From Cliona cf. orientalis (Eukaryota > Porifera > Demospongiae > Clionaida > Clionaidae), in assembly GCA_963930775.1 (NCBI GenBank), contig OZ005690.1, positions 5,812,225 to 5,876,224 of the forward strand: a stretch of 64,000 bases of DNA. Reading direction: 5' to 3'. This document shows positions 1 to 64,000 of the stretch, one piece after another (position 1 is the stretch's first letter; every line of letters starts with the position of its first letter). The translations under genes and the position numbers were made by a program. A model generated the notes under the pieces. The model ran no database searches. It saw only the letters and a list, made by a program, of their open reading frames with translations, and had not been told where the DNA came from.

Positions 1-638
1 CGGGCCAGTGCTTGGACATCGGCGCCTGGGACTTGGCCTCGGCGATAGATGGGCGTGTCCCGGAAGCGGTGGTGACCTTTGAACCCCGGGAGGAGGCTTT
101 GGGGGCGTGGCAGGAGGTCAAAGGTGAGGCCATGTCTGTTAATGAGGCACTGTACGGCGGTGCGATCGAGGGGCCTGTACGGCTGGACGGAAGCTGACGA
201 TGGTTTGAAGCGGATGTGGTTGCGATGACGTGTTGTTACTCCGCCCACACAGGAAATGAGGTGAGCTCTTGCGTGGGCGGTGTGGCAGAACGGCCTCCAA
301 GTGTTTGTGTGTGTTTTGGCCTTGAGGAAGCTGTGTGTTTTAATTGGGATTGATTGTGGGCTTCCGGTGGACATCCGGTGGTTAGTAGGCACTTGATTGA
401 GAATGGTGGTCCTTGGGGAACAGGGTGGGGCTGTTTTGGGCGTGGCCTGGCCCCTCCCTTCCGGCTCGGCTTCCGGTCCATGGAGGATATTAAATGAACA
501 CTTCCGGCTCTAGCAGCCACACCCCTGAGACCTGTGCAATTAAAAGGGCGTGGTTACACAACATGCACCTCACTAATGACTTTGATGTGGTTTAGGTGTC
601 ATATCCCCCACCTCACGCCCACGCAATTTAATGGTACC
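1..638. mobile_element. TTAA-flanked MITE, 5'-truncated by window edge
   Basis: This is the right-hand part of the element seen whole at 28888-29904. The two copies align without gaps from 29267 onward, and I counted only about four substitutions over 638 bases. The element ends in ...ATGGTACC and is followed by TTAA at 639-642, the same target sequence that flanks both ends of the complete copy. It is richer in G/C than its surroundings, and open frames on both strands are by-products of that composition. No transposase is encoded, so it must be mobilised in trans. TTAA target duplications are typical of piggyBac- and Kolobok-like transposases, but I cannot assign the superfamily from the ends alone. 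Confidence 0.8.
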
Positions 639-642
639 TTAA

Positions 643-1141
643 CGTAATTGGAGCTGTATCTCTGCTTCAGAACGTGACCTTTGCACCGAACAAACACCAG
701 CAGAAAGAGCGACCACTTACCTACAACATATTATGCAACTTCCAGGGGAAAAGCCCTTGTGGGCTATACGTTATGACCATTTATGTACTACAGTGTTTTG
801 AACCAATAATCGACCATGTGTACGTATTAATCGATCTTGTGTTTACTTCCTATAGACATATTGTCGACCACGCAGGAACAGCTGCCCTTTGAAGAGGACA
901 TAGAGGGACTATAGTACATACACTACTGACCCCAGTACACACACAGATGCTGCACACATATAGATCAATGCACAATAAATTCTGTGTTGCAATATCAATG
1001 TTAGCAATAGTAATAAACTGTTGAAATAAGGAAATGAAATAATCGTTGGATTATAATAAGAATGATTCAATACATAAGTATGTACTTCTACACACTAATA
1101 ATGGTTTTTACTAGCATCAGTTAGTGTAGCATGATATGGTT
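643..1141. other. non-coding flank of the pogo-like element
   Basis: No coding region is visible. Short copies of a TCGACCA / TCGAT..GTAC word occur around 700-880 and mirror the word at 2583-2656 on the other side of the pogo-like gene. These may be subterminal repeats of one element, but its exact ends could not be fixed. Confidence 0.4.
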
Positions 1142-2519
1142 CTAAGCAAAGGTATTGTTGCATACCTGACACACATACAGTCCGTCATCATTAGTAGAGA
1201 GGCATTCGACATGCATCCATTTTTCACACCTGTCATTGGTGCACTGAATCCATTCTTGACTTAATTCATCATCGATGAGGTCATCTTCATACGCGCCAAA
1301 ACATATTGCACATTCATTGCTGCTGATCTCTCCCTGTTGGAGCCCGTCACCGGTGCTTCTTGTAGGGTACTATCTGTTACGTGGGTAGTTCTCTTTGTTG
1401 GCTTGACGATGCTCCTTGAGTTCAGCTTTTCTCTTCCGTTCAGCCTCCCTTAACTCCGCTTTCTTCTTCTTTTCTATCTCCTTCTCCTCTGCCTTTCTCT
1501 TTCGTTCTGCCTCTCGTTTCTGCCTTTCTTCAGCTTTCTTTCTTCTTTCTTCCTCCTTTTGTAATTTCTTTTCCTCTCGCTCCCTCTTCCGCTGATCCTT
1601 AGCTTCTTCCTCTTCACGCTTTTTCCTCTGCTTTTCCTCCATCATTGCAATAGCATCGGCACTTGTGAGAACACGTGCTCCACTATTTTTTTTGGTTTTG
1701 ATGATTTTGGTGTAGGAGGAATGTTAGGCAATGTTAGAAATTCTGTTAGCGGAGAGAGTGGTTTTCTTCTGGATTCAGATCCAAGGGATGAAGCTCCGCT
1801 TGACGTAGTTGATGGACCACAGGTACTGGAAGGCGTGTGCACCTCACGAGACACTGTGGTAGCTTCTGGATTCCTTTGAGCAGGTGTGCTTGATTGTTGC
1901 GTGCTATCATCAGGACAAGGAGGTGCTCCATTATCACCAGTGTCCATATCACCTTCCCCAAGTGTGTTGTTATCAGGATGAGGTGTTCCAGTGTTCTCTG
2001 TTTCCATATCATTTTCTCCGGGTGTTTCACCACTATTGTGGCTTGAATTAATTATCAGCTCCATCGTTATCACTCTGTTTGTCGCAAACTGGATCATCCT
2101 CTTCAAATGGTCGAAAGGGATCTGAACGTTGATTAATATAGTCCTCAGGATTGCTATAATCTGGTAGAGCATCAGAATGAGTTTCAGCCAACCAGATCAT
2201 GTACTCAACATCCGATATCAGCACACGTCAGCAAGTGCTTAACCCCAAGCTCGTCTTCTTCGGGTGTCAAATAAGGTACAGGTCCAGGGTTGGTGCCCGA
2301 AGTCACTCTCCCAGACAACCTATCTTTCCGACAACGTTGTCCTTGGCACGCCATACTGGTCAGCTGCCCTGTTCATTCCCATTTTCCTGTCCAAATAGCT
2401 CTTCATTGCGCCAGCTATTGATTCTTTTGTCCACTGACGATACTTTTTTCGGTCGGTTGTTACTAAGTTTAGGCTTCGGTGCTCCCTTTCGGCGTCTCCT
2501 TTTGCGCTTTCCAGCCATG
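1142..2519 (-). pseudogene. pogo/Tigger-type transposase remnant with C-terminal PHD-like finger
   Basis: The N-terminal part (about 2520-2320) reads KKYRQWTKESIAGAMKSYLD followed by RAADQYGVPRTTLSERL, the psq-type helix-turn-helix of pogo transposases that binds element ends. The frame then continues through a PVPYLTPEEDELG segment, after which the whole DDE catalytic domain is missing. The C-terminal part resumes with the PLSPLTEFLTLP / ARVLTSADAIAMM segment, a long Glu/Arg/Lys coiled coil (1370-1645), and a C4HC3 cysteine-histidine pattern (ECAICF, IQC, RC, MHVEC, YVCQVC) ending at a stop at 1142-1144. Frame breaks coincide with a T6 run (2444-2449) and a T8 run (1686-1693) as read on the plus strand. 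The missing DDE domain makes this copy inactive whatever the cause of the breaks. Confidence 0.75.
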
Positions 2520-2689
2520 ATACTCTTGAGCGCTTCAGGTGTACTGACAAGTATCCGTAAATTCCCGTTTATTGCGGGATACTACGGTGGTCGAAAATAG
2601 GTACAGGAGGTCGAATATAGCTGGTCGATATTAGGTACTGGTCGATATTCGGTAATTACCGCTATATCTGCTGATAAAAACAACACTGT
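2520..2689. repeat. GGTCGATATTAGGTAC-type subterminal repeats
   Basis: Three close repeats of a GGTCGA(A/T)(A/T)AT.GGTAC word lie between about 2590 and 2656. They are related to words at 700-880 in opposite orientation, so they probably belong to the end of the pogo-like element. There is no gene here. Confidence 0.45.
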
Positions 2690-4222
2690 TGTGATACTAT
2701 ATCCAGCCAAATGGTCCTTGTAGAGACTTTGGAGTTGGGCCTAAAATTTAATATCACATTTCTTCCTTGTCCAAACAGGTTTGATAAGAGTGGCTCTGAA
2801 TGTGTCTGTGAAGAAAGATTACAAATGTACAATGTTAATTGCAATGTTGATGTCAGTTCTATTGAGTAGACTTCTAAACTAGCTACAATGGACAATCTCG
2901 ACATCCAATATAACCACAATCATTATGGAACTCTGTGTGGCTCCTGTATAGGGAAGGCTACAGCATAGCCTTAGGCACACTGCACTGTCTATTTCAGTGC
3001 AACAATAACAAGCTAGTACATAGCTCTTATTCTGTCCTTTGCTCTTGCTGGAATAGTGCTAGTAGATTTTCTATTGCTACTCAGACTAGCAGTATCAGCT
3101 GGAACAATCAATGGACTCATTTTTTATGCTAATGTTGTTCAATCAATCTGATCATTTTTCTTTTCTGCTGAAGAAACAGATAGCTACTTTGACTGTCTTC
3201 ATAGCTTGGTTGAACTTTGACCTTGGAATAGAGACCAGTTTTCTATGATGGTATGACCACATATGCCTACACATGGTTCCAGTTTGTATTCCCATTCTAT
3301 GTCTGGCTTCTCATTGGACTGATTATTGTGATGAGTCACTACTCAACTATATAAGCTGACTCGAATACTTGGCAATAATCCTGTGTCTGCACTGGCTACA
3401 CTCTTTCTCTTCTCATGCTCTAAGCTTCTTCGCACAATTATTGCTACATTATCTGTTGCTGTTCTTGAGTATCCTGATGATAATTATAAAAGTGTATGGT
3501 TTTCTGATGGTAGTGTGGCCTATGGAAGTCTTGAACATGTCATATTATTATTTGTTATGTTTGCAATATTTAATTTAGTTCTGGTATTTCTGTTCATTCC
3601 TTACACTCTACTCCTTTTCTTTGCTCACTGGCTCCAGGCTCCCTCTCACTGGCGCATTCTCTCTTGGCTCAACAGGATCAAACCTTTCATTGACACATAC
3701 CATGCTCACTACAAAAAGAATACACGCTACTGGATGGGATTGCTTCTTTTAGTACGCCTTATCCTTGCTGATACCATAACTAATGAATCGATCCTTATTG
3801 TCATAATTTCTCTCATGGTTGGTCTCACATCCTTGGCCTGGCTGCAAAAGGGATTTATGAAAATTACTTTAATAACATCTTGGAAGCTTTCTTTGTTGCT
3901 AATCTTTGTATTTTTGCTGTGACCTCATACACATACCAGCCAAGTGCAACAAATATCCAGAATGCAATTGCTTACACATTAATTTTGTTGGACTTGCTTT
4001 TGCTGTTTCCATTTAATTTGCATTGTGCTGTTTCATATCTACCTGGTCCTCCGTGAGACTGCTGTGTGGAAAAACCTAATGTTAAGGAGTATTTTGTACA
4101 CAAGCCTGAATGAAGAAAATACATCATATTTGCCACCTAATGATCATGAACAGAGCTCCCAGGGTCTACAGATACCAACCCAATCCACTGTTGATCTGCG
4201 TGAACCACTGCTTGAGCAGTAA
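2690..4222 (+). pseudogene. receptor family copy A, decayed 3' part
   Basis: This is the C-terminal third of the beta-helix/multi-TM receptor family. It aligns in order with copy B (about 7880-9130) and copy E (46550-48415): the cysteine-rich juxtamembrane part (SECVCEERLQ-like, about 2770-2830; GTLCGSC-like, about 2930), then the membrane segments. The longest open stretch (3383-3922) carries the conserved ALATLFLFSCSKLLRTIIATL and HWQAPSHWRILSWLNRIKPF-like loops. A last block (4025-4222) has the STVDLREPLLEQ C-terminus. Stops and frame changes separate these pieces, the ectodomain is absent, and bases are lost near 2875. It is a relic, transcribed if at all only by read-through. The 3' end from about 4092 is shared with the segment at 43671. 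Confidence 0.8.
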
Positions 4223-4399
4223 CTGCCGTTGTTACTCCCTTTTACTTCTATTCAATAATTAATGAAAGCATTAGTTTTGTACAGAACTTGAGTTTAGTTG
4301 TGAGTAGGGTGCACGTAGCTACTGTTAAATTTTATGGAGCTGGCCCATGCATGCAGAGTGGCTGCTTTCATGACCGTACACTTTAGTATAATTCCTCTA

Positions 4400-4402
<3 letters not shown>

Positions 4403-4434
<32 letters not shown>
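4403..4434. repeat. (GT)n microsatellite
   Basis: A simple GT run lies in the duplicated 3' flank of copy A. The paralogous flank near 43980-43998 carries a shorter run of the same repeat. Confidence 0.9.
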
Positions 4435-4436
<2 letters not shown>

Positions 4437-4535
4437 CGGTAGTACTATTTTGATTATTTGTTTGGAGTGGCTGCACTAAGTCTTAGAATGGTAATTATTA
4501 ATAATTCATAGCCTGCATGAGGATGGCAGTTGTAA

Positions 4536-4920
4536 CTAGAGCTCTGTAGAGCACATACCCCGCGCGCTCTGTAGCCACTGTAGCGTAGTACTGCAACACT
4601 CTGCGGTATAGCTGTTTTCTGGCCTGACGACCCTTTCCAACACTGAGCTTGAGCATGCGCAGTTGCATTAGCATGCTAAAAGAGTGGGTGTGGTCGATAA
4701 ACCACAGGCATTTTGAACAGAAAAAGCACGATTTGTAGTACTAGTAAGCCTTGTTGAGAAATTCGAAGCCCGTACAAACCAGTTTTTCACCGATATCTAC
4801 CGATTGGTTGTGCTTACAGCACGCACAGACGCCTAGAACTCGAGATCTGGCGATTTTCGTGCCGACAACAACAACAGACGGACAAACCGATTGCTTTACC
4901 CCTTGCGCATGCGCGCGGGG
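4536..4920. mobile_element. CTAGAG...GCGCGGGG dispersed element with TAA target duplication
   Basis: The element starts CTAGAGCTCTGTAGAGCACA and ends CGCATGCGCGCGGGG, with a subterminal inverted match of TACCCCGCGCGC. TAA lies on both sides (4533-4535, 4921-4923). The paralogous flank at about 44100-44110 lacks it and keeps one TAA, which gives a direct empty site. Other copies are at 10065, 10621, 18608-19125, 40113-40721 and, as a diverged version, 42029-42892. It encodes nothing. The 3-bp target would suit a PIF/Harbinger-like mover, but the termini do not resemble the GGCC families in this window. Confidence 0.8.
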
Positions 4921-5178
4921 TAATGAATAATAGGTTGACCTTTGAGGGTGTGTCTGGTTGCAAATTGCTAGGCTACTCCACCCACTTCCATTGTAGCAAA
5001 CACTGTCAGCTGTAGGGTGAGTCATACCTGCATGTAGCTAGCTACATCAATATAAATGTATCTCGGTCCATAATATTCAGCTCTTGATTAACTTTTGCTA
5101 AGCCTCTCTTAATTTTGTCTCGACTTTAATTATAACAGCAGATTAGCTAGCTAGCTTTATCTATGACTTGCAGGTTCC

Positions 5179-8100
5179 ATGATGTCCTCATTTTGGCCAC
5201 TATCCTTGGTCAGGGTTCTATCTATAGGGGGGGGGGGGGCAGGGGGGAAGCTTCCCCCCCAAAGCACCCAGCTTCTCCCCCAAAGAAGAGTAGCAATAGC
5301 ATTCTTCTGAATTATGTCAAAGAGTATACATGTTGTACCTAAAACACACTAGATCAGAGCTGCAACATGTACAAATACTGCAATTTGATTGGCTACTGAC
5401 AGGTATATATATATCTCATAGTCACCTACAAGATTTTCATAGTCACCTACAAGTTTTGCCCTCTGGCTCTAGCAATACAAATCTATATGATCTAAACTTG
5501 TTAGATATTGTTTAGTCGGGTTCAATGTGATTTAGAAGACCTCAGGGCTCTCATAGAACCCTCGCTTCGCTCGGGATTCTATATTATGGAGTCCTTCAGT
5601 CTTCTAAGTCACACAGAAACCTCCTAAACAGTGTCTAACTAATACTTAATGGTTTGGAGGAGGGGGCTGTGCGTGAAAGTGCCACGCCCCCTTCCACCCC
5701 AAACCAAAATTTCTAGATAGAACCCTGTTGGTGGCTGTCATCCACTGCCTGTGTGTCTTTCCTACTGCTATAAATACTGAATTGGCATTTGTGAGGCCAA
5801 ACTCAAGTGTGTCGTGTGCCAATAGTAGCTCTCAGCCACCTTGTCTGACTTTCAATGAATATGCACAGCAAGTGGAACAGTACTTTGTCAATGATACCAC
5901 TTTTCTCTTCCTGCCTGGGACTCACCAGCTGGATATTCAGCTCAACTTGGAGGGTCTTTCAAATCTTGCATTTGGTTCAATTGATGATCCTGGTGATCAA
6001 AATGCTCAAATACTATTCAGTCCATCAGCTAACATCACATGGACAAATTGTGAGAATATTGAGATCAGTGGGTTGAATTTCATTCTCAGTGGACAGTTCA
6101 GTGTACTAGTTCAATTTGATATACTTGGTGTCTACTCATCAGAGTTTGTTTTTCAAGGGACAATTGCCTCTTTTACTAACCTGACTCTAACTGGAGATGG
6201 TACTAGAGTGTTTGCCTATTGCGGAAACTCCAGTGATGTACAGATTGGAGGTCTGATAGCAGCAGGTACCAGAACAATGATTCTTTATGCAACAAACGGT
6301 ATTGTAGATCTAGAGTTCTATGGAAACAATGTTTTCACTGACAACCTCGCCAATACTTCAGATGCTGAATACATGATATTTCTTTATGCTTGCCAATATA
6401 CTTTCAATGGAAATACTTCATTCATCAAGAATACTGCCGCAATTGCAATTTATGTTATTGGTATTCGTGACAGTGATACCCCAGTAATTATTGGGAATAT
6501 TCCTGGAAATGTTTCATATATCAACAATAATTTTGCAGTTGCAATGTATGTAGCTGCTGATCCTGATGGTATTGAGAACAATATTTCTGGAAATCTTGCA
6601 TTTATCAACAATACATTCACAGATGGTGGGGAATAATCTTTGGTGCTGTCAGGGGCACAAACAGTATTTCTGGAAGTATCTTATTTTTCAACAATACTTA
6701 ATTGCCTTCACAGCGGAGGTTTAGTTCAGTTATCTGGGGTTACTTGGTACATCTCTGGAAGTGTTTCGTTTATTCAGAATGATGTGTATGCAGATTCAGG
6801 CAGAGATTTCACTGGTGGTGCAGCAATTTACTCTGACAACTCTACGCTCTTCATCAGTGGTGTGGCTTCATTTGTTGGTAATCGTGTCAGAGCTCCCATC
6901 ATGATATCCAACATAGATACAACTGGTGGAGCTATATATGCTTGTGATCAGAGTGCATTAGTATATTTAAAGAATCATCCGACACATTGTTTATTCAAAA
7001 TGTTGCTACATACCATGGAGGAGCAGTATCCCTGATTGACTCCAACCTAACGATGTATGGAAGAGCATTATTTGAAACAAATTCCGCTGGTATGGAAGGA
7101 GGAGCCATTTATTCACTCAACAGTGTCATCAACATGACAGGTAGAGTGGATTTTAACCAAAATTCTGCCCAGTGGGGAGGAGCAATGGCCTTCAGTGGAA
7201 GTTCTACTAAGCTACGATTGATTGAGCCTCTTGCAGTTAACTTTGTTGAAAATTCAGCAATTTTGGGTGGTGGAGTGATTTTCTTTGAAGATGATGCTAA
7301 CCAGATGTGTTTTAGATCTCAGATTACACAAGATTGCTTCGTCGAGCTCAGTTCTATAATTATAAGCAACATTGGGTTAAACTTTAATAACAACAGTGCT
7401 GAGAGAGCTGGTAGGATATTCTATGGAGGGCACCTCGATACATGTACACCCATTATTGGTGGTTGGCCTTTTTCTGATGGCCAGGCTTTGAATCTCATTG
7501 CAGGTGTCTCAAATGTGAATGTGAATGTCAATAATTACAATGACAATACAACATCGAATGTTTCATCCGATCCACTCCAAGTCTGCATTTGCAAAAGTGA
7601 TGGCATGGTCATATGTGATGATAAAGAAATTGAGACAGTGAGGGGAAGAGAGTTTATTTTGCCAGCTGTGATAGTTGGTCAAGGCTTAGGGACCATCTCT
7701 TCAGCTGTCAGGATCTCTCTAGATAACAATACCCAACTTGGCTCTCCCGCTCAGCGCATACAACCCACTGGAAAGGCATGCACTAACATAACATATAACT
7801 TGTTTGCTGAGAATGATAACACAGTGGTTCCCAGATGATAGTCTATGCAGAGATACTGGGAGTACAACGATAAGCATCATATTCCTTCCTTGCCCCAGTG
7901 GATTCGTGAAAAATGGTTCTCGATGTGTTTGTGAAGAAAGGCTTCAGCGTTTCAATGCTGTTTGCAATGTAGATGACGAAACAATACAGTGGACTTTAGC
8001 ATCAAATCGTTTCTGGATACATCATAGGAGCACTTTTTGAAAATGCAAGCAATGAATCTACTTATCAAGGGCTGATACTTCACTCTAGCTGTCCACTGGA

Positions 8101-9129
8101 CTACTGTGTTGACGACCCTGTGCCTATTACACTGGACAATCTCGATATTCAATGTAACCACAATCATTCTGGAACTCTGTGTGGCTCCTGTACCTTGTAG
8201 CAATGACTACCTCGCTCTTATTCTTCCCTTTTCTCTTGCCGGGATAGCACTGGTGGCTGTTCTTTTGTTGCTAAGACTGACAGTAACAGCAGGAACAATT
8301 CAGGGTTTCATCTTCTACGCTAATGTCGTTCAAGCAAATACATCATTCTTCTTTCCAACTGGAGAAGTTAATATTCTAACGGTCTTCATTGCATGGCTGA
8401 ACCTTGACCTTGGAATAGAGTCCTGTTTCTATGATGGTATGACTGCATACGCCTATGTATGGCTCCAGTTTCTATTCCCATTCTACGTCTGGTTTCTTAT
8501 TGGAATGATAATTGCAGTGACCCACTATTCAAGTAAATTAACTAAAATACTTGGCCATAACCCAGTGGCTGTTCTTGCTACTCTGCTTCTCCTCTCTTAC
8601 TCGAAACTTCTTCGCACAATATCTAATACATTATCTGTTTCAGTACTCCATTATCCTGATGATAATAAAAGTGTATGGCCTTTCAATGGAAATATGGCTT
8701 ATGGAAGTGTTGAACATGCTGTATTGGCTTTGTTTGCAATACTAGTTTTGGTATGTCTGTTCATTCCTTACACTTTGCTCCTTTTCTTTGCTCACTGGCT
8801 CCAGGCTCTCTCTCACTGGCGCATTCTCTCTTGGCTCAACAATATCAAACCTTTCATTGACACATACCATGCTCCCTACAAGAAGCAGACACGCTACTGG
8901 ACGGGACTGCTCCTATTTATGCGCCTATTTCTGCTTGCCTTTGATGCTCTTAATAGCAAGTTAATCCCTGTTGTTATAACCTCGATTGCAATCATTCTTG
9001 CATCTTCGGCCTGGGTCCACAAGGGAGTTTATGAAAATTGTTTCAATAACATTCTGGAAGCATTCTTTATTGCCAACCTTTATATATTTGCAGTAGCTAC
9101 ATTTTACAAACTTCTTGATTTACGGTACC
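5179..9129 (+). pseudogene. receptor family copy B, interrupted by a MITE
   Basis: Compared with copy E (start 44358), the ATG at 5179 opens the same signal peptide, but a 517-bp MITE (5211-5727) splits it after about ten codons. After the MITE the ectodomain runs in frame to 6636, then loses one G in a G run (about 6627) and gains four bases near 6702. It recovers in later blocks with GGAIYSLNS-like beta-helix repeats, the RVCLCD-like cysteine segment and the membrane part (8106-9129). Small insertions or deletions near 6970, 7815 and 8020, plus a deletion at about 8190, also break it. The tail is lost: at about 9129 the sequence changes to a fragment of the gene seen at 57.3 kb. The promoter-proximal flank (about 4921-5178) is shared with copy E. 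Confidence 0.85.
5211..5727. mobile_element. CAGGGTTCTATCTA MITE (hAT-like ends)
   Basis: Terminal inverted repeats are CAGGGTTCTATCTA and TAGATAGAACCCTG, flanked by TTGGT on each side (5206-5210, 5728-5732). Copy E has the uninterrupted site (around 44388-44396), so insertion and 5-bp target duplication are read directly. The interior contains a long G run and G/C-rich arms. CAG...CTG ends suggest hAT-related mobilisation, although 8-bp targets are more usual for that group. The insertion disrupts the signal peptide of copy B. Confidence 0.88.
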
Positions 9130-9690
9130 GAGGTAAAAGGATCATCATACACAATAAAGGCTTGTAAAGACAATGGTACAGAATTAAGTAATAATACAGA
9201 GTTGTGTGTGATAAATTCGGGAGAGCAAAATTTAAATAAGTGATTTAGAACCCGTTCTAGTGAACATCCCCATTGCTCTATGATGTGCAACAGTGCAAGG
9301 TCAGTAAATACCTTCTCTGACGTTGTCAAAGAGATAAACTTCGTACTACTTTGTTTGTAGCACTCATACTCAGAATTATGAAACTAAAATCTTACAAGTG
9401 TACATGGCATTAATTTTATAACTCTCGAGTATTCACTTGAGGAAAGCAACATTTATAGTAACTTCACGATAGATGACATTGTATTTGATGGCCATCAATC
9501 ATGTACCATTGATATTCCGTCACATTTTGTAGGAGCAGCAGCTTTGGCCACCTCAGCTCCTGACCATACTGATCAGCCGGAGACACATTATCAGTCAGCT
9601 GGGAGTGTAGCTAATCATTCCTTTGAAATTCATCTGTTCTTACCTTCAATTATTCCTACAATATTATATCTTGGTATTCAGTAATAAATT
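9130..9690 (+). pseudogene. fragment of the 57.3-kb membrane-protein gene
   Basis: This stretch matches about 57625-58175 of the split gene at 57.3 kb. Both contain the nucleotide equivalents of SSYTIKACKQNG, EYSLEESNIYSN, DGHQSCTIDIPS and FVGAAALAT. Stops and small deletions break every frame. It begins exactly where copy B loses homology to copy E, so the junction is chimeric. It ends near the start of the first membrane segment (FEIHLFLPS). It is a relic of a second family, not a separate gene. Confidence 0.85.
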
Positions 9691-9959
9691 GCCTGCTGCT
9701 ACATGTATGTTATTATCTATGGTTTAGCAGCCACAAAGTAACTTAATTTTGTCCTTCACACGGCAAGAAATGTAGCCATGTACAGTGCGCGTAGGAAGAT
9801 GTTTTTGAGCAGCGGGGCTGAAAGTAAGCAGGTGAAGACTCGCTTGTAGCGCGGGAAAGCTAGGGGGTCTGAGGGCATGCTCCCCCAGGAATATTTTGGA
9901 GTTTTAGACCTTCTGAGAGCTTTTCTAGTGCATTTTCGAGGACATTCTGGACTTTGAGC

Positions 9960-10016
9960 TTGTCACATGTGAACACAGATCAGTAGTGACTACTGATCTG
10001 TGTTCACATGTGACAA
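9960..10016. repeat. 57-bp perfect palindrome
   Basis: Two 28-base arms beginning TTGTCACATGTGAACACAGA are exact reverse complements around a single central G. No gene overlaps. Such a perfect structure can form a cruciform or hairpin and is either a very young foldback or a replication artefact. Confidence 0.95.
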
Positions 10017-10064
10017 TTATTGATATCTACACACCGTGGGGCTAAGACACACCACAATCATGAA

Positions 10065-10651
10065 CTAGAGCTCTGTAGAGCACATACCCCGCGCGCATAT
10101 AACAAAATCTATAGATCTGCTTTTGTATGCATAGGGAAACAGATATGAATAGAAAATTATGCTGTTTGCTTGATTGTATATAGGCTCCTGGTGATATCAG
10201 CCAAACAACCACTGAGTCTCGTCTCTCTGCACCAGATTTAGACTAGGTAGATATAGGTATCTTCAAGGACTTATAAGCCCTTGGTATCTTACATTCTGAT
10301 TCGATGGGGCTTTGCATTCCAGTCTGCACATAGCTAGCAGCCAAACATGTGCCACTAGCATTATTAACGACCTTTACCAGCTCATAATATTTGTTATGTG
10401 CATGATGTGCATAATGCATTGAGTGGGCACTGTCGATAGGCGTGGTTACGAAGGCTAACAAAAAGGCACTATTTGTGACGCTCGTGGACTATGTCCCTCG
10501 ATTCGAAGCACTCTGAAGCCCGTTTTTCGCCAAATGCGACGGATTCATTGTAGTTACTAGTCGCTCAGGTGCCTAGACCTCGAGATATGGCAATTTTTGT
10601 GCTCACGACGACAACGACAACTAGAGCTCATAGAGCACATACCCCGCGCGC
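10065..10651. mobile_element. CTAGAG-family element plus a truncated second copy
   Basis: A copy related to 40113-40721 starts at 10065 with CTAGAGCTCTGTAGAGCACA. It carries the shared interior (GGCGTGGTTACGAAGGCTAA and following) and loses its 3' end at about 10620. A second copy starts immediately at 10621 and stops after the CCCCGCGCGC block near 10651. It is non-coding. Confidence 0.8.
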
Positions 10652-10980
10652 TTGTGTAGCTTTTCAGCTGTATGAATGTGCATAAAAATAATAGTAGATA
10701 ATAGCTATATCACTGTAAAGAATTAGAACTGTTCCTCTCAGACAAAAACAGTGTGCTTATATATGTAGACATCATCATTATCCTGTGTACACAGGTATAC
10801 TCAGTCTGTTTGTGTCATCACTGAGGGTCTTGATCTTCATACCTGCAGGAGAGAATTATAGTAGTAAAAGATGTTATAGGTATATAGTGCTATTGGCAGG
10901 GATTGATTTATTGTGGTGTGATGGATTCTTTATTGTGCTAAACGCTGAGGTATGATGAATTTTCATCCTTGTTGGGATTT
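10652..10980. other. no gene seen
   Basis: A/T-rich sequence without a supported coding frame or clear repeat. It lies between the CTAGAG element and the 321-bp tandem repeat. Confidence 0.5.
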
Positions 10981-11010
10981 TGATTTACTGACGTGCTGGT
11001 GGTTCTAACT

Positions 11011-11740
11011 TCAGAGGCCATCTTTGAAGTACCCTCGAGGGTGGCCTGTGAAGTAGCAGTAGATATATCGGAGACCAACTTTGAAGTACCCAAGGTAGGT
11101 GGCTATGAGGCTTTACCCTAAAGGTCGTCTTTGAACTACCGTGAAGGTAGGTGACCGTAAAGCTATCCTCACTGACCATCTTAGAACTACCCTTAAGTGG
11201 GTGGTCTCTGAAACAGTAGCAGATACTTGACGAGTTCATCACCCTTGTTGGGACTTTGAAGTTGGCTTCACCCAATAGGGATTTAGGAGATAAGAGTGAA
11301 GATTTGTACTGATGTGTTGGTGTATCCAATTTCAGAGGCCATCTTTGAAGTACCCTCGAGGGTGGCCTGTGAAGCAGCAGTAGATAACTCCGAGGCCATC
11401 TTTGAAGTACCCAAGGTAGGTGGCCGTGAGGCTTTACCCTAAAGGTCGTCTTTGAACTACCGTGAAGGTAGGTGACCGTAAGGCTATTCTCATTGACCAT
11501 CTTAGAACTACCCTTAAGTGGGTGGCCTCTGAAGCAATAGCAGATCCTTCTGAGTTCTTCACCCTTGTTGGGACTTCGAATTTGACTTCACCCAATAGGG
11601 ATTTAGGAGATAAGAGTGAAGATTTTGTGAGTGGCACTGATGTGCTGGTGTATACTTGAAGGGAGGTGACTGTGAGGCATAAGGCCGTCTTTGAACTACC
11701 ATGAAGGTAGGTGGCCATAACTTCAAGTAGGTGGCTTTTG
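11011..11740. repeat. 321-bp tandem repeat, about 2.2 copies
   Basis: The word TCAGAGGCCATCTTTGAAGT recurs at 11011 and 11332, setting a 321-base period, and a third partial copy follows from about 11655. Each unit contains several diverged sub-repeats of the form (C/G)TCTTTGAA(G/C)TACC..GGTAGGTGGC. Frames on both strands are open through parts of it, but their peptides only mirror the DNA repeat. The array sits about 350 bases beyond the 3' side of the Helentron genes. Short tandem repeats near the ends are described for Helentrons, so it may belong to that element. Confidence 0.85.
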
Positions 11741-12081
11741 AAATTCTACTTGACACATATTTAATTTATATCTTATATATGTAGGGAAAAATGAATTACA
11801 ATGAATTAAATTAATATTATATTAATTACTCACCCTATATACTATTATACTTACGATGATAATACTTGATCTCCATCAAGAGGACGAGATTAGATATGGA
11901 GTGAGATAGCTATACGAGTGGTATCACAGTTGTGGATGTAGATGGAAGTGTGTGATGTAAACTGCAGACTCGAATGGCAGACTTGAATCGGTTACTATAA
12001 TACCATGTGTGTACATAAAAGATACTTTATAAGCTATAATAATATTATTACTGTAGATATTATATACCTGATAGCTATGTG
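11741..12081. other. A/T-rich spacer between tandem repeat and Helentron endonuclease
   Basis: No gene is seen. The true 3' terminus of the Helentron should lie here or in the tandem repeat, but no diagnostic terminus could be identified by eye. Confidence 0.4.
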
Positions 12082-12741
12082 CTATATTTGGAATGATAAA
12101 TAAGTGGCATCATGGTCCGAGTAGTATGTGTCGATGACATCTACAAAGCTGTTTTCTCTGATGCCATTAAAATATATGTGGTCCAAAAGTGACCCGGAGT
12201 CTGTGGTGGGTACTTGAACCAGCTGAGAAAATCCTCTGGATGTCATTAACTGGAGCAATCTGGATGAGTTTGACCTTGAAATATCTTCATTGAAGTCACC
12301 AACAATAATGGTGGGCACTATCTGGGGAAGATTTGCTAAATAGTCACCAATGAGAGACAAGAATGTGGCTAGATGTTGCTGTGGACGTCTGTAGACTGCT
12401 ATAATACACATTCTGCCCACAGAATGAGTGGAACTTGTTTTTACAGTCAGTATTTCCAGCTGAGGTGGATGAGGGACATTCATCCTAACAGGCTGTAATG
12501 AAGAGGGACACACTATCATTATTCCACCCTTGGCTAGATCTTCAGTGCTCGTTTGGATACGATCCTGCCTGAAAACTGTACATTCTTCTGTCACAGGAAA
12601 ATGGCTACTTTCAAGGTGCTGTCCAGGCTGAAGGAAGGTCTCAGTGAAGCACATGATTTTGACTTGCTTCATAGCTTGGTCTCTGATGATATCTTCATAC
12701 TTTGCCAAGAATGAACGTACATTCAGATGACTGATTTTCAT
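12082..12741 (-). pseudogene. Helentron C-terminal endonuclease (EEP fold)
   Basis: This 219-codon frame has the full set of exonuclease-endonuclease-phosphatase motifs: HLNVRSF (Asn), CFTETFL (Glu), VYRRP, IIVGDFNED, LLDHIY and YSDHDATYLSF. Such a domain fused behind the helicase marks Helentrons and is thought to act in target or end cleavage. In the native protein it would follow the helicase without a new start: upstream sequence in this frame (PIPKVLSLPKDGW) is coding-like. It ends at a stop at 12082. Confidence 0.85.
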
Positions 12742-12781
12742 CCAGCCATCCTTAGGTAGACTGAGTACCTTTGGTATTGGT

Positions 12782-13467
12782 TCACTGGGGAGACTCTGTG
12801 TAGCTAGACAATCTTTTCATTTCACTCACAATACTGTCACTGACTTTGATGTTCTCATGTTTAAAGTTTTTAATGAATAGGCCTTGAAGAGTTTTCACTC
12901 GACTAAAGGCTACGTATGCTTGCCCTGCATCAAATTTAACTTTCTTCATATCAACAACAATTTGATCCATTGTCAGTCCTTGCACTTTATGAATGGTAGT
13001 GGCCCAGGCTAGCACGAGTGGAAACTGCCTCCTACTTGCTTCAGCAGCTTTGTTCTTTCCGATGAAGAATACTGCTTCATGTCTGCTGATAGGTACAGCT
13101 TCAGGATACTGGCTGCGGTACTGACTCTGTGCAATTGCTGTGACACCTACTCGGGAATGATCAAACTTAACAAGGACCAAGGTGACTTCACTGCCAGTTT
13201 TGATGATATCTTCAATAGTTCCTCGTGCACCATTTACTAATCCATCTGAAACATCAACGTTAACAGTCAGCATTACCTTGGCACCAACAGCAAGATGTAG
13301 TTCACTGACGAGTCCTCCTGTGTCAGCTTTATTGCCTCATGAGGATAGCCAGGATGATCGTCTGTGATGACTCTTGATTCCAGTACCTTGATGTCCTCAT
13401 CAGTGCAGGTGGCAGTGCGCACTCGACACAAAAGCTGGGCAAACTGGCTATCATCTCTTTGTCTCAT
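12782..13467 (-). pseudogene. Helentron helicase C-half, in two frames
   Basis: The piece 13467-13273 (MRQRDDSQFAQLLCRVR) and the piece 13273-12782 (MLTVNVDVSDGLVNGARGTI ... AYVAFSRVKTLQGLF) are the C-terminal motifs of a Pif1-like helicase. They are separated by a frame change near 13280-13310, where a conserved LHLAVGAKVML stretch reads partly in each frame. A third break at about 12790 separates the last piece from the endonuclease. All three domains remain recognisable, so decay is recent or the breaks are sequence errors. Confidence 0.85.
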
Positions 13468-16400
13468 GATCTCATCCAGCTCAATTCATCAATCCAGAGG
13501 GAGCCAGACTTATGGAGCCGTGCATAGGCATCACCAACCTCTGCAAATACATGTGGCTGTGCTACTGGTCGTAGTTGGTAAAGATCACCAACAGCAAGTA
13601 CGTTGATATCTCCAAAGGTTGTGTCATCTCCTTTACCCTTCAGTTGCTGGAGTCGCTTGTGTATCTGGAGCAGCATATTGGAACCAACCATAGAGATCTC
13701 ATCAATGATGAGCAGTTGCAAATTGGACAGCTTTGTTCTGAGAGTGTTCAGCTTGTCCTGTGTGAGAGGCTGGGAGCTAAACTTTGATGTACCAAGTAGA
13801 AGCGCTGAGTGGATAGTCATCCCCTGGATGTTAAATGCGGCAACTCCTGTGGGTGCTGTTAGCAACACTACCACATCTTCTGGTTCCACTTGTCCTGAGA
13901 GGAGCAATAACTTTATTGCATCTCTGCGAATGAGTGAGATGACATAGCTTTTACCAACTCCACCCGGACCACTGACAAACACTCTGTAAGGCTTGATAGC
14001 TTCTCCCTTCTTCATAGCTATGACAGCATCTTTACACCATCTTCTATGATAGTTCACAATCTGCCGTTGCTTGGTGTTTAGACCTCTCATGAGTTGACGG
14101 TACTCATCTGGTGGAATAAGTGCTCTGTTGGTTTCCAAGCTAAACCTCTGGAGCAGGGGAGTTGTTTGCTGCTGCTGAAAAAGGGATGCATTTGCATCCA
14201 AGTCTTCCTGCTCAATGGTTCTCATTTCTTCAACACCCTCTGCTTGAGCTTGAGCTTGTTGTTCAGCTGCACCTGGAGCTACTTGGTCCCATGCATGCTG
14301 GGGTGGTCCATGCTCAGTTAGATCATCAATGGCTTCATCAATTTCAGTAGCATTCTGACTGTACTTCCTTTCATTCTCCAAAATATCATCCTTTTTGTCT
14401 TCATAATGACTTCGGAAGTCCATGTATCCACCCAGTAGATCAGAGTTTTCATCTCTCCATGGAAGATAAAGCATTATCTTTGATCTGTACACCTTACTTG
14501 GCTCTTTCTCTTGGTTAAACCGGTGAAATCGAATAATGGCTTCTCTCCTTCGTTTGTACATGCGTCCAAGGTCATTCTTAAGTTTGATGCTTTCACTTCG
14601 TCTACTTTCTCCATCTTCAGTTCTGGGCAATACGTCACTAGTCTCATCTTCTGGAACCTCTTGTCCGCTACGAGTCGTATAATTAGCAGCAAATTCAGCA
14701 AGACACATGTGATTGAGTTGATCAGGTCTGGCAGCATATCTATCTATCAAGCTGGTCTGATAGATGTCTTCTGAGTCTTCATCCATGTGTTGAATCTGAT
14801 TAATAGGTTTCAATAGGGATACTCTGTCTTCCTTGGCAGCTGTGTTGACAAAGATGACTTTCCTGCTCATTTGTTTGAGTGGCAATGACAGGATTCTGTA
14901 CACTGCTTCTTGAGCACTGACTTCACGATGGTTGAGGAAGACTGATCCAAGACGCCTCAGCTGGGTTCTAATTTGTTCACCTCCACATTCTTTAGACACC
15001 TGCTTCAGTAGTTCTCCCATTGATCGTTCACTCTTGAGCATGTATGCAGCTATGTACATCACACATGCATATGGATCCAGGATATACTGCAAATCCATGT
15101 TGGCTTTCCATATTCTGAGGACATCTGGATTATAGGTGTTGATCCATGATTCTGATGGTTTTCTTTGCATGACAACACTATTTCCAGTGGAGCATATCTT
15201 CAATCCACACAGGTATATGTTAGATGATACTCCTGCTTTCAGAAAGAGTTCATCCATGCTGATATCTTCAGGAGTGTCTTTGTCATCTAGAATTTTCCGC
15301 ACAGCAGCTAGAGCTTTCACTGCCTGCTCAGCTTGTTCTTCTGGATATGTGGCAGCAGTGGACTGACGAGCAATCACTGTCTTTGGGCTTGGTGGACGAG
15401 GATAGTGGAATCGACACTTGCCATGTCTCCTGCATGTAGCTGAGTGGCGGTGCTTTTGAACTTTGGAGACCAGCTGAAACAACTCTTCATCATCTGGGAT
15501 GTTACATTTAACATACTGGTCAATGAAGCTGCACACCTCTTCGTCAGTGTTGATATTCAACTTGGGTGCATCCTTGATCCAGAGGATGGTGTGAGCATGA
15601 GGAGATCCTCTGGCTTGGAACTCGATTCTAATGGCATAGTCGACTAGTTCACCAAGGGGATGAGCTGTACTCTTCAGGAAGACCTGAAAGAAGGTGTTGA
15701 GACGATACTGGAAGTGTCTGGCTGCAGTGACTGGATTTTGTCTCAACCACTTGCTCTTCTCCTCAAATGACATTGTTTTCACATCATCGTCAGTCAGTAT
15801 AGTGCCATACTGTCTAGCTATTGTTTGGATGACGTCTGGCCACTGCATATCAGCTGCTGAGAGAGTGAAGAACCATGTTGGAATTCCTAGCTGCCTGATC
15901 ATCCCAAGCACATCATACATGACTCTTTGGAAATAGGCTGGTGAACCACGTACATTCTTGAGGAAGCGGTAAGCATGGTCTTTTTGGATCATCTCGTTGA
16001 CAACATGCTGGTTTTTGATTGATCCTGCAGTGAGCACCTGTCCTCTGTGCAACCTTCCCTGAGTTTGTCTGAGTGCAATACTAGCATCATCAGCAACTTG
16101 TTTGCTTTCAACAGCATACTGTGCTGTCAGCAAGTACTCAATATCCCTTGCAAACCTTCCATCTGCATCAAGCAGTCTCTGGTTGAAGTATTTTCGAACT
16201 GTGAGCTTTGTCTTTCTCTCAGTAATCAAACCAAATTTGCCGGTTGGATATTTAGTTGGGTTGCACATTTCTTCAAAGTGTTTGTCTTGGAGGATACTGA
16301 TTGGCTTGTGTCCTTCACCTGGAGCAATAGCAAAGATGTTATCTGCTGTTGAATTGACTGTATCTTCCCTCAGCAGGCAGCTGTCATAGGGCAATCCTCT

Positions 16401-17053
16401 GAGCTGGGCTAGATGCTTTAAGGCTTCTTGATCTTCAACAAATTCTTGGTCATATTTTTCCTCTGGGGATCCAGGTACTTGACTTTCCAATAAAGTGTTA
16501 GCAGTGCAATGCTCTTCAAGCTTTACAAGAACCTGGTAGTGGAATTGACCGATTAAGCCTAGGTGGATGACTCCAATGGAAGTGTGGTGAGAGGTTCTGA
16601 CTAGTTCCATGTCAGGATTGATGGTCGAGATGATATGTATGTCGACATGGAGCATGTCAGCCAGTCCCTGAACAGCTATGTGATCTCCCCACGCACCTGC
16701 ATTCAGTCTCTCTAAATACTGTAACCACCTCTGTTGCTGTCTCAGGTCAGCATCCTCAACACAACTAATGACCTCATCTTGCCTGGTTGGTGCTTCAGTA
16801 TCTGCATTAAGGGGATCATCAGCTAATACAGGGGCTGATACATAATCCCTCAAATGGGAAGAGCCATGCGTGTATGGAGAACTCTGCAGGTGTTCCACAA
16901 GCTCCGCTCTCAGATTTCTCCTACCTCTCTGCATGTGGATACCAATGTTCTCTAGTTGCACGCCCACTGCTGAAAGGAGACAGTCTCCATCTCTGGGTAC
17001 ATCTTGAACTGTAAATCCTCTCTCCCTGGCCAGGGAATTCAAAGTAGCTTCAT
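13464..17053 (-). pseudogene. Helentron exon 3: OTU protease, HUH Rep, helicase N-half
   Basis: The open frame extends to 17102, but its first 16 codons are probably intron: TTTTTTGGTATTCAG ends at 17054 and splicing from 17326 restores the frame (273-base intron). Near the start is an OTU protease-like region (VPRDGDCLLSAVG). Next comes the Rep part, with RGSPHAHTILW (HUH motif, about 15.6 kb) and a YIAAY tyrosine pair. A Pif1-type helicase follows, with Walker A GPGGVGKSYV (about 13.96 kb) and Walker B LLIIDEISMVG. The frame stops at 13464 just after LWIDEL. The downstream frame resumes at ELDEIMRQRDD, so a small indel, not a natural end, closes this piece. Confidence 0.9.
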
Positions 17054-17326
17054 CTGAATACCAAAAAAGAGGAACATGATTATTTAATATCTTTCTCAGC
17101 ATAATATTAACAAAAGGACATCCTTATAATTATAAATTGGAAATGCCATTGTCACTGTGGGAATAATTATTATCTCTAGACATAGTATTGCATACAATGA
17201 ATTAATCATAATTGTCTATTTATATCATATGTTCACACACACACACAGCACAATCATGCACACACAATGCATACATACACAATGTACTGTCACCATAGAA
17301 TGTTAGTTAATTAGCACATCACTTAC

Positions 17327-18298
17327 CATTCAGTTGCAGTTGTTCGGTGAGCATATGACTAGTAGCTGATGGTGGTGGACACTGCTCTGCTGACACTGCC
17401 TGACTAGCAGTCGACAGTGGTGGTGATGATGGTGGTGGACACTGCTCTGCTGATACTGCCTCCCAAAGATCAGCATCGTCCTGTCCAGCATTGCTTGTCC
17501 AATTGTCATTAATTTCTATATCTTTGTACAGTGGGTTATTCAATTTTAACCACTGTAGTGCAGCAAGCACTTTAGCTGGTCGTACATATTGAAACATATA
17601 ATGTCCCTTGTAGCACAGCTTTCGCTTTAGTTTCATTGGAACCATCTGCATTTGAGATGGAAGCCTTGGTAGAAGGGTACACACAGGAGTAAGATCAGTG
17701 GGGACATTGACGGTCGGTCCATGAATGGCACGTTGTTTGCCACAGGGAAGTGCCACCATCTTCATAAAGGGGATCCTCAGCGAAATAAACCGCACCTCCA
17801 ATGAATTTAAGTCTGATAACTCTGATGGTATATCTTCAAGGTCCAAATTATTGGCCTTGGCTTGAGCAGGCAATTTCAGTGCATTGTCACATGTTTTGCA
17901 CATCCATGCACTGTTTGGTTTCAGAATGAGGAACAGTGAATTCATCAGGTGCTTTACTGTATTTGGAGACTTTGAACTCGATTACAGTTTTCCTGTACAT
18001 CAAGCGATTGCAGCAGACACACGTGTAATCTGGCCCTTCTTTAGTAGCTGCGATGAAAGATTGAGAAGCTTTCAAGATGCTGTTGGGAGTAGATCTCTGT
18101 CTGACACGGCATTGTTTCTTTGCTTGTGCCTCTCTCTCTCTGTACTCAGCGGACTGACGCTTAGTAGCCATAGCCTGAGCCTCTCTCTTTCTGTATTCAG
18201 CAGACTGACGTTTAGTAGCCATAGCCTGAGCCTCTGTCTCTCTGCAGTCAACAGATTTACGCTTAGTGGCCATAGACGAGGCCGTCTGCCGTCTCCTA
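17327..18298 (-). pseudogene. Helentron exon 2: basic repeats and CxxC N-terminal domain
   Basis: The first half has three near-repeats of MATKRQSAEYR.REAQA, then a TCVCCNRLMYRKTV cysteine motif. The second half (frame starting 17945) has WMCKTCDNALKLPAQAKANN and LRIPFMKMVALPCGKQ, the conserved N-terminal domain of animal Helitron proteins (DUF6570-like). The two halves are in different frames and overlap at 17887-17945, so one small indel separates them. The exon ends at AATG followed by GTAAGT (17326-17321). Ser/Pro-rich SAEQCPPPSS repeats lie just before the splice site. Confidence 0.75.
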
Positions 18299-18383
18299 CT
18301 GTATAGCAGAATGTCAGTAGCAATTCATATTAGTAAAAATTGTCAGATATTAAACCGTGAAGTATATAGGCATCACCACTCAC

Positions 18384-18472
18384 CTATCCTTCTTAGCTTT
18401 TTTAATTTCATTCTCAATCTCGATCATTTCTCGAGCTTTCAATGAACGTTTTCGCTCTCTTCGTAACTCCAT
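18384..18472 (-). pseudogene. Helentron exon 1
   Basis: ATG at 18472-18470 opens MELRRERKRSLKARE, a basic helical stretch, and the frame reaches AAGGATAG followed by GTGAGT (18383-18378), a good 5' splice site. The matching 3' site is at 18300-18299 after a pyrimidine-poor CTGCTATACAG. Removing the 85-base intron (18299-18383) keeps the frame into the MATKRKSVDCRE repeat region. Homologous elements commonly begin with such a basic region. The splice is inferred, not observed. Confidence 0.6.
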
Positions 18473-18607
18473 CTTTGATGAACTGAGCTGAACTTGTCAC
18501 TGTATCGAAATTTTATTCTTGCGCTAGCGCATGCGCATGATCTGAGCTGGCCTGCATGCATGATTGCGCATGCGCATGATCTGAGCTGGCCCACTGTCGA
18601 TAGGCGT

Positions 18608-19125
18608 GGCTACGATTGCTAACAAAAAAGTACCATTTTTTTACGCTCGTGGATAGTATTCGTCGATTTGAAATATACTCAAGCCAGTTTTTCGCCAAAT
18701 TCGACTGATTCCTTGTGCTTACAAGTCGCATAGGTGCCTAGGTCTCGAGATATGGCGATTTTTGTGCTCACAACAACGACACAATCGATTACTTTACCCC
18801 CCTTGCGCATGCGCGCGCGGGGTAACAACGACGACAGCGACACGACCGATGGCTACGATTGCTAACAAAAAAGTACCATTTTTTACGCTCGTGGATAGTA
18901 TTCGTCGATTTGAAATATACTCAAGCCAGTTTTTCGCCAAATTCGACTGATTCCTTGTGCTTACAAGTCGCATAGGTGCCTAGGTCTCGAGATATGGCGA
19001 TTTTTGTGCTCACAACAACGACACAACCGATTACTTTACCCCCCTTGCGCATGCGCGCGCGGGGTAACAACGACGACAGCGACACGACCGATTACTTTAT
19101 CCCTTGCGCATGCGCGCGGGGTAAT
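18608..19125. repeat. 243-bp tandem duplication of CTAGAG-family sequence
   Basis: GGCTACGATTGCTAACAAAA occurs at 18608 and 18851 and the following sequence is almost identical, so the internal part of a CTAGAG element is tandemly duplicated. Each unit ends in the TTGCGCATGCGCGCG...GGGGTAA block. A third terminal block lies at 19085-19125. Confidence 0.85.
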
Positions 19126-19269
19126 AACTCAACCCTAATTGTGGCAACAGATGAGTGCAAACCTCAGAGGGTGAGCCCCACCCCCTGGCTTGTACAACAG
19201 TCTAAAAATCAAAGGGGCTCTGCCCCCCGGGGGGCAATTGCCCCCCCCCCCCAGCCCCCCTGGTTCTTA
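19126..19269. other. G/C-run spacer, no gene
   Basis: Contains opposing runs of C and G around 19216-19260. TTA at 19267-19269 is the target duplication of the next MITE. Confidence 0.5.
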
Positions 19270-19828
19270 GGCCAAGCAAAGTTAATTAATAGTTTCTCAG
19301 GCCCGCCCGCATCAAATTTTGAGAAAGCAAGACTTTTTTATTTATTTTTCACGTGAGCAATCACGTGCTAATTAATTTAATTAACGGACAAAAATTGGAA
19401 TATACACGGTAAAGAGTTCATGAAACTAACTGTTTTCCGGCATCTCGAGACAGTTTAGTTGACATCTCACAACTTAAGTCTCCGTGAAAGTGGTATTTAG
19501 CCAGCAGCTAGCTAGCCATTTTCTTCAAAGACGATGACGTCATCTGGTGCAGGCTAAATCTTGTCATCTTGCAAGGTTAGTACGACTGATGAAACTTTTC
19601 TCTACTATATAGAAAGCTAAACTTGATTGTTAGGCTAGATATTCTCTCTGGATAGACTTCAATACTTGTATTTTCAGCACTAGTTTGTGTATCAACCACG
19701 TGCAGCACTAGCGAAAATGGGCGTGGCCATTATCGTCACGCCCACTTTTCATTAAAATAAAAAGCCGCCTCCCGCATGGGTTTTGAAATTTGAAAGCCTG
19801 AGAAACTAGTAATTAAGTTTGTTTGGCC
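19270..19828. mobile_element. GGCC-type MITE 1 (PIF/Harbinger-like)
   Basis: Terminal inverted repeats of about 33 bases start GGCCAAGCAAAGTTAATTAA on the left and GGCCAAACAAACTTAATTAC on the right (reverse complement). TTA flanks both sides (19267-19269, 19829-19831). The left repeat is followed by a CCCGCCCGC block, and the right by GGCGGCTTTTT-like sequence. No transposase is present. Three-base TTA/TAA targets point to a PIF/Harbinger source. Confidence 0.85.
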
Positions 19829-19970
19829 TTACGCCAGTGATGTACATTCTACAGTCACTGTACTTCACATAGAAAGGAAGGCCCAAACTACGTATACTAA
19901 TGTGACAGTCATTGACAAGCAAACCACAAACTCCATCATTATCAACATGTACAATAGCTACTGCCCAGGT

Positions 19971-20734
19971 CAGGGGCGTAGCCAGGATTTTAGGTAAGGG
20001 GGTGCTAGAGTACGCGTGCGAAGCGCGCGCAAAATTTTAAGCCACGCCCACTAATTAACCGTCAAGGTCGAAGTTCAAATTGTCAAGCGTTCTGGATGTA
20101 GCTAGCGAGCTAACTCAAGATTTTCGGCCAAATCTTGGGATAAGATAAGTGTCTAACTGTCTTCTAAGCTGTTTTTTTTGTAGTAGATGATAGTTTGGAG
20201 TAGCCAAGGGGGTGCTGGATGAGGCTGTTCTATGGACTAGGCATTAGGCCACTCCAAATGAGAACATAGTTTCCCGTCCACCGCCCGCCTCTTTCTGATG
20301 CTACCGCTTCGTTTGACCATTATATCCATTATTTATGGTTGTAGCTAGCTAGGAGCAATACTGCTTCATGAATTTTGAAGCTAGCAACCAACGGTGATGT
20401 GTGTACTTACGTTGCTTTCATGATAATAATGCTCCTTCTTGTCAAGGTGCTGCTATCAGCGCACACTAGCTAGCGGTAGCACTGGCTAGCTGTCCATGCA
20501 TGCTCTCCTTGTATGCACGTGCACAATTGTGGGATAAAGAATTTTAATTATATTCATTGTGCTCATAATGATATTCATAATAATGGTTAATGGTAATGGG
20601 CGCCCGCCCGCATGTAAAATGCTGGAAGCCAGGACGGGAAACTATATTCTCATTTGGAGTGGCCTTACTAGGCCAAGAGCAGAGGGGGGTGCTCGAGCCC
20701 CCTGAGCACCCCCCCCCCCCTGCCTACGCCACTG
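19971..20734. mobile_element. CAGGGGCGTAGCCAGG MITE carrying a nested MITE
   Basis: The ends are CAGGGGCGTAGCCAGG and CCTGCCTACGCCACTG, imperfect inverted repeats with CAG/CTG termini and a C run just inside the right end. It contains the 418-bp GGCC-type MITE 2. I could not find a clean target duplication, so the outer limits are approximate. Confidence 0.65.
20247..20664. mobile_element. GGCC-type MITE 2 (PIF/Harbinger-like)
   Basis: Inverted repeats of 33 bases start GGCCACTCCAAATGAGAA on both sides with one mismatch, and TTA flanks both ends (20244-20246, 20665-20667). The left repeat is followed by CCGCCCGCC. It is nested inside the 19971-20734 element. It is non-coding. Confidence 0.9.
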
Positions 20735-20784
20735 GGCCCTAAATCCGTTGTTGTTATCTGACACACCAGCCGGTTCCATAGTCT

Positions 20785-21650
20785 CGTGCCCAGCCTCTTT
20801 ATCGCACGCGGAAAAAGAGTCTGGTGAAACGCGTATTCAATTTTGGTTCCATACGTACGCGACGTATTCTGACACGGACACAATGAATGTCATTATAAGC
20901 GATGGCACAATCACTGTTTAATAATAATATTCGCGCAAAGTGTTTGAAAAGCACCTACCGTAGGCTATGGCGCCAGCGGGATCCTTGGACAGTGGAGTCC
21001 GAGTGCTATGCTTGTCTCGTTGCCTGATCTGTACCTAAAACGACGGCGGTAAGCTTTCAAAAACAGGAAAAATTTTCTCCTGGTAGACTAAGGCCATATA
21101 AAATAACTTACTTGATTCTCATCCCCGCCCGTCCCAATTTTTACAAGCCGCCTCTATGAATTTTATTGCTATCGCGCGTGCGCAGTAGCGACCCTTTACC
21201 AAATATCTTGAAAATATGCTCCAGATACTGCTCTTTCTAGTGTCCTGATGAGTAAAAAATAAAAATAAAATGCCTCCTCCCGCCCCTATATTTTGGAAAA
21301 AGGTGGATGAGAATCAAGTAAGTTATTTTATATGGCCTAAGAGAGATAAACACATTCTTGCTGGCTAAAATGTAGCTTACCACTTTCGCCTAAACTTCAC
21401 AGACACTAGCACGATTCAAACGTGGGATAGTTTCGATGATCGCTTGCTGAATGTCGGTTTCGCTGTCCAACAACTATCTCCTACAAGTAAAGTGCAAAGT
21501 ACACGGTGAAGCGTCGCAATCTTTTCTTGATGACGTGGCACCGTTCTGCGCGCAATCTGATTGGACGCGGCCAATCTCACCGCGCGGAACCAAAATTGAA
21601 TACGCGTTTCACCAGACTCTTTTTCCGCGTGGATAAAGAGGCTGGGCACG
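20785..21650. repeat. 66-bp inverted repeat pair, 735 bp apart
   Basis: 20785-20850 and 21586-21650 are near-perfect reverse complements (core GGAACCAAAATTGAATACGC; one or two bases differ). This may be the arms of another foldback element around GGCC-type MITE 3. Short frames in both arms encode the same GTKIEYAFHQTLFPR peptide by virtue of the repeat only. Confidence 0.75.
21092..21337. mobile_element. GGCC-type MITE 3 (PIF/Harbinger-like)
   Basis: Perfect 33-base inverted repeats start GGCCATATAAAATAACTTAC and are flanked by TAA (21089-21091, 21338-21340). At 246 bp it is the smallest of the six GGCC-type elements here. CCCGCCCG follows the left repeat. Confidence 0.92.
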
Positions 21651-22257
21651 GTTCCATCTGTACAGTACGTACTAAGAAGATAAATATACTAAATTATTAG
21701 CCCATGACAGATATCCTAATAATTATTTCTTAAACATCAAACTTGATTATGAGCTATCAAAGCCCAGGATATGGCCTGAGAATCTACTCTAGCTCTTCCC
21801 GTGGAGCACTGTATATACAAGGTTTCACATGGTTATTTAATTTACATGATCAATGTAGGCTTAAGTTCTAAAATGAGCCACCAATAACCACACTGTCTAC
21901 AAACTGATTACGAGCCCTTAGAGTGCAAATACCCAAGACATCCGCATGCACAATATGATTTAATTTAGTGGCAATAATTAAAATTAATGATCTTTTGGCC
22001 TCACTTCATGATCAGCAATTAGAAATTAGTTTTGTGTATACATTCCTATGTAGCTAGGTTACTGTACTGCATAATATTATATAGAATTTTGGTGCTCTAG
22101 CTATTTTAGCAATATTATAATATTCAGAGTGCAACCTCAGCCAGTATTGGCAGGGCTATGTGGTGTCACCATTAACAAAGGACTTCATAGCTATTGATCA
22201 TAATTCTACATATCTGCATGCTACTGGTCAATTTACTGATATTACTCGCTTGCATGT
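21651..22257. other. no gene seen
   Basis: A/T-rich sequence with no supported frame, repeat array or splice-bounded exon that I can defend. Confidence 0.5.
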
Positions 22258-22910
22258 GGAAGGCAAGTGTGAAGGCTGCCCAGAAATTTAAAGTGCTTTG
22301 TCAAGGGGAGCAAGTGATTGCTTGCGAAATAGCTCACTTTTGATGACATGTAATAGTTGGAGTGTGATTGGGAGTGTACGTACTGCATTTGTAACTGTTG
22401 TCACCATTATGGCCGTGCACAGGTAGTGGAGCATAAGGGAGGTACTTGTTGATGTAGAACTGGTTGCGCCAGTGTATTCCGAGGATGTGCCAATCCTCCT
22501 GATGGACTGGGCACAACCAGAAGGCATTCTTTAGGTCAATTTTTGCTATCAGTGCTCCTGAGCCCAGTTCTGGATGGTATCATCTACTGTTTCGTACTGT
22601 AGAGAATAGCTATATTCATGTGGATCTACTCTGTCCTGCCGTAGCAGATAAGTGATTGATTAGTCGCCAGCCACGATCCTTTCTGGGGATGACACCAATT
22701 CCTGAAAAGTATAAAATTTAAGGGGGAGTGGGGAAGAGGGCAGCCATTCTATGTTCCATAACCTCTTTCTTGAGGGCTTCATCAACACTACTGGGGTATT
22801 GCATGGTAAGGAGAAGAGAGATTTGGTGGGGTTAATGGTAAGTGTGGACCAGTATATCCACATAAGTAAGAGAGCTCTGATGGCTATCTGACTGAGTAAA
22901 CACATGGTGA
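22258..22910 (-). pseudogene. DIRS-type retroelement fragment: RT joined to recombinase tail
   Basis: Reading 22910 to 22258, the first half carries reverse-transcriptase motifs in mixed frames: LPCNTPVV...EALKK, a WRLINHLSA-like stretch, then FWLCPVHQEDWHILGIHW and NQFYINKYLPY. The second half jumps to the tyrosine-recombinase region seen at 63163-63345 (RHHNGDN-like, then the AAQSLAPLDKTL stretch). The RT end, RNase H and recombinase N-terminus are missing between, so this is an internally deleted copy. Stops interrupt both halves. DIRS elements integrate with a tyrosine recombinase instead of a DDE integrase. Confidence 0.72.
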
Positions 22911-23176
22911 GTTATTGCTGTGTCAGTGCCTACGTGTAGCTCTTGTGGCGGGCAAAGACTAATTACGTAGATCATTTGCACTTGCGCTGGGCATGCACAT
23001 AGCTACGTAAAATATCCCTGCTCTGGGACACCGTTAATTTCGGTTTATGTTAATAAACCCTCCAAATAAATATGGTATTTCTACACAATACTTCAGAAAT
23101 GGCTGAAACTTTCTCTTTGATATAGCTACACCTAGGTGCAAAAAAACCTTAAGCCAGGAGTGCATCATGGAGCAAA
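22911..23176. other. no gene seen
   Basis: A short non-coding stretch between the DIRS fragment and the duplicated promoter region of receptor copy C. Confidence 0.4.
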
Positions 23177-23715
23177 TTGAAAGAACCTATAATAATATTA
23201 CTGTTTGCGTACCATCCTATAGTTTTATGGTGGCCAGAAGGTGGTGAAAGTCACAACTAGTACGGGTTAGCTATCTGTTTTATCAGCATGTAGCTAGCTA
23301 TCACTAGGTACAAGGAATGCTTCACCTTCTATTTCCTTCTATTTCCTATTCTTCTTAGACTATTTCCTACTAGCTTCTTTTGAGTCAGAAACCCCGGCTG
23401 TAAAATTATAGTACACAGATTATGTTTCGATCCTTTGTAGTTGACAGTGAAACTATATTTTTGCAGCAGGATAGGACATGCTATGAGCGAAATGCATCAA
23501 GTCAGTATAGTATAGACCTACTTCACTCAACCTGAATTCAGGAAACTTAGTATAAAAGTAATAATTATTGGATAACCTCAGGGAGCTAGAATAGCATGCG
23601 GAGATGCTCAAGTTAATGTGATTGTACCAAAGTTATCATGGTAATCTATTTTTTACCCGCTTGTTTACATAGTATCGAGTCATATTCCAACTCCAACAAC
23701 CATGCACCTGATAAT
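23177..23715 (+). pseudogene. duplicated 5' flank and dead start of a receptor copy
   Basis: This stretch is a diverged duplicate of 23920-24425, the flank and first codons of receptor copy C. The shared landmarks appear in the same order: CAAATTGAAAGAACCTATAA, GGTGGCCAGAAGGTGGTGAA, GCAGCAGGATAGGACA, CCTCAGGGAGCTAG, then ATCATGGTAATCT in place of ATCATGATAATCT. After that the signal-peptide region is no longer open and the homology stops. It documents a tandem duplication of promoter plus gene start. Two TAGC insertions distinguish it from the downstream copy (about 23268 and 23292). Confidence 0.8.
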
Positions 23716-23914
23716 GAGTGATTTCATTGTTAAATCGACATGCACATGGGGCAAAATTAGTTGTCCCCATAGATGCATGTTATTTACATGTTAATTAAAT
23801 ACTTATTAAGCAGGAAGGTCAAGAGTAATGCAGTTACATATTAAGTGTCATGGCTATGTTGGAAATTTTTTTCTACAAGTGAAAATATTCATTGATAAGG
23901 TCTAATTAGATCAT

Positions 23915-24365
23915 GTAGCAAATTGAAAGAACCTATAATAATATTATTGTTTGTGTACCATCCTAGTTATAATAATATGGTGGCCAGAAGGTGGTGAAAG
24001 TACAAGTCACAGTATGGGTTATCTGTTTTATCAGCATGTATCACTGGGTACATAATACACACTGCTTCATCTTTCATTTCCTTCTATTTACAACTACGTA
24101 TATAGCTTCTATTGGATCAGAAACCCAATAGCTACTTGTAAAGTTATAGTACACAGACTAGTATCTGGTTTTTTTCTTTTATAGTTGATAGTGAAAATGT
24201 ATTTTTGCAGCAGGATAGGACACTATGAGCTAAATGCATCACTGACAAGTCAGTATTATAATAGACCTACTTTAAACTGAGTTCAGGAAGCTCATGTTTG
24301 TTAGTATAAAAGTATATTGGTAACCTCAGGGAGCTAGTAGTCTGCGGAGATGTTATAAAGATATC
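23915..24365 (+). promoter_or_regulatory. putative promoter/5' flank of receptor copy C
   Basis: This is the conserved half of the flank duplication just described, ending at the ATG of copy C. Conservation between the two duplicates is highest around GGTGGCCAGAAGGTGGTGAA, TTTTTGCAGCAGGATAGGAC and GTAACCTCAGGGAGCTAG. A TATAAA-like word (about 24354) is very close to the ATG, so it is unlikely to be the core element itself. Promoter function is inferred from position and conservation only. Confidence 0.4.
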
Positions 24366-27300
24366 ATGATAATCTGTTTTCTCACTCACTTGCTTGTAGT
24401 GTCAAGTCATATTCTGACTCTGACAGCCACCCACGGGGTGGTCTACTATGTCAAACCAACTGAGCCCTGTGCTCACAAGAGCAGCAGCTGTCCATCCAAT
24501 GAGACCTGTCACACAATGGACCACTATGCCAGCAACAGTAGCCACTACTTCTCACCAGACAACATCAATGTCACACTCTACTTCATGTGTGGAGTCCACA
24601 ATTGCACCCAGAACCTGCATATTACTGATCTCGAGAGATTTACTATAAGGAGCACCTCAGGAAAAAATGATGCAATAATATACATGCCAATGCCAAGGAA
24701 TGTCCCAAATGATCCAGAAAACATTGGAAATCGCACATACACATTTACTAATGTCATAACTGTAAAAATTGAAGATGTCACAATTTTCTTTATCTCACTC
24801 AATTTTATTGGAAAGAATTCCACATTTGAAGCAGATTATGTGGACTTCCATGGATATTCAGGGTTCTCATCGTCACTTGTATCAGTCATCAACATAACAA
24901 ATTCACAAGCTGTGCTAAAAGATTGCATATTTCAACATAACTGCTTTATTAAAATTCAATCAAATGCTGTGCTTCAAGTAAGCAACTGTGCATTCTCTTC
25001 ATACAGTCATGCTCTGTACTCCGCAATTTTTGTCGACAATAGTACATTGAAACTAACGGGAACTGTGACTTTCTTCAACAACACTGTTGGTAATGATCAG
25101 TATTATGTATGTGGTGGAGCAATTTCAATTAATTCTGGTGGTAAATGTAAAGGAGCATCCAGATCAATTTTTAGCATTACCAAAGCATACGTAATTTTTA
25201 ACAGTAATAGTGCAAGCAGCTGTGGTGGAGGATTTTACCTGGAATGTACACTAATCACTGCATTTGACAACGTGAGCATGATTTTTGTTAACAATGTCGT
25301 TAAGAGTAAGTATAATTACTATGGATCTGGAGGTGGAGCTATGTACCTGATAAAGAGTGATATCATTGTTAATAATTCTGTCATACAATTCCTTAATAAC
25401 TCAGCTAAAGGTGTAGCTGATGGCGGAGCTATCTATCAAACACAAAGCAATGTATACATCAGTGAGCATGGTGCTATTCGTTTTGTTAATAATTCAGCTT
25501 CGTCTCTAGGTGGTGCAATCTATCATCGTAATGGAGATGTTATATCAGTTGACAAACATTCCAAAATACTGTTCTACAACAACTCTGCTAGTCAAGGAGG
25601 CGCGCTCTATATACAACTCTCAGGGATCATACAAGTTAGCAACGATTCACGTGTTAAATTTAGCCATAACACTGCTAAGAAATTTGGTGGAGCAGTCTAT
25701 GCTTATGATCAGGCCTGCCTATTTAGTTTCGAAAGCTCATCTAGTGAAGTACTGTTTAGAGAGAATGTAGCCAAAGATGGAGTAGGTATGCATGTCTACG
25801 GAGCAAGCATCAAAAATTTGGGATGTGCTAAACATGACTGTAGAGAAGGTATTGTCCGTTATATACCAAGCTTAAACAGCAGCCTCTCACCAGTATCATC
25901 CAATCCAAAGAGAGTGTGTCTATGTGACCTCAATGGAAAACCACAGTGTGCTAATATTTCAAGCATGTTTGTGAATTGGTATAGAGTGTACCGTGGAGAA
26001 CTATTCAACATTTCTGCGGTTGTAGTTGGTTACGACTTTGGAGTCACAGTTGGCACAGTAAATGCAGGTATTTTGCCATCACAGAAACAAAGTAAATCAG
26101 CACTGCATCCTGATCAATATCATCAATTCCTCGGAAGCAGTGGACGTGTACAGTGTTCCAATATTAGCTACAGTCTTTATTCAAGTAACACAGGGGAATC
26201 CTTGCATGAAGCATTATCTCTACACACCTCAAGTGTAGATATCGCATATTCCTTTGGTAAGCGAAAGGTCACGAAAACAATTCAACTCTATGAAGATAGC
26301 CACCATACATGTATTGATATTGATCTTCTTACAGCACCAGTGCTTGTTAACATTACCCTGCTCGCTGGCTGTCCCCCAGGATTTACTCTCATTCTTGTAA
26401 ATCAACTGTATGGCTGCAACTGTTATCCTGTCCTGCAAAATAACCATAACTTTGAATGTTTCATTATTGACAATGAAGGCTACCTCAAATGGAAGAGCAC
26501 GGTGTGGGTGAATGCAACTTTTAATAAATATAATGTGAGTGAAAGTGATGGAATATTACTTGCTCGTTATTGTCCTGTAGACTACTGTAAGTCAGGTGAA
26601 AAAATTGTTAACCTTGATAGAGATCCTAATGCTCAGTGTGCCAATAATCATGCTGGTATTTTGTGTGGTGGATGTGAAACCAACTATAGCCTTGCAATTG
26701 GATCTTCTCGATGCATCAGGTGCTCCAATGACAGCCATCTTTCAGTGTTTATGTTTTTTATAGCTGCTGGTATTCTGCTTGTGATATTTATTCTTGCACT
26801 AAATCTAACAGTTACAGAAGGACTTATTAATGGACTCATACTTTATGCGAATACCTTATGGACTTTTAAAAACATTTTGTTTCCTTTCAAACAAATCTTG
26901 ACAGTGAATGTATTTTACACTTTTATTGCCTGGCTCAATTTAGATTTTGGAATAGAGACTTGTCTCGTAGTTGGTCTGACTGCCTTTTGGAAAACATGGC
27001 TTCAGTTTCTATTCCCTCTCTACATCTGGCTCATTGCTGGAATCATCATCATTGCATGTCGCCATTCCTCTCACCTGACTAACCTCATTGGTGACAGAGC
27101 AGTTCCTCTCCTAGCTACACTCTTTCTCTTGTCATATACAAAACTTATTCGCACAGCAACAGCAATATTTGAATTCGAAGTTTTAATACTTTATCCCAAT
27201 CAAACTAGTAAAAGCATCGTTTGGTATCTTGACGGAAGTCTACAATACTGCAAACATCCACACATCTATCTCTTTCTTGCTGGTCTAGCTTCTTTGATCT

Positions 27301-27839
27301 TCTGTCTCACAGTCACTCTCTTCCTCCTCCTGATACAGTGCTGGAGGAGAGTCTCTCACCTAAGGCTGTTGAGGTGGATAAACAAATTTACTCCTTTCTA
27401 TGATGCCTACTTTGCTCCCCTCAAAGATAAACACCATTACTGGTTTGGAACACTACTCGTGGTAAGAATTACACATTTGATTTTTTTCACAGTAACATCA
27501 TCCACCTCTCCACTCGTTGGCTTGCTTCTTCTACAATTCTCGTTAGCACTACTTTTCTTTTATTTATCAATTCAAAATGTTTATAAATCCAAGTTGGTGC
27601 GCATTCTAGAGGGTGCTGCTCTTTTAAATTTAACAATTTTGTTTGGTTCTACTACATACACAAGAAGTGAAAAAGCTTTATTCATGGAGATTTCGATAGC
27701 ATTTTCCTTGATACAGTTTACTGTCATCATTATCACAAATCTCAGTAGAATTATCTGCAAAAGGAATCACAAGTGTTTAAGTAGAAATGGTTATCAAGTG
27801 ATCAATCAAGAGATCGATTCAGGTTTCATGAAAGAGTAG
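24366..27839 (+). CDS. receptor family copy C: beta-helix ectodomain with about eight TM segments, intact
   Basis: An uninterrupted single-exon frame of 1157 codons starts at ATG 24366, which opens a signal peptide (MIICFLTHLLVVSS...). A cysteine-rich N-terminal segment (CPSNETCHTMDHY) follows. Six GGA(I/M/L/V)(Y/S) repeats spaced about 30 residues (near 249, 321, 352, 382, 410 and 440), with FxNNSA loops, predict a right-handed parallel beta-helix. Next come VCLCDLNGKPQC, CPPGFTLILV and GILCGGCETNYSLAIG-type cysteine segments, and from about residue 790 eight hydrophobic segments and a short cytosolic tail. Many N-x-S/T sites fit surface exposure. Ligand and signalling partner are unknown. 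I cannot name the family, but copies A, B, D and E are relatives and C is the only one without breaks. Confidence 0.9.
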   Translation: MIICFLTHLLVVSSHILTLTATHGVVYYVKPTEPCAHKSSSCPSNETCHTMDHYASNSSHYFSPDNINVTLYFMCGVHNCTQNLHITDLERFTIRSTSGKNDAIIYMPMPRNVPNDPENIGNRTYTFTNVITVKIEDVTIFFISLNFIGKNSTFEADYVDFHGYSGFSSSLVSVINITNSQAVLKDCIFQHNCFIKIQSNAVLQVSNCAFSSYSHALYSAIFVDNSTLKLTGTVTFFNNTVGNDQYYVCGGAISINSGGKCKGASRSIFSITKAYVIFNSNSASSCGGGFYLECTLITAFDNVSMIFVNNVVKSKYNYYGSGGGAMYLIKSDIIVNNSVIQFLNNSAKGVADGGAIYQTQSNVYISEHGAIRFVNNSASSLGGAIYHRNGDVISVDKHSKILFYNNSASQGGALYIQLSGIIQVSNDSRVKFSHNTAKKFGGAVYAYDQACLFSFESSSSEVLFRENVAKDGVGMHVYGASIKNLGCAKHDCREGIVRYIPSLNSSLSPVSSNPKRVCLCDLNGKPQCANISSMFVNWYRVYRGELFNISAVVVGYDFGVTVGTVNAGILPSQKQSKSALHPDQYHQFLGSSGRVQCSNISYSLYSSNTGESLHEALSLHTSSVDIAYSFGKRKVTKTIQLYEDSHHTCIDIDLLTAPVLVNITLLAGCPPGFTLILVNQLYGCNCYPVLQNNHNFECFIIDNEGYLKWKSTVWVNATFNKYNVSESDGILLARYCPVDYCKSGEKIVNLDRDPNAQCANNHAGILCGGCETNYSLAIGSSRCIRCSNDSHLSVFMFFIAAGILLVIFILALNLTVTEGLINGLILYANTLWTFKNILFPFKQILTVNVFYTFIAWLNLDFGIETCLVVGLTAFWKTWLQFLFPLYIWLIAGIIIIACRHSSHLTNLIGDRAVPLLATLFLLSYTKLIRTATAIFEFEVLILYPNQTSKSIVWYLDGSLQYCKHPHIYLFLAGLASLIFCLTVTLFLLLIQCWRRVSHLRLLRWINKFTPFYDAYFAPLKDKHHYWFGTLLVVRITHLIFFTVTSSTSPLVGLLLLQFSLALLFFYLSIQNVYKSKLVRILEGAALLNLTILFGSTTYTRSEKALFMEISIAFSLIQFTVIIITNLSRIICKRNHKCLSRNGYQVINQEIDSGFMKE

Positions 27840-28007
27840 AAGATCCAGAAATTTATGAACAAAATTAGAATAACTTAAGGAGCACAGTTAGTACCTCAAC
27901 AATGTTCTATTATTATATATCCGGATCATAATTTTTAGCCATTATTGAGCTATCTTAATTAATATTATCATCTGACTGTGATCTACAACAGCTACTAACA
28001 TACATTA
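27840..28007. other. 3' flank of copy C
   Basis: A/T-rich, no gene. TTA at 28005-28007 is the left target duplication of the next MITE. Confidence 0.5.
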
Positions 28008-28596
28008 GGCCACACAAACTACCGTATTTTCGGTTATTTCCGTCATCGTTTTATTTTCGAATGTCATAACACAAACGAAAATTAGAAATACGAAATGTAA
28101 ACGCATGCGTATTCATAACGTTAATGTATACGGTAAGGGGTCGCCGCGTACGAAAATTACTTTACATGAAAATTTAAAATTTGAATAATTTTTGAACGGA
28201 AATAACCCAAAATACGGTAAATTCACTGTTTATCGTCACCACTTTTTCCATTTTCCATGCGGGCGAGCGGTCATTATTCATTATTCATTGTCCATTTTCT
28301 TTATCATTACGAGCCACGCCCCTCACTCAAGGGGCGTGGTTTACCATTAACTGGCAATGCTAAGGTTAAAGGTCATGCGTGCTCGTTGAGGACAGCGAGT
28401 CTAAGGCAAGTTTTCTACTTGGTAGTGTGTCGTTAGAAGGGAAACAAACGCTTTGGACGTGCTGTGCATATATATCGAACATTTGAAGGTTTTGTACAGT
28501 GTTCATGTGATCAATAATAAATAATGAAAATTTTGCTGGATCTTCAAAATAGCATGCGGGCGGTGACGCTTAACAGTGAATTTAGTTTGTGTGGCC
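28008..28596. mobile_element. GGCC-type MITE 4 (PIF/Harbinger-like), with nested element
   Basis: The inverted repeats start GGCCACACAAACTA and are flanked by TTA (28005-28007, 28597-28599). On the left the repeat is interrupted after 14 bases by a nested TA-flanked element (28022-28217). Its continuation, AATTCACTGTT...CGTCACC, resumes after 28219 and matches the right end. A GCGGGCG block lies inside both ends. Confidence 0.88.
28022..28217. mobile_element. CCGTATTTTCGG MITE with TA target, nested
   Basis: Inverted repeats CCGTATTTTCGGTTATTTCC and its near-complement CGGAAATAACCCAAAATACGG bound 196 bases, with TA on each side (28020-28021, 28218-28219). A TA target duplication points to a Tc1/mariner-type mover. 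Because it splits the repeat of MITE 4, it is the younger insertion. Confidence 0.88.
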
Positions 28597-28746
28597 TTAT
28601 AAACTAGCTATATACGATTATAATTTCTATGCATTAGCAAGATGTTCTTATTTATGACATTTTTGCACTCAATTTACGAAATTAATTGTACTAGGTATAC
28701 CGTAAATTAAGAAATTTTTGCATGCATCATATTCGTGCATATTCAT

Positions 28747-29130
28747 ATGGCATTCCTCAAATACAAAATATCATGTTCAAATGTGTTTGTAACAATACCA
28801 AAAGTACAAAACCAAAATATCAACTTCATTTGAAGTTTGAATGTGCTGAACAAAAATTTTGCACTTTATAAAATCTCAAATATTTAAGGTACCATTTAAT
28901 TGCGTGGGCGTGAGCGTCAGGAATGGCTAATTCAATTAGCGAATCGTGAAGGGGCGTGGCCGAAGAGGCCATACGAGTGCTTTTGGTCGAAGGTGGGCGT
29001 GTCCAGAATCGGCCAGGGATGATTATGCGCGTGTAATTAGCGACCGGAAGTGGCCCCTGAAGAAAAGGCCGGTAATTGCCCACATCAAAGCAAGATCAAA
29101 GCATTCTTTCTTAACTATTAACCGCAACGA

Positions 29131-29164
<34 letters not shown>

Positions 29165-30106
29165 TATTAGGCCTAATTAAGCATGTGGGCGTGTTCCTGG
29201 CACTGTGTGGAGTGTGTGCGTGTGCGTTAATGCAGGTTTTATTGCTTCCGATTGGGCGTGGCTTCACGGGCCAGTGCTTGGACATCGGCGCCTGGGACTT
29301 GGCCTCGGCGATAGGTGGGCGTGTCCCGGAAGCGGTGGTGACCTTTGAACCCCGCGAGGAGGCTTTGGGGGCGTGGCAGGAGGTCAAAGGTGAGGCCATG
29401 TCTGTTAATGAGGCACTGTACGGCGGTGCGATCGAGGGGCCTGTACGGCTGGACGGAAGCCGACGATGGTTTGAAGCGGATGTGGTTGCGATGACGTGTT
29501 GTTACTCCGCCCACACAGGAAATGAGGTGAGCTCTTGCGTGGGCGGTGTGGCAGAACGGCCTCCAAGTGTTTGTGTGTGTTTTGGCCTTGAGGAAGCTGT
29601 GTGTTTTAATTGGGATTGATTGTGGGCTTCCGGTGGACATCCGGTGGTTAGTAGGCACTTGATTGAGAATGGTGGTCCTTGGGGAACAGGGTGGGGCTGT
29701 TTTGGGCGTGGCCTGGCCCCTCCCTTCCGGCTCGGCTTCCGGTCCATGGAGGATATCAAATGAACACTTCCGGCTCTAGCAGCCACACCCCTGAGACCTG
29801 TGCAATTAAAAGGGCGTGGTTACACAACATGCACCTCACTAATGACTTTGATGTGGTTTAGGTGTCATATCCCCCACCTCACGCCCACGCAATTTAATGG
29901 TACCTTAAATGTTGCAATTAATGGACGAAGAATTAAGCCAGTGTTTGAACGGTATCCCGGGCTTTGTTGCATGGCTCAAAGAATAAAGGCAGTGTCGATC
30001 TCAATTTATTTGAGTGATTTATACTATATAAGTCTTGCAATTGGGCCCTGCAAGCTTGCAGCTTCCACACATTTGAACATGATATTTTGTATTTGAGGAA
30101 TGCCAT
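28747..30106. mobile_element. foldback element with 40-bp perfect inverted repeats
   Basis: 28747-28786 (starting ATGGCATTCCTCAAATACAA) and 30067-30106 are exact reverse complements. Between them lies the 1017-bp TTAA element plus about 260 bases of unrelated A/T-rich DNA. The outer element was therefore about 340 bp before the TTAA element entered. CAT occurs at both outer edges but is too short to prove a target duplication. Confidence 0.75.
28888..29904. mobile_element. complete TTAA-flanked MITE, 1017 bp
   Basis: It starts GGTACCATTTAATTGCGTGG and ends with the complement (one mismatch in the first 25 bases), flanked by TTAA at 28884-28887 and 29905-29908. A 27-base A run lies at about 29134-29160. 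Open frames on both strands in its G/C-rich half (about 29185-29790) overlap each other and match no family I know. The partial copy at 1-638 is more than 99 percent identical, which implies recent movement. Confidence 0.88.
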
Positions 30107-30549
30107 CATGCAGCAGTGGTGTCGCCAGCGGGGTGCATGCATGTGGGTTGAATTCATTTGCACCCAATCCATGCACCTGTCCACCCATCCTATGCATGAC
30201 ATTGTGTAGTTTGTTGCACTGTCACAGTATGCATATTTCACTACACTATCACAGCCATGCAGTGATGTAACATGTCATGTATAATATCACTACATATACA
30301 TATATTATATAGACTGTCTACATGGAATAGTACCTAGCTAGGTTACATTATTAATAGTACAATGTCATGTATACTATAGTATACTTCCGCTAGCTTTATG
30401 CATCCACCTGTGCGGTTACTTTTGATAACTTGCACCCAATTAAACAATTGCCTAGAGACGCCACTATCATCATGGTTTGAATGACAGGTCAAGTAATTCA
30501 TACTACAAGCTGCAGATTATCTAGTTACATTGTACGATTAATGTTGAAG
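30107..30549. other. no gene seen
   Basis: A/T-rich spacer without a supported frame. Confidence 0.5.
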
Positions 30550-30720
30550 CACTATTTCCACCATTTTATGCACTCTATGTACAATAATAGCTAACTATTG
30601 ATGAAGCCCCCCTGCCTAATTTTGAATAAGAAATGGCCCTTTTTCATGAGGTTACGGTACATTCTAAGGTTCATTTCCGTTGGAGTATATATAGTAATCA
30701 TATAGCTGAAGACCGTCTTC
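30550..30720. repeat. dispersed repeat, second copy at about 62060-62225
   Basis: Shared landmarks are CACTATTTCCA(C/T)CAT, AATAATAGCTA.CTATTGATG, AGCCC.CCC.., a GGTACATT/GGTACGTT word and AAGCTGAAG. Identity is moderate, so it is an old repeat. It is non-coding. Confidence 0.6.
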
Positions 30721-30766
30721 GGCTTTGCCCCAGCCCTGGAGGCTATAGTGGGGTCATCAGTCTAGG

Positions 30767-31430
30767 TCATTTAGATGTTTTCATAAAAGTAGGAAAATTT
30801 GGTAAAAAATAATGAATAAGCAAAAATGCAGACATTGCTATGACTGAGATAAAGTGTGAGATAAAAAAAAAACAAGTTTTATAAGACAAAGTAATGATTA
30901 TGAGTTTAGACAAAGGCCAATTCAGAGTTAACCAAGTCCATTGGTGGAACAGGGACTTAGTGGCGTGTCCAATGCTGGAACGAGCACCCCTGATGCATTG
31001 TATAGCTGACTGTAGCAGGGAAAAGACAAGACAGCAGCGTAGCCTGGACATCATTGGTGCATATGGTTGATCGGCCAGACAGGAAGCAAGCCTCTTATAA
31101 AATGTAGTGGCTTCGTTGGCCATACCACCTGTGGCAGACAAGACTAGGGGTGTAAAGGAAGCATGTTCCACCTCTCTCACTCGTTCATACTGGCACTTAT
31201 TCTCAAGCTTGTGCTTTCTGTAGCAGGAACGCAACTAGGGGTGTCTGTTGGAAGGAGCATGAGGGTTAAAAACCCGTACATCAAAGAAAGTGCGCTCAAA
31301 CCGTCCACCCCAGAAGCCGTTCGCAGCAATGTCAAGCCTTGCACCATCCTGAGTGTTCGAGGAGGATCCAGTGAGTGCCCCACTACTGGTAGGCTGAAGA
31401 GATAAGCTCTAAATCTTCATCACACTGAGA
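30767..31430 (-). pseudogene. retroelement 3'-terminal coding remnant (VREVEHASFTPLVLSATGG type)
   Basis: In minus-strand order the sequence reads TQDGARLDIAANGFWGGRFE, TFFDVRVFNPHAPSN, CYRKHKLE..QYE.RVREVEHASF, TPLVLSATGGMANEATTFYK, then LRCCLVFSLLQSAIQCIRGA. I recognise this as the conserved C-terminal region that follows the reverse transcriptase in a widespread group of invertebrate retroelement ORFs, but cannot name the clade. One frame change near 31200-31250 separates the first two blocks from the rest. The reverse transcriptase itself is not present upstream, so this is a 5'-truncated copy, the usual fate of target-primed elements. Confidence 0.65.
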
Positions 31431-31640
31431 CTTATAAATATAGACTATAGTCTCCTCATCAGAAGGTATCCCGTACTTTTGTGTGTTCTTAAAAGAACAT
31501 GTGGACAAACTCCAGCAGATTACAATCATGCAGGACAAACATTCACACACTGAAGTTGCTAGCTAATAGCCATAGCTATAACCTGAAACACTTTCAGACA
31601 ATGTAACTAGAAGAATCATCTCACGCCCGCATAAACCAAT

Positions 31641-31720
31641 TAGCCTCGTCCCCAGGCCACTCCCACGTTTTCAATGTTTGCGTGCAACATTAAAAACTGG
31701 GAGGGCCTGGGGACGAGGCT
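31641..31720. mobile_element. 80-bp mini-foldback with 10-bp target duplication
   Basis: TAGCCTCGTCCCCAGGCC and GGCCTGGGGACGAGGCT are inverted ends of an 80-bp insert. ATAAACCAAT is present at 31631-31640 and again at 31721-31730. A 9-10 base target duplication is typical of Mutator-like transposases. Confidence 0.85.
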
Positions 31721-31873
31721 ATAAACCAATTGCAACCAATAAATCAGATTTCTGAATGTTTCTGATGAGGGTGGGGCTGATCAACCTGCAGAAAGCACCG
31801 TAACGGTTGTAGGTGTGCGCGGGCTAAGTGTAAAATTAATGTACAATTAATTATTTAACCAGTTCTAATAAAG

Positions 31874-32037
31874 ATGAGCACCATCGTCAATCATTTTCGA
31901 GATCAACTCCAGTCTATATATAGCCTTATTCACAGGTCACACCCATGGGACACCTCACAGTTATTCATCACCATAGATGACATTATAGTAGCTAGCTATC
32001 ATGCTGGACTATGCTCATACAAATCACCCTTTCCTCT
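31874..32037 (+). pseudogene. host TPR gene, first exon, left half (split by BEL/Pao)
   Basis: ATG at 31874 in a good start context (AAAG before ATGA) opens MSTIVNHFRDQLQSIYSLIH and runs open to the LTR edge. Skipping the element and one copy of its CCTCT target duplication, the frame continues into 38298-38328 and ends exactly at a CAG|GTGCGG donor. The rejoined exon is 195 bases, 65 codons, phase 0. The next good exon (39266) also starts in phase 0, so this is most likely the first coding exon of the TPR gene. The N-terminal sequence belongs to no domain I recognise. Confidence 0.65.
32033..32037. repeat. left target-site duplication CCTCT
   Basis: Identical to 38293-38297 on the other side of the element. 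Five-base duplications are usual for BEL/Pao integrases. Confidence 0.95.
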
Positions 32038-32312
32038 TGTAAAGTTATCAATTCGCTTCTAGTTAATCAGGTAGTTATCAAATCTCATGCTGTATACTAA
32101 AATTAATCTCGATTCAAATAGATTCAACAACTTCTTCAAATTGCACACTTATCACAGCATGAACATGAGAGCACTAACATCACGTGCGTATCACATGACA
32201 AAAGCATGATCACAGAAATTATTACATAAGTAGGATACAATCAATAAGGATGACGCAATCAGTTAATAGAAGCAATGCATGATACATAGACTAACAAGTT
32301 CAAGTTCCAACA
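32038..32312 (-). repeat. BEL/Pao 3' LTR
   Basis: 275 bases, TGTAAAGTT...TTCCAACA on the plus strand. It lacks the 5 bases (around GAACATGATATGAG) present in the other LTR. Confidence 0.95.
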
Positions 32313-32322
32313 CCCTCCCCCC
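32313..32322 (-). promoter_or_regulatory. polypurine tract
   Basis: Read on the minus strand this is GGGGGGAGGG, immediately before the 3' LTR. It is the expected primer site for plus-strand DNA synthesis. Confidence 0.9.
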
Positions 32323-32374
32323 GTTGACCAGACATGGTCAACCATATAACAATATGACAGTCATGATATTAATA

Positions 32375-35300
32375 CTAGTTATTCTCACTTAGTTCCTCAA
32401 TCCAAGCTTGCCGTTTCCCTTCTGAAATTTGGGCTGCCTTTCGCTTGGGACGGCCTCGATTCGTCTCACCATCGGACTCAGAAATTGCAACATGAGGTTC
32501 TCGTGAAGTTTCAGTTGCCTCATCTCCAGTCAAATTTTTCTCTCTTACTGCTTGACTGATCTCAAGCGGGTGAAGTCGTTGGATAGGTCGACGCAATAGA
32601 CTTTGCCTTCCATCCTTAGAAGCCAACCTCACCAAGGCTCCTCTTACAACTCCATCTGGACCCTTGAACAGCTCCTCTATCAAGCCCAACCTCCAAAAGC
32701 TTCGAGGTAGAGAGTCGTCGTGTACCACAACTACGTCTCCCACTGAGATCACTGGGTCTCCAGAGCATCGCTGATTGTAGTTGCGGTGTGATTCTCTCAG
32801 TTCAGCTAAATACTCCTGGCGCCACCGCTTCCAGAAGTGGTTGAGAACGAGGTTACTGTATTTCACTCTCTTCCGGACTTGCTCTTGGTCAACTGTAAAA
32901 TCTCCGTCGTTGAGGTCAGCTTGGTAGCCTAGGTCATCAGGTAGACTGATAACACGTTTCCCGGTAATAAGATGGGAAGGGGTCAATGGTTCTTCTAGAT
33001 CAGAGGGAGAAAGGTAGGTCAAAGGTCTTGAGTTAATAATAGACTCCACCTCCACCACGGCTGTATGTAGCTCGTCCAGCGAGAATTTGGCCTGTCCAAC
33101 AAACTTTCTGAGACAGCGTTTCGTACTTTTTACCATTCTCTCGAAGATGCCACCCCACCAGGGTGCCTTCTCTATGTTGAACTGCCACTCCGTCCCCAAG
33201 GTGGAGAGATAGTCAATCACAGTTTGATCCTTGAAGACCTTCTCCAGGAAAACTGCCGCTGCCTTGAAACTCTTGCCATTGTCGGATAGAATCCTTTTTG
33301 GCATTCCCCTCCTAGCAGCAAACCGTTTCAAACATCTGATGAAGGAGTCAGTTGACATATCCGTGACCAATTCCAGATGGACTGCACGAGTCACACAGCA
33401 TGTGAAGAGGCAGATCCAAGCCTTGCTTGCTTCTTTTGATCGGGTGTAAAGTGGGCCGGCATAGTCAACTCCAGTGAAGGTGAAGGGGGGCTGTTCCTGG
33501 ACTCGGAAGGCAGGTAATGCAGGAGGTAGTGGTGTCTTGAACGGTGCTCCTTCATGTCGCTTGCAGGTAACGCAATAGTGAATAATCGATCTGACAAGGC
33601 TGCGTCCCTTGATTATCCAGTATCTCCTTCTGATTTCAGTAAGGGTCTCCCGAACACCATTGTGCATAACACGGCAGTGAGCTCTCTTCACCACCAAGGT
33701 AGTAAAGTGGGCTTTACGAGGTAGGAACAGTGGGTACTTGGTGGCGTACGGTAGATTGGCATTGTTGAGTCTCCCACGACATCGGATCAATCCATTGTCA
33801 TCAGCAAATAGATCAAACTGCTTCTGCCACACCTTAAGGTTGCTCTCATTCTTCAACATCATCTGTGTATCGATGATCCATAGCTCTTCAGTCTCAACCA
33901 ATTCTTGTGGAGTCAGCGGACCCTTGGGGCAAGTAGTCATTCTCTTAAACAATTTGACTGCTCTCAGAACATACGCAGTAACTCGTAGAAGTCGCGATAG
34001 AGTGCTAAAATCTTCGCACTTGATCACACTTGCAATGGTCGGTGCTTGAGTCGTAATAAGCAAATTGTGGGTCTTCTCCTTGGACGTCTTCATCTCGCTC
34101 GCACACTCCGCTGGCATAGTGAATTCATCAGCTTCCTGATCCAGAGTCACATCTTGGATGAGCAACCACGGAGGGCCTTGACGCCACAGCTGACTCAATG
34201 AGAGCTCCAACAACGTCAATCCACGAGATGGCAAATCAGCAGGATTGCTCAGCCCCGGGCAGTGATTCCAACACTCTGGTGGTACGTGGTTTCGTATCTC
34301 TGTTACTCTGTTGTTCACGAACGGTTTCCAATTCTTCTCGACTCCCCGTATCCAATAGAGAGCCACTGTGGAGTCAGTGTAGCACTTCAGGTCAAATGGA
34401 GGTAGGATCAATTTGAGATCATCTGATACAACTGTGATCAGGCGGGCTAGTAAGAGAGCAGACAATAACTCCAATCTCGGGATTGTTAGCTCCTGGGTTG
34501 GGGCGACTCTGGTCTTTGACACGATGAACTGTACTCTGACACCATGGCCCGCTTCAACTCTCAGATACACAACAGCTGCATACGCCTTTGTTGAGGCGTC
34601 ACAGAATCCACAGAGTGACATGGAGATCGGGCTACCTTCAACGTCCTGGAGATAGCACCTGGGAATTGAGATCTGGATCTCCGCTTGCAGGTCGTGTACA
34701 AGAGCGTTCCATTCATCGAGAAGGGAGTCAGTTAGTGGTTGGTCCCATTCCATCTTGTTCACACAGAGCCTTTGGAACAACAGCTTAAATCTCAGAACGA
34801 CAGGAGCGAGGAAACCTATTGGGTCGTAAAATCTCCCGACAACACTAACCACATTCCTCTTTGTGGGCTCCACAAACTCAGCTACTCGGGCAATGTCGGA
34901 TACACTGAAGATCAGGCAATCAGTCTGTGGGTTCCATCGCACTCCAAGAATCTTGGCTTCTTGTGGCTCCACTGGCTGAGGAGTTCCGAGTGTGGCTCCA
35001 GCGTACGATTCTTCAGTTAGAGTTTGGCTGCTACTTGCTCCATCAATGGCATCAATCTTCTGCTGGAGTGGTAAGCAATTAGTGCGGAATTTCCGTAGAT
35101 TAAATCCACCCTCCTTCAGGATTCGCTTTGACTCAGCATACACAGAGTGTGCCTCCTCCTCGGAGTTGGCTCCAGTAGTTAGGTCATCAACATAGAAAGA
35201 ATCCAGTAGAAGCTGAATGAGGTCGGGGTGAGACTTCCTGTAGCCCTCCAAGTGGTGTCTGATAGTCGCGTTCAAAAGGAAGGGGCTCGAAGAAACCCCG

Positions 35301-37849
35301 AAGACGACTCTGGTGAATCTCAATAGTCGAATCTTAGGCGGATTCTCGTGTATGTTGCGCACCCAAAGAAATCTGAGTGCATCACGATCCTTCTTCTCAA
35401 CTGACACCATCAAAAATGCCTTCTCGATATCTGCAGTCACAGCAATGCGATGGGCTCGAAACCGAATAAGAATGTCCAAGAGCTTCTGGTTAAACTTGGG
35501 CCCTACATGTAAGCACTCATTCAATGAAGGGGTTCCATCGGTTTTCGCGGACGCATCATATACGATCCGTAACTTGGTCGTACTCTTGTCAGTGCGGATG
35601 ACCGCGTGGTGAGGAAGATAATGGACTTGAGTAGCTCCTATGATATCCTGTGGAGTGTCTTCCACAATTCCTGCTTGAATCTGCTCACGAATGGTGTCGT
35701 CATACTGCTGCAGCACATCGGGTGTCTGCCTCAAACGTTTTAGTAGGCCTTCAAGTCGCCGCAGGCTGAGCTGGTAGTTCTCGGGTAGTGGCTTGTGCTG
35801 CTGTTTCCATGGCAACGATACTTGGTACCTCCCTTCGCTGAAGGTGATGGACTCGGAAAATTCGTCAAACACCGTCTTTTCGGTACCACGGATCCCTAGA
35901 GTTTCCAGATCCCAAAAAGATTGTAAACGGTCGTCTAGTTGAGCGTCGACGAGCAGGGTGTGAGTAATGGTAAGGTTAGTATGACAGGCGTCACTGCCAT
36001 CAAATCGAGTTGGGCCAGATAGCACCCAACCAAGCTTAGTGTGGATCCCTGTGGGTCCGCCCTCTCCCCTACACACCCTTCCTGTTACAATCTCCCAATA
36101 ATAATCAGCTCCAATGAGGATGTCTACTGTCAAGGCTGAGCCAATCTCAGCAAGGTCTGCTAGCTCCAGGGATGCAAGATGTGGGTTCCCTTCAATGCAC
36201 TCTGATATGGGCTGACCCATCAAAGGCTCGCAAATCATAGGCACAACTAATAGGGAGGGGTATAAATGTGGGTGCCCCTTCAACTCCAACCCAATCTTAA
36301 CAATCGCACATACCTTGGGATCTTCTCTTGCTGATCCGAATGCGGCTATGGAGAGACGCAGTTCCCCCTCAGTGTCCAGCTTTAGAAGTCTCTGTGCTGC
36401 TTCCGTAATATACGATCTTTGGCTCCCACTATCAAGTAGAATGCGTAGCTCTATTGCTGGCTGAGGAGCAGAGGGGTTGTAGACTCTAGCACGAGCGGTT
36501 TGCAGCAAAACGGTTTTCACCTCAGTTGTGCACAGGGTGGTTGTAGTCGACTCAAATGGTGGCGCATCTGGATTCAGCACGGGTGCTGCAGGAGCCATCG
36601 ATGTCGTGGTATTGGAGTTCTGTGTCTCCCTTCTCTCGCATATGCTGGTATGATGTCTCTTCTTGCAGTGATGGCAAAGACTCTGTGACCTGCATTTTCC
36701 CGCAATGTGACCACGGCGTAGGCAGTTAAAGCAGCGTCCACTCGACTTAAGAATGTCTCTCCGCGCCTGTACTTCATTGACGTTAGTACATTCAGACGAT
36801 GCATGTGATTGTTGACAGTAACAGCAGGTAGGACCTGCCTGCGTGCCAGAAAGCAAGGTTGTGGCCGTTGCACGTGGGGGCTTCTCAATACGATGGCGCT
36901 GTTGGCCCTGGCTCGGGGCAGCTGTCTTCTCTCTCGGATTAACCGTTCTCTCTCTCGCCATAAGCTCTTCCTCCAGTATGTGTTGTAAGGTACTCAAGGT
37001 GAGATCGGCTTCAGACGTCTTGCGACTAACAATCAAGCGCAACTCGTTTGGTAGCTTGCCAAGTAACACTGAGGATAACATAGCCCCATAGGACTCTGGT
37101 TCAATTCCCAAAGCCTTCAAGCTTCGAGTGTTTGCTTCAACGTCATTGTATAGCTTCCGAAGTCCTCGTACGTTCTGATCAGATGCTACTGAGTCAATGT
37201 TGAGAAGTGTCTCCATGTGTTTGGATACGATTAGTTGCCGATTGCCGAATCGCTTCTTTAAGATACTAATGGCCTCTTGATAATTGGCGGAAGAGAGTGT
37301 CAATCCTCGAACAGCTTCGAATGCAGGACCTTCCAGTAAAGAACGAAGATAATTGAACTTATCGACTTCAGATAGTTCATCATTGCTATGAATAGCCGAT
37401 TCGTACGAATCCCAAAATGCTGTCCACTTCGTCAGGTTACCATTGAAGTGAGGAAGCGTCAGCTTAGGCAACTTCACCTTGGTTCCACGGACAGGTGGGG
37501 TAGGCGGTTCTCCTGTCGGAGGATCACTTGAAATGGGAGATCCAGGGGGCGTAGTCGTCGGTGGTGACCGTGACCGCGGTGGGTCGACTCTGTGCGACTC
37601 CCTTGACGTAGGTGCAGTGATGGCAAGAAGCGCCTTGTTCAACTTAGATAATGTACGTCGAATATTCTCTTGATACTGGTCGGCGTGGTCAATCTCCATT
37701 TCAATATCATCATCTGGGGTCAGTTCTAGAATCTCCGCATCCAATGGGGTCAACACCTCAAATTTTCTGTTCAGGTTAGCAATTGCCAGCTCCAAATCAG
37801 CCGAATTAGGTGGTTCCGCAGTCACAGCGGTCTCTGCCTGGGTTATCAA
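32375..37849 (-). CDS. BEL/Pao Gag-Pol polyprotein
   Basis: The open frame has 1824 codons. In order it has a Gag domain (KLPKLTLPHFNGNLTKWTAF, DUF1759 type), zinc knuckles (CFNCLRRGHIAGKC, about residue 375), an aspartic protease (LLDSGSQRSYI, about 475), a reverse transcriptase (ADIEKAFLMV and FYVDDL, about 885), an A17/RNase H-like region, and an integrase. The integrase has an HHCC finger (about 1390), a D,D,E triad (VDYAGPL, SDNGKSF, GGIFERM) and a C-terminal DUF5641-like domain. The frame as computed begins at a TTG. A better Gag start is the ATG at 37917-37915, in another frame, with the two frames meeting at a short G run (37862-37865). The break is described only; whether it is real or a base-calling error cannot be told here. 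Confidence 0.93.
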   Translation of the reverse strand: MITQAETAVTAEPPNSADLELAIANLNRKFEVLTPLDAEILELTPDDDIEMEIDHADQYQENIRRTLSKLNKALLAITAPTSRESHRVDPPRSRSPPTTTPPGSPISSDPPTGEPPTPPVRGTKVKLPKLTLPHFNGNLTKWTAFWDSYESAIHSNDELSEVDKFNYLRSLLEGPAFEAVRGLTLSSANYQEAISILKKRFGNRQLIVSKHMETLLNIDSVASDQNVRGLRKLYNDVEANTRSLKALGIEPESYGAMLSSVLLGKLPNELRLIVSRKTSEADLTLSTLQHILEEELMARERTVNPREKTAAPSQGQQRHRIEKPPRATATTLLSGTQAGPTCCYCQQSHASSECTNVNEVQARRDILKSSGRCFNCLRRGHIAGKCRSQSLCHHCKKRHHTSICERRETQNSNTTTSMAPAAPVLNPDAPPFESTTTTLCTTEVKTVLLQTARARVYNPSAPQPAIELRILLDSGSQRSYITEAAQRLLKLDTEGELRLSIAAFGSAREDPKVCAIVKIGLELKGHPHLYPSLLVVPMICEPLMGQPISECIEGNPHLASLELADLAEIGSALTVDILIGADYYWEIVTGRVCRGEGGPTGIHTKLGWVLSGPTRFDGSDACHTNLTITHTLLVDAQLDDRLQSFWDLETLGIRGTEKTVFDEFSESITFSEGRYQVSLPWKQQHKPLPENYQLSLRRLEGLLKRLRQTPDVLQQYDDTIREQIQAGIVEDTPQDIIGATQVHYLPHHAVIRTDKSTTKLRIVYDASAKTDGTPSLNECLHVGPKFNQKLLDILIRFRAHRIAVTADIEKAFLMVSVEKKDRDALRFLWVRNIHENPPKIRLLRFTRVVFGVSSSPFLLNATIRHHLEGYRKSHPDLIQLLLDSFYVDDLTTGANSEEEAHSVYAESKRILKEGGFNLRKFRTNCLPLQQKIDAIDGASSSQTLTEESYAGATLGTPQPVEPQEAKILGVRWNPQTDCLIFSVSDIARVAEFVEPTKRNVVSVVGRFYDPIGFLAPVVLRFKLLFQRLCVNKMEWDQPLTDSLLDEWNALVHDLQAEIQISIPRCYLQDVEGSPISMSLCGFCDASTKAYAAVVYLRVEAGHGVRVQFIVSKTRVAPTQELTIPRLELLSALLLARLITVVSDDLKLILPPFDLKCYTDSTVALYWIRGVEKNWKPFVNNRVTEIRNHVPPECWNHCPGLSNPADLPSRGLTLLELSLSQLWRQGPPWLLIQDVTLDQEADEFTMPAECASEMKTSKEKTHNLLITTQAPTIASVIKCEDFSTLSRLLRVTAYVLRAVKLFKRMTTCPKGPLTPQELVETEELWIIDTQMMLKNESNLKVWQKQFDLFADDNGLIRCRGRLNNANLPYATKYPLFLPRKAHFTTLVVKRAHCRVMHNGVRETLTEIRRRYWIIKGRSLVRSIIHYCVTCKRHEGAPFKTPLPPALPAFRVQEQPPFTFTGVDYAGPLYTRSKEASKAWICLFTCCVTRAVHLELVTDMSTDSFIRCLKRFAARRGMPKRILSDNGKSFKAAAVFLEKVFKDQTVIDYLSTLGTEWQFNIEKAPWWGGIFERMVKSTKRCLRKFVGQAKFSLDELHTAVVEVESIINSRPLTYLSPSDLEEPLTPSHLITGKRVISLPDDLGYQADLNDGDFTVDQEQVRKRVKYSNLVLNHFWKRWRQEYLAELRESHRNYNQRCSGDPVISVGDVVVVHDDSLPRSFWRLGLIEELFKGPDGVVRGALVRLASKDGRQSLLRRPIQRLHPLEISQAVREKNLTGDEATETSREPHVAISESDGETNRGRPKRKAAQISEGKRQAWIEELSENN

Positions 37850-37994
37850 CCTTGTCGCTGACCCCTATGGCCAGCTCTCACTTTAATCTTTCTGGCTAGG
37901 ATCTCTTCGGAGGACATAGTTCAAGTCGGGTGTGCGTTAACTAGAAACAATCGCGTGTCGATGCAGTCTCGAGTTCTCTCTGTCTTCTGCAGCG

Positions 37995-38012
37995 ATCCGG
38001 CTCGAAGGACCA
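37995..38012 (-). promoter_or_regulatory. primer-binding site, tRNA-Tyr type
   Basis: The plus strand ATCCGGCTCGAAGGACCA equals the 3' end of an animal tRNA-Tyr with CCA, so the element's strand is complementary to it over 18 bases. It abuts the 5' LTR without a gap. Confidence 0.88.
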
Positions 38013-38292
38013 TGTAAAGTTATCAATTCGCTTCTAGTTAATCAGGTAGTTATCAAATCTCATGCTGTATACTAAAATTAATCTCGATTCAAATAGATTC
38101 AACAACTTCTTCAAATTGCACACTTATCACAGCATGAACATGATATGAGAGCACTAACATCACGTGCGTATCACATGACAAAAGCATGATCACAGAAATT
38201 ATTACATAAGTAGGATACAATCAATAAGGATGACGCAATCAGTTAATAGAAGCAATGCATGATACATAGACTAACAAGTTCAAGTTCCAACA
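38013..38292 (-). repeat. BEL/Pao 5' LTR
   Basis: 280 bases, identical to the 3' LTR except for five extra bases. The CCTCT duplication follows at 38293-38297. Confidence 0.95.
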
Positions 38293-38297
38293 CCTCT

Positions 38298-38328
38298 GAT
38301 GCCGTATGAGAAACAAATTCTGACTCAG
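38298..38328 (+). pseudogene. host TPR gene, first exon, right half
   Basis: Encodes the end of the split exon (MPYEKQILTQ) and stops at CAG|GTGCGG, a plausible 5' splice site. It is discussed with the left half at 31874. Confidence 0.6.
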
Positions 38329-38589
38329 GTGCGGCAATCATGAATATATTTGGCTGCCACAAGTTGGGTCATTGTTGCATTAATTTGTTAATTTGACATT
38401 AATATCAATGTGCCCAATGAATTTGTCTTCCTCAAGGGGAGCCTGGGGTCAAAGGTCAGCATCCATAATTATGAATCACTAACAACATATCTTTTGCTGG
38501 CATTAATGTCATCCCACAATACATTGCTTATTAGTTTTACATGATGTTCAAGTGAGCAGTGTGTTGTTGCAGTAATATCAGCCCACATA

Positions 38590-38915
38590 CCTGTATATTG
38601 TATATATATGGGGAGATTTTATGTAAGGTCAGAGGTCATACATAGAGTGCCCCCTGATTATTGTGTTGGTAGTTAGTAGTATTATATGGTAAGATTTTAC
38701 GTAAGAACTTTGACCTTACGTAAAATCTTCCGATATAAAATAACAAATGTAAATACTGGGAATACTTTACATGTGACGTAAAATCCTCCCATGATTAGAT
38801 CATGGCAGAAGTCACGTAAAATCTCCCCATGATTAACCCAAGGGAGAAGTCACGTAAAATCTTCCCATGATAGAATCATATGCATGGCAATATTCCTACT
38901 TTTACGTAAACATCT
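38590..38915. repeat. array of TTACGTAAAATCTTCCCATGAT-type motifs
   Basis: At least six copies of a (G)TAAAATC(T/C)(T/C)CC word in both orientations, some inside ACGTAAAAT contexts, spaced about 30-60 bases apart within the first intron of the TPR gene. It resembles in style, not in exact sequence, the TTTTACACCA arrays at 49.8 and 53.9 kb. It is probably the remnant of a foldback element. Confidence 0.65.
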
Positions 38916-39265
38916 GTAGGACCATCAGTCTACAGATGGGGAACACTTTTTGGAGCACTGCTGGACATCAGTAATGCCATTAAAGTGACCACTTTGTCAA
39001 TGAGAGTTCTGTCAATTTTCTCCTGTAATATTGTCCCCAGGGCCACCACCCCCAGCACACACATGCATTTTTAATTGTACAACTAGCTATGTTGGAAGCA
39101 ATTAGGGAGAAAAATCACACAAAAAAATATTCTGTCATTATGCAAGCCATAATATTCGAAATGATTTTTTTAGCACGAAATATTTGTGCTCTACAGAGAG
39201 AAAATCATTGTAGCTAAGTAATTGTAGTGATTAACTGCTTGTATTAATTTTTTGATGTTTGTCAG

Positions 39266-39436
39266 ATTAAGGAGAGTGTGACCCTGCTGACTAACAGAGG
39301 AGTGGTCCACCAGTTCATAGGAGACCTAATCAATGCCATGAGGGACTACCAGAAGGCAGTCTCTATCCAGCCAGACTACTCTCTAGCTCACTTCAACATT
39401 GGAAATGTGCTCTTTCAAAAGAGACACTTTAAGCAG
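39266..39436 (+). CDS. host TPR gene, exon 2
   Basis: Bounded by TTTGTCAG (acceptor) and CAG|GTAATT (donor); 171 bases, phase 0 at both ends. It encodes LTNRGVVHQFIGDLINAMRD and YQKAVSIQPDYSLAHFNIGN, which fits the tetratricopeptide pattern of helical pairs (W/L..G..Y..A..F...A..P). TPR proteins are scaffolds; the partner is unknown. Confidence 0.85.
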
Positions 39437-39744
39437 GTAATTACATAGAAATTTTCACCAGGAAAGAATTTTCACCAATTTCGCTACCTATACTCTCATT
39501 ATTTTTGTCCCATATTATTAAATGGTGACCTTGACTGCATTGGCGAAGAAATTTTTTTTACCAAATCTAACTTTTCGCCAATGAGAGCAGGTGGTGAAAT
39601 TGGCGAAATTTTTTTTCTCCTGGTGAAAATTACTGCATGTACGTATACAGTATTTGTTATTCCAGTGATACACTATAATTAATTTTAAGACTCTATTAAA
39701 ATTTTTACTATTGATTTATGCTGGTCGTTTTCTTGTCAATATAG

Positions 39745-39958
39745 GCCATCAAAAGCTACACTCAGGCTCTCTCCTCCCACCAGGATGACTCTGTACTAGT
39801 CAACAGAGGCATAGTTCACAGCATTCTCAAACTGGCTTTGGCGGACTTTGACCTTGCCATAGAGCTCAACCCACACTCTGCGCCATCGTACTTCAATCGA
39901 GGCAACCTACACTACTCCCTGGGGGACTATAGCAGTGCCGAACAGGATTATTGGAAAG
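39745..39958 (+). CDS. host TPR gene, exon 3
   Basis: Starts after TTGTCAATATAG and ends at AAAG|GTTTAATA. It is 214 bases, so it ends in phase 1. It encodes AIKSYTQALSSHQDDSVLVN and ADFDLAIELNPHSAPSYFNR, two further TPR motifs with good agreement at the A-F and P positions. It joins exon 2 in phase 0. The following intron (39959-40837) holds a CTAGAG-family element. Confidence 0.87.
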
Positions 39959-40112
39959 GTTTAATAATTAACTCATTGGGTCAAGTGGCATAAACGGCCC
40001 CCAAATTTTTGCATGTTTATATTGTGACAGGGTTTTAGGTCACCGGTATCTTCTATGGTTTGAAAATTTTCGCAGGGCTGTTCTTGCCTCTTGATCCAAC
40101 TCATTATACAAA

Positions 40113-40721
40113 CTAGAGCTCTATAGAGCACATACCCCGCGCGCACATTGCGCAATCTATAAATCTGCCTTTGTTACTACTTGGTTGTATAATACAGGGT
40201 AGTCTGGGTGCCAGCATAGACAGTAGAAGGCCTCTTGTGAACGGGCTGGCACCCAGACTAAATTAAATACAGGACTCTTGGTTATATCAGCCAAAACACC
40301 ACTAACTGTCTCTGCACTAGACCTAGACTAGGTAGGTATCTTACATCCCGATTCGATGGGGCTTTGCATTCCAGTCTGCGAGTAGCTACCAGCCAAAACG
40401 TGTGCCAGTAGCATTGTTGACGACCTTTACCAGTCCATAATATGCGCATGAGCAGAAAGCACAAGGCCAGTGGGCACTGTTGATAGGCGTGGTTACGAAG
40501 GCTAACAAAAAGGCACTATTTGTGACGCTCGTGGACTATATCCCTCGATTCCAAACACACTGAAGCCCGTTTTTCGCGAAATTCGACTGATTCATTGTGC
40601 TTGCTAGTCACGGCGCTCAGGGTCCTAGACCTCGAGATATGGCGATTTTTTTTGCTAACGACGACCACGACAACAATGACGACACGACCGATTACTTTAC
40701 CCCTTGCGCATGCGCGCGGGG
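40113..40721. mobile_element. CTAGAG-family element in TPR-gene intron
   Basis: Starts CTAGAGCTCTATAGAGCACA, ends GCATGCGCGCGGGG, then TAATAA. It is the longest clean copy in the window. It contains a small foldback with 16-base arms (TAGTCTGGGTGCCAGC at about 40200 and its complement ending at about 40262), flanked by similar AATACAGG words. That foldback is absent from the related copy at about 10180, so it is a nested insertion. Confidence 0.8.
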
Positions 40722-40837
40722 TAATAATAGTGTGTGTAGGGGTATCATGTAATGGATGAGAAAGAGAGGGAGAGAGAGAAAGAAAGAGAGGGGGAGGAAG
40801 AGAAACAGTGATGTCAAATTTTTGTCTCCTCATGCAG

Positions 40838-40926
40838 CTCTGGAGCTGCAGCCAGATGACTGGCTGACTATATTATACTACTGTGGAGAGGTGCTGGGGA
40901 GGCAGGGGAAGATGGAGGACTCTTAG
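40838..40926 (+). CDS. host TPR gene, last exon
   Basis: Starts after CTCATGCAG, completes the phase-1 codon (GCT) and encodes ALELQPDDWLTILYYCGEVL followed by GRQGKMEDS and a TAG at 40924-40926. It is the end of the last TPR helix pair. The total predicted product is about 220 residues if no exon was missed. Confidence 0.82.
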
Positions 40927-41333
40927 ACTAGAGACATGTTCAAACTGGCAGCACAAACTGAAATTACTATTCACTAGTGAGTACCATAATATCATCTGGT
41001 TAACAGTCAATTTTATCACAAAATTAATTATTAGCCGTGACACACACAATTCCCTCCATGATTGGTAACCATGGTCATAGAATGTCAAAATTATTCAACT
41101 ATAATATAATATATGCATACATATATTTCTACCAGAGACTTACATGTACATTATACAACTAACTCCATAATATGCTAGATAAGGGGTAACTTTTATACAA
41201 ATAATATAGATACTGTAACAGTAAATACACGACTATTAAACTAATACAAATTTAATTAGGACTGGCGGCAAATAAAGTATTGAACAGTGCGTGCATGTAA
41301 TACGTGACAAATTATTAATTTACTCTTCATCAT
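40927..41333. other. no gene seen; convergent 3' flanks
   Basis: A/T-rich spacer between the TPR gene end and the end of receptor copy D on the other strand. Confidence 0.5.
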
Positions 41334-43671
41334 TCAGTGTATTTTTTCCCCTGAGTCTTGACTCTGAGCCGGTTCATTAATTTCAACCACCGAGTACGTT
41401 ATGGTCGGTAGCTCTCGATCTCCAGCTGCAGATCTTTTCAGTCGATATCCATCCAGCTCCTCTGGGGCGTCGTTTAGTGGCTGTTCCTTAGGCTTTTTCT
41501 CCAGTAGCTTAGAAGATGTCCATTTGAAGGCCTTATTAATAAAAGAGAATTTATAAAGCCTGGTATAGTGCAAGATATGAAAGACAATGACCCCCAATAA
41601 GAGGACGAAAATGGTCATGACAGACGTGTAGGCTAAAGCAACCTGGTTCCCTCCAAAGTCTAAGATGTACCACGTTAGGGCTGAAAAAGCAACCAGGTTG
41701 AAGTAGATAGAAGTTTCCATGACATCAAGTGGCCAGTTCTTGTAGACTCTCTTTGCAGTTACTCCCTTTAGGAGTATTAGACCACCAACGATAAAGATTG
41801 TTGCCAGGAGATCTACTCGTGGATCGAGAGAGAAATTCAAGACTGAAATAAGGTACAGGAGCATACGTACAAACAGCAGCAAGCCAGTCCAGTAGCGATA
41901 TTGAGCAGTATAGGGAGCGTGATAAGGCTCTAGGAAGTGGCGCAGTTTCTGGTACCTCACCCACTTAAAGATGGCCTTGTCTTGATAACGTAGAAGCCAC
42001 TGCCAGTGGAAGATAAGCGCAACATAAACTAGAGCTCTCTCGAGCACAAAACCCTCGGCGCGCTGCATGGCATTAGCTACATGCTTCAACAGTTGTACGC
42101 AGAAAGGGGGTAGCTAAAAGGCTGGGGCCAGGACAAGACAGGGATGAGGCTAATTAGCCGCTAATGTTATACTTGCACAGCAGTTTTATTCAAGACGGTT
42201 CAACAGCTCAGTCATAGCAGCAACAACCCTAAGGATGCTGTATCCAATTCCACACTGTAGTGTTGACATCTGAACTCAACCTTCCTCATTGTAGCCTAAC
42301 CTCCAATTCTTGGTGACTTAGCTTGCTACATCTTAACTTGAAGGACTATGATGCAAAGCCTTGGCACAAGAGTAAGGAATATACACTGAGCAATATTGCA
42401 TGTCCAGTATCATCGCAACTCACTTGGTTTCAAGCACTGTAATTCGATGCATGCATACAAGCCAGAGAGTCAAAGGGTACCACAAGAATACAGGCAGCTA
42501 ACCCTTAGAATTGAAAAGAAGCCACGATCGTCAAAAGCTAGCTGGTGGACTGAGCTCGAGCGGTGGGATTGATGCAACCGCGCATGCGCTGAGGGTGATA
42601 GACGTACATACCGTATATAGCGTGCAACCTATTTATACGTTAAGTCAGTGCTATCGCTAGCTCGGGCAAAGTCAAGAAGCTTAGAATCGACAAATGACGC
42701 CAAAACTGGCGAACAAAGCGTTTTCGGAGAAATCCACACAAATCATGAATTGGGAACGCCATAAGGAATCTTGCAACACCGCAAATTGGACTCGCAAACG
42801 AGGTATGTAGCAGCTAGCGTGGTAACAGACAGACAGACAGACAGACAGACAGACCGACTAACTACCGTAACCCTCGCGCATGCGCCGAGGGTTAATAACA
42901 CACAAGAGAAAAACCAGTATGCCAATAGTTATCAAAGAATAGCTAAGTGGTCACTTCAATGTTTATATTTTTTTCAGTATTCAGAAATCCAAGGTTATAT
43001 TCTATTTTTGTAACATCAACATTGCGTGAACCATATGCCGGTTGAAAGTATGCCAGAGAGGCTGATACAATGATTGCATTTAACAACTTAGCCGAAGATA
43101 TCAAGATCATAGTAGCAAGGACTGCCACTGGGTTACCTTTGCCAATGATCTTAGCAAACTTGGAAGAACGCTCGCTGGTAACTATCACAATTATGACTAG
43201 AAATATGACATAAGCAGGAAAGGCTAATTGCAGTAGGCTCTTATAAAGGAAATCTACAGCAATAATTCCAAGGTTTGAACCTTTAGGAAAGCAAACATCA
43301 AAGCCAATGTCAAGATTAAGCCATGAAATAAATACAGTGACAAAATTTGGAGTCGTGGATGGCAAAAAATAAATATCACCATTAACTGCTGCAATGTTAG
43401 CATAAAAGAGTATTCCATTGAGGGTACCAACAGCAATAGTCAGATTGAGAGCTAACATAAGGATAACCAAGGCTATACCAGCCACAAAAGAAGCTGCCAC
43501 AATTCCTATCAGATCTCTACGCCAGTGATTAGAGCATGGAATACAACGAGAACTGCCCAAAGAAAGATCAAGGCCTGGTCTGCAGACTGAACTAATTAAT
43601 ATTTCATATGGTGCACTGTTGTTTATAAATACATTACCTGTCAAATTCTCTGCTGTAGTATGGTGCCGTAT
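41334..43671 (-). pseudogene. receptor family copy D, membrane half, split by an element
   Basis: On the minus strand 43671-42943 encodes the juxtamembrane SLGSSRCIPCSNHW segment and the first membrane segments (ALNLTIAVGTLNGILFYAN, FISWLNLDIGFDVCFP, VLATMILISSAKLLNAI). After a CTAGAG-like element (42029-42892) the frame resumes with YVALIFHWQWLLRYQDK, the YHAPYTAQYRYWTGLLLFVR loop and the last membrane segments, ending at 41334. Just before the element, a TAG stop lies within TTAGCTATT; removing four bases would open a hydrophobic segment (YSLITIGILVFLLCVI). No beta-helix ectodomain is present. The frame upstream of 43671 is antisense copy-A/E flank, not part of this gene. Confidence 0.82.
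42029..42892. mobile_element. diverged CTAGAG-family element inside copy D
   Basis: Left end CTAGAGCTCTCTCGAGCACA, right end CGCATGCGCCGAGGGT followed by TAA. The middle carries a (CAGA)n run at 42827-42853. At 864 bp it is longer than its relatives and only its ends resemble them. The host reading frame of copy D continues on either side, which fixes it as an insertion. Confidence 0.75.
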
Positions 43672-44357
43672 GTACAAGCCTGAATGAAGAAAATACATCA
43701 TATTTGCCACCTGATGATCATCAACAGAGCTCCCAGGGTCTACAGATACCAACCCAATCCACTGTTGATCTGCGTGAACCACTGCTTGAGCAGTAACTGC
43801 CGTTGTTATCCCCTTTTACTTCTATTCAATAATTATTAATGATAGCATTAGTTTTGTAACAGAACTTGAGCTTAGTTGTGAGTAGAGTGCATGCATGTAG
43901 CTACTATTAAATTTTATGGAGCTGGCCCAGATCGAGTGGCTGCTTTCATGACTGTACACTTTAGTATAATTCCTCTAATTGTGTGTGTGTGTGTGTGTAC
44001 CAGTAGTACTATTTTGATTATTAGTTTGGAGTGGCTGCACTAAGTCTTATATTAGAATATGGTAATTATTAATAATTCATAGCCTGCATGAGGAAGGCAG
44101 TTTTAATGAATAATAGGTTGACCTTTGAGGGTGTGTCTGGTTGCAAACTGCTGGGCTACTCCACCGACTTCCATCGCAGCAAACACTCTCAGATGTAGGG
44201 TAAGTCATACCTGCATGTAGCTAGCTACATCAATATAAATGTATCTCGGTCCATAATATTCAGCTCTTTATTAACTTTAGCTAAGCCTCTCTTAAATTTG
44301 TCTCGACTTTAATTATAACAGCAGATTAGCTAGCTTTATCTATGACTTGCAGGTTCC
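43671..44357. repeat. segmental duplication: copy-A tail and copy-B/E 5' flank
   Basis: Matches 4092-5178 except that the CTAGAG element (4536-4920) is absent here. It includes the STVDLREPLLEQ tail of copy A (antisense frames here are not genes), a shorter GT run, and the 5' flank up to the shared ATGATGTCC start. With copy E, it makes a duplicate of about 4.7 kb. Confidence 0.9.
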
Positions 44358-47300
44358 ATGATGTCCTCATTTTGGCCACTATCCTTGGTGGCTGTCATCC
44401 ACTGCCTGTGTGTCTTCCCTACTGCTGTAAATGCTGAATTGGCATTTGTGAGGCCAAACTCAAGTGTGTCGTGTGCCAATAGTAGCTCTCAGCCACCTTG
44501 TCTGACTTTCAATGAGTATGCACAGCAAGTGGAACAGTACTTTGTCAATGATACCACTTTTCTCTTCCTGCCTGGGACCCACCAGCTGGATATTCAGCTC
44601 AACCTGGAGGGTCTTTCAAATATTGCATTTGGTTCAATTGATGATCCTGGTGCTCAAAATGCTCAAATACTATTCAGTCCATCAGCTAACATCACATGGA
44701 CAAATTGTGCGAATATTGAGATCAGTGGGTTGATTTTCATTCTCAGTGGACAGTTCAGTGTCCTAGTACATGCAATTTGATACACTTGGTGTCTACTCAT
44801 CAGAGTTTATTCTTCAAGGGACAACTGCCTCTTTTACTAACCTGACTCTAACTGGAGATGGTACTAGAGTGTTTGCCTATTGTGGAAACTCCAGTGATGT
44901 ACAGATTGGAGGTCTGATAGCAGCAGGTACCAGAACAATAATTCTCTATGCAACAAATGGTGTTGTAGAGTTCAATGGAAACAATGTTTTCATTGACAAC
45001 CTCGTCAATATTTCAGATGCTGAATAGCTACATGATATTTCTCTATGCTTGTCAATATACTTTCAATGGAAATAGTTCATTCATTAAGAATACTGCCTCA
45101 ATTGCAATTTATATTATTGGTATTCGTGACAGTGATACCCAAATTATTATTGAGAATATTCCTGGAAACGTTTCATTTGTCAACAATAATTTTGCAGTTG
45201 CAATATAGCTATGTAATTGGTGATCCTGACGGTATTATTCCTGGAAATCTTGCATTTATCAACAATACATTCACAGGTGGTGGGGGAATATTCTTTAGTG
45301 CTGTCAATGGCACAATCAGTATTTCTGGAAGTATCTTATTTTTCAACAATACTTGCCTTCACAGCAGAGGTCTAGTTCAATTATTTGGGGTTACTTGGTA
45401 CATCTCTGGAAGTGTTTCGTTTATTCAGAATGATAATGTGCATGCAGATTCAGGCAGAGATTTCACTGGTGGTGCAGCAATTTTCTCTGACAACTCTACG
45501 CTCTTCATCAGTGGTGTGGCTTCATTTGTTGGTAATCGTGTCATAGCTCCCATCATGATATCCAACATAGATGTAACTGGTGGAGCTATATATGCTTGTG
45601 ATCAGAGTACATTAGTATTTGAAGAATCATCCGACACATTGTTTATTCAAAATTTTGCTACATACCATGGAGGAGCAGTATCCCTGATTGACTCCAACCT
45701 AACGATGTATGGAAGAGCATTTTTTGAAACAAATTCTGCTGGTATGGAAGGGGGAGCCATTTATTCACTCAACAGTGTCATCAACATGACAGGTAGAGTG
45801 GTTTTTAACCAAAATTCTGCCCAGTGGGGAGGAGAAATGGCCTTCAGTGGAAGTTCTAGTAAGCTACGATTGATTGAGCCTCTTGCTGTTAACTTTGTTG
45901 AAAATTCAGCAATTTTGGGTGGTGGAGTGATTTTCTTTGAAGATGATGCTAACCAGATGTGTTTTAGATCTCAGATTACACAAGATTGCTTCGTCGAGCT
46001 CAGTTCTATAAGCAACATTGGGTTAAACTTTAATAACAACAGTGCTGAGAGAGCTGGTAGGATATTCTATGGAGGGCACCTCGATACATGTACACCCATT
46101 ATTGGTGGTTGGGCCTTTTTCTGGTGGCCAGGCTTTGAATCTCATTGCAGGTGTCTCAAATGTGAATGTGAATGTCAATAATTACAATGACAATACAACA
46201 TCGAATGTTTCATCCGACCCACTCCAAGTCTGTATTTGCAAAAGTGAAAGCATGGTCATATGTGATGATATAGAAATTGAGACAGTGAGGGGAAGAGAGT
46301 TTACTTTGCCTGCTGTGATAGTTGGTCAAGATTTAGGGACCATCTCTTCAGCTGTCAGGATCTCTCTAGATAACAATACCCAACTTGGCTCTCCTGCTCA
46401 GCGCATACAACCCACTGGAAAGGCATGCACTAACATAACATATAACTTGTTTGCTGAGAATGATAACACAGTGGTAACATTATTCCCAGATGATGGTCTA
46501 TGCAGAGATACTGGTAGTACAATGATAAGCATCATATTCCTTCCTTGCCCCAGTGGATTCGTGAAAAATGGTTCTGGATGTGTTTGTGAAGAAAGGCTTC
46601 AGCGTTTCAATGCTGTTTGCAATGTAGATGATGAAACAATACAGTGGACTTCAGCATCAAATCGTTTCTGGATAGGAGCACTTTTTGAAAATGCAAGCAA
46701 TGAATCTACTTATCAGGGGCTGATACTTCACTCTAGCTGTCCACTGGACTACTGTTTTGACGACCCTGTGCCTATTACACTGGACAATCTCGATATCCAA
46801 TGTAACCACAATCATTCTGGAACTCTGTGTGGCTCCTGTATAGGGAAGGCTACAGCATAGCCTTAGGCACACTACTACACTGTCTTCCTTGTAGTAATGA
46901 CTACCTGGCTCTTATTCTTCCATTTTCTCTTGCCGGGATAGCACTGGTGGCTGTTCTTTTATTGCTAAGACTGACAGTAACAGCAGGAACAATTCAGGGT
47001 TTCATCTTCTACGTTAATATCATTCAAGCAAATACGTCATTCTTCTTTCCAGCTGGAGAAGTAAATATTCTAACGGTCTTCATTGCATGGCTGAACCTTG
47101 ACCTTGGAATAGAGTCCTGTTTCTATGATGGTATGACTGCATACGCCTATATATGGCTCCAGTTTCTATTCCCATTCTACGTCTGGTTTCTTATTGGAAC
47201 AGTGGCGGATCCAGGGGTAGTTCGTTTGGTTCGTTCGAACCCCCCTGACCCCAAGCCTACCACGAGTAATAATATCTTCCAGTGAGAAAAAATCGACTGT

Positions 47301-48415
47301 ACCAGTGATTCTTGATGTGAAAGTACATTACTTTGGGAGTCTTGGCCTTGTTTACTACAGGAAACTTACAGGTTCTTTCGTCGTCTTTCTAGCGGCTGCA
47401 CGGTTCAGCGGCAAGCGCGATCGAAAAGGGGCGTGGCCAACACAAAAGTGGGCGTGGTCGGCGAAAATTTTCGCGCGCTTCGCGCGCACAATAAAAAGAA
47501 CCCCCCTTCATAATATCCTGCATCCGCCCCTGTGGAATGATAATTGCAGTGACCCACTATTCAAGTAAATTAACTAAAATACTTGGCCATAACCCAGTGG
47601 CTGTTCTTGCTACTCTGTTTCTCCTCTCTTACTCGAAACTTCTTCGCACAATATCTAATACATTGTCTGTTTCAGTACTCCATTATCCCGATTATAATAA
47701 AAGTGTATGGCCTTTCAATGGAAATATGGCTTATGGAAGTGTTGAACATGCTGTATTGGCTTTGTTTGCAATACTAGTTTTGGTATTTCTGTTTATTCCT
47801 TACACTCTACTCCTTTTCTTTGCTCACTGGCTCCAGGCTCTCTCTCACTGGTGCATTCTCTCTTGGCTCAACAATATCAAACCTTTCATCGACACATACC
47901 ATGCTCCCTACAAGAAGCAGACACGCTACTGGACGGGACTGCTCCTATTTATGCGCCTATTTCTGCTTGCCTTTGATGCTCTTAACAGCAAGTTAATCCC
48001 TGTTGTTATAACCTCAATTACAATCATTCTTGCATCTTCGGCCTGGATCCACAAGGGAGTTTATGAAAATGGTTTCAATAACATTCTGGAAGCATTCTTT
48101 ATTGCCAACCTTTGTATGTTTGCAGTAGCTACATTTTACAATCAGACAAATGAGTCTAACTGGGGAGGAACTCCTTATCTTTTTATTGGACTAACTTTTG
48201 TTGTATTCTTTTGCATTTTGCTGTTTCATGTCTACCTGGTCCTCCATGAGACTGCTGTATGGGAGAAGGTAATGTCCAAACCTATTGTAAAGAAGTATAT
48301 TGTACACAAAGAAGGAGATAAGGATCATCCACGCAGTGATAGTCGTGAACAGAGTTTTATTCTGCAAGCACCAACCCAATCCACTGTTGACCTTCGTGAG
48401 CCGCTGCTAGACTAA
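44358..48415 (+). pseudogene. receptor family copy E, broken by indels and a MITE
   Basis: ATG 44358 opens MMSSFWPLSLVAVIHCLCVF, an intact signal peptide. The ectodomain has GGAIYACDQS, GGAIYSLNS and similar beta-helix repeats. Then come GSGCVCEERLQ, GTLCGSC and membrane segments, ending STVDLREPLLD at 48415. Frame breaks compared with copies B and C: four extra bases at about 44770, GCTA at about 45025, AGCT at about 45207, one extra G at about 46110, one base at about 46848, and a 333-bp MITE at 47200. Each block between breaks remains open and similar to its relatives, so decay is recent. Product unknown, as for copy C. Confidence 0.87.
47200..47532. mobile_element. CAGTGGCGGATCCAGG MITE (hAT-like ends)
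   Basis: Ends CAGTGGCGGATCCAGG and the complement of CAGGGGCGGATGCAGG are imperfect inverted repeats. TGGAA occurs on both sides (47195-47199, 47533-47537), and copy B shows the empty site at about 8500. It splits a membrane segment of copy E. Confidence 0.9.
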
Positions 48416-49039
48416 TGATTCAGAGGAATGGAAGTTTGTTATGCACTTTGTGATGTTGTGTTATAGTAATTCAGTTTTGTCTCTTAATGGTACCTAGTAT
48501 AATCCTTTTTCACTAGCACTACGTAGCTACATTTATTTATATAATAATATTATCATCGCACTATGTGATCAAGTTTTTTTTGTCTATAGTTCTGCGTAAG
48601 TATTAATATACACTGTTAGAAAACAGTAACACCTTTAGGGGTGCTAGTAGTATGGTTTATATTCGACACCCTAGGGTGTACAAATTTTGACTCACCAGAG
48701 GTGCTGCACTAGCACCCAATGGGTGCTAGTTTAGGGTGCTAGTTTAGGGTGCTACCACAACACCCTGACTTGTGGTCCTATCCCCTCCCCTCCCCCACCT
48801 TGCATGCTCTGGATCACTGCAATTTTTTGACCAAAACAGTTCCATAAAATGCAACAGACATTAGTGATACATGTACGAAGATGAACAACATGATACAAGA
48901 GTTACAGCCAGTGTGACCTACAAACAGTTCCCTACATGAAGTTAGTTCTCCTGTGAAATCGTGTACATCTTGATTATCCTGTATTGTAGTAAAGAAATTG
49001 CAGCATAAACAGATTATAAATAATACATGTGTATACCTA
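48416..49039. other. 3' flank of copy E; GGGTGCTAGT repeats
   Basis: No gene. Between about 48635 and 48755 the word (G)GGTGCTAG(T) recurs five or six times in both orientations, a small interspersed array. Confidence 0.55.
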
Positions 49040-49215
49040 ACATAGAGAGGGAATAGGGAGAGAGAGAGGGGGGGGGGGGACAGGGAGAACGAGAAATGGA
49101 GAGAGATGGAGAAACTGAGAGTGAGAGGGGAAATGGAGAGAAAGAGAGAGAGAAATGGAGAGAGAGAGAATGGAGAGAGCAGAGAAAGAGAAATGTGGAG
49201 AGAGAGAAGGGGGCA
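49040..49215. repeat. imperfect (GA)n tract
   Basis: Purine-rich GA repeats with interruptions. Open frames here translate to low-complexity Arg/Glu or Ser/Leu and are not genes. Confidence 0.9.
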
Positions 49216-49224
49216 TGCATGCAA

Positions 49225-49735
49225 AATAATGCTTACCAATTCAGAATCACACTTGAGTCACCACGTCTTGTTCATAATATTATATGGTACCTGTAGTAAA
49301 ATGCACAAGAGATAATCACAAGCTAAAGAGTGGAGGGTGCATGCTTACCAATTCATTCATCATGTTAGAAAGGAGGGAGCATGCCAGTACTAGTTCAGAA
49401 TCACAACTGAGTCACCATGCTCATGTACTTGTTACCTATAGTAAAATCTATGAAAGACTATTACACTGTGGTGTAAGAGAGAAGAGAAGAGAGAGAGAGG
49501 ATCAGAGAAAGAGAGAGGGAGAGAGGTGGCATGCAAATACTTACCAATTCAGAATTGCAATTGAATGACATGTCTTGTTTATACAAGGTACCTGTAGTAA
49601 AGTGCACAAGAGATAATCACAAGGTAAAGATCAGGAGGAGGGTGCATGCTTACCAATTATTATGAGTGATTCATAATGTATTGTTCATAATATTGTGGTA
49701 CCTGTAGTGGTGATTTTCAATGTTTGGAGTAGAGA
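49225..49735 (-). repeat. four tandem units with splice-like borders on the minus strand
   Basis: Each unit, read on the minus strand, starts with TTTACTACAG (or a close variant) and runs GTACC...AATTG. Three of the four end in GTAAGC or GTAAGT. Core lengths are roughly 50-65 bases. Pyrimidine-rich tracts (the GA runs) lie between some units. Stops occur in all frames of the first unit, so coding is unlikely. This is either a tandem repeat with chance splice words or repeated exons of a non-coding transcript. Confidence 0.5.
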
Positions 49736-50163
49736 GAGAGAGAGAGAGAGGGTCCTACATATTTTAGTGTAAAATAGAGTTTTATCCCTAGAGTAACTCA
49801 TGGGACGATTTTACACCAGCAAAACCTAGAGTAACTCATGGGACGATTTTACACCAATACAACCTAGAGTAACTCATGGGACGATTTTACACCAGCAAAA
49901 TTAGTGTAAAATCCCGAGTATTTATTGTATGCCAAGCATATTATAAGGGAGGATTTTACACCACATCAAAATTAAAGGGCTTACTCATGTAAAATTCTCC
50001 CATATAACTTACCTCTGCTATATTATATAAGGGACGATTTTACACCAGTTGCCACCACAGGTACTGAAGTGGTGTAAAATCGTTCCATATAATACTGATG
50101 GCTAACAGTAACTGGAGCAAAAATTTATATGTGACCTTTGACCTCACTTAAAATTCTCCCATA

Positions 50164-51524
50164 ATAATAAGAATGTACATCCATACTCGGCTAAAACTTT
50201 AAGTGTGAACTTTGACCTGGTGTAAAATGCTCCCTTGTATATAGCCACTGAATCCAGACTCAGGTGGGTTTTTAAGTACGTTCCGAATGCTCGCTTACTG
50301 TGGGTGTGGCTGTAGTGCACGCACTTGGTGGGTGGGGCTATCCTGCAGCTGCGACAGCTACTTTGGGCTTGTGCTAATAGAATGGTAGGCCGGGGGCTCA
50401 CTGTGTGCACGAGTTAGAGTTCTTTGTAAAGCATGTCAGGGTAATTTCCACAGTACAACCTTGTGTTTAGAGTGATAAGGGTAGAAATGATAATATGATC
50501 ACCGGCCATTGACTTATAGCTATAATATTATTAATTTTACTGTTTTAGAGTTTATAGTAATCATGACTCTGTGACTATAGATACCGGTACATTCTAGATC
50601 TCTCACTCGGATGCTATTATTGTAGCTAATTTATGCTAATCTTTCTATGTCTTTATCATCAAAAGATGCTTCTTCAGCTTGTCCGTAGCTAGATACCATA
50701 TACATGGGAGTGAACTCACTCAATTGCACCCTATAATTTTATTTGGTAGTGTTTTACTCTGCTTAATGAATACATAGATAATAATAATATAGCTATAATA
50801 GCTAAATCACATTTCACTCAAAGAGAATTAGCTATCACGTTAAAAAGAGATGTAGCTAAATCACTATAGTAGCTGCTATATCACGAACTTCATTCATTCA
50901 TGGCTAATCTCGAACCCAGACCCCTCCTATTTCCGCAGCATTGGATGTATTGCATTACCAGCACGACTCACTCATACTATATTATGCAGATATTATGAGA
51001 TAGTTGGTATTATGGGACTCTCCGACATCCATACCAACGAAGATGGAAGCTTCCGGTTTGGGGGTAGTTGTATTATATCTAATTATAGCTATATACCTGC
51101 CTGCAAAATTGGATTTGCTAGCTATCTACCTTTAAGCTATTTTGATATAGGTTTTTGTGGAAACGGTTTTTGGTGTAGCCATCAACTTTGCAAATTTGCT
51201 TATTTGGCACATCAAATTAGCTAAGGTAAATGTCCTTATTATGAGTCACTTAAGCAAGCGATATGCCACATATGTAATTGGGGGGTTATTTTTTGTGGTT
51301 AAATTTTTTTATGGACTTCCCAATGTGTCTATTACATCAGGTACAAATGAGATCTCCCCTATTAAAATATGTGATCTTTAAAAATTATCTTGTCAGCACT
51401 GTTACTGGAGGTATTATGGACCGCCTGCTGGTATTATGAGTCACTACTTTCAGTGACATGAATTCAATCATTAAAGCTTCTTTAACAGATGGAATATTCT
51501 TAGCAGCCATCCAGAAGTGAGACA
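50164..51524. other. loop of the foldback, left part; no supported gene
   Basis: A few short frames exist without family resemblance. Around 50890-50960 a minus-strand stretch has a GGGTTCGAGATT B-box-like word, which may be old tRNA-derived repeat sequence. Confidence 0.4.
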
Positions 51525-51620
51525 TGTTACGACGCGAATGCAATCTAACGCAAATGCGATCTATCAACACTAGTCTTAGAAAAATTCGATAGGGAAAAAA
51601 AAAGAAAAAAGTCAAAGTGT

Positions 51621-51685
51621 ACGGCAAGATTCGAACCCGCTCCATTCCGTCCCATACATAAGAGCCCAACCACTCGGCCACCACC
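51621..51685 (-). other. tRNA-like segment (A and B box words)
   Basis: On the minus strand GGTGGTGGCCGAGTGGTTGG resembles a tRNA D-arm/A box and GGGTTCGAATCTTGCC a T-arm/B box. At about 65 bases it is shorter than a normal tRNA and I could not fold an anticodon arm, so it is more likely a tRNA-derived repeat or pseudogene. Confidence 0.45.
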
Positions 51686-51724
51686 GTTGTTGCTGCCGAC
51701 AGCCATTATTTCAACTATTTTACA

Positions 51725-51930
51725 CAACCCAGCCCCTCCCACACTAACCCTGCTAACCATTCACAACCCAGCCCCAGACCTCCCAGCCCCTCCAGTCCAC
51801 GTATACGCAAACCCTAGAGACTAACCCTGCTAACCATTCGCAACCCATCCCCAGACCTCCCAGTCCCTCCCACACTAACCCTGCTAACCATTCGCAACCC
51901 ATCCCCTGACCTCCCAGCCCCTCCCATCCA
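51725..51930. repeat. C-rich minisatellite, about three units
   Basis: The unit of about 55-85 bases contains CTAACCCTGCTAACCATTC and ACCTCCCAG(C/T)CCCTCC. Variation in unit length comes from an insert at 51795-51825. It is non-coding. Confidence 0.8.
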
Positions 51931-52584
51931 TATCGTCCAGCGATCACGGCGGCGTACGTACCGGCGTATCGCGAACGGGTCGGGATCGCATTTGCGTCGT
52001 AACAAGCCATAGTTGTGAATACTAGATAGGAGTGGCTAAATATGCCAAAAGAAATCATTTTGTTAAAATGATTCATTGAAGATTGGAAAACCTTCTCTAA
52101 ATATAAAAATTTAGTAAGCAGAAACTTACATGAAAATTCAATAGGGAATGGAAATAATTTATCAGATAATTCAATTTTAAATAAAACACCTCATGTGGTG
52201 TCTCATAATTAATAGGGACAGGTATCCCATAATACTAATGATCACAAAAAAATTTACATATACATTATGTATAATCCGTGTATTAGAGGCCATAGGTAGT
52301 CTGAGCTTTAAAAAAACCCACATACTAAAATACTCCTATAATAACTATGTAAAAGCAGTCAATAGGTAAGTGTCTCATATCTAAGTCTTGTACACTATGA
52401 TACTCTATGCATAATTATAATATTAATTTTATTTCCTTCTCATACTCATCTTCTTTCGACCAATTCATAATGGCGTTACTCCCAGACATGCTTCATGAAC
52501 AATCGCGCATGTGGTGAGTATCTTATTATTATGGGAGAATTTTAAGTGAGGTCAAAGGTCACATGTAAATTTTTGCTCCAGTTA

Positions 52585-53045
52585 GGCCACACCAAATTGA
52601 TTACCTGTTTCTCGGACAGACCAGCCAGAAACAGTGACCCGGGTGGCGGAAATAAAAAAAATAATAATAAATGAATCTCATTAAAATTGTTTTAACCACA
52701 ACTATTTTAAGCTATTTGCACCTTCTCAACACTGACATCCGTCACATCCAACTTCTCCAAATGTATCTTCCCATAGGCATTTGACAACTGTTCGTGATTT
52801 ATTGATTTCTAGGCCACGCTTAACCAATATGCTTAGCCAGGCTGATAAGGTAGCCATACTTTATGCACCATCAGTTCAGTTCACCATGAGGAGAATACCA
52901 GGAATTCCAATTAACGCCCACGATACACATAGCGCATGCGCACCGCCCATAAATATGACCACACCCACAATTTATATTTTTTTGCTGAATTCTACAAAAA
53001 GGGACCCGCCGGATCCGAGAAACAGGTAATCAATTTGGTGTGGCC
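52585..53045. mobile_element. GGCC-type MITE 5 (PIF/Harbinger-like)
   Basis: Perfect inverted repeats of about 32 bases start GGCCACACCAAATTGATTAC, flanked by TTA (52582-52584, 53046-53048). The left arm of the surrounding foldback gives the empty site (CAGTAACTGGAGC complement), confirming insertion and a 3-bp target duplication. Confidence 0.93.
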
Positions 53046-53133
53046 TTACTGTTAGCCATCAGTATTATATGGCACGATTTTACACCACTTCAGCATCTGT
53101 GGTGGCAACTGGTGTAAAATCGTCCCTTATATA

Positions 53134-53789
53134 GCGTAATGTGCCAATTACCGACAGGTATCAACTATCGGAAATACGGGTATCGATTATCGACATAGGG
53201 CCCTAGTATAGGCAGTGGGCGTGGCGCGTTTAATAATAACTTCGCGCGGTCGATCGCGACTCGCTTCTGTGCTTCAGGCTGGACTTTTGAAGGTAGGTTT
53301 TGCTTCATTTGTGATAAGATGACCCTCACGGTGTCTTACTTTCTCAATACAGGGGCAAAGACGCGATGGTGCCGTTCCCGAGGCGCTTCTGCCAAGATTG
53401 AAAAAACGATAAAGATCGAACAAACTCACCTATGAACATGAAATTGTCTCAGTAGTTAGAGCTCATGATTATGCACCTGCTAGTATTTTTTATATAATTT
53501 TCTTACTCTTGGATTGCATGCACTGTGATGACAAAGCTCCAAGTGACGATAATTGATTATATTGAAAGTAGCTATACGGTGTGCCGATAATACGTACCGA
53601 CTGTTGATAACTGGCATTCGCAATTATAAGCTAAAATTGCCATTGCAGACGCGGCAGCCCCCTGAGACTTTAGGTACTTGTAGCCCTGGCGACCCCCTAC
53701 CTTTTGGTCCAAATTCGAAGTTCAGGCGATGTTCCTAAGCAACAGCACACGCGGGAGAAAACCGTATGTCGATAATTGGCACTTTACGC
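53134..53789. mobile_element. GCGTAATGTGCC MITE with TA target, copy 1
   Basis: Ends GCGTAATGTGCCAATTA and TAATTGGCACTTTACGC are inverted repeats, with TA on both sides (53132-53133, 53790-53791). The other foldback arm near 50015-50030 shows the empty site. A second copy in opposite orientation is at 55194-55854. The TA target suggests a Tc1/mariner-type mover. Confidence 0.92.
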
Positions 53790-54023
53790 TAATATAGCAG
53801 AGGTAAGTTATATGGGAGAATTTTACATGAGTAAGCCCCTTAATTTTGATGTGGTGTAAAATCCTCCCTTATAATATGCTTGGCATACAATAAATACTCA
53901 GGATTTTTCACTAATTTTGCTGGTGTAAAATCGTCCCATGAGTTACTCTAGGTTGTACTGGTGTAAAATCGTCCCATGAGTTACTCTAGGGATAAAACTC
54001 TATTTTACACTAACTTCTACAGG

Positions 54024-54185
<162 letters not shown>

Positions 54186-54382
54186 ATTGAAATAGTGTAC
54201 CTTTTACAGCAAACAAAAATATTATGAAGGCTATACTTTTATAGCTGGAATTGCACAATCATAGCAGGCAAAAATTAGAGTACAGATTGTTATTGAGTAA
54301 CTCAGTAGAGTAATAGAGTGCTTGTTAACTTACTGATCGTAGGAGAGGCATCCGTTTCTCTCTAAAATGTAGCCAGGCAGAG

Positions 54383-54471
54383 ACTAGACCTCAGCAGGAT
54401 ATTGAGGGCCCACTGCGGAATGTCGGCCCACCGCCGCGAGACTATCCCTCAATATCCTACTGAGGTCTAGT
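54383..54471. mobile_element. 89-bp mini-foldback
   Basis: 26-base arms starting ACTAGACCTCAGCAGGATAT are reverse complements with one mismatch, around a 37-base G/C-rich loop. No target duplication is evident. Confidence 0.7.
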
Positions 54472-55193
54472 GTTTACTCGAATATGCGCCTATGTGTAGC
54501 TGCCCTTGAAATCGTAGCTCAAATGGCCAGTTTATGATGACTGAACCTCGAATAATCTATGCAAATCGATAAATAACCTGCTAAACAGTCGTAATACTAA
54601 GTCTAGCCAGCTCTATGCCACGTTTCAGCACAAATGAACGATTGTGCACGGCTAGCGATCGTGGCCACGCCCACTGAATACGGCTGCACTCAACGACACG
54701 CGGTGAAGTATCGCGGCCGCCCTTGCTCTGGACTGGCAACCGTGCTTGAATAAGGCTGAAATCAATAGTAGCCGCTGCTACTATTCAAATAATGAAGGTA
54801 GCTTGGGTACCTTACCTGGGCGCTCTTTCGAGCATATAAACGCGATAGTGATACCTCGAATATCGGCCCATCCCCCAATCTTGGCCCAATGTAAGGTGCA
54901 CCGCCCATGGGCCCTCTTTCGCGAGGGTACGATACTATAATTATGTGCATACAATAATAATATGTGCATGCTAGGATTGGGCAAAAGTGGGGAGGGGGCT
55001 TATACGCGGGATCCTAACATTTCTGTGTGACGACCATTACCGACCACCGAATGCCACGTGGGCGCGCGATCTCTGTACTTTCTCTGGCTGTTTGGTGGGC
55101 AAAACTCGAGAAAAACGACAAAGTAAGGCATATTATGACACAATTACCTAGTTTGCTAGCTGTAATTACTGTTTTTATTGACTTATGTAGCTA
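54472..55193. other. no gene seen; dispersed repeat sequence
   Basis: The GGGGGCTTATACGCGGGATCC block near 55000 recurs in altered form near 55885-55985, so at least part of this stretch is repeat-derived. No coding support. Confidence 0.45.
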
Positions 55194-55854
55194 GCGTAAA
55201 GTGCCAATTATCAACATACGGTTTTCTCCCGCGTGTGCTGTTGCTTAGGAACATCGCCTGAACTTCGAACTTGGACCAAAAGGTAGGGCGTCGCCAGGGC
55301 TACAAGTACCTAAAGTGTCATGGGGCTGCCAATAAAAATACGTCTGCAATGGCAATTTTAGCTTATAATTGCGAATGCCAGTTATCAACAGTGGGTACGT
55401 ATTATCGACACACCGTATACTTTCAATACAATCGATTATCGTCACTTGGAGCTTTATCATCACAGTGCATGCAATCCAAGAGTAAGAAAATTATATAAAA
55501 AATACTAGCAGGTGCATAATCATGAGCTCTAACTACTGAGGCAACTTCATGTTCATAGGTGAGCTTGTTCGATCTTTGTCGTTTTTTCAAACTTGGCAGA
55601 AGCGCCTCGGGAACGGCACCATCGCGTCTTTGCCCCTGTATTGAGAAAGTAAGACACAGTGAGGGTCATCTTATCACAAATGGAGCAAAACTTACCTTCA
55701 AAAGTCCAGCCTGAAGCAGAGAAGCGAGTCGCGATCGGCCACGCGAAATTATTATTAAACGCGTCACGCCCACTGCCTATACTAAGGCCCTATGTCGATA
55801 ATCGATACGCGTATTTCCGATAGTTGGTACCTGTCGGTAATTGGCACATTACGC
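55194..55854. mobile_element. GCGTAAAGTGCC MITE with TA target, copy 2
   Basis: An inverted copy of 53134-53789, bounded by TA (55192-55193, 55855-55856). The two copies match along their length with few changes (for example CGATTATC / AATCGATTATCG segments and the CGCCTGAACTTCGAA stretch). It is preceded by GTAGC, so the left flank reads GTAGCTAGCGTAAA. Confidence 0.92.
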
Positions 55855-55872
55855 TACTCCATTTTGCATTCG

Positions 55873-55980
55873 GGGGGGGGGGGGGGGGGCTTATACACAA
55901 GACAAAACTACCTCAGATGCAAGTACTTGAGCTAAAAATGCAGGGGGGCTTATGCGCGAGGGGGGGGGCGTAATCGCGGG
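55873..55980. repeat. G-run repeat block
   Basis: Two long G runs with GGCTTAT.C.C sequence, related to the block near 55000. Confidence 0.6.
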
Positions 55981-55989
55981 ATTCTACGG

Positions 55990-56314
55990 TAAATAAATTA
56001 TTCATGCACATGTGATGGTGGTTTGACTATAAGTGGATCTTTAATATAATAGTGATCACAAGATCAAGGTGTTTAGCAGTCTAACATAATGTACACTCCA
56101 TAAACTGCTGATGAATGTAATCGCATCTAAGTCAAGAGAAAGCATAAAAACACAACCCTTGCTGAGTCAATCTCAAATTACGGTTCGAGTTGTAGCAACC
56201 ACTCAGATAAAATAAAATGGAAGTGCTATTAGCTAATAATATATCTTTATTACAGTTTACATGATCGAGCTATTTCAGAATAAAATTCAAATTCGCATTA
56301 GACTTTAGATGTTA
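55990..56314. repeat. diverged duplicate of the 56900-57110 flank
   Basis: Shared landmarks with 56885-57115: TTCATGCACATGTGATG, GATCACAAGATC, CATAAACTGCTGATG, AAGTCAAGAGA and TCTCAAATTAC. It appears to be a duplicated 5' flank of the gene at 57.3 kb, as seen for receptor copy C. Confidence 0.7.
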
Positions 56315-56603
56315 GGCCAGACCAATTTAATTTGTTGTTGCTCGGATCATGATTATGAGGTAAAAATTGGACCGAGCGATCGAAAAAAAAAGAAAAAAAA
56401 GCAATTAATTGGGGTGTGGTTATAGACCACAATCTAATTAAGACAGACTAATGTGAGTATCTAGGACCAAGGAATCAAGATAGAATACAAAAACCACTCT
56501 ACTGTACATAAGCTCCACCCAACTTAATTAAATTTTTTTTTTCTGTTTGCCCAAAAATTGGAGCGAGCGAATCCATGCAACAACTTATTTAATTGGTCTG
56601 GCC
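56315..56603. mobile_element. GGCC-type MITE 6 (PIF/Harbinger-like)
   Basis: Inverted repeats start GGCCAGACCAATTTAATTTG on the left and GGCCAGACCAATTAAATAAG on the right (complement), about 33 bases with four differences. TTA flanks both sides (56312-56314, 56604-56606). It is non-coding. Confidence 0.88.
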
Positions 56604-57308
56604 TTATAAACGTTTGCATGAAGGAATTCAATTTTGCAATTGGCTACGCACTTTCTAAGGTCAATGATACTCTATATAATATAACTGTTGCCATGGGTGT
56701 GTCCACAGTATGCAGTATAATACACACAGAGAAAGATTTCACTAACATACAGGTTTTGTTTTTGACCATTGGTAGACTCTATATGAACTAGTAGTGTTAT
56801 AGCCAATCTGACCTATCTCTATGAATACAATAATATCATTATTATGGTAGAGTGTTTGTTCTCACAGTTCATGGTTATGACAATGGAATCATAATATTCA
56901 TGCACATGTGATGCTGGCATGACCATAAGTGGAGCTTTGAACGTATTCACAGTTAGCATGAATGATCACAAGATCGAGATGTTTACCAATCTAACACAAT
57001 TTCCACCCCATAAACTGCTGATGCATGTGATCACACTTCATAAGTCAAGAGAGAATGTAAAAACTCAACCCTCTATCTCAAATTACAGTTTGAGTTGTAG
57101 CAATTAGTTATTGGTGTTTTAGCCTTATTCATGTGTTTAAGCAGTCAATTATTCAGCTATAATTGTAATAATTAGTTATGGCAGCTCTTTTTCATTACAT
57201 GCACTATCAACACATTATTTCTCAGCATCATTCTTGCCATCATGGTCTTAAATTGTCTGATCCAGGTAAGGAATTGAGAAGAGGGGCTGGAATTATTGAC
57301 GATCCTAA

Positions 57309-60119
57309 GTGGAAGTTCAGGCTGTCTTTAACCGGCACTATTCTCACATCGATATTCATATTCAAATTGCAATGTTGAGATATACAAGTTCCCCAAGTTG
57401 CACAAATGTCTACTTCTCTCCTCACACTTCTATTGCTCTTAATGTGTCCGGTTTGTTCTGTGACCAGCTCACCATCAAGAAATACCATGACAACTCTCCT
57501 GCATCACAGTGGAACACTTCTCTCTACTTGTTGTATCAAATGCCCAACCTATCAACAGCATATGAATTCGAGATATCAGAAAACATCATCTTGTCTGCAA
57601 ATGGATTCTACAAGTGGTCCTTTTACTTGCATAAAGGATCGTCATACACAATAAAGGCTTGTAAACAGAATGGTACGGAATTAAGTAATGATACGGAGGT
57701 GTGTATTATTGGAGGAGACCAAAGTTTAAGTAAGTGGATCAGGACCCGTTCTTGTGAACATTCCCATTGGTCTATCAGGATGTGTAATAGTGCAAGGTCA
57801 GTAAATACCTTTTCCGATGTTGTGAAAGAGACAAATTTCTACTATTTCGTTTATAGCACTCACACTCAGAATTATGAAAGCATAGTCAGTTTACAAGTGG
57901 ACATGGCATTTATAACTCTCGAGTATTCACTTGAGGAAAGCAACATTTATAGTAACTGCACGATAGATAACTTTATGCTTGATGGACATCAATCATGTAC
58001 CATTGATATTCCATCAGATTTTGTAGGAGCTGCAGCTTTGGCCACCTCAGGTCCTGACTATACTGATCAGCCAGAAGTATGGAAAGACACATTGCCAGTC
58101 AGCTGGGAGTGTAATCCTGCATTTGATTCCTTTGAAATTCATCTATTCTTACCTTCAGTTGTCCCTATAGTCTTATTCATCTCCTTCGTCCTTTCATCAC
58201 TGTGCATAGCAAAGTACTGTCACAACAATAATAATACAATGATATGGCCAAAAAGGATATGGTTGGTTACTATTATGGTGAGTGTAATAGTTATGATACC
58301 AATCTGTCTTGCAGTTTCCATCTTGTGGGGTCAAAGAGTAGCCACTCATTTTAGTTGGTCTTGCAATTCACTAGCCGCTAAAACGCCACTCTATTTTAGC
58401 GTTCCATTGCAAGCTTTCATGAATCTCATCATATTGTATACACTCTTATGTTTTCTTCTAAAAAATATTTGCAGTAAGGATTCAAAAGACAATAAACATC
58501 GTAACAATAAAAAGAAGCTCAATAAAAAGCAAATGGCCATAATTATAATACTTGGTATGTTCCCGGTGGTTCTATGTGCAGCTGCTTTTACCACAGCGGA
58601 AGCAATAGCACCAATTCTCGGTAGTTATCAACAGCAAGTAAATGTATTCACACCAGGAGATTCGCAAATAATAACTACTGTCAAGAATTATTTTCTATCA
58701 AACATGTTCATGAAATATGTTGGAAGCCCACATTTGTCAGCTACCCTTTATATTTGTAACGCCACGCTCAGTCCCGATCCCCAAGTCACACTGGTTGGCA
58801 GACTCACTCGCGTCCGCGAGTGGTCGCAGGACCCCGGACGGGCCCCCACCTGTAACGATTGCTCCCTGCCTGCGCTCTCTTACAGTAGTTGTAGGTATTA
58901 AACAAGGGGAAATACTAGGGAGAACTGAACAATACACACATGCACACTATTTATATAGTCCATGACGTAATACAGGAAGTAATCAGTTACATAATGTTTC
59001 CTGTTCGTTACATATTAGTGATGAACCACCACAACTCAGTAAGACCACTGTATACGGCACATCTGAAACAGTCACATGTAATAAAGATATATGTGAACAC
59101 ATATGGCAATCATATTTGAATCAGCATTCATCAGTGAATATATCTGTTTGTCTCAACGAATCAAATGGTGCTAATGCCACTTTCTGCGTTAACAAGGGTA
59201 TGGACTTCAACACTGATAGATACTATGACGATAGGTGTATGTATCACCTGGAAGTTATTCAATAAAGAGCTCAGTATTGAATGAAACAAACAAGTGCTTT
59301 AAATGGACGCTTTTTATAGATGCACACAACCACAAGGTTGATCGTTATTTTTTTATTCTGACAGCATACAATCAGTCAAGTATCAATGTTGATTTAGAGT
59401 TCAATCGCACAGACTTTTCTCCAAATGCATCAAAAGTTACGAGTTGTACAATAAACTCATATTCCAGTGAATCATGTACTTCTTCGTTGCAGAAAAAAAT
59501 AATCGGTTCTACTACAGCCCTTGTAGTGGTAACATCTGATTTAGATAAGCCCCTCTTTGAGTGGCAGGAAACTATTTGCATAACAACGAGTTATAACTTC
59601 CGTGCTGATACTTGGACAAGCCTATGGTTGCCAGTTTTTTTATTTAACATCATTGTATTCACTACTTTCTTTTTATTATTCGTACTATTAGTTTATAAAC
59701 AAGCAGCAGCTGCTAAATCTAAAATTAATTCGTTGACTATCGCAGTAAATGAAGAAAATACTGATCAAGAACCAAGTGAAGAGACACCATTACTCCAGAG
59801 TAATTTTTTGTCCCAAACAAGAGATGATGATTCTAGGGAATACAAGGACGATAATTCTCCTGCAGTACCTGCAAATGACCAGTCGCTAGTGGTGCCAGTG
59901 GATATTCATCCACAATCCACCTCTGACACAGATGATGAAAGAAACAATGATAGCGAAAGTGACGATCATAGCAGTACCATTCCAGTTGAAGCTCCACACA
60001 GCACAGCCATGGATTCAGAAGTTAACAAGTATGTTGATGCTGAACAAAGAGATGCCAATGAAAATGTTGTTCTGATAGTCACTGTAGAGACAGATGAATC
60101 ACAGGAGACTATATTATAA
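57309..60119 (+). pseudogene. membrane protein with duplicated ectodomain-TM module, split by solo LTR
   Basis: The first frame (57309-58754; true start unclear) has an ectodomain (FYKWSFYLHKG, SCTIDIPS, ALATSGPDYTDQPEVW), then membrane segments (VVPIVLFISFVLSSLCIA, WLVTIMVSVIVMIPICLAV, FMNLIILYTLLCFLL, MAIIIILGMFPVVLCAAAF). A 258-bp LTR follows. After it the frame resumes with a second, similar ectodomain (CFKWTLFIDA, SCTSSLQ, ALVVVTSDLDKPLFEW), one membrane segment (LFNIIVFTTFFLLFVLLVY) and an acidic Ser/Asp-rich tail to the stop at 60119. A one-base frame change lies near 59235. A hydrophobic possible signal exon (57178-57267, ending CAG|GTAAGG) precedes it but lacks an ATG in that frame. 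Family unknown; a fragment is at 9130-9690. Confidence 0.8.
58755..59012. mobile_element. solo LTR (TGTAACG...CGTTACA)
   Basis: 258 bases beginning TGTAACGCC and ending CGTTACA, with TATT on each side (58751-58754, 59013-59016). The host frame is continuous across it when it and one TATT are removed. A TATTTATATAG word could be the LTR promoter. It has TG...CA ends and no internal genes, so it is best read as a solo LTR of a Gypsy-like element; superfamily not proven. Confidence 0.8.
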
Positions 60120-60909
60120 GACACGTAATAAAATTTCTTATAAATTTCAAATTCCATTATTTTTGTTAGCTAATTTAAATTTGGTTGTTTGATTATGCTC
60201 GTTTTTACCGCTGATCACCGTTAAATTTATTATAATTTGCATCATACAATAGACATAATACGAAGCTTAAGATTCAATGTTAGTCACAAGAAACAGTCCT
60301 GATCACAACTTTAAAGGGGGCAAAGTAATCCCAAATTCACACCTATACTGCCATATCATTATGACATAGTAGCACAAACATGATCCTCTAAAATATTTCT
60401 TGATGTATTGAGTGCCGTGCATGCAATTTAGAGGGAAGAAGAATCAAGAAAAACCGAGTGGACAACAGATGATAGTGGAAGCTGATAACACCATGTAGCA
60501 GCTAAGAAGAACATTATTAGCAACGCTCATCAGCCCGGCAGTACACTGTGGAATGATCCCAGTGTGGGATTTGGCGGGCAGCCTCAAGATCTTCCATAAA
60601 CAGTTATTAAGCATTGATTCTACGCTTTAAACCCCCTATATGAAAGATTCCAGGTAACCGACCCATACAATGGCAAGCAGAATGTCTGATTTACATAACT
60701 ATAGTTTAGTTTTCACAACAGCAAGGTTGCCAGCATGCAGTTAACTTTTCTGGCTACGTCTCTCGCCACCCTGAGTATCTTCTGGGACATGGAGCACATT
60801 GGTGTGAAGTCTCTTGCCATGCACTGGTAGAATAACACACTCTTACATGCACACAAGTACAAAATACAATTTTATTTCACTTTCTGGAAGAATTTTGAGT
60901 TGTGCATTA

Positions 60910-60946
<37 letters not shown>

Positions 60947-62059
60947 AATGAAGATTAATGGCAATTGCGGTAAGTTTGTTGTGATTCTAAGGCCATTAGC
61001 TGGTAAAATAATATTATTGATAGCTAGCTAGAATAACACACACAGCTGCATGCTGAATAGCATGATCACTAAACACAATAATCAACATTTTCCAAAAATT
61101 CAGTCACATGAATGCTGAATATGTTTTCACCTGGTTTCATGGTATCTAGCTAGATTGGCTTTCACACACTCTAGTCTCCAACTGTTCCGCGTTCAGAGTG
61201 ACAGTCCTAACTTTAGGTTCAAAAGCAGCTACTTTCATTCAGCTTTTCCTTTGCTTTGGCCTATTATCTTCACAATAATTTCTACATTATTTTGTGTCCT
61301 AATTTTCTTAATGTCCCAATTTTGAACCCTCTTTTCAAACACTTTGTTCTGCTTTTGGTTTTAAACAGGTTGGTTGCTATCACTACAAGAATTAACAGTC
61401 ATATAATAATATTATAGAAACTGAAATAAACTGAAAGAGGTGAAGCCAAACTGATAGTGTGACAAAAGCAAAACCATCATCTCATGTGATCGGGTGTTAC
61501 CATTAAATTTTGGGAATGGGCCTTAAATCCACTGATTTGATTGATAAATTAAATAATGAGGACAGAATTAAGCATACAGTTTGGGAAAACGTGTGTGCTT
61601 CATACAATCTTGTTCAATTTTATAGCTTTGGCAATTATCTATTACTCATTCCATTACATGTAAGCCTATTTTGTTAGTATCATAATAGGCACAGGATCAT
61701 CACTTAAACAAGTTTTGTTCCTAAAGACAAAGGCCTTAAGATGAATGGTTCATAATATCACTGACAGTGGAAGAGAGGGGGAATAGCTAATAAATGCATT
61801 GCCATAATAACACTTACATCGTCATGATCCTGACTCCGGGTCCCTTGAATTGGTTTTCAATTTTGCTGTAGCTAGATCTTCAAGTCTATATACTGCATGC
61901 ATCAGAGCAAAGGCTGTGACTGGGCAGTAGCTAGCTAGCAATTTTGTCCGTGATGTGGGAATTGGGAGACTGAAAAGGGTTTGATGTGGCCACTGGCTCC
62001 ACCCAAACAGTACCCTCCATCACAGCTTGAAGGGCTGGACTGGTTATTCACACTACCAG
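60120..62059. other. large non-coding stretch
   Basis: A/T-rich, with a (GT)n run at about 60913-60943 that is followed by a CAG and a short GT-bounded piece, which could be chance. No frame long enough or similar enough to call. TAGCTAGCTA words recur (61022, 61147, 61926). Confidence 0.5.
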
Positions 62060-62225
62060 CACTATTTCCATCATTTGTGTATAATAATAGCTAGCTATTG
62101 ATGAAGCCCACCCCCTGTTTGAGCCTAATTTTGTGTAAGATATGGCCGTTTTGCACGAGGGTATGGTACGTTGTAAGCTTCATTTCTGTTAGAGTAGTAA
62201 TCACAATGACAAAGCTGAAGGTCAT
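62060..62225. repeat. second copy of the 30550-30720 dispersed repeat
   Basis: Same landmarks in the same order as at 30550 (CACTATTTCCA, AATAGCTAGCTATTGATGAA, AAGCTGAAGG). Confidence 0.6.
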
Positions 62226-62301
62226 CCTATCACACTTAGCAACCGCTGCAATGTAATAGTAAGATGAAGCCATAGCAGTTTAAGGAAACAGCAATCACTG
62301 C

Positions 62302-63016
62302 ATGCAGCTAGCTAAGATGCTTGAATCTGAATTCACAAGATTAGCACACGCATACGTGCAGTTATTAACGAGAAGATCAAGTATTACAAAAGAGAAAACA
62401 AGGACAGACTCCAAAAAAAAGATGACTGAATCAAACAGTGGAGTTGACGTGAAGAACCTCCACGACTACCTAGGAAGAGGTGTGGATGGCAGAACACCAC
62501 CTGAAACATGGCTGAGTGCACTGGATGCATACAGCCATGAAAAAATTTGAAATGTAGCTACATCCAAAAGAAGAAAACATCTCTGTGAAGCCAGTTTCAC
62601 GGCATAAATCTGAATCCAGCTGCCACATGAAGAAGAGTACAACAAATGCAGAGGGAAACTTCAATGTTAAACCACACCCAGTCATGCACCTGGGAGGAAA
62701 ATTGACAGCTAAACACGACACCAGCAAAATGTGGATGAGCCATAAAATTCACCACATAACGAAAAGGGTAGTAATGTATGACGACACAAGCAAAGATCCA
62801 GGTACAATCATGAGGAACAATACCCACTATACCAAGTATGAATGTGAACTAAGCCAGTTCATTTTGGATCATATCGATGAATTGCAGAGAGAAGCAAAGA
62901 ACGAATCTGCTGCAGATGAAGAGATGAACCTGGGGAAAGAGATAGCAGATCTTGAGGGAGAGGATGCTGTAGCTAAGCTTGAGGTTTATCTGGGCAGGTG
63001 GGCATACCCAATCTAG
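62302..63016 (+). CDS. possible small hypothetical gene, in two frames
   Basis: The frame 62302-62550 (KMLESEFTRLAHAYVQLLTR ... DVKNLHDYLGRGVDG) and the frame 62585-63016 (HITKRVVMYDDTSKDPGTI ... ELSQFILDHIDELQREAKNE) have coding-like composition, with charged helical segments and few low-complexity runs. They are in different frames 35 bases apart, so an intron, an indel or two genes could explain them. No family is recognised. The DIRS fragment to the right is on the other strand. Confidence 0.35.
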
Positions 63017-63138
63017 CTTTTTAATTGGTCGCTTTTAGATCCTTTTATGTGGACTTCCATCCCCTCCTGATGAATTGTAATGTCCTTTCTCAGGAGGTGC
63101 ATTTCCTGAGGTAATGAGTGAAACTGGGGGAAGTGTAG

Positions 63139-63960
63139 CTACTCGTTTGCGTGTAAGAAATTGTGGAAGGCAAGTATGAAGGCTGCCCAGAAAAGTGTTT
63201 TGTCAAGGGGAGCAAGTGATTGTGCTGCGAGACAGCTCACTTTTGATGACATGTAATAGCTAGTTGGAGAATGATTACGTTTGTTGTCACCATTATGATG
63301 TCTAATGGCCGTGCACATGGCAGTGGAGCAGGGGTGATTCTTTAATGGGATCTGCCACATGGTTGTCGATGTGGAAGAGATGTACTCCTGCAAGATACAT
63401 CTTAATAGTGGCATTGATAATACACTGAGCAGCTGAGTTCTGTGCAGAATTAAGTAGTGGAGTGTGAGCTAGTTCTGACACAGAGAGTGGTTCTATGGCA
63501 TACTTCTGACGAAAGGTGAGATAGACAGTTAGACTTGTTTGATATGTGCGTCTGGTTGAGACAGCAATACCAAGTGCTTTGAGCTCTGTCAGCTGCTTGG
63601 TTAGTGGAATATCAGACTGATAGGGGTGGGTATTGGGTGGGCATTGGCACTGGGAGCCAGAGAACAAAATCTTGTATGTGAACTACATTCGGGAAAGAGC
63701 ATCTGCTATTGAATTTTCAATAGCTACTGGGTGTATGGCAAATTTGAAGATGAAAATTATAAGGAAGAAGAGAGCACATTCCTGTTGGAGGGCAGAGAGC
63801 TTGACATCAGGTAGGCTAGCTTCATCTGGAATAGTGTCAAGCAGAATGCCCAGTATTGGGATGATGGTAGAAGGGCCTAGGACTTTGTCTGGTTTGAACT
63901 GCTTGGTAGAGTAGGAGCATGTATGACAAAACTTGAAGACAGGTGTCAGAGAGAGGAGGG
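63139..63960 (-). pseudogene. DIRS-type retroelement fragment: RNase H end and tyrosine recombinase
   Basis: On the minus strand from about 63960: LGILLDTIPDEASLPDVKLS and AIENSIADALSR are the end of RT and of RNase H. They are followed by the recombinase N-terminal domain (STRRTYQTSLTVYLTFRQKY, MYLAGVHLFHIDNHVADP) and then, in another frame, RHHNGDNKRNHS and PLDKTLFWAAFILAFHNFLHANE, the start of the recombinase catalytic core. The copy is interrupted by a stop near 63302 and its 3' end is lost at about 63139. It shares 63163-63345 with the fragment at 22258. Confidence 0.78.
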
Positions 63961-64000
63961 CCAGCTATATAGGTCCCAAGTTCATCAATACCAAATACTG

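Follow-up and report, generated by a model that had tools for sequence, protein, structure and literature searches.

TAGCTA as a putative excision footprint of GC-ended, TA-inserting transposons in the sponge Cliona cf. orientalis

Background

The footprints left by Tc1 have the form TA-NN-TA, in which NN comes from the transposon end. The ends of Tc1 are CA, which is not self-complementary and thus gives two alternative footprints, whereas GC ends are expected to give only one. In the soma of Caenorhabditis elegans, a gain of 4 bp is the typical Tc1 scar (78% in the data described in PMC13148408), and the TAGCTA scar considered here would likewise be a gain of 4 bp. Tc1 differs, however, in being another element in another host, and its scars in the worm are mainly somatic. 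Breaks in the worm germline are described as repaired mainly by homologous recombination, which argues against a uniform germline scar (PMC13148408).

ISY100, a Tc1/mariner/IS630 element of Synechocystis, resembles the present proposal in its palindromic end dinucleotide and its single TA-NN-TA junction (PMC2170065). In the junctions reported, cleavage was exact at the 3' ends (24/24) and lay two bases inside the 5' ends (13/16), and the backbone was re-ligated to TATATA, the ends of this element being TA (PMC2170065). Those data were obtained in vitro with purified protein, whereas here the dinucleotide is GC and cleavage is deduced from the genome sequence. Stowaway MITEs and grass mariner elements are small and TA-duplicating, as here, and their footprints were also read from comparisons of related sequences (PMC1925063, PMC4423477). 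Several published accounts speak against a uniform germline scar, as Stowaway footprints are described as variable (PMC1925063), rice excisions mostly as deletions or filler (PMC4423477), and the zebrafish ZB element as leaving 0-3 bp (PMC7913693). The ends of rice mariner elements are given as CTCCCTC (PMC4423477); footprints described for these groups are varied, whereas one footprint dominates here. Among the literature matches listed, TAGCTA was mentioned only for bacterial transcription factors and in none as an excision scar, a result that stops short of proving absence.

Results

Abundance of TAGCTA

The window analysed is a stretch of 64,000 nucleotides, to which further loci of the same genome were added. 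It contains 85 TAGCTA, against a mean of 18.48 (sd 3.80, largest value 29) in 100 dinucleotide shuffles. Under a trinucleotide model, with MITE copies masked outside the window, the window exceeded expectation 4.68-fold and 165 kb of other loci 4.30-fold, and the factor was 3.30 for 50 kb from L041-L045, the sole loci taken by position alone; the rest of the sample is non-random, L001-L004 having been chosen for TAGC runs, L005-L034 for the MITE and L035-L040 for transposase domains. The excess implied by the first-pass annotation stood against dinucleotide shuffles in the window, and a similar excess was found at the other sampled loci. When all TAnnTA classes were compared, with MITE copies masked everywhere and the tandem array L009 left out, TAGCTA ranked first at 4.39-fold, the runner-up reaching 2.23; the partial footprints TAGTA and TACTA were not enriched in the same loci (1.05). 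The surplus amounts to about 245 TAGCTA in 225 kb. With MITE copies unmasked, open frames of at least 200 codons contained 13 TAGCTA against 7.8 expected (1.7-fold), and the sequence outside them 307 against 67.8 (4.5-fold).

Genome-wide, (TAGC)4TA occurs 219 times and its reversed control 16 times. In the window and L041-L045, 107 of 120 TAGC tracts consist of one unit, 13 of two and none of three; L009 was also left out of the first count of this tract and scar-rate analysis. The two-unit tracts exceed the prediction for independent hits, and slippage or preferred re-insertion would each account for the excess.

Four-base gaps between paralogues

For the gap test and the census of gap classes, pairs below 70% identity were excluded (below 75% in one other alignment set), L004 and L005, which overlap or repeat other loci, were kept out of all alignments, and gaps were retained only where 8 of 10 bases matched on each side. 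With MITE copies unmasked, 27 TAGCTA sites could be compared, and at 7 of them the paralogue had TA and nothing more; the 15 other TAnnTA motifs gave this outcome at 2 of 292 sites (Fisher p 4.6e-7; sites within repeats are incompletely independent). Restricted to differing sites, the figures were 7/16 and 2/86 (p 1.9e-5); at the 16 TAGCTA sites that differed between close paralogues, the difference was an exact 4-bp gap in seven and a substitution in two. One of the seven, L039:2481, proved on inspection to be a 5-bp duplication, and the test without it gave 6/27 (p 5.3e-6). In a second set of 15 control motifs, the partner was exactly 4 bp shorter at 7 of 413 sites (CATGCA 3/54, TTAATT 2/20, TGCATG 1/54, AATTAA 1/18, others 0).

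The sites and copies concerned in the window are the following, with the strand where one is assigned:

45025..45030, TAGCTA in copy E, TA in copy B (6372, ~6370); clean 4-bp gap
45206..45211, TAGCTA in copy E, TA in copy B (~6547); gap and one adjoining substitution
23268..23273, TAGCTA, TA in the tandem neighbour at 24020; 4-bp gap by BLAST, gaps elsewhere by MAFFT
23291..23300, TAGCTAGCTA (+8), TA in the tandem neighbour at ~24036; 8-bp gap in both alignments made
42940..42945, TAGCTA in copy D; its minus-strand TAG terminates the open frame 42946-43815
63257..63262, TAGCTA, TA in the paralogue at 22354; 78% identity over 185 bp
53569..53574, TAGCTA inside the MITE copy at 53134; TA in the other 30 of 31 aligned copies, hence a 4-bp gain
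5144..5153, TAGCTAGCTA followed by GC; 44327 has one TAGC unit fewer, within an existing run
5728..8505, + strand, copy B, the reference for the B/E comparison; 92.8% identity with E
44385..47199, + strand, copy E; 4 bp longer than B at each of three places, 44767, 45025 and 45206

The strings quoted in the first-pass annotation are present, with slightly shifted coordinates, at the first five positions of this list. Its comparison of 45025 with copy B was confirmed as a clean 4-bp gap, and that of 23292 with 24036 as an 8-bp gap at TA, starting at 23291. At 45206 the 4-bp gap at TA was found with a substitution beside it, and the gap claimed between 23268 and 24020 was reproduced by BLAST, whereas MAFFT places the gaps of this stretch differently. 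In copy D, where TAGCTA was said to interrupt a hydrophobic segment, the evidence is the reading frame, which, read by eye against B and E, does stop ahead of a hydrophobic stretch present in E.

Eight changes between TA and TAGCTA stand: L021:867, 23268, 45025, 53569, 63257, 45206, 23291 (+8) and one near 642 in L010. Among them, one has an adjoining substitution (45206) and one depends on the alignment (23268). Two were polarised as gains by multi-copy comparison, namely 53569 and L010:642, where the TAGC bases are missing from four other copies of the repeat. Two of the three extra stretches of copy E are TAGC at TA, and the single extra 4-bp stretch of copy B relative to E is AATT, at ~6698. 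Both TAGC stretches, 45025 and 45206, are read as gains because the open frame 5677-6633 of copy B covers the two sites. Of the nine TAGC changes, eight start at a TA without adjacent TAGC, which supports the claim that TA has changed to TAGCTA recurrently, at independent sites and mostly without a prior TAGC; expansion confined to existing runs, which would have spoken against that claim, is limited to one change. This one, between 5144 and 44327, would be a gain or a loss within an existing run, compatible with slippage.

The 661-bp MITE

55194..55854, + strand, MITE of 661 bp with ends GCGTAAAGTG...CACATTACGC; TA on both sides, adjoining TAGCTA at 55188-55193
53134..53789, - strand, second, inverted copy, ~94% identical; TA on both sides
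49825..50111, - strand, empty twin of the 53134 site; 97.6% identity over 287 bp, with one TA where the MITE would sit

At least 41 copies exist (40 long matches, from the 40 of 202 candidates that were scored, and the copy at 53134). In all 31 copies examined, GC lies inside TA at both sides, and the empty twins of MITE sites carry one TA, so TA is duplicated on insertion; the resident MITE therefore has the TA target and GC terminal dinucleotide first ascribed to it. The 31 copies lie on average 1.2% from their consensus, the terminal inverted repeats pair over 17-23 bp at 91-94%, and the longest stop-free stretch is 81 codons. Described Tc1/mariner-type families typically have terminal bases such as CAGT, CTCCC and the like. 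Because its ends, GCGTAA, are unlike these, we assign the MITE to no named family and call it Tc1/mariner-like by its target and proposed action.

When the flanks of the 31 copies were compared with 248 kb, no pair of filled and scarred sites was detected. Tc1-type genes are present in the genome; their loci showed no detected sequence in common with the MITE, whose transposase was not found among them, and in their 1.5-kb flanks the inverted pairs were only of 11 bp or of low complexity, with no convincing end repeats. The flank preference of TAGCTA, computed with MITE copies masked everywhere and without L009, weakly resembles that of MITE targets; TAGGTA, TATGTA, TAGATA and TACATA score alike, and target preference was dropped from the evidence tying the scars to the MITE. 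Two other observations were also dropped as support: a TAGC preceding the MITE in 4 of 31 copies, whose ranking is biased because the query itself held TAGC on that side, and exact TAGCTAGCGTAA, found 45 times against 31 for its reversed control. A structural search, again without L009, for other GC-ended TA elements gave candidates starting GCCTCGTCCCC, which were rejected for a 9-bp duplication outside TA (L016, L019). It also returned GT-ended candidates (GTCTCG).

Discussion

We consider that TAGCTA probably marks the excision of DNA transposons that move by cut and paste, target TA with duplication, and carry GC as their two outermost bases. The recurrence of the change, its polarised gains and the target and ends of the MITE lend partial support to the Tc1-style excision first proposed, and the gained dinucleotide GC is that of the outer two bases of the MITE, as expected of a TA-NN-TA footprint. 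This reading has support and falls short of proof, since no locus turned up with both a filled and a scarred copy; a transposase for the MITE was likewise sought and not found at the Tc1-type loci. The MITE is the one such GC-ended family demonstrated here, and its link to these particular scars is putative.

Insertion at TA gives TA-GC...GC-TA, as seen in 31 of 31 copies and in their single-TA empty twins. A transposase would then make the cuts described for ISY100, at the 3' ends but two bases in from the 5' ends, leaving each flank with a 3' GC overhang; these overhangs would pair and be ligated to TA-GC-TA. Since GC is its own complement, they would pair without mismatch and give a uniform TAGCTA, and this +4 scar would persist until erased by point mutation. 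The depletion observed in long open frames would arise because the scar shifts the frame and introduces TAG on either strand.

Slippage in TAGC runs that began from chance TAGCTA is a highly improbable main source. It would fit the (TAGC)4TA excess, the two-unit tracts and the 5144/44327 difference, but eight of nine changes begin at a TA without TAGC beside it, and single units prevail, with no tract of three; the gains at lone TA refute it as the principal origin, and it may still account for runs. There is very little probability that the changes are mostly losses, in which deletion across the TA repeats reduced an ancestral TAGCTA to TA. Direct 2-bp repeats do flank the four bases, and the pairs of copies available for 23268, 23291, 63257 and L021:867 fit either direction; however, most copies have the short form at 53569 and L010:642, which makes these gains, the open frame of B does the same for 45025 and 45206, and the other TAnnTA motifs were shortened at just 2 of 292 sites. 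Loss is refuted at the polarised sites. A role for TAGCTA as a conserved binding motif, or its membership of dispersed repeats, with the gaps as coincidence, is barely plausible: its scarcity in long open frames is what a regulatory motif would show, but exact 4-bp differences outnumbered substitutions seven to two at the differing sites, and the gaps disfavour this reading.

A rather unlikely alternative makes TAGCTA one product of a general insertion of short palindromes by fold-back copying at breaks, polymerase theta snap-back or hairpin-opened breaks, and not of transposon ends. Palindromic inserts are common, making up 12 of 18 4-bp gaps and 8 of 15 6-bp gaps, and seven of the latter eight follow the pattern X to X-rc(X)-X, where X is ACA, ATG (two cases), GGA, AGA, TAA or TGA. 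In the census of 18 4-bp events, five are of the TAGC class and five of the CATG/TGCA class, two of which are one event seen twice, so that the expectation that no other composition would be equally common was only half borne out. Partners exactly 4 bp shorter also occur for CATGCA (3/54) and TTAATT (2/20), and the copies of a ~140 bp repeat carry private insertions (TAGC in L010, TATA in L001, CATATG in the window, 6 bp of A/T in L041). With MITE copies masked outside the window and L009 left out, X-rc(X)-X 9-mers exceed expectation 3.63-fold and other X-Y-X 9-mers 1.46-fold; however, X-comp(X)-X 9-mers do so about as strongly (3.52-fold), which makes this statistic weak by itself. Moreover, fold-back at TA, a site without GC, would yield TATATA and not TAGCTA, and TATATA is enriched only 1.39-fold and TACGTA 1.85-fold, against 4.39-fold for TAGCTA. 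The frequency of CATG-class gaps and the 6-bp X-rc(X)-X gaps nevertheless call for a second process beside excision. It is possible, if doubtful, that short palindromic insertions account for a major share of small mutations here and have two origins: excision of GC-ended elements, whose self-complementary overhangs would render repair uniform and give TAGCTA, and breaks, or 3-bp-duplicating elements with hairpin-opened flanks, which would give X-rc(X)-X. The two together would record a transposon turnover far beyond the resident elements.

Returning to the excision footprint, the sampled repeats gained roughly one scar for every 50 to 250 substitutions, on very few events (2 per 100 substitutions between B and E, 1 per ~240 among the 31 MITE copies). 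With an assumed loss rate, these gains predict that 0.9% (MITE, one event) to 5% (B/E, two events) of TA sites are scarred; the observed excess corresponds to 1.45%. The surplus of TAGCTA greatly exceeds the known MITE copies, so that further GC-ended families, or activity over a long time, have to be assumed. If the reading is true, TAGCTA would serve as a counter of transposon departures, by which past excisions could be counted without the elements, and GC-ended elements would be a natural case in which the end sequence itself fixes the footprint through self-complementary overhangs.

TAGCTA excess in the window and other loci

The assembly comprises 216,785,154 bases in 149 contigs, and the window holds a gene family with the Chlam_PMP repeat, which is typical of demosponges. 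The first-pass annotation had read TAGCTA at former TA sites as transposon excision scars, and the strings it quoted are present in the sequence with one- or two-base shifts. A count against shuffled sequence, as it had proposed, shows an excess: TAGCTA occurs 85 times in the window, while 100 dinucleotide-preserving shuffles averaged 18.48 (sd 3.80) and all stayed below 85. A trinucleotide model puts the window at 4.68-fold, the other loci (165 kb) at 4.30-fold and the part of those loci chosen purely by position (50 kb) at 3.30-fold. After masking (225 kb), TAGCTA ranked first among the ten TAnnTA classes (318 vs 72.5, 4.39), followed by TAATTA (2.23), TACGTA (1.85) and TATATA (1.39). The enrichment is not confined to TAGCTA, the 6-mers CGCGCG, GCATGC and CATGCA being among those over expectation. 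TAATATTA, TAATAATA and TACATGTA stand about 8-fold over expectation in the same masked sequence and may be either further scars or simple repeats. Genome-wide, (TAGC)4TA was found 219 times and the reversed pattern 16 times. Two-unit TAGC runs account for 13 of 120 tracts, more than expected if 1.45% of TA sites were hit independently. Open frames of at least 200 codons contain 13 TAGCTA (7.8 expected) and the remaining sequence 307 (67.8 expected), a smaller excess in long frames that fits a frame-shifting insertion, although a non-coding motif would look alike.

Comparison of paralogous sites

Each TAGCTA with alignable flanks was set against its best partner in alignments among the 248 kb of window and loci. 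The partner was the same at 11 of the 27 sites and exactly TA at 7, with substitution differences at 2 and other states at 7. For 15 other TAnnTA motifs, it was exactly TA at 2 of 292 sites, both TAATTA (Fisher p 4.6e-7); among differing sites only, the counts were 7/16 and 2/86 (p 1.9e-5). One of the seven, L039:2481, was rejected, as inspection shows a 5-bp duplication; without it, p is 5.3e-6 for all sites and 9.3e-5 for differing sites. At another, 5144, the change lies within an existing run. Closer alignment brought in three further sites: 45206, where a substitution adjoins the gap, 23291, where the difference is +8, and one near 642 in locus L010. The recurrence of TA to TAGCTA at separate sites was upheld, with eight changes at a lone TA and one in a run; 23268, counted among the eight, is aligner-dependent (a 4-bp gap with BLAST, absent with MAFFT). 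An origin of such changes solely inside TAGC runs is contradicted, since eight of the nine start at a lone TA.

A direction of change is indicated at some sites. At 53569, a window MITE copy has TAGCTA where 30 of 31 copies in the MITE alignment have TA, and at L010:642 the four bases are missing from four other copies of the repeat (one each in L010, the window, L041 and L001). Both such sites of copy E (45025 and 45206) fall where its paralogue, copy B, keeps an open frame. At 23268, 23291, 63257 and L021, two copies each were compared and the TA/TAGCTA difference carries no polarity.

Other elements identified in the window and loci are:

Window 52584-53046 and L010:645-961, GGCCAC...GTGGCC elements flanked by a duplicated TTA or TAA and resembling Harbinger in both target and ends
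L016:2465-2806 and L019:1058-1123, TAGCCTCG...CGAGGCTA elements with a 9-bp duplication
Window 5210-5728 and 47199-47533, inserts CAGGGTTCTATC...GATAGAACCCTG and CAGTGGCGGATC...CATCCGCCCCTG with ~5-bp duplications, missing from the paralogue
Window 32378-37864 and 13467-17123, minus strand, two long open frames, one belonging to a Pao-type retrotransposon (1829 codons) and the other encoding a Helitron-like protein that contains an OTU domain
Window 1-642 and 29267-29908, 642-bp duplicate of 99.4% identity

The L010 GGCCAC...GTGGCC element, which duplicates TAA, sits in the TAGCTA near 642 and landed there after the TAGCTA had arisen. The elements with the 9-bp duplication are readily confused with TA/GC elements.

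The MITE and its possible excision

As had been proposed, the MITE targets TA and has GC ends: it is 661 bp long, starts with GCGTAA, ends with TTACGC and is flanked by TA on both sides in all 31 copies examined. At least 40 long matches exist (40 of 202 candidates scored), in addition to the one at 53134. Mean divergence from the consensus is 1.2% among the 31 copies, a low estimate because they include the best-scoring ones. The insertion at 53134 has an empty twin with a single TA (49825-50111, 97.6% identity), as have the L009 and L011 sites; weaker twins (66-76% identity) were found for L024, L014 and L028. The L010 copy was inserted into a site already bearing a 6-bp insertion. C is favoured just outside the TA (0.51 vs 0.22 at TA sites generally; 31 sites, 62 half-sites).

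The MITE's transposase may cleave as reported for that of ISY100 (PMC2170065), exactly at the 3' ends and two bases within the 5' ends. Both 3' overhangs of a GC-ended element would then be GC and pair without mismatch, so that TAGCTA would be the single clean product expected. For Tc1 in worm soma, PMC13148408 cites +4 bp as the typical scar (78%). Tc1-type genes are present in the genome, as 6 of 23 matches to the HTH_Tnp_Tc3_2 profile pass the cut-off. Two loci carry DDE_3, and in each of them a gap, perhaps an intron, divides the gene into two open stretches:

L036:1249-2415, Tc1-type transposase gene
L037:1288-2693, Tc1-type transposase gene

The helix-turn-helix exon of L036 alone falls just below its cut-off, and the last two catalytic positions of L037 are 34 residues apart (counted by eye). 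A search for shared sequence and for end repeats in the flanks gave no tie between these genes and the MITE. The link of the scars to this MITE in particular is circumstantial.

Other short insertions and the origin of TAGCTA

Against the scar reading, no filled/scarred pair was seen when the flanks of the 31 MITE copies were compared with the 248 kb of window and loci, and the TAGCTA excess (~245 in 225 kb) far exceeds the known copies of the family. A balance of gain and substitution loss predicts 0.9% (MITE) to 5% (B/E) scarred TA sites, with 1.45% observed; resting on one and two events, respectively, and an assumed loss rate, it shows only that the rates are not absurd. Published excision sites are often less uniform than the putative scars described here: in rice, most excisions leave a deletion or filler (PMC4423477); in the worm germline, recombination is the main repair route for the breaks (PMC13148408); ZB leaves 0-3 bp (PMC7913693) and Stowaway footprints are variable (PMC1925063).

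Tabulation of 4-bp gaps supported the recurrence of the TAGC class (5 of 18 events) but not its distinctness, the CATG/TGCA class being about as frequent (5, two of which are one event seen twice). Among 15 6-bp gap events, 8 are palindromic, 7 of them of the form X-rc(X)-X.

Window 44771 and 43888-43898, L044:8852 and L016:2399, CATGCA / CATGCATG 4-bp gaps from the gap scan
Window 6309, 7355, 5368 and 38882, L030:188, L016:2891 and L043:8055, 6-bp insertions between paralogues turning X into X-rc(X)-X, with X being AGA, TAA, ACA, ATG, ATG, GGA and TGA, respectively

Fold-back at TA would yield TATATA, and the X-rc(X)-X class therefore does not explain TAGCTA. The class does show that there is more than one route to palindromic insertion in this genome; for TAGCTA, a transposon excision scar is the best supported reading and probably the correct one.
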